A stretch of DNA of 64,000 bases. Source: Euphorbia lathyris. Taxonomy: Eukaryota > Streptophyta > Magnoliopsida > Malpighiales > Euphorbiaceae. Where the stretch lies: contig NC_088911.1 of assembly GCF_963576675.1 (NCBI RefSeq), forward strand, positions 134,171,929-134,235,928, given 5' to 3'. This document shows, in pieces, positions 1 to 64,000 of the stretch. Below the pieces are notes generated by a model. That model ran no database searches and had not been told where the DNA came from. It was given only the letters and a program-made list of their open reading frames with translations. The translations under genes were made by a program, and so were the position numbers. Position 1 is the stretch's first letter, and every line of letters begins with the position of its first letter.

Positions 1-596
1 AGAACAACTAAAATGGTTGAAATAGACGTTTGCATAAGTGAAATAATTTGTTATCTATGTGCCTTATGTCAACTTAGTTGCACTCGTCATTTCTATGTAT
101 CGCAGCTTCTTATGGTTCATTATTCCTTCGAACCATTAGAATGATCTCTTGTCACCCACTAGAACTATGATTTCTTTATCTTGAACTATTTTCTTTGGTT
201 ACTACTACTTCCCTCTATCCCTTAATCTGTTCTGACAAAAACAGAGTTATGATTTAGTGGTAATCAATGGAAATACTAGATAAACAAGTGCTTTGATTGT
301 CATTTGGAAATGAACAATCGCTTGTCATATTTATGAAGATTATAGCTTACTACAGTAATCTATTTTTTTTTAGAACTCAAAGTTGGAATAGGGTAAATTA
401 ATTGCGGGTTTAATTATTAGATTTTGTAAAGGTTGGGGACTCATTTGCTAATTTAAAGAGAATATGGCTAATTGATTTTGACTCTATCATTTAAGGGAGA
501 AAATAAAGAGGTGTTTCAATTTTTTAGATTTGTATTTGACTACAATTTTTATTTGTAGGGTCTTTTTAGTTCAGTTGTCATTACATAGTATTGTTG
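1..596. other. AT-rich intergenic DNA, nothing recognised
   Basis: No reading frame, structural RNA or terminal repeats that I can support. It is AT-rich and probably old repeat-derived spacer. Confidence 0.5.
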
Positions 597-599
597 TTA

Positions 600-957
600 G
601 AGCATGTCTAATGGTGGCACCACCAATATGGTGCCACCTAGACATAAATGAGGTCCAAAAGTAACAAGCCAGTAGAGAAGGCTTGTAACTTTAGTATTTT
701 TTTTGGCTAAAATAAATTTAAAAATAAATAAAAATTAGTAGTTAATCAGTAAAAGTAAGATAGTGGAGGCTTTGGCTTTCCTCTGTACACTCACAAAAAC
801 AATAAAAAATATTAAAATATTTATGGTGGCAGAAAAAAATTACAAAGTTCAAGATTTGAAAGTTACTACTTTATGTAACTTACATAAATTGAGAACACCC
901 ATATAACTTGCACTCTAATGGTTGGGTGTTGCAAGCAAACACCCATTAGAGTTGCTC
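600..957. mobile_element. Tourist-like MITE (PIF/Harbinger type), TSD TTA
   Basis: A 358-bp element bounded by imperfect terminal inverted repeats: GAGCATGTCTAATGG on the left and, on the other strand from the right end, GAGCAACTCTAATGG. TTA flanks it on both sides (597-599 and 958-960). No coding capacity is seen. A TTA target duplication and a GAGCA- start are typical of Tourist-like PIF/Harbinger MITEs, and a second one with similar termini lies at 9665-10044. Confidence 0.75.
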
Positions 958-1380
958 TTAGCAACTTGATAATTGTTATTATTGATAATTGTTGATATTT
1001 ACTAGATTTCTTTCAAAATAATAAACAACAACTACTTTTAAATCTTAAATAAACATTTTATATTTTAAATTTTGGAGTAAAACAATAAACAAAATCTATA
1101 AAAAAAATACAGAACTAAAATAACACTTAGGACTCGTTTGAGAAATCTATCCGCTTGTGTGAGAATTTATCGTCTCTCCACCTTTGTGAGATTCTGTTTT
1201 CTCTATTTTTGCCAGTTTTATTTTTTCGTAAAAGTATATGTTTTATCTATTTTGTACGTTCGAATGGAGGGAAGATTTGAGCATCTGAGGCATAGAACAA
1301 AGTCTTAGATCTAGGAAGGGGCGAACGGAGGATACAATTACAGGGGCCAAAATTTTAATAATTTTGCTAGACTATGTTGG

Positions 1381-1632
1381 TGTTGAGAATTGATTTGAAT
1401 TGATTCAAACTGACTTGGTCCTTTTATTAGTTGTTATCTGAGATTTGTTTTTTCTTGATTTACTGAGTTATAGTACCGTTAGAATATCTTAATTAGTTGA
1501 GCATTTTTAGCTAATTAGTTTCTTTATAAGCTCTATATATGGGCACTTGTTTCTCCTCTTTTAATAACCGCTAATAAAGTTCACAAGTTTCTCATAAGCT
1601 TCTCAATTTCCTTTATCATTTATTCTGTGTCT
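1381..1632 (+). repeat. Left LTR of gutted Copia, 3'-truncated
   Basis: Matches 1893-2144 with few substitutions. It stops at GTGTCT and lacks the last ~17 bp present in the right copy. Confidence 0.75.
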
Positions 1633-1892
1633 AATAAAGAGAAGCAACTCAGATTTTTTTTATAATAAAGCGACAATTTTTATGACTAGAAACCCAGCTT
1701 TCCATAACAGAACCAACCATATCGAAATTCGTATTCACTTCATCAGAGATCTTGTAGTTAGAGGGAAATTGATTTATTATACCGCAACACAAAGCAGCAA
1801 GTAGCTGACATCTTCATTAAGTCTCTTCCTAGTGAGAAACATGTTTATTTCAGATCTCGTATTAGTGTTTGTAGGTTTGAATCAAGAGGTGC

Positions 1893-2161
1893 TGTTGAGA
1901 ATTGATTTGAATTGATTCAAACTGACTTGGTCCTTTTATTAGTTGTTATCTGAGATTTGTTTTTCCTTGATTTATTGAGTTATAGTGCCGTTAGAATATC
2001 TTAATTAGTTGAGCATTTTTAGCTAATCAGTTTCTTTGTAAGCTCTATATATGGGCACTTGTTTCTCCTCTTTTAATAACTACTAATAAAGTTCACAAGT
2101 TTCTCATAAGCTTCTCAATTTCCTTTATCATTTCTTTTGTGTCTATTTGCAATTTCTAACA
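1893..2161 (+). repeat. Right LTR of gutted Copia
   Basis: Complete LTR with TG...CA ends (TGTTGAGA...TTCTAACA), preceded by the short purine tract AAGAGG. Confidence 0.75.
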
Positions 2162-2289
2162 GTTAGGAGGCATTTGGGGATTTTGATGAGAGTTAAAATC
2201 ATTCATATATCATACTAAAAAGTATTTTTGGACTGACTGGGGGGTCAAGGCCCTCACCCCAACCATAATATTGATTCGTCATTAGATCT

Positions 2290-3030
2290 AGGTATTACTC
2301 CATATAATATCCCTAAGATAGAAAATGGGCTATGCCTCGTGGGAAAACTTATGTCATATAAGCCTGTTAATTTTACTGATATAAAGCACAAAACAATTAG
2401 TCTTTGGTTCCAAGGAGGGGTATCATGATTCAGAGATTGTTCTGAATCTCTTCACTTTTGAATTTTTCCATGTGGTTGGTAAATATAAGGTCATTGTTGG
2501 GTGGGTCATTGGTCTTTTGATAATCACCTTCTAGTTATGAATGTATTGAATGATTGTATATTCCCTAAGGAAGTTCCTTTGGATTTTTTGGATTTCTTTA
2601 TACAAGTTAATGGGTTACTTGTTGGTTACATGTCAGGGAGTATTAGGAAACAAATAGAGGACTTTATTATAGAGTTCATTGAGTATGATTTAAATAACAA
2701 GATTGAGGTTAGGATGCAATACATGAAAATCAAAGTTAGAATTAATGTTTGCAAACCTATGAAGCGATTAAAGAATATTAAGAAGTCTTAGAGTGAATGG
2801 TCGATTATCTCGTTCAAGTGCGAGAGGCTTGGTAACTTTTGTTACTTATGTGGAAAATAAGGGCATGTAGATCGCTTTTGTGAAAAGTTGTTTGATAGTC
2901 ATTTTGTGGAGTTGAAGAAATAGTGGGGGGCTCAAAGCTCCTACATAAAGGATGGGGGAGCATATCAGAGCTAGATGGCTACGTGAAACTAGCAGCGGTG
3001 GTGGTAACAGTAGGGGAGAGTGCATGAATT
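2290..3030 (+). pseudogene. LINE ORF1 (gag-like, DUF4283/zinc-knuckle) remnant
   Basis: The longest open piece (2501-2791, 96 codons) resembles the plant LINE-associated DUF4283 region: a hydrophobic FxQVxGLxxGYM-like motif followed by a basic VRINVxKPxKR stretch. Just downstream, across a stop, is a CCHC knuckle (CYLCG, then GH, then DRFC; about 2840-2885) with a stop codon inside it. Several stops and frame changes mark it as dead. No RT follows, so this is an isolated ORF1 fragment. Confidence 0.6.
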
Positions 3031-3643
3031 TCACTTTACAATTTCCTAACAATCATCTTAATCATATCGTAATCTAGTTATTCCCTTCAATATAAGAGAG
3101 ACCATGAGTTTCCTGATATTCCTATAGCAAATTTATAATATATCTGACATACCACCTAGGATAGATGAGTTGGTATTCCATGCCCATTTATAATGTGACA
3201 AGTATTACCATAAAGACACATATGGTAAAAAAAACTTAAATCTTAGAATCACGTGTTTATTGAAAAACTTAAAATATAACAAAGTTTTAATAACCCTAAA
3301 TTAGTTTTAATTTCCAATTTTTCATAGGTCATAGGTCATATGTCTGCGATTGTTTACTTTTACTCTACCAACAATTCACATGTATAAGTCCTCTCTCTAT
3401 TTCATACCTATATGCTTATTTAAGCATTATCTAATCTTAGTTAGATCATGATATATCGTACCAACTCCAAATTAATTATATTGTATAAGTCATACCTTAT
3501 TATTGCACGAAAAATTAATTACAAATACTTTAAAAGCCATCACCTTATTATACCATTAAAATTCAATATGAAAAGGTGTTATATTCCACCATGTTCCATT
3601 AAGAGTCAATAGTGTATGCGATTTCTTTTATATGATTATATTC

Positions 3644-4200
3644 TGATATCACCTGGTTGAATTTACGTCGGAGCTCCACCTGTGGGGGGGGGCGCCGTTG
3701 GGTTCGGCCGGGGGGACTTCGCTACTAAAGTCAGTAAAGTATAGAAAATGATAAACCTAAAGCACGAAGAATGGTATTGAAAAAAGTGTGTACCTCAATA
3801 GCTTAGGGTGCAAGGCTATTTATACTAAGATAATTGTAACCATCAATCTTGTAACTAAAAGTCTCCATTAATGCCACATTAATGGTAGTTACTAAGTTCA
3901 TTCAAGTATGGTTGTTAGCTCATTAAAGGAGTTATTACTTGTCATTAGTGGTTTCGATTTCCATATGGGAAGACGGCGCCGAGATCCTTTGGACATATCG
4001 ATGTCAGATGGCGGGCCTTCCAAGGCATGACGGTTGTGAGCCTCTTTTAAGATCTCTAGTCTTTATGAGGCGTATCGGTGATCAAGAGATCCTACGTGGC
4101 GTATAGCTTGCGTCATACGCCATACAGCAGGCGTATCCTTCGGACGTAGCCAATGGCTAAATGCTGCTTTGGTCCATTGATTCTGTGAAGCTTTACATAT
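3644..4200 (-). repeat. LTR fragment, same family as 39020-39775
   Basis: Begins TGATATCACC and contains the CGTTGGGTTCGGCCGGGG block and a CTATTTATACTA stretch (a TATA box on the minus strand). These occur in the same order and spacing in the LTR at 39020-39775. The right end is uncertain because similarity fades near 4200. Likely a Gypsy-type LTR on the minus strand, inserted into the FAR1-like pseudogene. Confidence 0.5.
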
Positions 4201-4738
4201 ATAATAGATATAATACATATTTTTTTACTGAATTTTGCCTTCCTAAAAATAATTTTAGCGTATTAATTACAATTTCAAAAAAAAAAGTATCACGGTGGAA
4301 ATCCACAATTTATTTTAATTTATTTTAATTTATTTTGTCTCCTCAATACAATTTATTTATTCAGTTTAACAAGAAGATATAATCATTCTTGTTAAAATAC
4401 GTCAAACACTAGAAACAAGAACGGGTTGTGGGGCAATGATCTGTTTTACAGTCGAAGATGGTAATTGGACAGTGACAAGTTTTGTTTCAACTCACAATCA
4501 TGAGCTTGTATTCAATTGAGAAGTTCACACGTTGCGATTGAATAAGAAATTTACCTCTTCAAAAACTAATGTAATTAATCAAATGGTAGATGCATGTAAT
4601 AAATCATTTTTTTTTATTATATTCTATTATTATATGTTTATTACATATTATTAAAAAATAATATTTATCATATATTAAATCCAGGTTTAAGAACAATAGA
4701 CACCTTCTCATATATGTCCAAAGAAGTTGGAGGAGATG

Positions 4739-4988
4739 TGTTAGAATGATCCAAAATAAGTTGTTAAACATGTCCTATTTCCATGTTATTAGTTTAGTTG
4801 ACTAAATCAATTTGTTAATGGGATCATGGTTTGATATTATTGTTGATTTTCTAAGTTGCTTATAAGCCTATATAGTAGGCATATGATGTACGGTTTTTAG
4901 TGTGCAGAACATTAGCAGATTAAATAAAATCATTAGCACCATTTTTTTCTTATTATTTCTTTTATACTCTTCTCAAAAAAACTAAACA
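4739..4988 (+). repeat. 5' LTR of gag-only Copia
   Basis: 250 bp, TGTTAGAATG...AACTAAACA, followed after AT by the tRNA-Met primer-binding site. Confidence 0.85.
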
Positions 4989-5049
4989 ATTGGTATCAGA
5001 GCCTTAAGGATCTTGAGGGACTTGTGGGTGTTGAAGAGGCGCAAAAAAA

Positions 5050-5906
5050 ATGGCAAACAACACATCAATTCTTTCTCCTCCAATTTTTAATAGCAAAAAT
5101 TACCAAATTTGGATTGTTAAAATGAAAGCTCATCTGAGAGGTTTGGGTTTATGGCAGTGAGTTGAATTTGAGAGGGAGATACCACCTCTTGGAAACAATC
5201 CAATACTAAATCAAATCAGAACTCATGAATATGAATTAACAAATGCTCCAAAATCTTTATCAATAATTCATGTTGCTATCTCAGAATCAATTTTCACAAA
5301 AATTATGATTTGTGAAATAGGAAAATAGACTTAGGATAAATTGAAAGAACTTTACCAAGACAATAAAAGAACAAGGAGGATGTTGGTCTTGAATCTCAAA
5401 AGGAATTTAAAGACTCTAAGTATGAAAGAAAAAGAATCGACTCATGAGTATTATGACAAATTGATGGAGATGGTGAACAAAATTCGGTTGATGGGAGAAG
5501 ATCTACCAGACAGTAGAATTCTAGAAAAATTATTTGTGAGCTTGCCTGAAAGGTTTGAAGCAAAACTGTCATCTTTTGAAGATTCAAGAGATATAAGTAA
5601 ATTATCTTTATCCGAATTAATTAATTCTTTGCAGGCTCAAAAACAAAGAAAGACAATGAGAAATGGAGAAAATGAACAAGTGGTTGATGAAGCTTTTTTG
5701 TCAAACCTTCAAAAGGAAAAATGAAAATTCCCCAGTGTGGTCATTGTGAGAAACATGATCACGAAGAAAAAGACCGTTGGCACAAAGGGAAGCCTCAGCG
5801 TTTCAAATGCAAGAAATTTGAGCACATTCAAAGAAATTGCAGAAATAATAAAATAGAAGAAAATGTCAATTTGACATATGATTTTGATGAAGAATTATCA
5901 TTTTAA
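5050..5906 (+). pseudogene. Copia gag with zinc knuckle, stop-interrupted
   Basis: The start MANNTS at 5050 is followed by the plant Copia gag pattern (FNSKNYQIWIVKMKAHLRGLGLW) and a stop at the next codon. Reading continues to a UBN2-like segment at 5341-5724 (MLVLNLKRNLKTLSMKE, then LPERFEAKLSSFE) and a degenerate CCHC knuckle at 5800-5845 (FKCKKFEHIQRNC, second Cys lost). Gag packages retrotransposon RNA into particles. This copy could not make a full Gag. Confidence 0.75.
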
Positions 5907-6042
5907 TATTGGAGAGAAGTGCTCCAATAATTGAAGGTGGGTGAGAAGTGTACCAAGATGAAGTTTTGTAGAGAGGTGCACTAATAATAGAATGGTGATG
6001 AGAAGTACATCATCAAGAACAATTTTGAACCAGTGGGAATAT

Positions 6043-6284
6043 TGTTAGAATGATTCAAAATAAGTTGTTAAACATGTCATATTTCCATGTTATTAGTTTA
6101 GCTGACTAAATCAATTTGTTAGTGGAATCATGGTTTGATATTTATTGCTAATTTTTCTCCTTTTAAGTTGTTTATAAGCCTATATAATAAGCATATGATG
6201 TACGGTTTTTAGTGTGCAGAACATACCGATTAAATAAAATCGTTAGCACCATTTTTTATTATTTCTTTTATACTCAACCCAACA
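6043..6284 (+). repeat. 3' LTR of gag-only Copia
   Basis: Same TGTTAGAATG start as the 5' LTR, ends CCCAACA, then TSD AGATG. A purine-rich AGTGGGAATAT tract precedes it. Confidence 0.85.
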
Positions 6285-7000
6285 AGATGGACATTCGGTA
6301 TTTATATAAAAAAAGGTGTTATAATTATGTTCATCATAAAAAGATGTCATTGATTAAAGTCGGGGATTCACAAAGTCTTGTAAATCATTTCGAGGAATGT
6401 CAAGCCGAAGATGGTATTTTTTTATACAACATAATTTGATTAAGAGAAAAGGATGACTGTTTTTTCCTGGAGAGATGGTAGATCTAGGATCAATTATGAC
6501 TGTTTTGGTGATGTCATTGTGTTTGACACCACATACCGCACAAACAAATACAATTTAATATGTGCTCTATTTATGAGTGTTAATCATCACATGAAAAATG
6601 TCATGTTTGCTTGTGCTTTTTTATTATATGCGACAATACCCTCTTTTATACGGTTGTTCAAATCATTTCCGAAGACAATGAGAGATAAGACACCACAAAC
6701 CATATTTACTGATCAAGATAAAGCAATGACAAATGTTATATTTGTAGTTTTCCTAGAGACACGTCATCATTTATGTATATGACATATATCACAAAATGTT
6801 CCATCTCACTTAGATGGTCTCATTTCTAATAAAGAATTGTAACTTTTATTTATAAGATGTTACATAGATGTAAATCTGAAGAGGAATTTGACAAGGTGTG
6901 GAACAAAATTTTCGAATCATTTGAAGAGTTTGAAAACACAAATGGTTGAAAATACTATACAATATTCGTCAGAAATTGTGTAAAATTTTAAATAAAGATG

Positions 7001-7343
7001 TTTTTTCTGTTGGAATTTTAAACAAAGACATATTTGTAATTTTTTATATATATTATATGTTTTCACCTTCTATTTGAATGTGAATAAAATATAATTCTTT
7101 AGATGAAAAACGAAGGGACTACCGATTCAAATATGTCTTTTACATGCCTGATGCAAAATATTAATTCATTGAATTTTTCATAGACAAAATTATTTGACAA
7201 ACAGTATTTTTCTTTGTATTGTTATTATAACTAGCTAAGAAACCTCCATGTAGTTCGTGCTCTAGGTGAGTTGCTTAAGGCTCACAATCCTGATATTGTT
7301 TTCTAGATTGAGACCCTTGACAACTAAGCAAACATATTAGAAC
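7001..7343. other. AT-rich spacer, nothing recognised
   Basis: Sequence beyond the recognisable end of the FAR1-like pseudogene. No frame or repeat identified. Confidence 0.4.
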
Positions 7344-7351
7344 ATTATAAC

Positions 7352-7896
7352 TAGGGATGGTAACATGTATTACACCCGCGGGTACCCAACACTATCTGAC
7401 CCTAATGGGACTACCTGTATCCTGTATAAAAGGGTATAAGACGGGTATGTGATCAAAACCATTACCCGTGATGGATATGGGAATACCTCCCAAGTTACCC
7501 GTTACCCGTCAGAAATCTCTTATATATTAAAAATATTATTGTTTTTTAGATGCAAGATGTTGGATTCAAACCATAATTTTTTGTTCTTCAAGCATTGCGT
7601 GATACTATTAATCTATTTTATTTTTATTAATTAAGGTTCAATTTGTTCAATTTTAGATGAATGATTTATTAAATTCATACTTTGTTAAATTTCAAAATTT
7701 GTAATATTTTTTGTTTTATATATTGCTTTTTAACGGGTAAAGGTACCCGCCGGTACCCGTAAATTAAATGGGACGGTATGAGATGCAAAAGGTGTACCCA
7801 TTAGGGTAATGGCACGTGTACGGATAATGGAAAAATAAACAGGTAACAATTTGGGATTGACACTACCTGTGGGTACCTTACCCATTGTCATCTCCA
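7352..7896. mobile_element. hAT-like MITE with near-perfect 8-bp TSD
   Basis: A 545-bp element with imperfect inverted ends (TAGGGATGGTAAC at the left; TGGAGATGACAAT read from the right) and 8-bp flanks ATTATAAC/ATTACAAC (one mismatch). Both subterminal regions carry repeats of GGTACCC and GGGTAA in alternating orientation, as seen in some plant hAT MITE families. No transposase. Confidence 0.7.
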
Positions 7897-8062
7897 ATTA
7901 CAACATGTATAATTGTATATTTCACTAATATGTAACATTTGAAAGGAGTGTGTATCGATAAACCTTGTATCTAACATACACGGTGATATTTTCTATGGGG
8001 ACACTAAAAACATACTTCCCATCTGCTAACCAAACCAAAAATAGAAGAAAAAGATGTTTCTA

Positions 8063-8600
8063 TATGTATATTGTTTCACATCGCATACGACGAGATAGCT
8101 ACATGCCGAAAAACAACTGTACAATCTAAAACGGATATACTGGAAACACATTTTCTATTTGCTTAATTCGTCGCATCTACACAGTAAAATTTTGTATACA
8201 AGTAAATAAAAAAACAGAAGAAATGAAAAGTGAAAATCAATAAAACAATACCAACAAACATATTACATCACATCTATTACATCACATCGTCGGTGATAAA
8301 TGAGAATAGACTTTGTGTACAAACTAAAAACAAAGGAAATGAAAAATAAAAATCAATAAACGATACCTACAAGCATATTATTTCACATCACAGACGAAGT
8401 AGCTCCTTGTTCAGAAATAGTTGTACAATGTAAAACAAATATACTGATAACATATTTTCCGTTTACTTGGTTCGTCGGTTCTACATAGTAAAGTTATGTA
8501 TACGAGTAAATAAAAAAAAAGCAAAAAGAGAAAAGAGAAAATCAACAAATGAACAATACTTACAAACATATTACATCACATAGTGATAGATCGTAAGAGA
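8063..8600. repeat. Diverged ~310-bp tandem duplication
   Basis: The stretch from about 8080 (CATCGCATACGACGAG) repeats from about 8390 (CATCACAGACGAAG) in the same order: GTACAATcTAAAAC, ATACTG, GTTCGTCG, TCTACAtAGTAAA, TACgAGTAAATAAAAA, then CATATTACATCACAT. Identity is moderate, so the duplication is old. Function unknown. Confidence 0.5.
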
Positions 8601-8892
8601 CTTAGCGACGGTAGATGTCAGAGAATTGTGCATCCGAAATGATACATCGCTTTCAAAATAACCAACCAACCAAAAAAAAAACTATCTAGGACGGTGAACT
8701 GGGAACGACAGAATGGAAATGCGTAAGAGGATCAAATGGTAAAGAAGACCGCAAGCGGTAAGATTGCGAAGCTAGAGGAGAGAAGGAAAAAGAGTGAGCA
8801 AACACATGATGTACCAAACACACGATGTAGCGATAGGGAGTTGAGGGACATGAAAATTGAAGTTACAATTTTAATCTCGGCCCAGGAGAGTG

Positions 8893-10329
8893 TAGGGTTG
8901 TGCATCGGTATGAAACCGAACCGAACCAAATAACTAAAAAAAATGAACCGAATTAAATCGAATAATAAAATAAACCGATAGTACACCGAACCGATTTTTA
9001 ACCGTATTAACCGAATTAACAGAATTTTATGACAAAAAATGTCTGCATATTACAAACATGATATTAACAACCATTCTATTCATCCCAAACATCTGCATAT
9101 TTCATTAACCTACATATTCATTCCAAATATCTACTGTTATTTTATTTAGCAGAGAAAGCAAGTAATGGGCCGTTGTTCTTTCATTTTAGAGTGTGTGAAA
9201 AAGTAAGAAGAGGAAATGACTTTTGAAATCAGAGATTATCACTGTTAGTAATTAATTATCACTCTTCTAGGAATTCAAAAAGTCATTTATTTGTGATTAT
9301 TTATGAATCTATTAATTATTAGTAAATGGGAAATTGTGTTGGTTGGAGGTGGAGGAATTTAGCCTTTGTTAAAGTTAAAAATTAACCTTGTTTGAGAGTT
9401 TATAGGATGTAAACAAGGTTAAATGTTTAACTTCGTTTGAGAGTTTAAATATGGAGGGGAAGAAAGTCAAATTTACTCTACAGAGATAAGAAATTTTAAA
9501 AAACTCTACGTTACTCTCATTAACCCCCAATTTGGAAGTTAGAAGAAATAAACATTTAACCTCCATTTACTTTCAAAAAATAACTCTCAAACAAAGTTAA
9601 CTTAATACTTAACCTTTCATTACTCCCATTTATGTCCAATAACCTCCTCCCAAACAAGAACTTAGAGCATCTCCAACAGACTCTTAGTGAACTCTCTAAA
9701 AATAATATAAAAAATTGACTCTTAGTGATTTAAGAGTGGCTAAGATATATCATCTCCAATAATGCTCCTTATATTCCCTCCTTATTTATTATTTTATTAT
9801 TAAAATTATTATTTATTGTTACATTACCAATAGTGTGAGGAGAGAGACTCATCAATAATAAATTATTATTAAAAAATGAAATTAGGAGGTACTAAGAGGT
9901 GGTGAGAGACTCTCTATTAATAGAGAGGATGAAGAGACTCTTAGTGATTTGAGGAGCCACTAAGAGGCTGTTGGAGCTGATTTTTTATTCTCCCTCCTCA
10001 AATTTTAACTTAAAAGCTAATTTAAGAGGCTGTTGGAGATGCTCTTAGGGAATAGGAAACTATTTTTTCTAAATGTTGAAAATAGGAATGGTAGATAATT
10101 ATTTAGAGTTTCTTATTTATAAAAAATAGGAATTAACAATATATAAATAAAATGATATGGTATATATGTATATTCGGTTCGGTTGGGTTTTTAAGTAATT
10201 TTTGTAAAACTGAAGATATTTCTTGAAAACTTAAACCGATTCCGTACTGAACAGTAATAAAACCGAAAATCGAGTTTTAATACGGTTCAGTTCGATTGTA
10301 CGGTTTAAACCGCATAATGCACAATCCTA
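8893..10329. mobile_element. hAT-like element with perfect 8-bp TSD GGAGAGTG
   Basis: A 1,437-bp element with ends TAGGGTTGTGCAT and (from the right) TAGGATTGTGCAT, flanked by identical GGAGAGTG (8885-8892 and 10330-10337). Subterminal regions are rich in CGGTTCGGTT/AACCGAACCG-like motifs on both sides. No transposase frame remains. It holds a Tourist-like MITE (9665-10044), and just before that an internal inverted repeat (about 9380-9605, TTTGAGAGTT/AACTCTCAAA) that may be another small insertion. Its right TSD ends only 20 bp before the MULE TSD. Confidence 0.8.
9665..10044. mobile_element. Tourist-like MITE nested in hAT-like element
   Basis: A 380-bp element with perfect 15-bp inverted ends GAGCATCTCCAACAG and TTA on each side (9662-9664 and 10045-10047). 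Interior is AT-rich with many CTCTTAGT/ACTAAGAG repeats. Confidence 0.85.
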
Positions 10330-10367
10330 GGAGAGTGTAATTGGAAAAAATCTTTCATTTTATTGGT

Positions 10368-10440
10368 GGGCGACTATATACCACCCCCTGTTGACCATAT
10401 TGCCTTTCTCATTATTTCAAACAAGAAATTTGAAAATTCC
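10368..10440 (+). repeat. Left terminal repeat of the MULE
   Basis: GGGCGACTATATACCACCCCC, then TTGACCATATTGCC and TTCTCATT. It is shorter than the right end, which has an extra tandem 18-mer. Confidence 0.75.
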
Positions 10441-10597
10441 AAATCCTCTCTACTTTCTTTCCGTTTTCAAAAAACCGACCTAAAACGACATGGCACCAAA
10501 AGTAGGCAAGGGCAAAGGATACATGGGTATTACGGTAAGTTTTTCTGTTCAAATAATTAACGAATTATTGATTTTTGGGGCTGAAATCGGGGAAAAA

Positions 10598-10950
10598 AAC
10601 CCAGAAATCGCACCAGGCGGGTGCGATTTACTTGTTCTGCCTACGGTGGAACGCACGAACTGTGCGTTCCACCGTAGGTGGAACAAGTACGCGTCGCGCG
10701 AGCCACCTTATGGTGGAGCGTGCGGCGCACGCGCTCCACCGTAAGGTGGATCGCGCGGCGCACGCGTTCCACCGACGGTGGAACGCATATAAGCCGCGCA
10801 CTCCACCTTATGGTGGAGCGCACGGCGCGCCCGTTTGGCCTACGGGCCAAACGTTTGCGGCGCACCAGTCGGCCCTATGGCCGACTGGTGCGCCGCACCC
10901 GTTTGGGCCTTAGGCCAGGTGGTGTAAGCCACCCGCCCAGGCCAAAAAGG
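10598..10950 (+). repeat. GC-rich hairpin array in PMD intron 1
   Basis: A run of inverted repeats in otherwise AT-rich DNA. Examples: 10640-10656 pairs perfectly with 10662-10678 (17 bp, loop GAACT). 10857-10874 pairs perfectly with 10879-10896 (18 bp, loop CTAT). Between them lie pairs built on CCACCTTA/TAAGGTGG, GCGTTCCACCG/CGGTGGAACGC and CGTTTGGCC/GGCCAAACG. It ends GCCACCCGCCCAGGC, a 15-mer also in the right-hand array. It lies wholly within the first intron (10535-11067). Confidence 0.8.
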
Positions 10951-12972
10951 GCCAAATTTTGTTTTTTTTTTAAAAAAAATTATACGGACCGGGCGTAGGC
11001 AGACCCGAACATATAAAAAATAAAAAATTTATGGTAAATTGAATATAATAAATAAATAATATTACAGGATGAGGCGGGATCTGACCCCAGACACACATCT
11101 TCACGTCCTGTTACTGCATCTGCTCGGCGGGAGCGGACGGAGCAGCAGCGGTTCATGGCGGACGCCCAGAGGGCACATGCAGCACAAGCGGAGCGTGCTG
11201 AGGGACAGGATGAGGCGGCTGATATAGAGATGGACGGAGATGACTCTATGCATCGTCCTAGTTCTGATACTATCCCCATACATCGTGGCGTCGTGACGAG
11301 GGGTCGAGACGGACGATTTTCTTCTACCGCAGGATCGTCTTCTGGTAAGAGAAATTTAAAAATCTGCTTATTTTTATTTGTTTTAATCGTGATTATTGGA
11401 AAATATACCAAAAATTTAATGTAAACCGTTTACTGTAATTTCAGGTAGCAGCAAGCGATCGAGGAGTGCTATAGAGGATGACTGGGTTGTGAAGTACCCC
11501 ATACCCGGGGGTCCATTTGATGGTGCTGTGATCCCGAGCTTTCTAGGACATGTTGCATGTGCTATCTGGGCCGGTCAGGATAGGGGCGTCCTTAGGTGTC
11601 ATACCAGATCAGGGTATTGCTCGAAGCTGAGATTATGGTACAGTGGTTCTTCCAGGACGATTCAGTCGCGTATCGAGTCATCTGGCATGTTCCATTTACC
11701 TGGTATTATGCACAGTCACATAGATGTTGCTCTGATCACGGAATTTGTAGAGCGGTGGCAGCCAGACACGTCATCATTTCACATGCCGTTTGGCGAGATG
11801 ACCATTTTGATGTATGATGTGTGGGAGATATTGCGCATCCCCGTAGATGGTGCCATGGTGACTGCTGATGCGAGTATTGATGAGCTTAAGGAGTGCGTGA
11901 TGGATTTGTTTGGGATGACTCGGGTTGAGTTAGATGCCCGTCATTATTCTTCTGGTGGTATACGAGCCGCTTCCGTCATGGAGCACTGTAGAGGTGATCG
12001 GATTCCTGAGACCCAGGCTATAGCTTGGACGTGGCTGATGCTCGGTTCCACCTTGTTCGTAGACAAGAGTGGTGACCGCATCCGACCTTCTTATCTGTTA
12101 GAGGTGCAGGACTCGACAGCTGGAGCAGTTGGACTTTCTTGGGGATCAGCTGCACTATCATATCTATACTGTCATCTTGGTATTGCTACCAGAGGAGATT
12201 GCGGGCAGATGACGGGTTGTATGACATTGCTCCAGTCCTGGATTTACGAGTATTTTCTTTGCTTCAGGCCACATCGAGAGGCAGTTACAGTTGACCCGGA
12301 TCTTCCTAGGGCTTCGTTGTGGCCATCTATATCGATGGAGAAGAGCGATGAGCGGCTGAGAGCATTTCGTGCCCGGCTTGATGTGTTGACGGCAGATGAG
12401 GTATACTTGCTATATAATTATAAATATTGTTCAATTAAAACAAATTTGTATTACTTGTATGTGTTAATGTAATTTTATACATTTGTAGGTGATGTGGATG
12501 CCGTATGGCCCTGATGCCATTACGGAGACCCCGAGGACTCTATACGCTGGATGGATACGGTATCGGGATGTGATCGAGCCGTACATGTCGGGGAGATGCC
12601 TTCGACAGCTTGGACATGTGCAGACCATTCCTAGACTGATATTGCAGCCTTCTAAGGCTGTGCATCCGTGGACCAGTTTGAAGTATCGTGTAGAGGTGCC
12701 AGCTGTGATGGTGCAAGGTATTTGGGACTCTTTTCCCCAGTCGGCCATCCTTATATTGTCTGTATTCACTCCAGCACATACTCCATCAGATTGTGAGGAT
12801 CAGTACATGCATTGGTACACCCGTCACTCACACCCTCGTCTACTTCCGGAGATTGTTGCACCCGGACCGACTGTTTATACTCGCTCGAACAGTGAGATTG
12901 TAAGTTATTTTTGGTTTTTCTTTACTGATCTACTAATGTGAAATGATATTTACTGAAGTGTGAAGTGATATT

Positions 12973-14310
12973 TGTTGGTCCCTTGTAGGGTTGCAAGTAT
13001 AGTTCCAAGGGGGGGTTAGGAACTATTTAAACTTTTTCGCAATTAGGGCAGACTTCTTTTTCTAAGGAAAAAGGTTTTAACAGCGGCGCTGAGTAAATAA
13101 CAAGATACTGGCTTAGTCAACTGGTGACTAGGTCAGTTTCTTATCTTGAGTCAGGAGATAGCACTTAGAGTCTATTCCTGAGCTCAGACGTTCAGCGCGC
13201 ACAACTCAACTTGACCTTCTTTACTTGGTCAGTTTTTGGTTATTTTAAGCAAGCAATATATATAAGGAGTTAAGGTAAGAAATACTTCACTCAGCAGATT
13301 TATCCAGGTTCGGCTTCTTCTAAGCCTACGTCCTGTCCCCGGAACACGTTCCGAGATTTCGAATCCTCTACTGAGCTCTTTAAAGGTAGAGCCTCAAACC
13401 TTTTACAATATCAGCAACTGAGTATGACAAGAGTACCTTCCTCTATGCCTCTACTCAATCCTAATCTCTCGCTGAGTACTTAAAACCGAGTACTCAGCCT
13501 CTCCTTTCTATCTCTAGAAATGATAAGTGTTTTGTCCTATATAAAGATTTGCTAAGACACTTTAGACGATTGAAACAATCACTCTAGACTTTTACACAGA
13601 TATAAGAATTGTAGTGTAAGATTTTGCTTTGCTTCTTTGCTTGCAGAACTTGTAGAAATTTGGTCAGCGTAACTGCTTGATCAAGTTCTGTGTTGAGTGA
13701 AGCTTCTGATGGCACTATTTATAGAGACGTCTAGGCATCTGTCATTTCGAATTTTGAAATAAACGTTGGAGGGAAACGGCTACATGTCGTTGTCATCCTG
13801 ACTTGCTCAGAGCTCTCGGCCAATCAGAATTGTGTATCTTCTATCCTCGGTCAGCTCAGCAGACTGTCTCTCCTTTTATGGTAAAGTCAACTGGACAGTA
13901 TACTGTGTCGTCTGAACTTTGCCCAAAAGGGAAATACTTTGTCTGGAAGTTTTGCTTTGCCAGCTGCTGTCTTGTACGCTTTGTCGAGACTACTCAGTAG
14001 CTTCATCTTGAAGTTATTCTCGAAGGTCTTCTAGATCCTTCCGTTTGCTGAGTTGCGTTTTGCTCAAAACGGCAACGTCTTGACATACGCGGGCCGAGTT
14101 GTACTGAGTTGTTTTGACTTGGGCCTTGACTTCTGTATTGGGCTTGGGCCTTTTAATCCTTATGTCTTATAACAGTTTTAACTCAACATTGAACAAACAC
14201 ATTAGTAGAATAAATCAAAGCATTTAAACTTAGTGTGTTTAGAATATGTATTTTAAATTATACTTAAACAATTTTGTCAAATCAAAATTATGTGGAAAGG
14301 TGTTTCAACA
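12973..14310 (-). repeat. 3' LTR of SIRE-like Copia
   Basis: 1,338 bp, TGTTGGTCCCTTG...GTGTTTCAACA on the plus strand. TATA box on the minus strand at 13714-13723 (CTATAAATAG). Confidence 0.9.
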
Positions 14311-14931
14311 AACTCCCCCATTCTGATGTTGGCAAAACTATTCAGCGAGGAACTCAGTATGAGCTCCCCCATAATAGTTGACCTAGTATAATTGAGCAAA
14401 CTCCCCCGTAAGGGTTGAGCTAATGACTTAGTTTTACTCAAAACATTTAAAGGTTTAAATGAGTAAGTCTAAGGTCAGTTTTCAGATGTAGGTCAGCTAT
14501 ATCAACATATTCTATTTACTCAGTATTAAGCGGAAGGTTTAGTCATATAGAGCGCGCTGAGTAATTTGTTGTTCAATGAGTTCTTATCAGAATATTTTAT
14601 AAACACATAGGTCAATGTCAAACATGTTATCAGCATATCATTTAGTCAATAAATGTTACAAGTATTAAACATATCTGATTTAATTAAAGATACATAATGA
14701 CTCAGTACTTAATAACATATATCATAACTGAGGATTTGAATAAGAGATGCAAATATGATATATAGATAGAAGTCAGTAATTACACAGCAACATATAGATA
14801 AGGCAAATAGATTACAACGGTCTTAACCTATACTGAGCTAGCCTATCTATTTCTTTTTCTTGTGTTGCGACGACTGACTTCGCTCATGCTGAGCTCTTGC
14901 TGCATGTTCTTTCTCCCCCATTTTGACAACT
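14311..14931. other. Copia 3' untranslated region and polypurine tract
   Basis: On the minus strand it ends in TGGGGGAGTT directly against the LTR (14311-14320), a typical polypurine tract for plus-strand priming. No coding frame seen. Confidence 0.7.
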
Positions 14932-17466
14932 TCAGGGAGTCTGAAAGCATATGTTAATACAGCTCGAGTAATACTGACGTTGGATGTTGTTATGACGAAT
15001 GTGATTGAAGGTGTGTTGTGCGAGAGTCATCATCTCGTTCTGCTTCATTGCGTCAGTATCCATCTCTTGCTTATTCAGATTAAGCAACCTTATAGCCTCA
15101 CCAATTTGCTCTACTGAGCACTGACTGTACGACACCATTTGCTCGTTGGTCTTAAGTTGCTCAGTATGAAGCTGAGCAAAAAACATTTTGAGTTCAGATG
15201 AAGTGGCATAGTCAGTGTTCACAGCTGACAATTTCTGGACTTGTTGATGGAGAGAGTTCAGGTGTTGCACGGTTGTCAGCTGGATCTCAGCCAACTTGGC
15301 AATTGAATCCTGCTTAGCTTGCTGTGCTTGGAATGATAAGACGACGTTCAGCAGATCCTTGAGTCCCTTAACTTCGTTGAGAAGCTGAGTGACTTGGGAG
15401 AGCTGGGTGGTCTCAAGAATTGAAGATCCAGCAGCAGGAGAAGTGGAATGTTGAAGGTCTCTGATTAATACTTGCACTGAGTCAATGATATTTTTGCCGG
15501 ACTCAGTGGCATTCAGATGGCTTTGTGAAGCTTCAGGGACATCAGTATGACCGGAAGGAAGAGGAGTGAAGGGGGTAACCTGGTCAGTGACTGGAATAGT
15601 ATGCTCAATCTGTACTTGAGTTGTAGGAATTGTTGATTGATCGGCAGAGAGTTGAGTTGGAGAAGTTGTAATGCGAATATTGTATGTGCTGACGGCAGAG
15701 GTGTGTGGAGTCAGCACCATGCTTGAGGAAATAGCATGAACAGTAGACGACTCAACCTGACTGGTTGATGTTGCAAAAGCATTGGGGTCGGCATGTTCCT
15801 GTTGAGAAGAAACAGAGGCTTGTTTTTCTAAAGCCGCCGATGTAGTGGAAGTGGATTGGCATTTGAAAAACTTGAGTTTGACGCTAGAAGGGTCCTTAGT
15901 TGTCTTTGAGACGACAAAGTCGGGAAGAGTTGGTATTTGCACAGGAGGTTCACTGACTAGCTTCTCACTGGCCTTGACCAACTTTCGCCTTCTTCGAGGT
16001 GGAGTGACAGTATTATCAGGTTCTCCTGAGTGAGAAGGGGAAGATTCTTGTTGCTCAGTATGAGGCTGGTCAGCTTGCTCTTCAGCTGGATCAACAGTGT
16101 GTTGATCGAGTACTTGCTCAACTCCAACAGCCAACTCAGTATCGGCATGCTCAACCTCAATCTCATTGGCTGTTTCCTCAGAGTCATCAGCGTCATCATG
16201 ACCGCTGGCTTCTTCTTCTTCTTCTTCAGTACTGTCACCATCAAGTTCTTCCTCAACTTGAGAGATGAAGTGATCATCTAGTTGAACCTCATGTTCATCA
16301 TGCTCAGTTTCTGTACCTTGACACTGGGTGAAGTGAGAGTCACCCGGTACAATAAAGTCAGTAGGTATGGCGTTCAGTGGAGCCAGTGTTGAAGACTTCT
16401 GCTTCTTCTGAGGTTGCTCCATAGCTTCCTCAGTTCCAGGCTCACCTTGCCTGCTTCTTTTCTCAGCTGACTTACCAGCTGACTTCTGCCTCTTTGCTGG
16501 AGACTCAACATTTTTAGAAGGAGTCTCAGCAGTTTTCCTCTTGTGGGAAGCTGGGGCCTTAGTCCTTCGCCCTTTCTTTGGCTCAGCAGTTTCCTCAGCT
16601 TGGCCAGCAGCAACAGCAACTTTGCCTTTCTTTAAGGGCTGTCCAAACTTCAATGCCCTCAGCGAGGCAGCTGTTATCTCAGATCCTCGATTTTTCTCCT
16701 CACCTTCAAGATCAATCTTATGGTCAATGAGGATTCTGGTGATGAGTGATCCAAGCCACATCGTGCCAGTGCTTCGAAGGAAACCAGCAACGAGGAAGAC
16801 CGGCATGTTGATGGGAGTGTACGTCAGCATGTGCCATATGAAGCACTGCTCGAAATTTGTTGCTGATGTAGTGCAGTTGATCTTCGGGTAGATGAAGTAG
16901 GTCAGCAAGTAGTGAGCCATCTTCTGGTGCTGACCCATTGATGAAGCTGACACTTCTCCTGAGTGACCCTCAGGTTTGCAAAAGTTGTGTGCATAGTTAG
17001 TTTTGTCCTGATCTCTCGATCTTCTCAGCCTTGCTCCCTCAGATTTTAGCTTGAGAAGATTTCCTATGTAGAGAGGGTTGATGACGATGGTTTTGCCTTT
17101 CACCTCAGTGCACAGGTAGTCAGTGTTGTCATTGGCAACTTTGAGGTTGTGGTAAAACTCCCTCACTAGGTCAGGATAGGTTTCATCCCTAACCGAAAAC
17201 AGCTCAGTCCAGCCGTTTTGTGAAATCCATTCGCAGAAGGGTTGTTCGTTCTGTACGAAGTGTTCTGAGACCCATCGGGAAGGCTCAACTTTCCATTCTC
17301 GTACGTTCTCAAAAACTTTGGAGTAGGTGCGAACTTTCACAGTCTTTCCTTGACCAGAGGTTTGGCCAGTTTTTCCCTTGCTCGGCGTAGGGGGATTTCC
17401 AGTAGGTTCATCGGAGCTAGTCTTTTGGTGGCCGGCACCGGAGGTATTGTAAGAAACCTTAGTCAT
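14932..17466 (-). CDS. SIRE-type third ORF (envelope-position protein), 844 aa
   Basis: An uninterrupted 844-codon frame between pol and the 3' LTR. Residues 1-45 are polar and basic. Residues ~50-280 form a compact region with WVSEHFVQNEQPFCEW, VREFYHNLKV, GKTIVINPLYIGNLL and QHQKMAHYLLTYFIYPKIN, resembling the 'putative plant transposon protein' domain found in SIRE-like elements. A hydrophobic stretch lies at ~219-247. Next come Lys/Ala-rich and acidic Glu/Asp-rich tracts (~390-470), Ser/Thr-rich DNA, and a Gln-rich, heptad-like C-terminus that may form a coiled coil. In SIRE1 the ORF at this position was called env-like; I see no clear signal peptide. Function unknown. It is intact while gag-pol is not. 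Confidence 0.7.
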   Translation of the reverse strand: MTKVSYNTSGAGHQKTSSDEPTGNPPTPSKGKTGQTSGQGKTVKVRTYSKVFENVREWKVEPSRWVSEHFVQNEQPFCEWISQNGWTELFSVRDETYPDLVREFYHNLKVANDNTDYLCTEVKGKTIVINPLYIGNLLKLKSEGARLRRSRDQDKTNYAHNFCKPEGHSGEVSASSMGQHQKMAHYLLTYFIYPKINCTTSATNFEQCFIWHMLTYTPINMPVFLVAGFLRSTGTMWLGSLITRILIDHKIDLEGEEKNRGSEITAASLRALKFGQPLKKGKVAVAAGQAEETAEPKKGRRTKAPASHKRKTAETPSKNVESPAKRQKSAGKSAEKRSRQGEPGTEEAMEQPQKKQKSSTLAPLNAIPTDFIVPGDSHFTQCQGTETEHDEHEVQLDDHFISQVEEELDGDSTEEEEEEASGHDDADDSEETANEIEVEHADTELAVGVEQVLDQHTVDPAEEQADQPHTEQQESSPSHSGEPDNTVTPPRRRRKLVKASEKLVSEPPVQIPTLPDFVVSKTTKDPSSVKLKFFKCQSTSTTSAALEKQASVSSQQEHADPNAFATSTSQVESSTVHAISSSMVLTPHTSAVSTYNIRITTSPTQLSADQSTIPTTQVQIEHTIPVTDQVTPFTPLPSGHTDVPEASQSHLNATESGKNIIDSVQVLIRDLQHSTSPAAGSSILETTQLSQVTQLLNEVKGLKDLLNVVLSFQAQQAKQDSIAKLAEIQLTTVQHLNSLHQQVQKLSAVNTDYATSSELKMFFAQLHTEQLKTNEQMVSYSQCSVEQIGEAIRLLNLNKQEMDTDAMKQNEMMTLAQHTFNHIRHNNIQRQYYSSCINICFQTP

Positions 17467-17939
17467 TTTCGAGGATGGGGAAGGTTTAGAAGGATCTTGA
17501 GAGAGAAAGTTTCTTTGCCTTATAATTTGATTAAGCGTAAAGAATAAAAAATGGGGAATTACCCATTATTTATAGATGGAATGAGCGGTGTGGATTTAAT
17601 CAAATCCATGTGTCAGTTTTGCCTTGGGATTGTGTACCGACAAAGATCCTGGCATTTATGACACATACGGCGAATACGTCATCCTAGGGCTATACGCGTG
17701 CTTTTGCATTCATTCTAATGGATCTAACACTCAGCGTGTAAAATACTAAGCGTTTGATATTCTGAGTGGTCAGTATTGCATTTACGGATGATTTTAAAGT
17801 TTAAGTTTAAACTAATTTACTCAGTGTGCAAGTTTACTCAGTATTTGATGTTCAGTCAGTTTCGATGAGTTACTCAGCAAACAATCAATCATTCAGCATA
17901 GTAATTCACTCAGCATTCATATTCATTTAGCACAGGAAT
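17467..17939. other. Spacer between Copia pol and ORF3
   Basis: 473 bp without a frame. It is rich in CTCAGT/ACTGAG repeats, as is much of this element. It may hold the signals for expressing ORF3 (spliced or internal), but none can be proved. Confidence 0.5.
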
Positions 17940-20900
17940 TTACTGAAGAGGATTAAACATACCAATTGCTTCTCTTAGTATGCTGAACTGCTCACGGGCC
18001 AGTGGCTTCGTGAAGATATCCGCAAGCTGTTCGTCCGTTGGGACAAAAGTCAGCTTGATCTCACCCTTGAGTACATGGTCTCTAATGAAGTGATGTCTAA
18101 TGCTGACATGCTTCATTCTGCTGTGTTGAATTGGGTTCTTTGAAAGATCAATTGCACTTTTGTTGTCACACTTGACTTCAATTGTCTTCGTTTGAACACC
18201 ATAGTCTTCAAGCTGTTGCTTAATCCATAGGACTTGAGCAACACAATGACCAGCAGCAATGTACTCAGCTTCAGTGGTAGACAAGGCTATCGACGCCTAC
18301 TTTTTGCTGAACCAGGATACAAGACAGCTTCCTAAGAAGTGACATCCTCCAGAGGTGCTTTTACGTTCTAGCTTATCCCGTCCATAGTCAGCGTCAGTGT
18401 ATCCGATGAGTGTAAAATCATGAGTATTTGGATACCATAGACATGCATTCACTGAGCTTTGCAAATATCTAAGGATTCTTTTTACAGCAATGTAATGAGA
18501 TTCCTTAGGGTTAGATTGATATCTAGCACAGTAGCATACTGAAAACTGAATGTCCGGTCTACTGGCTGTTAAGTAAAGTAGAGAGCCTATCATACCTCGA
18601 TATAATTTGCTGTCTACTGACTTACCATTCTCGTCAGCACAGAGGACAGTGTCAGTGCCCATAGGAGTGGATATTGGCTTGCAATTTTCCAAGTCATATT
18701 TCTTTAATATCTCCTTGGCATATTTGGCTTGACTGGTGAAGATGCCATTCTTTCCTTGTTTAATTTGAAGGCCGAGGAAGAAGTTGAGTTCTCCCATCAT
18801 GGACATTTCAAACTCAGTCTGCATTTGTTTGCTAAACTCCTTGCACATTGATTCGTTAGTTGCACCAAATATTATATCATCAACATAAATTTGGGCCAGC
18901 AGGGTATCTTTACCCTTTCTCTTAATGAATAAGGTTGTATCAGCTTTGCCCCTGACGTAATTTCTAGTCAGCAGGAAACTGGTCAGCCTCTCATACCAAG
19001 CACGTGGTGCTTGCTTGAGGCCGTACAGAGCCTTTTTGAGTTTGTAAACATGATTTGGGAACTTAGGGTCCTCAAAACCTGGAGGTTGATTTACATAAAC
19101 CTCCTCGTTTATAACTCCATTAAGAAATGCACTTTTGACATCCATTTGGAATAATTTAAAGTTCATGTAAGATGCATATGCACATAGAATTCTAATTGCC
19201 TCTAGCCTTGCCACTGAGCTACAAGCCTTGCTTTGTTCCTGACTACGTTTCCTTGTTCATCCATCTTGTTCCTGAAGACCCATCTTGTTCCGATGGTCTT
19301 TTGACTCTTTGGATGAGGCACTAACTCCCATACATCGTTTCTTCTAAATTGATCGAGCTCCTCTTGCATTGCGATCATCCAGAATTCATCGTACTCAGCT
19401 TCAGTGAAATTCTTTGGTTCTTGTACTGAGATGAAGGCAACATTGCTGAGGTACTTCCTGAGTTGATTCCTCGTCATCAGGGTATTCCCAGCAGAATCAA
19501 GGATTGCACTTTCTGAGTGCCCTCTTAGAATCCTTATCTCTTTAGGTAGATTTATGTCTTGTGCTGTCTCTGTTTCAACAATCTCTGCAGAAGTAGATGG
19601 GTCAGTAAAAGTAATCTTAGGCTCACTCTTACTCTTGGTCAGCCTTTTCGTGAATGACTCAGTAGCTGGTTCTTGGTCAGCGGTGGTTACTGAGTGTGGA
19701 TCATCTTCGGTCAGCGGCTGGTATCTACCTGCAGGGTCAGTTTCGTCAAACTCTACATGTACTGACTCTTCTAAAACTTGAGTTCGCTTATTAAAAACTC
19801 TGTATGCTTTGCTGTTTGTTGAGTAGCCCAAAAAGATAGCCTCATCAGCTTTTGAATCAAACTTTGCTAAGCTATCTTTGGTATTTAAAATAAAACATCT
19901 ACAGCCAAAGGCACGAAAGTATCCTATATTGGGCTTTCGTCCTTTCCAAAGTTCATAGGGGGTTTTCTTTAATATAGGTCTAACTAGAGCCCTATTAAGA
20001 ATATAGCATGCTGTGTTAACAGCCTCTCCCCAAAAATACTTTGGAAGCCTATGCTCATCCAGTATTGTCCTGGCTATTTCAACCAGAGTTCTGTTCTTCC
20101 TTTCTACAACCCCATTTTGCTGAGGTGTTCTAGGAGCAGAAAAATTGTGGTCAATGCCGTTGGCTTCACAGAATTCAACAAACTTTTGGTTTTTGAATTC
20201 TCCACCGTTATCACTACGGATGTGAGCTAATTTTAGGTCTTTTTCATTTTCAATTTTTCTAACCAAATTTGAAAATGTCTCAAAGGTCTCATCCTTGCTG
20301 GTCAGCAAGATAACCCACGTATACCAAGAGAAGTCATCTACAATGACCAAGGAAAATCTTCTTCCACCCAGACTCAGCGGCTGGACTGGACCGAAGAGAT
20401 CCAAGTGTAGTAACTCTAACGGACGTTTAGTTGAGACGATATTTTTGCTATGAAAAGACTGTTTGGTTTGTTTTCCAGCTTGGCAAGCGTGGCATAATTG
20501 ATCTTTTTGAAATTTAAGTTCAGGCAGTCCCTCAACCAATTGCTTTCTTGCTAGTTTGGCCAGGAGGTCCATGCTTACATGACCAAGTCTCCTGTGCCAT
20601 AGCCAGAAATTTTCTTCCTTTGATACTAAGCACACAGTTTTTGAAAACTTTTTCTCTAAGTCTAGCATAAAGACATTATCTATCCGAGGGGCAGTTAAAA
20701 TTAACTAATTTGTTTTACCCTCGTATATTTTACATCTAGTAGCATCAAATATAACTTTTCTCCCATTGTCACATAGCTGAGCTACGCTGAGTAAGTTATA
20801 TTTGAGTCCGCTGACTAGGGAGACAGATTCAATAGTAGGATTACCTCCGATGGTTCCTGACCCTACTATCTTACCCTTCTTGTTGTCTCCAAAACTTACG

Positions 20901-21030
20901 TTCCCTCCTCGTTTACGCTCAAACGTGATGAACTGAATTTCATCACCCGTCATATGCCTTAAGCATGCGCTGTCAATATACCACATCTTTGACTTCTCGG
21001 CACATCTCAGGCTTACCTGCATTGTAACTA
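17940..21030 (-). pseudogene. Copia pol (protease, integrase, RT, RNase H), broken
   Basis: In order on the minus strand: protease near 20960 (WYIDSACLRHMTG, where the usual DSG reads DSA), GAG-pre-integrase and HHCC zinc region (WLWHRRLGH, then CHACQAGK), integrase DDE core (LHLDLFGP, IRSDNGGEF, NGVVERKNRTL), RT with the IYVDDIIFG active site near 18885, and RNase H (STTEAEY, then DNKSAI, HIRDHV). Defects: a stop at 20705, a stop at about 18295, and at about 19215 a deletion with frameshift joining the 'RLVAQ' motif directly to 'VARLEA', so the conserved residues between them are missing. A functional polyprotein is not possible. Confidence 0.85.
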
Positions 21031-22758
21031 GTTACTTTTAGGTACCCAATTCTTTTTGGGTCCTTGCTTGTTAGGTGCAACAGGTAAAGCATCATATTTT
21101 ATTTTATGGCGACATACATGGACAGTATGGCCATTCTTTCCACAGAAGTCAAAACTGACCTTCTGTTTAGGATGTTTCACTGACTTGTCAGCACCCCAGT
21201 GCTGAGCGTGCCAGCACACCTTAGTGGTGTGTCCTAACTTCCCACAAAAGTCACACTGGACTTTTCACTGGGGATTCCATCTCTGCTTAGTACCTTGGTA
21301 CTGAGTTCTCAGAGGACTGTTTCTTTTATTTGGAACCTTTAGTTGGCTCTGGATAGTTGTGACGTCCTTACTCAATTTCTTTGAAACTGACTGGACTTCA
21401 GAGACAGACTCATGTATGATCTTCATGTTATCATGCAGAGTTGTATTGTCCTGAAGAAGGTATCTGAGGTCACTCAGTTTGACCTCTTCCACTTCGTCAC
21501 AGCGCCTGCTGAGTGCTCTAACTTTCTTATTACACTTCTTGACAAGTGTATAGAGATCACTCAGGGCATTAACCATATCGTTTCTGAGCTGGGGAAGAGA
21601 AATTACCTCATTTGATTGCTCCTCGTCTTCTGATAGGTCAGCATGCTCAGAGACGCATGGCTCAGCAAGTTCGTCAGCCATGAAGCATATCTTCGCTGAC
21701 TCGGTGGCCTCAGTTTCTGTAGATGAAGGCTCATCGCTGTCGCTCCAAGTATCCACCATTGCTTTCTTCCCACTTTTCTTGTCTTTCCTCAACGTGGGGC
21801 AGTTTGACTTAATATGGCCAGTTTGATGGCACTCAAAGCATGTAATGGGCTTTGAGCTGTCCTTTCTGTATTTGCTATCACTTGAGTCAGCCTTATACTT
21901 ATCAAAATTTCTGTAAGGCTTTTTAGAGTATTTGTCACTCTTCCTGAATAGCCTTTTTATCTTCCTTGTGAACATAGCCATCTCCTCATCGTCAGTTGAA
22001 CTCCCATCAGTGGAGTCAGCTTTCATGACAAGGGATTTCTGCTTCTTGACTTCAGATTTTTCCTTCACCTCAAAGTTTTTCATGGATATCTCATGGGTCA
22101 GCAATGAACCGATGAGTTCGTCATATTTGTAGGTGGTTAAATCCTGAGCTTTCTCAACTGCTGTCTTCTTTGCTTGCCAGTCTTTAGGAAGACTCCTGAG
22201 AATCTTTTTGACTTGTTCTTCCTTAGTGAAGATTTTTCCAAGTCTCTTGAGCTCATTAATTATGTTGGTAAACCTTGCATTCATGTCTGAAATGCCTTCA
22301 TCATTGTTCATCTCGAATAGCTCGTACAGTCTCATCTACTGATTCACCTTGGACTCCTTTACTTTATTGGTTCCCTCGTAGGTGACTTCCAGCTTTCTCC
22401 AGATCTCTTGTGCCGACTCACAACCTGAGATTTTATTATATTCTGCAGCATCGAGCGCACAGTGAAGCATATTGATAGCCGAAGCATGGTTTTGGAGCTT
22501 CTTAAGATCATCCTCTGTCCATTTGGCCTCAGCTTTTACAACTGTTTAGCCAGCCACAACCTCGACAGGTACAAATGGGCCTTGAACTATAGATAGTCAG
22601 GCACTCATGTTTGTAGCCTGAATGAAGTTTTTCATCCTATTCTTCCAGAAGGTATAGTTTGACCCGAAGAATATGGGAGGCCTAGTAATGGACAGCCCCT
22701 CAGGCAGTATTTGAGTTGTTTGGTTTCCAGGGAGAAACCGAGTGCTGTTTTCGCCCAT
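21031..22758 (-). pseudogene. Copia gag (DUF4219/UBN2, zinc knuckles), stop-interrupted
   Basis: Starts at the ATG at 22758 (MGENSTRFLPGN) and shows the plant Copia gag pattern: PPIFFGSNYTFWKNRMKNFI, the AAEYNKISGCESAQEIWRKLEVTYEG region, and LPKDWQAKKTAVE. A CCHC knuckle (CFECHQTGHIKSNC) lies near 21840, and two more zinc-finger-like CDFCGKLGH/FDFCGKNGH motifs near 21240 and 21150. In-frame stops fall at about 22612, 22552, 22336 and 21262. This is the particle-forming protein of the element, now disrupted. Confidence 0.8.
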
Positions 22759-22806
22759 GGTAGGGATCAGCTCAAGGTTGTTAAACCTTTTAGAGTGAGC
22801 TTTTAA

Positions 22807-22818
22807 GCTCTGATACCA
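22807..22818 (-). other. Primer-binding site (initiator tRNA-Met)
   Basis: On the minus strand TGGTATCAGAGC, two bases inside the 5' LTR border. It fixes the orientation of the Copia. Confidence 0.9.
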
Positions 22819-22820
22819 CT

Positions 22821-24158
22821 TGTTGGTCCCTTGTAGGGTTGTAAGTATAGTTCCAAGGGGGGGTTAGGAACTATTTAAACTTTTTCGCAATTAGGGCAGA
22901 CTTCTTTTTCTAAGGAAAAAGGTTTTAACAGCGGCGCTGAGTAAACAGCAAGATACTGGCTTAGTCAACTGGTGACTAGGTCAGTTTCTTATCTTGAGTC
23001 AGGAGATAGCACTTAGAGTCTATTCTTGAGCTCAGACGTTCAGCGCGCACAACTCAACTTGACCTTCTTTACTTGGTCAGTTTTTGGTTATTTTAAGCAA
23101 GCAATATATATAAGGAGTTAAGGTAAGAAATACTTCACTCAGCAGATTTATCCAGGTTCGGCTTCTTCTAAGCCTACGTCCTGTCCCTGGAACACGTTCT
23201 GAGATTTCGAATCCTCTACTGAGCTCTTTAAAGGTAGAGCCTCAAACCTTTTACAATATCAGCAACTGAGTATGACAAGAGTACCTTCCTCTATACCTCT
23301 ACTCAATCCTAATCTCTCGCTGAGTACTTAAAACCGAGTACTCAGCCTCTCCTTTTTATCTCTAGAAATGATAAGTGTTTTGTCCTATACAAAGATTTGC
23401 TAAGACACTTTAGACGATTGAAACAATCACTCTAGACTTTTACACAGATATAAGAATTGTAGTGTAAGATTTTGCTTTGCTTCTTTGCTTGCAGAACTTG
23501 TAGAAATTTGGTCAGCGTAACTGCTTGATAAAGTTCTGTGTTGAGTGAAGCTTCTGATGGCACTATTTATAGAGACGTCTGGGCATCTGTCATTTCGAAT
23601 TTTGAAATAACCGTTGGAGGGAAACGGCTACATGTCGTTGTCATCCTGACTTGCTCAGAGCTCTCGGCCAATCAGAATTGTGTATCTTCTGTCCTCGGTC
23701 AGCTCAGCAGACTGTCTCTCCTTTTATGGTAAAGTCAACTGGACAGCATACTGTGTCGTCTGAACTTTGCCCAAAAGGGAAATACTTTGTCTGGAAGTTT
23801 TGCTTTTCCAGCTGCTGTCTTGTACGCTTTGTCGAGACTACTCAGCATCTTCATCTTGAAGTTGTTCTCGAAGGTCTTCTAGATCCTTCCGTTTGCTGAG
23901 TTGCGTTTTGCTCAAAACGGCAACGTCTTGACATACGCGGGCCAAGTTGTACTGAGTTGTTTTGACTTGGGCCTTGACTTCCGTATTGTGCTTGGGCCTT
24001 TTAATCCTTATGTCTTATAACAGTTTTAACTCAACATTGAACAAACACATTAGTAGAATAAATCAAAGCATTTAAACTTAGTGTGTTTAGAATATGTATT
24101 TTAAATTATACTTAAACAATTTTGTCAAATCAAAATTATGTGGAAAGGTGTTTCAACA
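22821..24158 (-). repeat. 5' LTR of SIRE-like Copia
   Basis: 1,338 bp. TATA box on the minus strand at 23563-23572 (CTATAAATAG) is the likely element promoter. About 20 substitutions from the left LTR by eye. Confidence 0.9.
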
Positions 24159-24436
24159 ATATTAACTCTGTTTTTTGTTCCTTACTTTTGACAGTGGGTT
24201 AGTCGATTAGCTGGCTAGGGTGAAACTGTGTTGGATCATATGAGTCATCTGGACGAGGATGCTGCGATTGTATATAGGCAGTCGTTAGAGCAGATTATGG
24301 GTGCTTGGCATTTGGCCAAGTGGGTTATGACTGTATTTCGAAGTATTTTAGTACTATTATGACTGAATTTGGTATTTTGATATTATCGTTTTTTTGTGGT
24401 ACCCTTTGTTATTATTGCAAATTTAAGAATACATTA

Positions 24437-24552
24437 CCAGGACATAAACTGAAAAAATACATGACAACGACATAAACTGAAAAAATACATTACAACGACA
24501 TAAACTGAAAAAATACATTACAACGACATAAACGGAAAAAAATACATAGGTC
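24437..24552. repeat. Short tandem repeat, ~28-bp unit x4
   Basis: GACATAAACTGAAAAAATACAT plus a short spacer repeats four times with small changes, just beyond the end of the PMD gene and the C-terminal end of the unknown minus-strand ORF. Confidence 0.7.
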
Positions 24553-24554
24553 AC

Positions 24555-25712
24555 TATCTTCTTCGTACTCGTCAATGTTTGGTGAAGATGTCGCTGGTAC
24601 ACCTGACTGTATTGCAAGTAGACCTGTCCACGGGCCCGGGTACCCGCCCAGGCCCGTGTCCCTTGGACCGGACTTGGACAATAAAAATTGTTCATCGGCC
24701 CAGGCCCGCCAAAGCCCGTCTATTTTTTGGGCGGGCTTGGGATTAATAAAAATAACACGGGCCGGGCCGGCCCGACCCGCTTATTAATATTAATTAATAA
24801 ATATTTATTTATATATTAAATATTTATTTTTAAGTATAATATTTATTTTTTTATAATTAACAATTATATATATATATTTAGGTGGGCTTATATGGGTTGG
24901 GTTCGGGATTTGATTTTTAAGCCCGAGCCCGCCTAAATTAATTGTGGGCTGGGCTGGGCTTGGGCTGAGCATTTTTACTTAAAAACCCGACTGGTCCGGC
25001 CCGAGCCCGGCCCATGGACAGGTCTAATTGCAAGGTATATCTCTTTCTCCTCTGCAATATTCGTCTCATATTCCACAGGAAAAATGTTCCATGGAGCATT
25101 TCCTCTATTTCTTGGCCAAGCTCGTCCTGGAAGGTAATTGTTCTTTGAAGCGCTGATACTCTGTAGTACTCGAACCTCTAATTTATAGCGATCCCAATTT
25201 TGCACGATCGAGTAAGGATAAGTTCGATGAACCTCATGAGAAATTTCAGACTCTGTCCATCTTAAAAAGATGATGGAGTTGAAATTTTTTCTAGGGATAA
25301 TTCCCCTCTGATTATCACGCAGTAGTCTGGCGAACATAGCTTTCCAGTCATCAATAGGCATAAACCACTTCAGAAATGTTTGAATATGACTAGGAATATT
25401 TCCTTCATTCAAACTGTTCAACCATTCCTCTAGAGCAAATTCAAAAGGCATGTAATACATATAACATAAGAACCATAGCATGTGTAGTGAGTATATTGGA
25501 AACTCACCAGCAGACGGAAGCTTGAAGCAAAACATAAATGGAGTTTCAGGATGGAACATTGCTGGACTCACAAATGTCTCTCCATATACACGGATTGCAT
25601 AGTATTGGTAATCAAGCATCTTCGCCGTGCAATCAGACTTACTCAAAGTTGACACTATGCTTTTCTCGGGAGGAAAATTAGGGAACACATTGGTAAAATC
25701 AGATGAAGCCAT
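24555..25712 (-). pseudogene. Unrecognised ORF of the MULE, C-terminus split by a hAT MITE
   Basis: The ATG at 25712 opens a protein of about 225 residues before the MITE border at 25026 (245 codons open including MITE sequence). It starts MASSDFTNVFPNFPPEKS. The middle is aromatic-rich (LHMLWFLCYMYYMPFEFALEEWL, FLKWFMPIDDWKAMFARLL) and a later part reads FLRWTESEISHEVHRTYPYS. Beyond the MITE, after one TSD copy, the frame continues as IQSGVPATSSPNIDEYEEDSDL, so the insertion broke a longer protein. A TATAAAAT box lies upstream on the minus strand near 25785-25792. I do not recognise the family. It lies downstream of the OTU ORF in the same direction, inside the MULE. Confidence 0.5.
24619..25026. 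mobile_element. hAT-like MITE, perfect 8-bp TSD ATTGCAAG
   Basis: A 408-bp element with 18-bp inverted ends TAGACCTGTCCA[C/T]GGGCC and identical flanks ATTGCAAG (24611-24618 and 25027-25034). Subterminal CCCGGCCC/GGGCCGGG blocks on both sides. It interrupts the C-terminal coding part of the minus-strand ORF. Confidence 0.9.
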
Positions 25713-25796
25713 TGATAGTTGAGAGTTTTCGTTGAAATGAATTTAAAGAGTAAATGTGGATAACTGAAGTAGAAAAATTGTTTAATTTTATAGATG

Positions 25797-25876
25797 GAAA
25801 ATATAGCCGTTTGAATATATCCGTTTGAATATAGCCGTTGGAATATAGCCGTTGGAATATATCCTGTTCGAATATA
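25797..25876. repeat. 17-bp tandem repeat upstream of the unknown ORF
   Basis: About five copies of ATATAGCCGTTTGAAT with small changes (GTTGG for GTTTG). It lies between the minisatellite and the TATA box of the minus-strand ORF, so it could be promoter-proximal. Confidence 0.65.
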
Positions 25877-25907
25877 TTCCTTGGATTACAACCTGACAAA
25901 ATTCTTT

Positions 25908-27090
25908 ACAATTCATCACAATTGACCTGTAACATTACAGAACCACACAGAATTAATCACAATTCACATGTAACATTACAGAACCACACAGAATTCATCA
26001 CAATTGACCTGCAACATTACAGAACCACACAGAATTAATCAGAATTGACCTGTAACATACAGAACCACACAAAATTAATCAGAATTGACCTGTAACATTA
26101 CAAAACAACACAGAACCACACAGAATTCATCACAATTGACCTGTAACATTACAGAACCATACAGAATCACACAGAATTAATCAGAGATGACCTGTAACAT
26201 TACAGAACAACACAGAATTCATCACAATTGACCTGTAACATTACAGAACCACACAGAATTAATCAGAATTGACCTGTGACATTATAGAACCACACAAAAT
26301 TCATCACAATTGACATGTAACATTACAGAACAACACAGAATTAATTAGAATTGACCTGTAACATTACAAAACCACACAGAATTCATCACAATTGACCTGT
26401 AACATTACAGAACCACACAGAATTCATCACAATTGACCTGTAACATTACAGAACAACACAGAATTAATCAGAATTGACCTGTAACATTACAGAACCATAC
26501 AGAATTCATCACAATTGACCTGTAACATTACAGAACCACACAGAATTAATCAGAATTGACCTGTAACATTACAAAACCACACAGAATTAATCAGAATTGA
26601 CCTGTAACATTACAGAACAACACAGAACCACACAAAATTCATCACAATTGACATGTAACATTACAGAACCATACAGAACCACACAGAATTAATCAGAGAT
26701 GACCTGTAACATTATAGAACAACACAGAATTCATCACAATTGACCTGTAACATTACAGAACCACACAGAATTAATCAAAATTGACCTGTAACATTACAGA
26801 ACCACACAGAATTAATCAAAATTGACCTGTAACATTACAGACCAACACAGAACCACACAGAATTCATCACAATTGACCTGTAACATTACAGAACCATACA
26901 GAACCACACAGAATTAATCAGAATTGACCTGTAACATTATAGAACAACACAGAATTAATCAGAATTGACCTGTAATATTACAGAACCACACAGAATTAAT
27001 CACAATTCACCTGTAACATTACAGAACCATACAAAACCACACAGAATTCATCACAATTCACCTGTAACATTACAGAACCATACAATATCA
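25908..27090. repeat. 41-bp minisatellite inside the MULE
   Basis: About 27 head-to-tail copies of a unit with the core GACCTGTAACATTACAGAAC, followed by CACACAGAATT. Two sub-types alternate irregularly: one continues CATCACAATT, the other AATCAGAATT. Some units carry an extra CATACAGAAC or AACACAGAAC segment. It fills the gap between the OTU stop codon and the promoter of the unknown ORF. No other copy in the window. Confidence 0.9.
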
Positions 27091-27094
27091 AATA

Positions 27095-27730
27095 CTAATA
27101 TCCCCTAAGTTTGGCCAATCTGGTCCACTGTGCCACCCTATCCTGATAGAAGCGCTCCCATCCTACAACGCTTTGACCTCGTTGTAGAAACCACCAGTGT
27201 ATTATAGGGGGCACCGGAAAGTTAGGCGATAAATTTAAACGTATGTAGTGATGGTAGTGATTCCCTAAATGAGCTATACAAATCTCACGTGATGGTCTTG
27301 TAGCAGTGGATGCGGCATACAATGGTAAGATAGTACCACACAACGCTAATGTGTCCCCACCCGAGAAGCCAAATAACATGATAGCAGCATTGTACATTGT
27401 AGCAACCGGCCACAAGTCATCCCAAACGAGCATCCAATAATCCGGCGTACAACCTGCACCGTCCCAACTTACCCTACGAAGAGCTGCATCAACAGTATCA
27501 ACAAACACTCTTTGATACAGACAACGGTTAGTAATTACTTCATTTCGAATGTGATGCCTAACTGTCTGCCACGCTTCTTCGTCACAAAAAATGTAAGTTG
27601 CTACCGTACGGAAACCACAATTTCCATCACCTACAACGTCGTAGTATGATTCGACATATGGTTTAATTATGCCAACTATTTTATCGGAATGTACGAAGTC
27701 AGAACCATAATACGTTTTTTCCATCTGCAT
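27095..27730 (-). CDS. OTU-family cysteine protease ORF of the MULE, 211 aa
   Basis: OTU proteases cleave ubiquitin or ubiquitin-like chains. The catalytic pattern is visible: GDGNCGFR with Asp35 and Cys38, then LGNHYHHY near residues 155-162 supplying the His. The N-terminus MEKTYYGSDFVHSDKIVG precedes the domain, and the C-terminus is a Trp/Arg-rich tail. It lies 77 bp past the transposase exon-3 donor (27808) on the same strand. Simple GT-AG splicing from that donor to the AG at the start of this ORF gives another frame, which stops after nine codons. It is therefore either a separate gene with its own ATG (27730 or 27724) or the frameshifted C-terminal part of a transposase-OTU fusion. 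No internal stop. Confidence 0.75.
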   Translation of the reverse strand: MQMEKTYYGSDFVHSDKIVGIIKPYVESYYDVVGDGNCGFRTVATYIFCDEEAWQTVRHHIRNEVITNRCLYQRVFVDTVDAALRRVSWDGAGCTPDYWMLVWDDLWPVATMYNAAIMLFGFSGGDTLALCGTILPLYAASTATRPSREICIAHLGNHYHHYIRLNLSPNFPVPPIIHWWFLQRGQSVVGWERFYQDRVAQWTRLAKLRGY

Positions 27731-27807
27731 TCATGTATATTAGTGTAAATGAACTCTATATTGCAAAACATTTATAAAAAAAGTTAGGTTTATCAGATAA
27801 ACATTAC

Positions 27808-30241
27808 CTGATGAGGCACCATTATGTATCGAGGATGACGAGCTAATTCTGCCACTTCTACCACGACTCCTAGATGAACTAGTAGAACGAGCCCGTCCAC
27901 GACGAGTTTCATTGTATTCCCAAGAACTCGGCATACGTTTTGTGGATTTGCTCACCTTAGGTCGCCCTCGCACGTGAATTTTGACATCGGGTTCGGTGTA
28001 CTGAGCTTGATCAGGGTGTAGTTGATCATGGATAAACATTGAAATATTACGCATTAAGGATGGGTCGCCTTTAGAGACCTGGTCCACTAAGGACTGAAAA
28101 TATCGCTGCTCCTCGTTCAGATCATTACGCCCGTCATTTTCATCAGTGTGACCATGATTGATTAAAAGTGTTCTCCAAAACACATGAACACTCTCAGTAC
28201 TGATCATTTGTTCTAGATCACAAGCTCGTTTCAGCTCGCATGCACATGGTATCTGATGCGATGTTCTCAATACACAACCGCAACGCACATACACTTCATG
28301 GCTCAACCCTCTCATGCGCTCTAACTCTTCATTCAGCAACTGCAGACAGTAGTGAGAGACTTTGAATACAAGTTGGCTTAATGGGCGTCCGGCGAAAGTG
28401 ACTGCTTGACGAAGCCGGGATTGCTCAAGCATGTACCTGATACGAAGACAAAATTATTATTAGTTAGTGAAATGATACAACCATAAATGCAAATTCCTAA
28501 ATTGCAGTAGAAGAAATTGTAAATACCTTATATTGGTTGCTTGTGATTCAATCTGCTTGTGAACCTTCTGCCATACCGTGTCAAGGGAGCCAGTTGCCAT
28601 ATTGAGCCATTGCTTTAGACTAGCATGTTCGCTCTCCACTCGACAAGTAGTTGTGTTGCCAAAATGTAGGAACTCCTTTGTCCAAGCAACAACAAACTTC
28701 TCCTTATGCACCAACCACGTCTCCTCAACATACGAGATAACTCCTTTGTACCTGCTCATCTTATCCTTCATCATCATAAGATTGGTCTCGTACTCCTCAA
28801 TGGTTAATGATTATAATATTGTTCTCCATCTGCCATTCTTGAATTTAGAGGCAAGGCCTTTATCTCCCATGATTCTATACACACGATCTTCCACATCCTT
28901 ATTTATATGCCAAGTGCATAGCAAGTGCGCTGCTTGTGGAAAAACTTCTTGGATCGGCTTTAATAACCCAAGCTCCCTGTCACTAACAACAACGATCGGG
29001 TTAAGATCATCCCCAATCAAAATCTTCAGCCTTTGCAAAATCCAACGATAGCTCCCTTCGGTCTCGTCTTTAACAATAGCATACGCTATCTTGAAGTTAT
29101 TATTGCATGGCGTCATCCCCACAATCTCAACAAACGGCATTTTGTACTTGTTTGTTTTGTACGTTGAATCAATGCCGATGTACCAGTGGTAAGTCCTGAA
29201 CATATCAACTGACTCTGGATGTGCCATGAACACATGCGTTATCACACCTGAATCAGCCTGTGTGTAATTGACATATTTGTTCTCCACAGCAATATGGTAG
29301 AATTGACTAGCCAGGTCTCTACCTTCAAACCCGTCCCTCCTCATTTTGTCCCTGTAATTATATATGTGTTTAATTACTGAGTTGTCCTCTGGGTGTTTTT
29401 CTTTAAGTGCTGCTAAAATAGCACAAGGCTTTGCTTGAGCTGAAGTCATATCACGCACAATTTGTTTAGATGCGATACTGAGTCCGCTCATTTGCCGACT
29501 TCCCTCTGGATACATACGCATTGTATGGTTATGCATTCCAGCTAACCCAGCCTTAGCCTGTATCCCCCATCCAGAAAGGTCTGCATGTTGATAGGCTTTA
29601 ATCTGAAATTTACAGCGACACGCTTTAGTTTTACTTTTCCTAATTGCAGGATATTCATCAATTTTCACAACACCTCTATATCGTTCACCCCGTGAACATC
29701 GCAACAGCTTCTGTTTTCCCCCATGTTTGTGCGAAGATATTACAATCTCAAACCCATTCTGAATAGCTATCTTTTTTGCCCAATCAATAGCATCCTGACT
29801 TGAGGGGAAAACGGTATCCGTTATGAAACGCGAACTATAATCAATGTTATCGGGGTTCCAATCTTCTATCGGTACCTGAATATATGAAAAATTGACATTA
29901 AAATTAAAAAAAATACTTCGGGGCTATTTCTCCCGTGCAAAAATAGTTCGGGGCAATTTCTGCCCATTTTTACCTAAACGGGCAGGCTGCCCGTTTCACC
30001 ATAGGTGGAAACGGGCAGCGCGTACTGCCCGTTCCATGGGTGGAGCGGGTGGCACATACCACCCGTTCCGTAGGCCGAACGGGTAGTTCATCCGTTCGGC
30101 CTAGGGAACAGGTGGTATGCGCCACCCGCCCAGGCAAAAACCAAAAAAAAAAAAAAATCGAAAATACCTAAATAACGTTTTTAATAATCGTAATATTACC
30201 TCGTGTTCGAACTCATTATCTTCGGGAATGCTTTGATCCAT
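27808..30241 (-). pseudogene. MULE transposase (MURA/FAR1 type) with SWIM finger, one in-frame stop
   Basis: Exons: 30200-30241 (14 codons), 28527-29875, 27808-28436, all GT-AG and in frame. A FAR1-like zinc-binding N-terminus (CSRG, CRCKF, HNH) lies at ~73-131. The MULE DDE core follows: YIGIDSTYKTNKYK (Asp ~250), VVVSDRELG (Asp ~313), CTWHINKD (C/H motif) and a late Glu in VESEHASLK. A SWIM finger in exon 3 reads CGCVLRTSHQIPCACEL, with the last His replaced by Cys as in many relatives. The C-terminus is Arg/Ser-rich and may be nuclear-targeting. It would bind the element ends and catalyse cut-and-paste. A TAA at 28811-28813 splits the core after RWRTIL, with homology continuing in frame, so this copy is probably dead. 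Confidence 0.85.
29925..30150 (-). repeat. GC-rich hairpin array in transposase intron 1
   Basis: Counterpart of 10598-10950 at the other end. 29976-29996 is a perfect 10-bp-arm palindrome around AAACGGGCAG. Then come ACGGGCAG/CTGCCCGT, GGGTGG/CCACCC and TAGGCCGAACGG/CCGTTCGGCCTA pairs. It ends GCCACCCGCCCAGGC, the same 15-mer as the left array, then a poly-A run. It lies within the first intron (29876-30199). Confidence 0.8.
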
Positions 30242-30319
30242 TTTTGTCAAATCCGGGATTTGTGCTCGGGAGAGAAAAGTAGAGAGAGTTTTTAAGGTTT
30301 TGGGAAAAAAAAAATAAGA

Positions 30320-30399
30320 AGGGCAATATGGTCAAAAGGGTGCGGTGAACCGGAATTTAGGGGCAAACCGGAATTTAGGGGCGGTATATAGCAATATCC
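30320..30399 (-). repeat. Right terminal repeat of the MULE
   Basis: Read from the right: GGATATTGCTATATACCGCCCC, two tandem copies of CCCCTAAATTCCGGTT, then TTTTGACCATATTGCCCTTCTT. The order matches the left end, with the tandem 18-mer as the main difference. Confidence 0.75.
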
Positions 30400-30409
30400 T
30401 TTTATTGTT

Positions 30410-30754
30410 GTGGCTATTAAGTTTAAAGTATTACTAATTATTGTTAAACTTTAATTTTTTACATTTTAGAGATTAACTTTTCCTAGTATATTTGTTTAAA
30501 AATAACCTTGTGAACATTTCAATTTCCACAAAGAAAAGGTGTAAATGTACTTTATTTTGTCATTTTAAGTAATAAAGGGTTAGTTACGCAATTTTTATAT
30601 TAAACTGAGGACGATTTATGCAATTAGACTCGAAAGGAAAAGAAAAACCCTAACCCTAACCACTATCATATACGCCACAGTATAAATCTGCCTCTCTCAT
30701 CCTATCGCAAAACCCTCTGGTTGCAGCAACTCTGCCTGGAAACGAACAGGAACA
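30410..30754 (+). promoter_or_regulatory. RPL19 promoter with telo-box and TATA box
   Basis: A telo-box AAACCCTAA at 30646-30654 runs into CCCTAAC. It is a common activator motif of plant ribosomal-protein genes. TATAAAT lies at 30681-30687, and a pyrimidine-rich leader CTGCCTCTCTCATCC follows. The MULE right TSD ends at 30409, so only about 345 bp separate it from the ATG. Confidence 0.75.
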
Positions 30755-32638
<1,884 letters not shown>

Positions 32639-34439
32639 GTGCAGACTTCGATAAACGCTGAAGGTTGATATCCAAGTAATACTGATATGTATGGTTTTCG
32701 TAGTAGATTTCTTTTCATTAAATCTATTTTGCTTTCATTTTTCTGGGAATGTTCTGTTTCTTTGAAGTACAGAATTTTGGAACCTGAGCTGTTAGTTTAT
32801 TTCTTACATGTTGAGTCATGTTTATTTTTGAAATGTAGTTGCCTAAACAATGATGCAAGTTACAGTTGAGTCATGAGCAGCAAATTAAACTTAATTTTGG
32901 TTTTGCGCTCTATTTACATCGCTGTCATAAAATTTTCACTTATTTTTGAAGTCTTGGAAGATTCCTTCTTGTTGCAGTCATGAATTCATGGAACTTGAAT
33001 TTGGTAGTACCTGTGGTGAGTTTTATTTTTTGGGTAAATAATTTCTTAGCATTTCTATCTAACACAATGTTTAGTACTCATATTTTAATAATACACAGTT
33101 TAGTCGTTAACTTTTGTCTATTCAATAGTTTAAGTCTTCAAATATTTGAATTGATAAATTGTTTACAATACGAGGACTAAACATTGTTAGGTAAAAATGT
33201 CGGGACTAATAAATTTTTTACCCTTATTTTGTTTAGGTATAAGTGTCAAATTTGTCCGTAGGGTTATTAGGAAAGATCAATTTTATCGTTGTCCTACAAA
33301 ATAGCCCAAGTTTGCTTCCGTGGGAGAAACTTTAGCTCGATTTTACCGTCTTCTAAGTAAATGCTGATAAAAATTAGCTATGGAATTTCTTGGAGAAGGG
33401 TAAAATTGAGGTGGGGTTTCTACTAATGGGGAAAAATTGTGCGGTTTTATATGATGAGGGTAAAATTGAATTTTCTCAATTACTTTAGAAGCAAAATTGA
33501 ATTGGAAATGACTTGAATTTTTTATGATTGTTAGTTCCGAGTCCATTATCGATTGACAACAAATACTTAAATTATACTAGTAATCAGGACGTGTTTGATT
33601 GTTAGGTTAATTTTCTACTCAACCATATCTACTTTCACGTGCTGGTTGGTTGTATTTCACTAATTATGAGCTAATCATGATTTATTTGTGTTGCTGAAGT
33701 TCTTTATTATTTGTTCAATTAAAGCATTGAGTCATCTGATCTTTTTCTATTTTTAATCATGTATAATAGCCATTGTAGATATTATTAATGGAGTTGTATT
33801 TTTTTTTTTGAAAGAAAAAGAACTTTATAAATTCAAATCTGAAGCAATAACATTGACTAGTTGGACAGGCCTACTCTACATCTATATATAGACATAGAAA
33901 GTCAATTTGTGAAACAATTTGTAAAAGTCAAATATATGGCTCATAGTTAAAACATGAGCTATCAAATTCTGTGGTAAAACTCAAGATATAACGGGTACAT
34001 GAAGGTGCATTCTCATACCCTCTCTATATCCGTCAGAGGTGAAAAAAAAGTACATATCTGGGTAATTTCATTAGGATCGGGTAAGTATTGAGTGTCCACG
34101 GGTAGAGTACTTGTTGTAGTTATAAGTGAAAAATAAGTGAGACACCGAACAAACTAAATGCATGATTTTGCAACCATATATTTTCTTTTTAGCTTCACAA
34201 TCCCTCAAAAAGACAAAAAGATTCGACACAAAATAAAAATAAGAACGGAGATAAGGGGTTGTGTGAGGTAGCCACAGAATAATCAGACCTAGTTCAGAAC
34301 CATTGTGCAATATCTTACAAGTCACATTTTTTACACAAAACATCAACATATTCAAGGAAGAATTTTTACACAAAACATCAACATATTCAAGGAAGAATTG
34401 AATCCCAACTTGCAAAGCAAAACTTCAAGGAAATGCTAT
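32639..34439. other. RPL19 3' region and intergenic spacer
   Basis: The first few hundred bases should hold the RPL19 3' UTR (A/T-rich, for instance ATTAAA at 32717). The rest is AT-rich, with a T-run at 33797 and no convincing gene or bounded repeat. Confidence 0.5.
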
Positions 34440-35250
34440 GCAACATAAATAATGCTATATGTCTTGCTCATATCCAATTTGAAAGCACTAAAACATTTCT
34501 TACTCCGCTCCATACATTTGAGCTTGTGTAAGACCTCATAAGCAACAATTATGTTATACAAAATTGAACAACCTCATAAGAAAACAGTTTGAGAGTCTGA
34601 GATGATAAAACGGAGAATCTTAACATGTTTTCCAACATCTTAGAAATAATCTTAAAGAGTACATTACATAGAGCAATAGGCCTCAAGTCAGTTATGTGTT
34701 CTACATCTTCTTTCTTAGGAATTAACATAATCAAACTACCATTCAATCTAGCACGTAAAGTAGATGAATGATAGAAATGTAAGGAAAACTAACATCCTCA
34801 TCTATAGTGTTCCAGAATCTCTAATAAAAGGATTCAGACCATTGGGCCTTGTGCTATTGTCTAGGTGCATAAAGAAACAAGCCAACTTAACCCCCTTATA
34901 AGAGAAAGGGAGCTCTTAATTTTAAAGAGCAATTATCTTAGAATGCACAAAGGAGAGAATATCGACTCCTGAACTTCCATTGTTGCTAAATGTTATTGAA
35001 GTAGTCAACGAGTATGTTCTCAAGCCCTGACCTCGAATTGCACCGATCCCCATCAGAATTTATGAGATGAGAAAATGAGTTATTCCTCTAACGGGCTGAA
35101 AATGCTTGGTGTTAGAATCCACATCTTAAAGCCAGAAGAGTTTGGGCCTCTATCTCCAGGAATCGTCTTTCAGTTGAAGGATCCTTGAATAATTAGTAGT
35201 GAAAAATATGTATTTCCACCAACTACTTTATAAGAGTCCGATAAGAAAAA
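34440..35250 (-). pseudogene. L1-like LINE reverse-transcriptase fragment
   Basis: On the minus strand, with stops and shifts: FWLKDVDSNTKHF (35080-35130), a degenerate 'P-D-K-S-P-G-P-D-G' region near 34850 (LNPFY, RFWNTI), then NGSLIMLIPKKEDVEHITDLRPIALCNVLFKIISK (34590-34745), all in the order of plant L1-type RT. Endonuclease and the catalytic DD region are missing. Confidence 0.75.
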
Positions 35251-36222
35251 CAGATAAATGGCATGCCCTGGGGTTTGCGTATGCCACATACATGAGGATT
35301 CTGAGCTGAAACTACCGTAACTTGAGTAGTGCAAAGACATTTCCCACTTTCTATGAGCTCATTCGGGTTCATAGACGTAGTGTGATTTTTTTATTTGAAA
35401 CTGTTATTAGTAATTCACGTATTACAGAGATTTGGGCTCAAATTAGGTTCGAAGGATGTATTCTATGGATTGTATTGGACATAGTGGAGGTGTTTGTGTG
35501 CTTTATAAGCTCTCTTAGTACTGTAGTTTGTTGTCTTTCTCTACAAATCATATTGATCTTCAGATAAACAATTATGTGAATAAGAGTTGGAGCTTTACAA
35601 ACTTCTATAATTGCCCGGAGCGTGCTCGAATACGGGCTTCTTGGAACATTCTTTCATCGTTGGTCGGGGCATCTTCACTGCCTTGGGCAATGATCAGTGA
35701 CTTTAATGATTTACTTCCGCATTTTGATAAAAAAATGGCGTCATTGAACATTTGAACTCGTGCATCAATGGCTTCAGGGTCATAGTTTTTTCTTATGGTC
35801 TTTTTGATCTTCCTGTGACATGGTATCCTTATACATGGATTCGACACCATGGCAAACCAGATGAGGTCCAAGAAAAATTGGACCATGCTCTCGTTTCTGC
35901 TTTTTGGTTAGCTTAGTTTCCTCTTCGGTCCTGTTATAATTCATTTGCCCTTATTTCAGACCACTCTCCGATTGTTCTACAAAACGAGATTCCAGTCTCC
36001 TTTACGCCTAATATGGCCTTTATGTTTGAGTCGAAATTGTTTCGAGAGTTGGGGCTCAATGATGTTATTACCATGTCTTGGGGTGGTTCTGCTAATTTGG
36101 AGTTGCTGGACAAATTCAAATGTCTTACTAACTATCGCATTGGGACACAGTTTAAATGTTAATTTCAAAAATGCAGTGAATGAGTGTAATGGGCGTTTAG
36201 ACTAGCTTCGGGACCATTCGTC

Positions 36223-36266
36223 GGAGGTGGAGGTGGAGGTGGAGGTGGAGGTGGAGGTGGAGGTGG
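36223..36266. repeat. (GGAGGT)n microsatellite in the LINE
   Basis: Seven units of GGAGGT inside the former endonuclease-RT linker, a later slippage expansion. Confidence 0.9.
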
Positions 36267-39019
36267 CCAAGTTCGAGGTTGTTAAGGGGAAGTTGGTAAC
36301 ATTGTTGGTCCAGGAAGAGGACCATTAAAGACAACAATCTATTTTTTTTGGGGCTCCACGATAGCGAGTCTAATACTCATTTTTCACCCTTTCATTGGTA
36401 GGAGGAAGCAAAATATGATCAACAAATGCTAGGTCCGAAGCGGGGTTAGGTGTTGGATTTCGATGGTCTTTGTTTTGGTTAAAGATTATTTTCAGCATCT
36501 CTTTTTGAGTAGTCAGAGCAACTTTCATCAAATTACTAATCTTATTCAAGCCAAATTTTCACTTTAGGATAATGAGTTCTTCCTGACGCCTTTTCTCTAA
36601 AGATGAATTTAAATGTGCTTTGTTCCAAATGTATCCTGATAAAGCTCCTGGGCCCGAAGGGTTCAACCCGAGGTGTTTTCAAATATTTTGGCATGTCTTG
36701 GGTTATGATATTTTTGCAGAGGGTCTGAAGTGGTTGACACAAGGTACTTTTGCAACAGGTCTCAATTATAATGTCATTACTTTAAATCCTAAATGTGTTA
36801 ATCTGGCTTCTATGAAAGATATAAAACTAACTGCCCTTTGCAATGTGACTTATAAGGTAATCTCCAAGGTTGTTGCTAATTGCTTAAAACATATTTTACC
36901 TAGTATTATTTCATAATCCGAGTATGCTATCAAGGGCAAGACTATTAATGATAATGTGCTTATTGCCTTTGAGATGCTCCATATTATGAAAAATAATGTC
37001 AACAAAAAGTCTGGGGAAGTAGCTCTGAAAATTGATATTAGTAAAGCCTATGACTGGGTACACCAGAATTATTTACAGGCTCTCATATGAAGTTAGGTGG
37101 ATTTGATGATGCTTTGTATCTCTACTATGAAGTATTTTGTTTAGGTTAATTCTCAACTTGTGAGTCCTATTGTTCCGGAAAGAGGGCTTTATCGAGGCGA
37201 CCTGCTTTCACCTTATCTTTTCTTATTATGGATTGAGGGGTTGACTGATTTGCTCCATGATGCGAAGCTCCGTGGAACCCTTCACGGTTGCCAGGGGCGT
37301 GGTGTCCCTTTTATCACTCACTTTCTCTTTGCCAACGATGTCGTCCTATTTTTTAAAGCAACTATAGATGGGAGTCGAACTATGAAAGGTATTTTACAAA
37401 CTTATGCCGAGGCTTTGAGTCAAGCAATAAAATATGATAAGTTGGGGGATCATGTGTAGCAATAATGTAGCGGAGGAGCTTGTATGTGGAATTTCTTCCA
37501 TTCTTGTGGATTGTAATCCCATAAATACCGATCGGTATTTGGGCCTTCCTTATTTAGTTGGTTGGAAGAAGCACACAATTTTTTCCATCCTTAAGGATCG
37601 TATGTGGCAGAAGATTCAGAAGTGGCATGATAAGCCTTTATAAAAAGCCAAAAGAGCATTCTGATTATGTTGCATGACAAGATATTCATGTGTACTTTAT
37701 TGGTGTTTTTCTCTTGCCCACTTCTACAACTAAAAGGCTTCCAAGGAATGCTTAATTCTTTTTGGTGGAGAACTAAGAAGAATGAGGTGAGGTCTATTAA
37801 CTTGTTAGCCCGGGAGAAGCTATGTGTTCCAATGTCCCATGGGTTTAAATTTTCATGATTTCACTGCCTTTAACCTGGCAATATTGGGTAAACATGGATG
37901 TCGTTTTATGTGTGATCCAAATTTGTCTCGCTAGTAGAGTTTTTAAAGCTAAATATTACCCCAATGGGGTTTTTCTCGAGGCCAAACTGAGTCATTCACC
38001 AAGTTTTATTTGGCAGAATATTTAGAGTTCCCAACTTTTCCTTTAGAAACGAGTTCACTAGAAAATTAGAGACGGGGCTTCCGTGAGTGTTTGGAAGGAT
38101 TCTTGGTTGAGGGATGTCCACAATAGGAGGGTTGTTACTCCTATGATTGAAAGATTGAAAGGTTTGAAAATGAGCGATGTTTTCATTCCAAACTTGTTGG
38201 ATTGGGATGTTGAGATGATAAAGGAGCTATTTACTCAACGGGATGTTCAAGAGATTTTGAAGTTGCCACTACGATGGGAGGGAGGGATGATACGTTGCTT
38301 TAGAATGTGAGTAAGTCAGGAATTTATATAGAGTATGCATCATATTGCTACTTGAGTTTCAACTACTAATAATGACTAGAGGGTGCTCGGGGATTAAAAG
38401 AAATTGTGGGATGTTGAGGTTCCTTACAAGGTACGTTATTAACTTATTTTGCATTAAGATTGGTTCAGGTCTGTTTACATCATCGCTTCAATCTCAGACG
38501 GAAGGGGGGTTGATCTCCCACATGTTTGTGGTCTGTGTAACGAAGACCTCGAGGATAATTGACATGTTTTCATTGATTGTGATTTTGCTAATTCTATTTG
38601 AACCGAGGCTGGGTTTGAGGGATATGCTTCGTGATAAGGTTGCAACATCTGATAGTTTTTCTAATTTTTTCTTCTCAATTATAAGTATTAGCTCGACTTT
38701 AACCGTTGGGAAGTTCCTCGTGTTGCTTTTGGGGATCTAGAGGAAGCGGAATGATAAATACTGGCAGCAGGTCATTGTTTCTAGTGATCGAACTGTTTTT
38801 CACACGGTGGAATGTTTATGTGACTAGTCTTATGCTCGACAGTTTCATCGTTCTTTTGCAGAATCTGCTGCTTCACCGTCTACTGTTTGCCAAATGTGGC
38901 ATGTTCCCCCCTACGCTTACACTTAAGTGCAACCTCGACATTGCCACATTTTCTTCTTCGTCTGAAGTGGGCGTTAGTGTGCTTCAAGACTCTAATCGTT
39001 CGTTTGTAAGGGGTAGAAT

Positions 39020-39775
39020 TGATAACTTGTGAAAAAATCCTTGATCAGAACACTTCCTTGTGAGGTACCGTTGGGTTTGGCCGGGGACACTCCGATGCTT
39101 AAGCCAGTAATGATCTTGAAAGAATAAACTATAAGCACAAAGTTGGGAATCAGAATGTGTATCTTGAATACCTCAGAGTGGGGGTATTTATACTAGATTC
39201 CATAACCATCAAAGTGGTGTACACAGTCCTTCATTCACTGCCCCTTTAATGTATTAATGATGCATTCTTTATGTCTGGCTGTTAATGCATTTATGGAACC
39301 ATTTAATGCTATTGATTATATCGGTTTCTTGGAAACGACTCAGTGGCTCCAAGGGCGAATCTATCTTGGAAGGCGTGTCTGTCCCAGCCTGGCGAATGTA
39401 GGTCCTTTATGGCGTATGGCATATGCCACTTCCTTAACTTTGGCGGATCTTGTCTTGCGGAGGTACTTTGTGCCAATTGATCATTCTATTTATAGATTAT
39501 GGATTTGCCCCAAGGATAATATCTCGATGTTATCAAATGGAGATATAGATGAACTGTCATGTCATTACTCATCTTTAATTGCTATTAATTCTTCATCAAT
39601 CCCATCATTTATCCCTGCATTAATTATCATTAATTGTCAGTAACCCCTTTTCTATAAGGAATATCTGTTTGTCATTATTTCTATTAAATTTTCGTTATTC
39701 CTCATTCTAGAATAATTTAGGTTGTTATCAAGAATGGACCAGATATAAGTAACCATCTTTCTGCATGAATGCGCG
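39020..39775 (-). repeat. Solo LTR inserted in the LINE RNase H region
   Basis: A 756-bp block with TG...CA ends (TGATAACTTG...TTTCTGCA), flanked by AGAAT and TGAAT (4 of 5 match). It carries CGTTGGGTTTGGCCGGGG and a minus-strand TATA box (TAGTATAAATACC read on the minus strand, 39185-39197), in the same arrangement as at 3644-4200. No internal retrotransposon genes are adjacent, so it looks like a solo LTR, probably Gypsy type. Borders are inferred. Confidence 0.6.
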
Positions 39776-40030
39776 ACTCTAGCGTTGTTAGAGGCTATTG
39801 AATGGGTCACTGTTGCATGAGCCGACGATGTTTGAATCAGACGCTCAACTTGTAGTGGATGTGGTTAACTCTTCTTTTGAAGATTTTATTTTCCGTGCAA
39901 AACCATCCTTCATCAACATGATTCCTATTTAGTCTGTTTTGTTCAACAATAAGCTAATGCGGTTGTTCATACTCTTGCTCAGAAATCACGTGTTTACTCA
40001 CATGACAATTTTTTTTTTGTCTTTTCATTA

Positions 40031-41125
40031 ATTCTATTTCTTTAAAAATATTAATTTAATATTTTATGATATTGTTTTGCAACAATAAGAATTTCTTTTA
40101 TTATTATTATAATTTAAGGAAAAATCCATAATATTGAATGTTTTGAGCAACATAGGTTGCATCGAAGCAGACCGTGTCAGGAACATATCGACTTTGAGTT
40201 GATGTCATTTTTGGGGGCAGTTCCATATTATTGCACTATTAAATCAGCTGTGGATTTCCTCAAAAAAATAAAAAATAAAAAAGTGTGGAAATACAAACAA
40301 AACAAAATAAAATACAAATACATTTTCTTTGAATTACCATTTAATTTATTGCAGCTTTAAAAGAGAGCAACAATAATGTTATATTTCATTCTAATCATTT
40401 GGTTAAATCATAATCAGATTAAATTTCAATTATTGTTGGACTTTCGGTTATGATTTATTATATCGAATAAAAAATAAATAAAGGAAAGATAATTTATAAT
40501 AGAGATAATATGCAAAAAGAATAAAAAATAAATATAGAAAAGATAGTTTATAATAAAGATAATATGCAAAAAAAAAAAAAAACCTCTAATGTTTACGGTA
40601 GCAATTTTACCTTAAACATTTAAAATAAAGCAATTTTACCTTATACCCTCAAACATTTAAAATAATGCAATTTTACCTTTTACATACTCTTTCTCTCGAT
40701 GAAGCTTTTCTTTTCTTTTCAATGAAATTATAGATGTAAAAAACCATGATTTCTTATTAGTCGAGCAATTTTACCCTAAAATTTATAAATTGGGTATTCT
40801 TTATTTTACACCAATTGCATATCAGTTTGTTTTAATTTTTTTCATATTTTCTATAATTTAATAATAGAATTGGAGATTAATATTTATAAATTTGGCGAAA
40901 TATTTTGAGTTTTTTTATCCAACTTGTATAATAGACTATATTTTTTAGTAATATTTTTATTTTTTTTTACGTCTAATCATATGTTTATGACCTGTTATTA
41001 ATGAGTGACAAAATGATTAATATGTGAAATATAGATGACAAGATTCATTACCGAGAAGACAGTTTGATAAAGTATAATTAATCAAAATTTAATATTATCA
41101 AATTGATTGACTAAACACTTAATAA
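40031..41125. other. AT-rich spacer with short repeats
   Basis: Beyond the LINE. 40590-40690 holds three spaced copies of GCAATTTTACCTT with AACATTTAAAATAA between them. No gene seen. Confidence 0.5.
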
Positions 41126-41134
41126 ATAAAAAAA

Positions 41135-42176
41135 GGGTTAATTACAAAAATGGGTCAAATAGGAAGCCATTTACATATTTAACCCATTTACTCAACCTAC
41201 TACATATCTAGACTGTTTTTGTGTGACTTTCCTATAATACCCCCAATCTTTCATCTTCCTCTTCCTCTTCCTTACGGTTTCATCTTCACCCAAAATGGCT
41301 CCTCCTCCTTCCACAAGTATCTAACCTGCAAAATCCGTTGTTGTTTGACGGCATTCTACAGCAACTCTTATTCCGGTGAGAGAAAAGGGAAGCGAACTTC
41401 GGTAGAGGAAAAACGAGTGGGCAATTTTAGGGCGAACGACGGTAAGAGAAGGTGAACGACGATAGAAGAAGGTGAACAGTGAGAACAAAGAAGAGGAAGA
41501 ATGCGAACAGACGGTAGAAGAAAGTGAACAGTGAGAGAAAAGACGAGGAAGAAGGCGAACAACAGAGAAAAGGGAAGAAAAAGGGCGATTTTAGAGTGAA
41601 CGACAACCTCGTTTCGTGAGGCGGAAGATTGGAAAACGCAGAGAAAATGCGTAATTCTATAAATCTCACTGAATTATTGTTGGTGTATTCATTTATGTTC
41701 TGTTTTTTTTTGTTAAATAATGTTAGAATCCGTTGTTGTTTGCCATTTTTTGTTATATATCACTTAGCGAATTTTGTTAAAAGCACATCCAGACTTCGCA
41801 TATGCTAACTAAAATCATCAACTAAACCAAACATTCGCTTCGCAGGCTTCGCATATGCTAATTAAAATCATCAACTAAACCAAACATTAACTTCGCAGGC
41901 TTCGCATATGCTAACTAAAATCATCAACTAAACCAAACATTAGCTTCACAGACTTCGCATATGCTAACTAAAATCATCAACTAAACCAAACATTAGCTTC
42001 ACAGGGTTCGCATATGCTAACCTCTGCGAAGTCAGACGGGAGGAAGACAGCCGCGCGTAAATATTGAGGGTATTATGGGAAAGCCACGCAAAATCAATCT
42101 AGATATGTAGTAGATTGAGTAAATGAGTTAAATATGCAAATGAGCCTCTCATTTGACCCAGTTTTGTAATTAACCC
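41135..42176. mobile_element. Non-autonomous MULE-like element with ~110-bp TIRs, TSD ATAAAAAAA
   Basis: Ends GGGTTAATTACAAAA...TTTTGTAATTAACCC, with inverted similarity continuing for about 110 bp (TGGGTCAAAT, ATATTTAAC, CATTTACTCAA, CTACTACATATCTAGA, AGGAAAG/CTTTCC region). The 9-bp TSD ATAAAAAAA is perfect (41126-41134 and 42177-42185). Interior: a purine-rich stretch of AGAAGAAAGTGAACAG-like repeats (41400-41600) and a 53-bp tandem repeat. No transposase. It lies about 520 bp upstream of the PLD zeta start codon. Confidence 0.8.
41791..42021. repeat. 53-bp tandem repeat within the MULE-like element
   Basis: About 4.3 copies of a unit starting ACTTCGCATATGCTAACTAA and ending ACATTAGCTTCACAG, with a few substitutions. 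Confidence 0.9.
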
Positions 42177-42185
42177 ATAAAAAAA

Positions 42186-42698
42186 TTAAGATTAATTTGA
42201 ATGGTTAAAAACTTCAAACCGTTTGAATTAGATTTCGAGTTCGAGTTTAATATACGCAGAAAACCGAAAGAGAATTCATCTAAAATGTGTTTAACCGAAG
42301 ATATCCGAGAAACTATAAAAAAATAAATATAAAAAATATTTTATAAAAATTAAAATAAAAAAGATGATACACTTCACAATGCTTCTTCCGTTTTATTTTT
42401 TGTTTTTGTAATAAATGTATTTTGGATTCATAAAATAATTGCAATTTGGAAATTAAAATAGAAAGTTTTTTTTTTTTTGAATCTATAATGTGTTGAAAGC
42501 TAAGCATAGAACCAGAATTCAAAGCTACCGAATTTGACGTATATCAATTGTAGAAGAAGAAGGAAGAAGAAAAACCGACCTAATTTTTGTATTTTCTCCA
42601 AAAAAAACTTCATAGGTTTGACGATCGTCTACAATTCTTCTAATTAGATCCCAAATTCCTTCCAATTGTTATTTAATTTCTTGTTTTTGATCCGACCA
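42186..42698 (+). promoter_or_regulatory. Upstream region and 5' leader of PLD zeta
   Basis: AT-rich, with a T10 run at 42469-42478 and a possible TATA-like TATAAAAAAATAAATATAAA at 42315-42335. The leader before the ATG contains GAAGAAGAAGGAAGAAGAAA (42554-42573). No clear core promoter can be fixed. Confidence 0.35.
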
Positions 42699-45600
42699 AT
42701 GGCCTCGGCGGAGCAGTTAATGGCCGGTAGCAGTGTTCCCCGTTATGTACAAATGAAACCAGAGCCGTCCACACCTCCTCCTCCTCAACAGCAACAGTCA
42801 TCGATGATTTCGTCTTTATTTTCTTTCGCTCAGGGCGTTACTCCGGAGTCCTCTTGGATTTTTGACGAGTTGCCCACGGCTTCCATTGTTTCTGTATCTA
42901 GACCTGATCCAGGCGATATTACTCCGGTGCTTTTATCTTATACAATCGAGGTTCAATACAAACAGGCATGAATTCTTCTCCTCTGTGATCTCTTAATGGT
43001 TCAATTTGGATAAGATTGAAATCAAATTCAAGTTTTAATGGTTCAATTTGGATATTCATTAGTATTTTTTGGATGCTGAGAATTTTCTGAGGGGAAAGCT
43101 AAATCAGAATTTAGCTATGTGATTGTAATGAGGAATATTTCCCACTTGGAGTATGTACGTTACACTCTGCTTGTTTGTGCTGCATTTTGAAATTACAATT
43201 TCTGCCATTTTAAGTTGAATTTGGCTTTCAATTATCATTCTGCTGACGTCTTTATTTGTAAATTTGATTGGTTGCTATCTTTTGGTATGAACTGTATAAT
43301 AACTATTTGGATTTTTAACAAATTGGTACATTTTGACCTTTTTTTCATAAATAAAATATTATTTTGTTCTTTTCTTCACCAGTTTAAGTGGCAATTATTG
43401 AAGAAACCAGCACAAGTATTCTATTTGCACTTTGCATTGAAAAGACGAGCCTTTTTTGAGGAAATTCATGAGAAGCAGGAACAGGTGTGCTAAAAGACTC
43501 CACCTGCAAACTTATGGTTTCAATCTTCTACATGTTTTATGTTATTTAGATTTTGTTTTAGAAAGGTGTGTGGTTTTGATGTACTTCCCATTGGGACATT
43601 ATATTAAAGGTTAAAGAATGGCTTCAAAATCTAGGAATAGGAGATCATGCACAAGTTGTGCACGATGAAGATGATCCTGATGATGACCCTATTCCCATCC
43701 ATACCGAGGAAAGCGCTAAAAACAGGTACTATTGCAACATGTTAAGATGGATGTGCAAAAGGAATATGTTATGTAATCTTGTAGTTCTTATAAGTTAGTA
43801 TTTTGTTCAGAAATGTTCCATCAAGTGCTGCTTTGCCAGTTATTCGCCCTGCCTTGGGGAGGCAGCATTCCATTGCCGTAAGAGCGAAGGTTGCAATGCA
43901 AGAATATTTGGACAACTTTTTAGGAAACTTGGATATTGTCAACTCCCGAGAGGTATCGCTAGACTCTCTCTCTCTCTCTAAAAAAAGCTTGTGATGCTTA
44001 TTTTATTGTGTGTCAGATATTCTGGAAGTTACATTTGTGACAATGATTATTCTAGTCCTCACGCAGATTGCATCTCAGGCATTCTGTTTCATAGATTATA
44101 TATTATTGTGGCACGAGTAAGTACTGAAATTACTTATGGTAATGAAGTCTAGGAAAATGCCTACTCCAGCCTTTTCTACTTAAATTATCTATAAGTTGGT
44201 ATGTATCTTGTTGTTCTTGTTGCATCATCTTCCTTAATTCTGCACGGACTGCGACATTATTGACTACCATGTAACTGCCACTCACGACAAGTTGAAGTTT
44301 TCGTAAAAGAGTCAACCCTGTGCTAATCTTACTAACTGTCCTCATTATTTTTGCTTATATATCTCTTTTTCTATTCTTTTTTTAATGGATCATTAAGCCA
44401 TTATAATTTGGGATCTAATTTGAAAACTGAAGGCTAGCTTTTCTTAGTTCCATCTTCTATAATTCTATTAAATTCAACCATTTGACCATCTAATTGTCGC
44501 ACTATATATTTTATGTTTGTATTTCAAATTAATTGAAGTTGTTTAAGCAGAAAATCATGTACTTGGCTTTTGGTTTAAATTACTATAATTGTTTTGCTGA
44601 CTAGATGACTTTATTCCGCTACTTTGTTTTTTTTTAATCTTTATTTTTATTTTTTTGGTCATATTTTATCTGCATTTAACTCTTGACATGTAGCTCAAAT
44701 TGCTGTTATGCCTTTAATCCGCTACTTTGTTTTTTATTCTTTTTGTCATGTTTTGTCTGCATTTAACTCTTGATCTGTAGCTCAAATTGCTGTTTGTGTT
44801 TGCATGGGCCCAGAGTTGTTAAAGGCGCGCCTGACGCAAGGCACAGAGGTTAGCGCCTCTACAGGTGTGAGGCGGGGGATGTCAGCCAGGCGCGCGCCTT
44901 AGTGCGCCTCGCGCCTTGACTCAAGTCGCTCCTAGGCACTGTTTTAGGGGTTTTGAGGGTTTTTTCAGCTTCTAATCACATCCATAGGAAATCTTTAGGA
45001 TTAAGGGCTCAGATTAAATTAGAAAAAGAAATAAAAAGATGATGATGATGATGACTATGATGAGATTGATAACCTTGAGGGAGAATATGATGATGGAGGA
45101 GATGAGAGTGATGATGGTGACTTTGATGATGAATAGGGACTATAAAGACTAAAGAGTTTACTAGTCTTGCTTGAAGAAAAGTAGTTATTATTCTGTTAGT
45201 TAATAACTTAGTGTTGAGTTAAAGTTGAACTTTGGTCTTTAGTTTCAGATTTAAATTTTATTCTGAATTATAATTCTGTTTGAGTAGTTAATTAGAATTT
45301 ATCTCATGCATTTTATGACTAATATTGTTGTTATTTGATTATTTATGTCATGTTAGAAATGTTAAGGGTTGTTATTTATAATTTTATATATTATTTTGTT
45401 TTGGTGCGCCTTGTTGCATGAGCCTTGCGCCTAGGCTCCAGGACCCCTTTACGCCTTAGTGCGCCTTGCGCCTTTCACAACTATGCATGGGCCTTCCTGT
45501 CCATGTGACCTGCTGATGAACTATGTCAATTTGTGGATGGTCCTTTGAACTAAGGCCTAATATACAAATAACCCCTGAACTTGTCCAAATGTTGCAACTG

Positions 45601-48600
45601 CCCCCCTCAACTTTCAATTGTAACAACTTACCCCTTAAACTTGTCCAATTGTAAAACATAACCCCCAAATTGGGAATTTTTTTACCCCGTATTTGAAGCA
45701 ACCGTAAATTTTTTTTCCCGTATTCGTATCACGCCAAAGATCTGATTATCATACTCCACGAGCGTTGCAGATTTTGTATTTCACGTCTTTCTTCAATTGC
45801 AGTCCATGTCAGCAATTTGGGGTTGTGTTTTACAATTTGACAAGTTTAAGGGGTAAGTGTCACATACAAACGAAGATTCAAAAGTTAGAGGACCTATTTG
45901 GAATTATCCTTTGTTAGTTATTCTGTTTTGATATTTCCTTGCATTTATGTTTGTGCAATTGTTATTTCCCTAAATGCTGGTGGTGTATCAGCTACTTAGT
46001 TTGTAAGGTAGTGAAAAGTAGAATGACAGCTGTAAAGTTAAAGCTGCTGTGTGTGTAACAGTTTTTGTCCTCACTCTATTTAGAGGAGACAATGCTGTAC
46101 CAGAGGATCATCAAAAGAGTAATCAAATCAATACTTTCTCTCTCTCAATTCTCTCTTCTTACCTGATTCCTACTTTCTTCTCTTTTCTTATCTCATTTCT
46201 ACTTTCTTCCCTTCTATTCTTTCTAATTCTACCCTTAGAACTGCTAGTTCTAACACTGGTATCAGAGAACTTCCTTCCTCCGGCCAATATCTGTATGGTA
46301 AATAACGCAGAAAAGAAGACACGAGCAGCCATTAAAGCACAGAACGCAGCCATGGAAAACCTGGAGCAACAAATTAATGCGATGCAATCGCAACTCAAGC
46401 AAGTCACCAAGTCCACTGCTGCTCAGATTCATGTTTTACAAACCCAAATGCTAGAGATCAAGACAACACAGCAGCAACGATGGGATGATGTATACCAGGA
46501 GCAAACTGAATCTCGCAAGATTCAAGCTCAAGTTCATCAGGAGCAAATCAATATGCAACACACTCTCTTAGAGCTCGGTAAGTCTGTCTCCATTCTAGCC
46601 AAATTAGCCCAAACCCAATCTTCATCTGGGTTGCTCAACACCAACAAGGGCATTTTACATACACCTAATCATTAGTTCACAGAGTTGCCTCCCAAACCAC
46701 CATACCCTAACAAAATGCTTCCAAAATGCGATTTACCACCATTTGAAGGAATTGACGTAGAAAACTGGGTGAGCAAGTGCCAAAAGTATTTTCAACTTTT
46801 TGAAGTTGTGCCTGAGAAGAAGAAGGATTTGGCAGGGCTATATTTGCAAGGGAAGGCAGATTCCTGGTACAAGAATTGGAGTCAGGTTAACCCTGAGGCT
46901 AGTTGGGAAGATTTTACAGAAGAATTGACAAAACGATTCCAGAGTACAGAAATCAAGGATGTGGTAGGAGAAATGGCCAATCTCAAGCAAACCTCCACAG
47001 TTCTGCATTACCAGGAAGAGTTTGAATCTCTGAAGCCGAAAATGGAAAAGCGATTTCCTACAATCACTCCCTTATTCTATGTAAGCAGTTTCATTTCAGG
47101 GCTTAAACCAGAAATAAGATCTTCCTTCAAACCTGACCAGCATGATGAGATCTATTCTGCCATCAAGGCAGCTAAGCTCCAAGAGGTTCATATCAAGGAA
47201 TTGATTGAAGCTATCAAACCTAAAACCCAGTTCAAACCTCTTCCCACAACTAAACCCTGGAATCCTACACCATTAACTTCATATAAACCTCCAAACACTT
47301 GCATATGGTTTTCATTGACTTGGAGAAAGCATATGATAAGGTACCAAGGGAAGTACTTTGGTGGGCCTTGATAAGGAAAGGCATTTCGCGGAAATATATT
47401 GACATCATAAAGGACATGTATGAGGGAGTATGCACGAGTGTACGTACTAGTGTTGGGAAGACTGAAGAGTTTCCTATTACGATCGGAGTGCATCAAGGTT
47501 CCGCACTAAGCCCATTTCTTTTTGCCATCGTTATGGATGAACTAACAAGTTCACTTCAAGATGGTATACCATGGTGCATGCTGTTTGCAGATGATATTGT
47601 GTTGGTTGAGGAGACGAAAGAAGGAGTGGAGATGAAGTTGGAACTATGGAGGCAAACTCTAGAATCTAGAGGCTTTAAGTTGAGTCGAAGTAAGACAGAA
47701 TATTTGGAGTGTAAGTTTAGCGGCCGTAGGAGTAGGGAGGCAGGGACAATCATCCTAGATGGGAGAGTTGTTCAGGCCTCGGATTGCTTCTGGTATTTAG
47801 GATCTATTATCCAAACGGATGGAGAAGTAGATGGAGATGTTGCTCATAGGATTAAAGCTGGTTGGTCGAAGTGGAAGAGTGCTACGGGTTTCCTTTGTGA
47901 TCCCGGGATGCCTAATAGATTGAAGGGAAAATTCTACCGGACGGCAATTAGACCAGCATTGTTATATGGTACGGAGTGTTGGGCAGTGAAACACTGCCAC
48001 ATCCATAAGATGTCGGTGGCGGAGATGCGTATGTTGAGATGGATGTGTGGTCACACGAGAAAGGACCGGGTGCGTAATGAAATAATTAGGACAAAAGTAG
48101 GGGTCACATCTATTGAGAATAAAATGAGAGAAAACCGACTAAGGTGGTTTGGCCATGTGAGACGTAGAGGGCTTGATGCGCCGGTTAGGAGAACCGAAGA
48201 GTGGCAAAGGGATGTAGTGGTGAGGGGTAGGGGAAGACCTAAGCAAACTTGGAGGAGGGTGATCGAGAGTGATATGAGTTTATTGGGAATTGAGGAAAAT
48301 ATGGTAGTGGATAGGACGGAGTGGAGGGAGCGAATCTGTGTCGCTGACACGACTTGATTTTCACGGTTTTATATGATGGTTCATGTTAGCCGACCCCGAA
48401 TCATTTCGGGACTAAGGCTTTGTTGTTGTTGTTGTTGTTGTAAACCTCCAAACACTACCAACAACTCCACTGTTATTGTAGCTCGAAATCCTGAGCCTAA
48501 ACCAAATACTGTTGTTCAAAACTACAGGAAAACCCCTGGTGCATGCTATAAGTGTGGTGAAAGGTATTTTTCAGGTCATCAGTGCACTACCAAAAAGTTG

Positions 48601-51600
48601 AATGTGATTAATCTTGAAGCAGTAGAAGAAGGCAATCAAGAGATCCAGGAAGAAGAAGAAGACCTGGTCACTGAGGAACCTAACCCGGAGATCCCAGAAC
48701 CTATTTCACTCTCAGTGAATGCATTAGATGGAGGAATTACCCATAATACTATCAGGCTAAAGGGGATAGTGAACAAGAGGCCAATCATGATCCTGATTGA
48801 TTCAGGGAGCACACATAGTTTTGTGGACCAAGGCTTAGCTGTTGAAGCCAAATTACCACTGCTGCAAGTGAGACCTGCTGCAGTTGCAGTCGCGGATGGT
48901 AGACAACTCACTGTAAGTACTAAGTGCGATGAGTTCATGTGGTCAATGAAGAATTCTAGGTTTCAATTTCCAGTGAGAGTCCTAGAATTAGGGGACTATG
49001 ATTTAATCTTGGGAGTAGATTGGATGAGGAATCATACCCCTATCACTTTTGATTTTGCTGAAAACAAACTTATAATCTATAAGGACAGCAAACCTTTAGA
49101 ATTGCATGGCATGACTGGAGAAATTAAGCTTAAGGCTATGACACTAAAATCTGTGAATCAGCTAATGTATAAGGGATGGAAGGGAGTCACATCTAGGTTG
49201 TTTTTTATTTCAGTTAAAGAGAGTGAGCCTCAAGTCAACAATGATATTAATGTTTCCATAGTACTAGAACCTTATCAGCCTCTCATACATAAATACCAAC
49301 ACCTGTTTCAACCTCCAACTACATTACCACCTCAAAGATCCCATGACCATGCAATCCCTCTTAAAGAAGCTACAGACCCAATCAATGTAAGACCCTATCG
49401 TTATTCTCACCACCAAAAGAATGAAATTGAAAAGTTGGTTGCAGAGATGTTAGAAAATGGAGTAATTCAACCCAGCCACAGCCCTTATGCATCTCCAGTC
49501 CTCTTAGTGAAGAAGAAGGAAGGCACCTGGAGATTCTGTGTGGATTACAGAGAGCTTAACAAGGCCACCGTCAAGCATAAGTTTCCAATCCCATTCATAC
49601 AAGAATTGATAGATGAACTTCAAGGGGCTCAAGTGTTCTCTAAGATAGATTTGAGGGCAGGATACCATCAAATTCGAATGAAGCCTGAAGATGTGCACAA
49701 GACAGCCTTCAGAACTCATGCAGGGCATTATGACTTTTTAGTCATGCCTTTTGGCCTAACTAATGCACCAACAACCTTCCAGTCCCTAATGAATACAATC
49801 TTCGCCCCTTACCTATGAAAATTTGTCTTAGTCTTTTTTGATGACATCCTGATTTAGAAGAACATATACAACACCTTGAATTGGTATGTCAGACCTTATC
49901 TCATCATCAACTTTATGCAAAGGGGTCCAAATGTGACTTTGGAGTATCTCATGTGGCCTATTTGGGGCATATTATTTCAGCAGAAGGGGTCGCTACAGAT
50001 CCTGCAAAAGTAGCTGCCATGCAGAACTGGCCTATACCAGCTAATCTTAAACAACTAAGGGGATTCCTAGGCCTTACAGGCTACTACAGAAGGTTTGTGA
50101 AGGGATATGGTGCTGTGAGCAAGCCACTAACCGAATTGCTAAAGAAGGACAGTTTCTACTGGTCACCAGAGGCTAAAGATGCATTTCAGCTTCTCAAGGA
50201 CTTGATGTCTCAAGCCCCAGTACTGGCCCTTCCTAACTTCACTCAGCCTTTTATATTGGAATGTGATGCTAGTGGAACATGCATTGAAGCTGTCTTGATG
50301 CAACAAGGTAGACCTCTATGCTACTTATCCAAATCTCTCAGTCCTAGAAACCAGAGATTATCAGCATATGAGAGGGAGCTTTTGGCCATTTTACAGGCCT
50401 GTTCAACTTGGAGGCATTATTTGGAGAATTCTGTTTTTGTTATTAAAACAGATCATGAGAGTATAAAGCATCTTCTTGAGCAGAAGCTTCATACCTACTT
50501 ACAACATAAAGGTATATCTAAATTACTTGGCCTGGATTACACTATTCAATACAAAAAGGGAAAAGAGAACAAAGTGGCTGATGCACTATCTAGGCAGCAT
50601 GAGACATGGGAGAACTCAGACTCTGCTATACTAGCTCTCACTATGGTTATTCCCACCTGGATAGAAGAGATTCAAGCTTCTTACAACACTGATCCATTAG
50701 TTGAGTCTCTCATTAAGCAATTATCTGTCAGTCCAACTTCTCACCCTGCTTTTACTTATGTGAATGGCTTGCTCAGATACAATTCCAAACTCTACATTGG
50801 GTCAGCTACTGATCTAAGAAGTAAGATTATAAAAGAATGTCACAATGCTCCCATTGGAGGTCATTCTGGAATCAAAGGGACTCTTACGAGGGTCCAACAA
50901 CATTTTTACTGGCCCCAATTATCTAAAACTGTCACTGCTTGGATTACCAACTGTGACACTTGTCAGAGATGCAAAGTAGACCACTCAGCCTATCCAGGGT
51001 TGCTGCAACCTCTCCCAATTCCTGCAGGGGCTTGGCAAGATATTGCTATGGACTTCATAGAGAAGCTTCCTAAGTCTTTTGGCTTTGATACAATACTGGT
51101 GGTGGTGGACAGATTCTCCAAGGGTGGCCATTTCATAGGCCTTTCACATCCTTTCAATGCAGCAAATGTGGCCCAGGTGTTCCTGGATAACATTTTTAAG
51201 CTTCATGGCTTACCAAGATCCATAGTTTCTGACAGAGACAGAATTTTTACAGGAGTGTTTTGGAAAGAGTTACTTAAACTCTTGGGCACCCAATTGCACT
51301 TTAGTAGTGCCTACCACCCTCAAACCGATGGCCAGTCTGAAAGACTCAACCAGTGCCTTGAAAATTACCTTAGAAGCATGTGCTTCCTCAAACCTAAGAC
51401 TTGGTCTAAGTGGTTAAGCCTTGCAGAATTCTGGTACAACTCTTCTTATCATAGTGCAATAAAAATGTCACCATTCCAAGCATTATATGGAACAGCTCCC
51501 ACATTGCCTATTCTACCTACTGGTGCATCAACTGTGGCTGCTGTTGATGACTTGTTGCAGGAAAGGGAGAAAATGAATACATTCTTAAAGGAATGTTTGT

Positions 51601-54600
51601 CCACTGCTCAGAATAGGATGAAGCAGTATGCTGATAAGCATCGAACAGACAGGGAATTTTTAGTTGGAGATTGGGTTTTCCTGAAATTACAACCATATAG
51701 GCAGGTTACAGTGGCTATGAGGAACTCTCTCAAGCTCAGTGCTCGCTACTATGGACCCTTTCAGGTTAGGGAAAGGGTGGGCAAGGTAGCTTACAAACTC
51801 CAGCTTCCACCACAAAGCAGAATCCATGATGTCTTCCATGTCTCCCTTCTCAAAAAGCGACCACCAGTCACCTCCACTTCCCTCACTACCCTTCCACCTA
51901 CTTACTCTGGAGAGTTTGTTTTACAACCAGCAAAGGTATTGAATACTCGCAATGCCATCATTGAAGAGCAGGCAGTTCCTCAGCTATTGATCCAGTGGGA
52001 AGGGATGCCTACTATTGACTCCACTTGGGAGGATGAGGCGACAATTGCAGCTCAGTTTCCGCAATTTTATCATTCTTGGGGACAAGAATGCAGTAAAGGA
52101 GGGGGTATTGTCACATACAAACGAAGATTCAAAAGTTAGAGGACCTATTTGGAATTATCCTTTGTTAGTTATTCTGTTTGTTTATTCTGTTTTGATATTT
52201 CCTTGCATCTATGTTTGTGCAATTGTTATTTCCCTAAATGCTGGTGGTGTATCAGCTACTTAGTTTGTAAGGTAGTGAAAAGTAGAATGACAGCTGTAAA
52301 GTTAAAGCTGCTGTGTGTGTAACAGTTTTTGTCCTCACTCTATTTAGAGGAGACAATGCTGTACCAGAGGATCATCAAAAGAGTAATCAAATCAATACTT
52401 TCTCTCTCTCAATTCTCTCTTCTTACCTGATTCCTACTTTCTTCTCTTTTCTTATCTCATTTCTACTTTCTTCCCTTCTATTCTTTCTAATTCTACCCTT
52501 AGAACTGCTAGTTCTAACAGTAAGTTGTTACAATTGGACAAGTTTGAGGGGTAAGTTGTTACAATTGAAAGTTGGAGGGGGCAGTTGCAACATTTGGACA
52601 AGTTCAGGGGGTTATTTGTGTATTAGGCCTTGAACTAATTATTCCATCCTTTTGTAGTTCCAATACAGTTAAAAATTAACTTTTCATTAGTTATCCTTTT
52701 TAATTGCTGATTGTTAAGAATTTGCAATGATTTTATTTGTCGTTTTTCATTTAGAATGTCATTTTTTTTATACAACCCTCAGAATGACCAATTTATGTCG
52801 CAGGTTTGCAAATTTTTGGAGGTCTCTAAATTGTCATTTTCTCCAGAATATGGCCCCAAGCTGAAAGAAGATTATGTTATGGCAAGGCACCTACCTAAAA
52901 TTCCAACGCATGATGATCCTGGGAAATGTTGTTCGTGTCAGTGGTTCAATTGCTGTAATGATAACTGGCAGAAGGTAATTCAAGTTTGTCCCTGAAACTA
53001 GGCGGATACTCAGTTTTGCTTGTATTCCATGAAAATATGTGTGTGTAGGATGTGGTGCTGAATCATAGGTCTCAGTAAAATCTAAATAGTTAATACTGAA
53101 TTTTTTCTTCTGGAATGTGTATATGATATGACTATATGAGACCTCTTGTTTCTTAGTGCACTTATTTACATGCATGCCCATTGAAGGGTTCTTCCCATAT
53201 CTTTTACATTTAGGTGGCTTACAATTATTTTCATCACTTGCTGCTATTCTTAATTTTTTTTAAATTTTATTTTTATTTTTATTTTTTTGTGGTGTGATTA
53301 ACTCAAGTTTTATGGGTGAAAAGAATTGTGAACGGATGCCTTCTTTATGCATCATTCTGGAATTCACTTTCATTAGGTATTAGTTAGGGAGATATGTTCA
53401 GGAAAAGCAACCAGATAAATAGATTATTGCAACCTCATGTTTTGTTGGATAAGAAATAGGGAAAAGATTTCCAATCTAGAATTGTTCTATTGTGGTCCCC
53501 TGTGAAATCACTACATTATACTCAGAGGAAACTGGGTAATGACATCATAATTTTTGTGCCATGTGTTAAATACAGTTTGTTTGAAAAATCTTGTAATGTT
53601 AAGAATGCCTATTTAGAAATGTGTTTCGAACCATGCCACTTTCAAGCATAGGATTATTGATTTGGCTAGGTGGGGTGACTTTTTGCTGAGTTTAGGGAGC
53701 AATAATTTCATCAATGACAGGAATATGTGTCTTTCACTGTTAAACAGTAACACAAAAAGATTAGTTGACTACCAAAAAGATTAGAAGAGGCTCATACAAC
53801 GCTGATGGTCTAGCTATTGCCTTAGGAACGAATTCGCAACTCACACAACTGGACTTCTTTACTTTGTAGAGACCCTTAATTAGGATGAATCATTCAAAAT
53901 CTTCATCATTTTATGGTTTTATGTAGGTGTGGGCTGTATTGAAACCTGGATTCTTGGCCCTGCTGTCAGATCCTTTTGATGACAAACCTCTGGATATAAT
54001 TGTTTTTGATGTACTACCAGCTTCAGATGGTAGCGGTGAAGGTCGAATATCATTAGCTGCGGAAACGAAGGAACGCAATCCTTTACGCAATGCATTCAAG
54101 GTAAGAAATTTGTGCTTCTTTTTTAACTAAAAGAAGGTTGCTCTCAGTTGTGTTTCTGTGAATGAATTCAAATTCAATCCAAACGGATGGAGAAGTAGAT
54201 GGAGATGTTGCCCATAGGATTAAAGCTGGTTGGTCGAAGTGGAAGAGTGCTACGGGTTTCCTTTGTGATCCCGGCATGCCTAATAGATTGAAGGGAAAAT
54301 TCTACCGGACGGCAATTAGACCAGCATTGTTATATGGTACGGAGTGTTGGGCAGTGAAACACTGCCACATCCATAAGATGTCGGTGGCGGAGATGCGTAT
54401 GTTGAGATGGATGTGTGGTCACACGAGAAAGGACCGGGTGCGTAATGAAATAATTAGGACAAAAGTAGGGGTTACATCTATTGAGAATAAAATGAGAGAA
54501 AACCGACTAAGGTGGTTTGGCCATGTGAGACGTAGAGCGCTTGATGCGCCGGTTAGGAGAACCGAAGAGTGGCAAAGGGATGTAGTGGTGAGGGGTAGGG

Positions 54601-57600
54601 GAAGACCTAAGCAAACTTGGAGGAGGGTGATCGAGAGTGATATGAGTTTATTGGGAATTGAGGAAAATATGGTAGTGGATAGGACGGAGTGGAGGGAGCG
54701 AATCTGTGTCGCTGACACGACTTGATTTTCACGGTTTTATATGATGGTTCATGTTAGCCGACCCCGAATCATTTCGGGACTAAGGCTTTGTTGTTGTTGT
54801 TGTTGTTGTATCCATCTTGTAGTTTTAATGCTGTTGCTTTTTTTACGTGGCTATTTTAGTGTGCTGCTAGAAATTATATTTCCTGGTTTGTGTGTCCATG
54901 TTGAGTTTATTGAATTAAGGGTCTTGTCATAATATGGGGACTGAAAAGATACTGATTTTCTGATGCCGTGCTTCTTCCTTTCTTTTGTATCTGACAGATA
55001 TAGTTAGGCATGTTTTTGAAGAGGTATGACATGGAGCAAAATAGTGTTTAAGGAAGTATGAAACCATATTTCCTTAGACTTGAATGCTTGATTATAGAAG
55101 GATATAACAGTCGCTTAGATTGAAGATATTCCACTTCTTACACTCAAAAGTGCCATATTCTAGTACTAAGGCCTTGGGGTCTGGTACTTAAATAGATTAG
55201 ACCTTGCTGCCATTTCTTTTTGGAATCTCGATGGCATCGGTTGGAAAAAATTACTTGAAAGAAAGGAATTAATTCCTGCATGATTTCCAATGCTTTCAGA
55301 TTAATATGTTTGTAAATAAATAATTGAATTATTTTCATTTTATTTCTTTCCAAACCAGAGATTTGATGAAATTAGTATTCAATTGAATTGATCCATCAAA
55401 ATGGAAGTTTTTGAACAAGGGGATATGACATTTTTCACCTTCCAGAAAATGAGATTGAATAACAATGGTTAAATAGTTCGTCCCAGTTTGTGATGGATGA
55501 CCTGTACCTGTATATAGTTAGTTTTAGGTGTTTTGCTATCCATAATGATACTATATGGATAACTGCACTCGCTAACAGATGATTGGAAACTTCAAAGGTC
55601 ACTTGTGGTAATCGGAGCATAAAATTACGAGCCAAGACTGGTGCTAAAGTTAAAGACTGGGTTGCTGCAGTCAATGATGCTGGACTTAGACCTCCTGAAG
55701 GTTGGTGTCACCCTCATCGCTTTGGCTCCTTTGCTCCCCCTAGGGGTTTGACGGAAGATGGTAGTCAGGCGCAGTGGTTTGTAGATGGTAGGGCTGCTTT
55801 TGATGCTATTGCTTCTTCAATTGAGAATGCTAAGTCAGAGGTCAGTTTTATTTAGCTCGAGCACATTGAGTTTGGAAGTAATGAATATTGGTTATTTTGC
55901 TTAAAATTTAAAAGTATATGTTGGATTGCTGCAACTTTTGTACAGATTTTTATTTGTGGCTGGTGGTTGTGCCCAGAACTCTATCTACGACGTCCTTTTC
56001 ATGCCCATGCATCTTCTAGGCTAGATGATTTGCTCGAAGCCAAAGCTAAGCAAGGAGTTCAGGTAGTTTTCAATTGGATTATAATAATTATAACAATGCT
56101 ATTGCAATTCCTTACTAGGGAAGTTTATTTATTTTGATCCAAGAACTTGGTATTTTTTTCTGATGTAAGTACTTGTGTTGGAAAGCATGTAATTTGTTAC
56201 AACTTTTTATAGGTATGGGTACTCTACTCCTTACTAAGCTATTTCTTGATGGCAAGATGACTTTAACGTTGTCAATAGTGATCATATATAATAAGTTTTT
56301 ACCGAAGTATCACATAAAGGTGAAAGTGCATCCGTGACTTCCCAACTTTTTTTTCCTTTTCCAATTTTGAGATGTTTTTGTTCTCCAAAAACTTGATTAA
56401 AAATGGCATCTTATTCCAGGTTGCATAATATGCTGCGTGATTATATTTGGCATTTTCTACATTTTTTCCTGTCTATACATGTATCTTAGGGGATTGTATT
56501 AGAGAAAAAAAATGGTGGTTGTGTCAATCTAAAAGCAGTGACAAGCGCTAACAAACTATGAAATGCTTAGGAGTATTGGTGCCAAACTTTACATATAAAT
56601 TGAAGCTGAGATATCAAAAGCATGGGGAGATATCATCAAATAAATCAATATGTACAGGAACTTCATTTAGTCTATTGCATGACTCCTTTTGAGACTTGTT
56701 TCTAGTTCTGTTTGATGACTGAATGATGTAGTGTGACTTTTGTGACTGCAGATATACATTCTTTTATATAAGGAGGTGGCTCTTGCTTTAAAAATCAACA
56801 GTGTGTATAGCAAAAAAAAGCTTCTTAGCATTCATGAGAACGTGAGGGTTTTACGTTATCCTGACCACTTTTCTAGTGGAGTATACCTTTGGTATGCATT
56901 TCTGCTACTCCTTTGGTTAAGCAGTAGAGTTTCATGAATTTTGATTGTTAGATTGGATTTCTTCTGTTTCTCATAAGTACTTTGGATATGTAGGTCCCAC
57001 CATGAAAAACTTGTCATCATTGATTATCATATTTGCTTTATTGGAGGACTGGACTTGTGTTTTGGGCGTTATGACACACATGAACACAGAGTGGGTGATC
57101 ATCCTCCTCTTATCTGGCCTGGAAAGGATTATTATAATCCAAGGTAAGTTGATCCTGTCCTGCAGAATATCAATGGGCTTTTGTCAAGAGAAAGACAATG
57201 AAAAATTGTTACCTAATATCTATTTTCACTTATTTCTTATCTTTCGTACTATGTTATTTCTGTTCTTCAATTTGCTCTGAATCACAAGATCGGTTCAGTT
57301 TATTAGGATCATGATTTACTTTCTGTTTATAAATGTGAACATTGAATATTATGTGGCAGGGAATCTGAACCAAATTCATGGGAAGCTACAATGAAAGATG
57401 AATTGGATCGTCAAAAATATCCTCGAATGCCTTGGCATGATGTCCATTGTGCCCTATGGGGACCACCATGTCGTGATGTAGCTAGGCACTTTGTTCAGCG
57501 TTGGAACTATGCAAAGGTATTGTTAGCTCCAATCGATATAGCTAATTCTGGTAAAGTTTGTACTAAGAGTTGTTATATGATATAAGCTTGCATTTTTCCA

Positions 57601-60600
57601 GAGAAATAAAGCTCTTTATGAGGAAACAATTCCACTACTTATGCCTCAGCATCACATGGTTATTCCACACTATAGGGGAAGCAGCAAGGAATTGGAGGTT
57701 CAGCATAAAAATGTTGAAGATAATAGTGAAGGAATGAAAAGGGATGATTCCTTTTGCTCTAGATTATCGTCACAAGATATCCCTCTGCTGTTGCCTCAAG
57801 AACCTGAAGAGCCGGATTGCTCTGGTGGAGACTCAAAAATGAATGGAATTGAGTCTACTCCAGGAAGAAATATTTCTCTTGCTTTCAGGAAATCCAAAGT
57901 TGAAGCTGTTGTTCCTGATATGCCACTTAAAGGATTTGTAGATGATCATGATGTCTTGGATCGTCATGTGAAAGTGTCTACTAACATATTACCACAGAAT
58001 GGTACCAAATCTTCAGATTTAGAGTGGTGGGAAATGCAAGAACGGGGAGATCAGGTTGGTTTCGGAGATGAAACAGGGCAAGTTGGTCCACGCACTTCTT
58101 GCCGTTGCCAGGTGCGTTGTAGAATGTAATCTTTTCTTAACCAAAAACTGAAAAATATTCTAGCAAGAATATAACTGACTGTTTGAACTAACTCTCTAGT
58201 TAGGATTTAATAGTCTGCTTATTGTGTTGGATCCTTATGCATCTTAAGTTTGTTAATCGAAATTAAGTAAACTGAACTGAATGCTACTTAACTGAAATTA
58301 TATTATTAGACTTTAAAAATAAAATAAAAATCTTATAATAATAATAATGGTTCTAATAATAATAATAATAAATAATTATAATTATAATTATAATTATAAT
58401 TAATAAAGATAAATTACTGAACTGAATAAAAATTATTGTACTGCACTGAATGCTACTGAACTGAAATTACTGATACTGAAATCAAATGACAAAGAACAGG
58501 GCCTTATAGCTAATGAGCAGTGTGCATCCTTTGAACTTGGGATATTTTCTAGGTTTTAAGTTGCACAAAAGCATCCCATATTCATTTTGCTAAAGAAATA
58601 TTGGGTAGCATCTCATCAAAAGAATTTATAGTTATTGAGAGATGTATTTTGGAAACTAAAAAATCTGAAATTATCATGTTAGCTTTGGAAATATCTTGGG
58701 AAAACAAAATTGAAGCCTTGCATGCTGTAATATTGTGTTTGTGTTTTTTTTATTTTATTTTTCTTCTTTGGTAGCTTGTGCAGAGAGATGCGAGTTCATT
58801 GGTAGTTGTAGTTGATGATTTATAGTCACTGTTACACAGTAGCAAAGGCTTTTATATAGATTCGTTCTCCATCTTCAAAAACTCTCTCTTATTTTCAGAT
58901 TATAAGAAGCGTCAGCCAGTGGTCTGCTGGAACAAGCCAAATTGAAGAGAGCATTCATTGCACTTATTGTTCTCTCATTGAGAAGGCAGAGCACTTTATA
59001 TATATTGAGGTATAATCATTTACGAAATATTTAATCAATTATTCCAGTCAACTTGACTGTAACATGAGCTAAACAATATATCATAGGATTTCATTGACGC
59101 TTTGTGAAACATGTATGGAATATGGAACGGTGCAGTTTATTCAGAAAGAGGCTGATGACCTGCAGTTATTCTCCTTTTCAACTATAACTAAGGGCTGTAG
59201 GAGTTTTTTCTATATGACTCATGGGCTTCTCAGTAGCTTTTTATACTAGTAAGACAGTTTAGTAGCTATAAGTGGAATGTCTTTGAAAGAGTGGCTAAAT
59301 TCTAGTCTGAGGAATAAAAATGACCATCAATGACATAGGTTTATGTATGAAGACCTGAATATCAAGTATGCATTCTAGTGAATTGTAGGGAGAATGGTTT
59401 TAACCAATTACATGAGATATTTGTTGGTTCAGGCTTTCATGAGTATAGAGCTAGTGTCTGTACTAGATGAGCACTATTCTACTTGCTCATTTGATTTCTT
59501 TTGTCACCGATTACCAAAATATCTTAGCTATCTATTTATACTGTATGCCCATCTCTTCATGTTCTGGCCAACACACTTTCAACTTTATTAGTTCACCTTT
59601 GGTTAAGAATTCATCTTTAGACTCTAATTTCATTGTATTGACTTACATAAGCTAGCCTATGAAGAATTCACACCCTTAAAATATATAAATTAGGCAGTTG
59701 ACTTAATGCTTTGGATACTAAAAAGAAACACTTAATGGTGGGACCTATTCAAATGGCATAGTTAAGATAAGATGGAAGCTTGGTTATTTTGAACCTTAAT
59801 TGAGGCAGTTCACCATGTTAACCTGGAGGTGCGTGTCTATATGTTGCAAGTAAAAGTCCTTTTGTGGAATAGTTACCTTTATTAGGGGAAATATTAGGAC
59901 TCCGTGGCTGTAACTACTGAGTGTTCTGGACGATTTTCATTTTAATGTGAATAATGACACAGAAGGATTTTACTGTTTGTCTTTTCATGATTTACTGAAC
60001 AGATGGTTTCACAAATGAGTTAGCATGATGTTTATTCTGACTTGTTATCTGTTTTTCCTGACTTTTGTTTTATTCTTGGGCAACCTGTTCCCAGAATCAA
60101 TTTTTTATATCAGGTCTTTCAGGAGATGAAACCATACGGAATCGTGTTTTAGAGTCATTATATCGGCGTATCATGAGAGCCTACAATGAGAAGAAGTGTT
60201 TCAGAGTTATCATTGTCATTCCTCTCATTCCTGGTTTCCAGGTTTGAATTCTAGATTGATGCCTTTTAATGGAAACCAGTGAATTTGTTTTTTTTTTTTT
60301 TCATTGAATTATAATGTTAACAGGGTGGTTTGGATGATAGTGGTGCTGCATCCGTAAGAGCCATAATGCATTGGCAGTACAGAACCATTTGCAAAGGACA
60401 CCATTCAATATTGCACAATCTTCATGATGTTCTTGGTCCGAAAACACAAGATTACATATCATTTTATGGTCTTAGGGCTTATGGTCGACTTTTTGACGGT
60501 GGTCCAGTGGCCACCAGTCAGGTACAGTCTTGCATTCATAATTCTGACTTCACTTTCGTCCTTTAGTATTTCATATCGTTGAATCTTAGAATTTATGGAA

Positions 60601-63600
60601 TGACTATTCATCTTCTTTTGATCCCTGTCATGATCTTCTTTTATTGTATATACAGGTGTACGTACATAGTAAAGTTATGATAGTTGATGATTGTTCAACT
60701 TTGATTGGATCAGCTAATATCAATGATAGAAGTTTGCTTGGTTCACGAGACTCTGAGGTATTATGTTATTTTGTTTCTTTTGTTGTATGTCACGAAATGA
60801 AGTTTAGGGACCATGAATTTACCCCAACTTTTTGGCATCTATCAGAAAATCTTTATCTCTTTTAACTTTTGATTGTTTCTAACATCAGTACTAGTGAGAT
60901 TTTATTCATGCAATGACCTTCCAGAGTATTGGTTATTTTAAGTTGTTGTAGCTAGGGCTGTCAATTTCTGACATGATTTACAAGATGACCCATCTGACAC
61001 GATTATCATTTATGTGTTATTTATATCATATACTCCCTCCGGTAAAAACGTTGTTGCCGTGTGACCAGAGGTCACGGGTTCGAGTCTTAGGAGCGGCCTC
61101 TTGCCAATTAAATTGGCAAGGGAAGGCTTGCCCCCAATACACCCTTGTGGTGGGACCCCTCCCCGGACCCTCGCTCAGCGGGGACACGTAATGCGACCGG
61201 GCCGCCCTTTTTTTTTTTTTTTATACTCCCTCCGGTCCATATTATCTGTCAGTGAGAGAAAAATTTTCTTGTTCCATATTATTTGTCAGTTTAGGTTTTC
61301 TATGTGAATTTTTCCTATTTTACCCCTAATAATGGTTTAAGCACTAATTACTCCAACATAACTCATTCAGCTTTTTGGGTAGTATTTGAAGAACAATATC
61401 TTTAATTTTAGACATAGAAAAACGTAGGAATATGAAGGGTTAAAGTTATCAATTTCTATATAGGCATTTCGTGATTTTTACTTGTGTCCATAATGATTTT
61501 TTTTGGCTGGACTAGTTCTTATATAGGCACCAATATTTCATAATTTTAGAATAAAAATTTTGGTGGGAATGAAAATTTTGGTGGGAAACTTTGGCGGAAG
61601 AATGAAATTTTTGTTGAAAATTTGAAAAATAAAAATGAATCTTCATGAATTTTTTTTGGAGTGATTGTATTTTGGCATACTTACTAAACAAGTAAACATA
61701 CGTGTGAAAATGCTCTCCATAATTTGAGAATTCAGTTTTTAAATGACTCCTCTAAAAATGTGCAAACAAATGGCAGCATTTAATCATTTTTCATTGTTAA
61801 AGATAAAGATAGTCCAAGGGTCTCTCTTTATGGCAGGATATGGTTTCAATTTCAGATGCTTAATTAGTAAGGGTATTCTAGTCCATTTTACATAAATTTA
61901 ATGCAAACTAATCATTTTCTTAATATGTGTGTTTTTGTCAAATGTGACAAATAATATGGACCGGAGGGAGTATAATCATGTGAAATATATAGATGACATA
62001 ACACGATAACCCGTTTACACACCCTTAGCTGTAGCTTGGGTTTTGTATTGCATTGGTTAACCAGATGTAGTAAGAAGTTTTGATATTTGCATAAATGATA
62101 GTTGATGGAGGTTTCTTGAAAATTTGTATAAGCATATTTCGGTTTCTTTCGCGCCTTTAACCAACAATATAGACCTAGAAAAATTTAATTGTCATGTTTT
62201 GACAAGGAAAGACATTTCGCGGAAATATATTGACATCATAAAGGACATGTATGAGAGAGTATGCACGAGTGTACGTACTAGTGTTGGGAAGACTGAAGAG
62301 TTTCCTATTACGATTGGAGTGCATCAAGGTTCCGCACTAAGCCCATTTCTTTTTGCCATCGTTATGGATGAACTAACAAGTTCACTTCAAGATGGTATAC
62401 CATGGTGCATGCTGTTTGCAGATGATATTGTGTTGGTTGATGAGACGAAAGAAGGAGTGGAGATGAAGTTGGAACTATGGAGGCAAACTCTAGAATCTAG
62501 AGGCTTTAAGTTGAGTCGAAGTAAGACAGAATATTTGGAGTGTAAGTTTAGCGGCCGTAGGAGTAGGGAGGCAGGGACAATCACCCTAGATGGGAGAGTT
62601 GTTCAGGCCTCGGATTGCTTCCGGTATTTAGGATCTATTATCCAAACGGATGGAGAAGTAGATGGAGATGTTGCTCATAGGATTAAAGCTGGTTGGTCGA
62701 AGTGGAAGAGTGCTACGGGTTTCCTTTGTGATCCCGGCATGCCTAATAGATTGAAGGGAAAATTCTACCGGACGGCAATTAGACCAGCATTGTTATATGG
62801 TACGGAGTGTTGGGCAGTGAAACACTGCCACATCCAGAAGATGTCGGTGGCGGAGATGCGTATGTTGAGATGGATGTGTGGTCACACGAGAAAGGACCGG
62901 GTGCGTAATGAAATAATTAGGACAAAAGTAGGGGTCACATCTATTGAGAATAAAATAAGAGAAAACCGACTAAGGTGGTTTGGCCATGTGAGACGTAGAG
63001 CGCTTGATGCGCCGGTTAGGAGAACCGAAGAGTGGCAAAGGGATGTAGTGGTGAGGGGTAGGGGAAGACCTAAGCAAACTTGGAGGAGGGTGATCGAGAG
63101 TGATATGAGTTTATTGGGAATTGAGGAAAATATGGTAGTGGATAGGACGGAGTGGAGGGAGCGAATCTGTGTCGCTGACACGACTTGATTTTCACGGTTT
63201 TATATGATGGTTCATGTTAGCCGACCCGAACCATTTCGGGACTAAGGCTTTGTTGTTGTTGTTGTTTTGATTTCATTGGTAGAAAACTGTTATTCATTCT
63301 GAAAAATGATGGAATCACACTCGATTGAAGTTCCTGTTTCTGCATTACCGCTTTCAAACATTGTATGAATCCATGTGTAAAACATAGATTTTTGTTACAT
63401 GTACTGTTATCTCTGAGCACATACTTTATCAATTGTAAAGAAGGGGGTAAATTGCAGTAATAGTCATTGAACTTTGGGGTCTATTTCATGAAGGTCACTG
63501 AACTTCATGTTTGATTTTGATTAAGGCATTCTGGTCAATTTTGAATGCGTGGCACAGAAGACAATTGACTATATGCTAAGCGTAGGATATGTTGCGTGGC

Positions 63601-64000
63601 ACACACTTGGCTGTCAAGTCAGCTATTAAAGTTGGACATGTCTGGCATGGTTGTCTAATTGACATATAGTTGATTGTATTCTGTGTCACTTCAATATTCC
63701 AATTTTCTGTACATTAATTGGCCAGAGTGATTTTATCGAAATCAAATGTGAAGTTCATAACTTCATTGAAAGAAAATGAAGTTCAGTTACCTTTATGAAA
63801 CGGATACAAACTTCAATGGATGTCTGTGCATTTTACCCTAAAGAAGAGGCTTCTGAGCTGATTGAAAAGCTTTTGTTTTAGATTGGCGTACTTATTGAAG
63901 ACAAAGAGATGGTTAACTCATTCATGGGAGGGAAGAATTGGAAAGCTGGAAAATTTTCTTTGAGTCTACGCCTTTCACTATGGTCTGAACACCTTGGTCT
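42699..64000 (+). CDS. PLDZETA1: Phospholipase D zeta (PX-PH type), 17 exons, 3' end outside window
   Basis: Hydrolyses phosphatidylcholine to phosphatidic acid at membranes; plant zeta PLDs act in vesicle traffic, root growth and phosphate-starvation lipid turnover. Exons: 42699-42965, 43383-43484, 43610-43725, 43811-43952, 52804-52974, 53927-54100, 55598-55840, 55946-56062, 56752-56891, 56994-57143, 57360-57516, 57602-58111, 58899-59009, 60095-60241, 60324-60521, 60656-60757, 63882-beyond 64000. All joins keep frame (988 residues so far; family about 1,100). PX-like ~45-195, PH-like ~225-345, HKD1 His494-Lys496-Asp501 ([10 protein letters not shown]), HKD2 His919-Lys921-Asp926 (HSKVMIVDD), with [17 protein letters not shown] after it. 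No C2 domain. The start ATG gives MASAEQLM. No stop or frameshift; all transposons lie in introns. The sequence is closest in my memory to Arabidopsis PLDzeta1, but zeta1 versus zeta2 needs a tree. Confidence 0.95.
42966..43382 (+). other. GC-AG intron 1 of PLD zeta
   Basis: Exon 1 ends in codons for YKQ at CAG, and the intron begins GCATGA instead of GT. The acceptor is TTCACCAG before TTTAAGTGG (FKW). Conserved protein order YKQ-FKW places the junction exactly here, and no in-frame GT donor preserves it. Confidence 0.8.
44615..44795. repeat. ~100-bp tandem duplication in PLD zeta intron 4
   Basis: TCCGCTACTTTGTTTTTT ... TCTGCATTTAACTCTTGA ... TGTAGCTCAAATTGCTG occurs twice in a row with small changes. 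Confidence 0.75.
44811..45483. mobile_element. hAT-like non-autonomous element in PLD zeta intron 4
   Basis: A 673-bp element with ends CAGAGTTGTTAAAGGCGC and, from the right, TAGTTGTGAAAGGCGC, flanked by TGCATGGGCC on both sides (44801-44810 and 45484-45493; the true TSD is probably 8 of these). Subterminal regions are full of GCGCC/GGCGC. Internally, 45025-45135 reads as an acidic Asp-rich tail ([32 protein letters not shown] in pieces, then stop), perhaps the last codons of a parental transposase. Confidence 0.7.
45858..46255 (+). repeat. 5' LTR of Gypsy element
   Basis: TGTCACATACAAACG...AGTTCTAACA, 398 bp. A CT-rich tract fills its last third. Confidence 0.9.
46295..49818 (+). pseudogene. 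Gypsy gag, protease and RT part, split by LINE and stops
   Basis: Starts [13 protein letters not shown] at 46295 with a coiled-coil Gln-rich segment. Stop TAG at 46673-46675. Then retrotransposon gag ([19 protein letters not shown], then [13 protein letters not shown]). The RTE LINE interrupts at 47299. After it come the zinc knuckle ([14 protein letters not shown], 48545-48590), aspartic protease ([13 protein letters not shown] near 48795; DLILGVDWM 49000) and RT fingers/palm ([47 protein letters not shown]). TGA at 49816-49818 stops it right before the FFDD catalytic motif. Confidence 0.85.
47300..48440 (+). mobile_element. RTE-type LINE, 5'-truncated, copy 1, nested in the Gypsy
   Basis: 1,141 bp, with a 16-bp TSD TAAACCTCCAAACACT (47284-47299 and 48441-48456) and a (TTG)n tail. 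The open frame to TGA at 48355-48357 covers RT from [11 protein letters not shown] through [11 protein letters not shown], the catalytic LFADDIVL motif (Asp-Asp intact), and the C-terminal [38 protein letters not shown] region (in pieces). After the stop lies a short conserved 3' UTR with a CCCGAA/TTCGGG stem. Endonuclease and 5' RT are missing through truncation. Not autonomous. Confidence 0.9.
49820..52139 (+). pseudogene. Gypsy RT end, RNase H, integrase and chromodomain
   Basis: The FFDDILI palm motif (49845) is followed by TAG and a small deletion with frameshift near 49858. A long open frame (49881-52139) then runs on: [15 protein letters not shown], RNase H ([17 protein letters not shown]), integrase zinc region ([22 protein letters not shown]), DDE core ([31 protein letters not shown]), GPF region and a C-terminal chromodomain ([17 protein letters not shown]). 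About 750 residues are unbroken. Confidence 0.9.
52109..52519 (+). repeat. 3' LTR of Gypsy element
   Basis: 411 bp, identical to the 5' LTR except a 13-bp insertion (GTTTGTTTATTCT) near 52178 and a C/T change at 52207. Overlaps the last codons of pol. Confidence 0.9.
52975..53926 (+). other. PLD zeta intron 5
   Basis: 952 bp, GT-AG, T-rich runs near 53250-53290. No bounded transposon recognised. Confidence 0.6.
54177..54809 (+). mobile_element. RTE-type LINE fragment, copy 2, in PLD zeta intron 6
   Basis: 633 bp matching the last part of copies 1 and 3 from ATCCAAACGGATGG to the (TTG)n tail, with only a few differences. It is more severely 5'-truncated, so RT catalytic motifs are absent. 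The remaining frame is open to the same stop. A clear TSD was not found; the left flank shares only ATCCA-scale microhomology. Confidence 0.85.
54810..55597 (+). other. Rest of PLD zeta intron 6
   Basis: 788 bp of AT-rich intron with no recognised element. Acceptor TTCAAAG precedes exon 7. Confidence 0.5.
56063..56751 (+). other. PLD zeta intron 8
   Basis: 689 bp, GT-AG, no recognised element. Confidence 0.6.
58112..58898 (+). other. PLD zeta intron 12 with AAT/AATT microsatellite
   Basis: 787 bp. 58335-58405 is (ATA)n running into (TTATAA)n. No transposon borders seen. Confidence 0.6.
59010..60094 (+). other. PLD zeta intron 13
   Basis: 1,085 bp, GT-AG, AT-rich, nothing recognised. Confidence 0.6.
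61033..61970. mobile_element. Stowaway-like (Tc1/mariner) element with nested SINE
   Basis: TIR CTCCCTCCGGTCCATATTAT with TGTCA following, matched by ACAAATAATATGGACCGGAGGGAG at the right (written here only to describe the ends), and TA on each side (61031-61032 and 61971-61972). Without the SINE and its duplication it is about 745 bp. No transposase frame. Confidence 0.85.
61044..61221 (+). mobile_element. Au-type SINE, 15-bp TSD, nested in the Stowaway TIR
   Basis: 178 bp ending in T-run, with TSD TATACTCCCTCCGGT on both sides (61029-61043 and 61222-61236). A pol III B box GGTTCGAGTC is at 61077-61086. Downstream GGCCTCTTGC, ACCCTTGTGGTGGGACC and CCCCGGACCC blocks are characteristic of the plant Au SINE family. 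The A-box end is shortened. Confidence 0.85.
62203..63262 (+). mobile_element. RTE-type LINE, 5'-truncated, copy 3, in PLD zeta intron 16
   Basis: Matches copy 1 from its AAGGAAAGGCATTTCGCGG segment to the (TTG)n tail, with scattered substitutions. TSD TGTTTTGA (62195-62202 and 63263-63270). The frame is open to TGA at 63186-63188 and includes [11 protein letters not shown] and LFADDIVL with both catalytic Asp. Missing the endonuclease and 5' RT. Confidence 0.9.
63445..63838. mobile_element. MULE-like MITE in PLD zeta intron 16
   Basis: 394 bp. Left end GGGTAAATTGCAGTAATAG and right end (inverted) GGGTAAAATGCACAGACAT, with similarity continuing (ATTGAACTTTG, TTTCATGAAGGTCACTGAAC). TSD TAAAGAAGG/TAAAGAAGA (8 of 9; 63436-63444 and 63839-63847). 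Only 34 bp lie between its TSD and exon 17, so the branch-point region must be in that short stretch or in the element. Confidence 0.75.

Follow-up and report, generated by a model that had tools for sequence, protein, structure and literature searches.

Several systems related to the locus described here have already been published: plant MULEs with a convergent gene for a plant mobile domain (PMD), the Ginger1 transposases with their OTU tail, and a MULE of Hydra for which OTU is listed. As tabulated by Dupeyron 2019 (PMC6446971), the plant elements MUDR, MUDRAVI2, and MULE-Solanaceae_1 share a MULE transposase with a SWIM-type finger and a PMD gene in antisense, with duplications of 9-10 bp where given, and the entry for MULE-Solanaceae_1 additionally lists an unknown ORF. 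For MULE-borne PMD, an anti-silencing role has been suggested earlier (PMC5418596). In respect to proteases, Ginger1 (Bao 2010, PMC2836005) carries an OTU cysteine-protease domain at the C terminus of its transposase, MuDR-6_HM of Hydra is a MULE listed with an "Ovarian Tumour Gene" (PMC6446971), and the MULEs with Ulp1 in melon, Arabidopsis, rice, and maize (cited in PMC2836005) are plant MULEs that carry a cysteine protease of the ubiquitin family. VANDAL elements with VANC represent extra-gene MULEs having short motifs in noncoding tandem arrays (PMC5735166, PMC10398659, PMC6446971); VANC anti-silencing proteins are defined by their DUF1985/DUF287 domains (PMC5735166). Here, we analyzed a window of 64,000 nucleotides of Euphorbia lathyris DNA, which hosts a MULE combining PMD, a transposase, OTU, and a further ORF.

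Boundaries and Copies of the Element

The MULE insertion spans 10366..30399 (features given without a strand are unstranded), being defined by its ends and an 8-bp duplication, and the same ends recur in 16 of 20 fetched copies. The left terminal inverted repeat (10366..10416, +) is 21 bp shorter than in the sibling copies compared, and the right one (30309..30399, -) contains an 18-bp tandem duplication (30348-30382). The best ungapped block between the ends (31/37) scored 44, compared with a maximum of 27 over 2000 shuffles, and this score was reached by 1 of 5000 random window pairs. This upholds the matching ends claimed in an earlier reading of the sequence alone (the sequence-only reading). 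Of the span proposed there, 10368..30399, the right end was retained and the left end moved to 10366 on the basis of the sibling copies. With this left end, the target duplication becomes the perfect 8-mer TTTTATTG (left, 10358..10365; right, 30400..30407); the duplication as such was hence recognized correctly, its length being 8 instead of 10 bp (9/10 matching). Of the siblings in which both ends were present (n = 16), 12 showed perfect duplications of 8-11 bp and one showed 8 bp with one mismatch, while no target duplication was found at L011, L020, and L027. The duplication scores of the 12 perfect siblings and of the window were at least 8, those of swapped-flank controls (n = 272) peaking at 7.1. 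With its MULE DDE domain, 8-11 bp duplications, and terminal inverted repeats, the window element bears the hallmarks of the Mutator superfamily.

Two elements foreign to the MULE are nested within this span. A copia LTR retrotransposon (12973..24158, -; 5-bp duplication ATATT), whose LTRs are 98.4% identical across 1340 bp, sits in a PMD intron and makes up over half of the MULE span, leaving about 8.84 kb after its subtraction. An 877-aa ORF (14932-17565) lies inside this copia and was rejected as a MULE gene. A MITE of 408 bp (24619..25026), assigned by eye to a hAT-like type and having hAT-like ends and the 8-bp duplication ATTGCAAG, truncates the fourth ORF (ORF4) at its 3' end. Between the 3' ends of ORF4 and PMD, a 28-bp tandem repeat is located (24428..24547).

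Searching the E. lathyris genome, we scored at least 150 OTU loci and, besides the window copy, at least 39 left ends with identities of 90-98%. From a sample of 20 copies fetched by the PMD-side end, six had kept every gene together with both ends; in the segments tested, each of these six had at least one stop or frameshift. The transposase-side end was absent within 10 kb in four copies and present in 16, so that these 16 carry both ends, against the counter-scenario of copies bounding the transposase side alone. Within five copies fetched by OTU, both ends were detected in L031, L032, and L033, only the transposase-side end in L029, and only the PMD-side end in L030 (within 10 kb). The sequence-only reading was right in treating the convergent PMD and transposase genes, OTU, and a fourth ORF as parts of a single element, and the other copies with the same four genes between the same ends, for which it had suggested to search, do exist, the gene set recurring in 6 of 20 fetched copies. 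The window element is a degenerate member of a large E. lathyris MULE family.

The PMD gene runs antisense to the transposase gene, converging from the opposite element end. Its predicted first exon (10490..10534, +) was seen in all 20 fetched copies, which is in part a consequence of the search query having included that exon. The main exons (11441..12899, +; about 11441-12424 and 12489-12899) gave Pfam PMD matches with E-values of 5e-38 and 4.7e-5, the latter below the curated cut-off; the former substantiates the plant mobile domain recognized before. Beyond the copia insertion follows the predicted last exon (24195..24363, +), containing an in-frame TAG in the window copy.

A Transposase with a Fused OTU Exon

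The transposase gene comprises a predicted exon 1 (30200..30241, -), exon 2 with the MULE DDE domain (28527..29875, -; Pfam PF10551, E 2.1e-25), exon 3 with a SWIM-like finger (CxC...CxC) and a serine/arginine-rich tail (27808..28436, -), and exon 4 with the OTU domain (27095..27724, -; Cys38, His161). The consensus of SWIM fingers is CxCx(n)CxH. The fingers of the window copy and of gene model P0014 read CGC...PCAC, the final His being replaced by Cys, and thus deviate from this consensus. The postulated MURA/FAR1 transposase with SWIM finger was kept as a MULE transposase, its finger being of CxC rather than CxH type. The window copy is broken: exon 2 has a nonsense codon (28811-28813), the frame shifts by 1 base where OTU joins, and the last PMD exon contains the nonsense codon noted above.

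Identification of the OTU protease family holds by profile (E 9.6e-6) and by fold comparison, showing an OTU-like fold with an OTU-like active-site Cys/His; none of the Pfam OTU models matches the exon. Comparison of young with divergent copies resulted in a dN/dS of 0.82 for OTU and 0.43 for transposase exon 2, OTU thus evolving faster. Within the young group, the OTU dN/dS was 2.07, a value based on very few synonymous changes and not significantly different from neutral, and significant positive selection on OTU was rejected. Within the gene models, P0012 misses the final OTU stretch and reads on into array-coded residues, P0014 is devoid of a short OTU segment, and the transposase of P0013 is shortened.

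Three readings of the OTU domain were weighed. In the window copy, the OTU frame has an ATG of its own at its start and is not in phase with exon 3, as expected of a separate accessory gene translated from this ATG and congruent with the earlier assignment of OTU as its own gene with accessory "B" function. However, the exon 3-OTU junction is in frame in all 12 other copies with a readable junction as well as in one gene model of E. lathyris, and models from Bienertia also show the fusion; P0012, P0013, and P0014 are fused transposase-OTU gene models. This largely refutes a separate OTU gene, which we regard as highly improbable, and the earlier assignment was wrong, OTU being encoded by the final exon of the transposase gene. 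That this exon is a captured host fragment, travelling as a passenger without part in transposition, would be in line with the known capture of host sequences by MULEs (PMC5418596), with the (not significant) dN/dS above 1 within the young family, and with the value of 0.82 toward older copies. Yet the fusion spans two plant orders (Malpighiales and Caryophyllales), the catalytic Cys38 (DGNC motif) and His161 are present in 15 of 15 proteins compared, and 105 of the 150 OTU loci among the matches listed contain no stop, rendering the passenger reading unlikely.

ORF4 and the Tandem Array

The most unexpected part of the element is ORF4 (25029..25712, -), an accessory gene also found in PIF/Harbinger elements. 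It was absent from all four older MULE copies examined and is a late arrival in the MULE family as sampled. Nine ORF4 relatives stand head to head with PIF/Harbinger transposases, and three of these loci were fetched. Two of the nine, separated by about 4 kb on C10, do not count as independent. The Harbinger locus L034 encodes a Harbinger transposase (PF04827, 2.6e-96) and the NAM/Myb-like ORF1 (PF14303, 1.6e-9); its candidate TAA pair with a 13/16 TIR at 2450-7356 is the best of 15 pairs listed, and the 3-bp duplication is tentative. Between MULE and Harbinger ORF4, a dN/dS of 0.25-0.33 was determined, and ORF4 thus looks like a selected accessory gene common to two transposon superfamilies. 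Pfam at E-values up to 10 returned no match for ORF4 or its relative P0015, thus neither DUF1985 nor DUF287, and ORF4 was rejected as a VANC relative by domain. A PDB sequence search with ORF4 yielded a best E-value of only 0.11, and its structure model, built from 2 sequences, was weak (pLDDT 35). Among the matches listed, 42 of 150 OTU loci had no scored ORF4 within 10 kb and 42 of 150 ORF4 loci no scored OTU; some partners possibly lie outside the matches listed, other loci being deletion copies or unexamined.

Next to the transposase gene lies a 41-bp tandem array of 26 copies (25910..27084), in which the palindrome CTGTAACATTACAG occurs 26 times when up to two mismatches are allowed. The palindrome occurs twice more in the window, outside the MULE and on the other strand, at 46030 and 52294. 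Across the copies compared, the motif stays constant while the repeat unit changes. The array is older than ORF4 in the sampled MULE copies, and ORF4 was therefore rejected as its sole reason. In older copies, the array separates the transposase and PMD genes, which face each other tail to tail; in young copies, it follows the 3' end of the transposase gene and stands just upstream of the 5' end of ORF4, so that the tail-to-tail argument rests on the older copies. Because the palindrome puts UGUA on both strands, the array is, judged from its sequence, most likely a two-way transcript terminator. Beside Harbinger ORF4, TGTAATGT was found clustered (6 versus a shuffled mean of 0.34).

How ORF4 came to reside in both superfamilies can be explained in two ways. 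Tentatively, it may be a portable helper, kept by selection in two unrelated DNA-transposon superfamilies and passed from PIF/Harbinger to MULE within Euphorbia, which would act on a common host obstacle (silencing or nuclear access) and not on either transposase; the young MULE would then stack three helpers, i.e., PMD, ORF4, and the transposase-fused ubiquitin protease. Separate capture of a host gene by Harbinger and MULE, without passage between them, is likewise rather doubtful: it would fit an ORF4 without Pfam family, one E. peplus relative (P0015), 7 of 16 chosen ORF4 loci without a scored Harbinger transposase nearby, and the open root of the ORF4 tree. However, all MULE ORF4s form a single clade in this tree (97/98), they are nearer to one Harbinger clade (71-76%) than that clade is to another (46-50%), and all nine Harbinger-linked ORF4s stand head to head with the transposase. 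In analogy to VANC proteins, which bind short motifs in fast-changing noncoding TE tandem repeats (PMC5735166, PMC10398659), the array palindrome might be a candidate binding motif for the ORF4 or PMD protein; the constancy of the motif, the cluster beside Harbinger ORF4, and the array position upstream of ORF4 in young copies agree with this. We consider such a function improbable, as in the sampled MULE copies the array predates ORF4 and takes the tail-to-tail position that a terminator should have, the cluster beside Harbinger ORF4 too is placed between two 3' ends, ORF4 carries no Pfam VANC domain, and terminator strength in plants correlates with UGUA number (PMC11245536).

Proposed Working of the Element

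As explanation of the whole element, we favor with fair confidence a FAR1-like transposase whose OTU last exon is active in cis, with ORF4 and PMD kept as helpers and the array as terminator. The transposase would move the element by cut and paste as usual. In cis, its predicted OTU activity would strip ubiquitin, either from this same protein or, at the site of excision or the target, from chromatin and repair proteins. This removal may prolong the life of the complex or ease repair. ORF4 and PMD would be retained as helper genes, and the array would end transcripts from both sides, ORF4 having come between array and PMD in younger copies.

Comparison with Known Systems

No plant MULE with OTU was found among the matches listed in the open-access literature. 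Work by Babu in 2006 on WRKY-GCM1 fingers and transposons reportedly bears on MULE-linked domains and possibly holds a prior OTU report. Unlike the E. lathyris element, the plant rows for MUDR, MUDRAVI2, and MULE-Solanaceae_1 in PMC6446971 stand without OTU and without mention of a Harbinger-shared ORF. Ginger1 differs in being an animal element of another superfamily with a Gypsy-integrase-like transposase (PMC2836005), and MuDR-6_HM, compared by its table entry alone, is cnidarian and placed in its own group 14 (PMC6446971). The protease of the Ulp1-bearing MULEs belongs to the SUMO-protease family and not to OTU (cited in PMC2836005). For the VANDAL group, the sources list PMD and/or DUF in half of the members and no OTU (PMC5735166, PMC10398659, PMC6446971); ORF4 differs from VANC by being free of DUF1985 and DUF287. 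PIF/Harbinger elements, sharing with the MULE an ORF4 relative at some E. lathyris loci, are set apart by their Plant_tran/DDE_Tnp_4 transposase and NAM-associated ORF1.

With ORF4, the same accessory gene is present and under purifying selection in two transposon superfamilies that are unrelated to each other, both within one genome, which helps to tell transposase-tied functions from host-tied ones and provides a concrete protein to test. If OTU works in cis, plant MULEs would have reached the same transposase-protease fusion as the animal Ginger1, pointing to a general need for deubiquitination in cut-and-paste transposition and offering a plant test system for it.

Boundaries and copies of the MULE family

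The genome searched comprises 1.02 Gb in 33 contigs, with the window at 134171929-134235928 of contig C2. A search with the left end of the MULE identified at least 40 places (40 scored of 879 candidates), representing the window and at least 39 others with 90-98% identity. In the sequence-only reading the element spanned 10368 to 30399 with a 10-bp target duplication (9/10). Its right end at 30399 was retained; the left end, set from sibling copies, lies at 10366 (GTGGGCGACTATATACC) and the flanking duplication is a perfect 8-mer. Both ends were present in 16 of 20 copies fetched by the left end, with 12 perfect target duplications (8-11 bp), one of 8 bp with one mismatch, and three copies having none. 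The duplication score reached at least 8 in the 12 copies with perfect duplications and in the window, compared with a maximum of 7.1 in 272 swapped-flank controls. Within 10 kb, no right end was found in L015, L016, L018, and L025.

The same reading had suggested looking for further copies with the same gene set, and six of the 20 copies indeed carry PMD, ORF4, array, OTU, and transposase together (L011, L012, L020, L023, L024, and L026). None of these complete siblings was free of stops and frameshifts in the segments tested. Internal deletions with both ends kept were observed in ten copies (L009, L010, L013, L014, L017, L019, L021, L022, L027, and L028).

The window MULE measures ~8.84 kb after subtraction of a nested copia element, the six complete siblings 7.5-8.4 kb. 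This copia element (12973-24158; LTRs 98.4% identical over 1340 bp, flanked by ATATT) resides in the predicted intron preceding the last PMD exon. Besides pol, it harbors an extra 877-aa ORF (14932-17565) matching Pfam Transposase_32, presumably as in Sirevirus-type elements. A 408-bp MITE (24619-25026, flanks ATTGCAAG), hAT-like by eye, truncates the 3' end of ORF4. Each of the two convergent genes has a GC-rich palindrome in its predicted first intron (10634-10936 and 30045-30140); the palindromes show partial mutual similarity and differ among copies. Elsewhere in the window, an element of Gypsy type by eye occupies 45850-52519, its gag-pol frames apparently interrupted between 47371 and 48358 by a fragment of a LINE-type reverse transcriptase (also by eye), with near-identical fragments at 54177-54810 and 62199-63269.

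The OTU domain is fused to the transposase

OTU was found at no fewer than 150 loci (150 scored of 1361 candidates, window included), 105 of these 150 being stop-free by eye. It had initially been taken for a separate ORF, an assignment overturned by 12 copies and by gene models in which it is fused in frame to the transposase. The E. lathyris protein P0002 begins with the transposase tail, which passes into OTU at the same junction as in the window. An in-frame junction (SSDGKTY or similar) occurs in L011, L012, L013, L020, L023, L024, L025, L026, L029, L031, L032, and L033, a count leaving out L010 and L030 (unreadable) and L021 (lacking OTU). In the window, one additional A at the junction causes a frameshift.

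When the OTU portion of the joined protein served as query, three longer proteins were retrieved, all of them imperfect gene models. P0012 from E. lathyris (94% identity; 24 member sequences) lacks the N-terminal half and the final OTU stretch. P0013 and P0014 from Bienertia sinuspersici (40-41% identity) both contain a MULE domain, the former with a shortened transposase and the latter missing a short OTU segment. Further OTU relatives (P0003-P0010; identity up to 58%) are located on short contigs of 831-2262 bases, and in Beta vulgaris LOC104896805 (P0011) the same OTU domain is preceded by an N terminus that does not resemble the transposase tail.

Comparing young with divergent copies, dN/dS amounted to 0.43 and 0.58 for transposase exons 2 and 3, 0.48 and 0.57 for PMD, and 0.82 for OTU, with broken copies shifting every ratio toward 1. 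OTU is thus the part under the weakest constraint among those measured, which counts against a strictly essential role. Alternatively, this may hint at diversification. Within the young group the OTU ratio was 2.07, based on very few synonymous changes, and its shared changes comprised five nonsynonymous versus zero synonymous ones, which is not significant.

ORF4 is shared with PIF/Harbinger elements

ORF4 was detected at 150 or more loci (150 scored of 474 candidates). Five copies were picked from the OTU list, four older ones (L029-L032; OTU DNA identity 88-91%) and L033 (96%). ORF4 is missing in all four older copies, the array adjoining OTU in each, and is present in L033. The last PMD exon follows straight after the array in L030, L031, and L032; L029 lacks the PMD 3' part.

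At L034, an ORF4 relative (74%) lies between a NAM-associated ORF (ORF1) and a Plant_tran (PIF/Harbinger) transposase, and no MULE genes were found in its 10 kb. L035 shows the three genes in unchanged order; L036 (4 kb) has transposase and ORF4 arranged as in L034, with no ORF1 match. The L034 ORF4 as query retrieved further relatives at ~50% among the matches listed. From this list we chose the 16 loci least similar to the MULE versions. Compared with 92 scored Harbinger transposases, nine of these loci (two being neighbours on C10) have one at a distance of no more than 5 kb, in each case head to head; of 20,000 random points, 13 are equally near. Harbinger loci with head-to-head ORF4 include, in addition to L034-L036, C5:45211840, C4:71113313, C9:22188317, C9:33873023, and C1:99093844.

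Five Harbinger-linked ORF4s share 46-96% mutual identity. Between MULE and Harbinger versions, strong DNA similarity (79-81% over ~683 bp) does not extend beyond the ORF, and 12 such pairs gave dN 0.15-0.17, dS 0.50-0.62, and ratios of 0.25-0.33. The MULE ORF4s form a single clade (97/98) in a tree whose root is not fixed. Two Harbinger clades share 46-50% identity, less than the 71-76% between one of the two and the MULE version. Together with the lack of ORF4 in older MULE copies, this favours a transfer from Harbinger to MULE.

A tandem array, in older copies between convergent 3' ends

The array (25910-27084) consists of 26 units of ~41 bp. Its palindrome CTGTAACATTACAG occurs at 26 array sites with up to two mismatches, 15 of them exact. 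In the window, no other site was found on the array's strand, and two on the opposite strand are both outside the MULE. Within the array, conservation of the motif does not clearly exceed that of the other unit positions. Older arrays match at ~64-83% per hit; exact palindromes number 4, 4, 7, and 8 in L029-L032 and 6 in L033. The octamer TGTAATGT (either strand) appears 24 times in the MULE, confined to its two repeat arrays. The L034 Harbinger element has six, each located in the interval that separates the ORF1 and ORF4 3' ends; 300 shuffles gave 0.34 on average and 3 at most.

In older copies transposase-OTU and PMD converge on the array, which separates their 3' ends. Young copies have ORF4, encoded on the same strand as the transposase, between array and PMD, and the 28-bp repeats (24428-24547 in the window) separate its 3' end from that of PMD. 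UGUA is described as a plant far-upstream poly(A) element whose count correlates with terminator strength (PMC11245536). Based on this role and the position at 3' ends, the simplest reading of the array is a two-way terminator. That array or palindrome serves as target of a VANC-like factor, comparable to those in PMC5735166 and PMC10398659, remains a rival.

Comparison with known systems

Antisense PMD genes in plant MULEs, in one group with an unknown ORF, are described by Dupeyron 2019, where a Hydra MULE is also listed with 'Ovarian Tumour Gene' (PMC6446971). Ikeda 2017 considers PMD a possible anti-silencing tool of MULEs (PMC5418596). According to Bao 2010, OTU terminates Ginger1 transposases and is also found in Helitrons, as is Ulp1 in MULEs, and such proteases are proposed to act during transposition (PMC2836005). 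Among the matches listed from open-access literature, no plant MULE with OTU was found. The E. lathyris element is a plant MULE family combining a transposase-OTU fusion with an accessory gene common to PIF/Harbinger elements.
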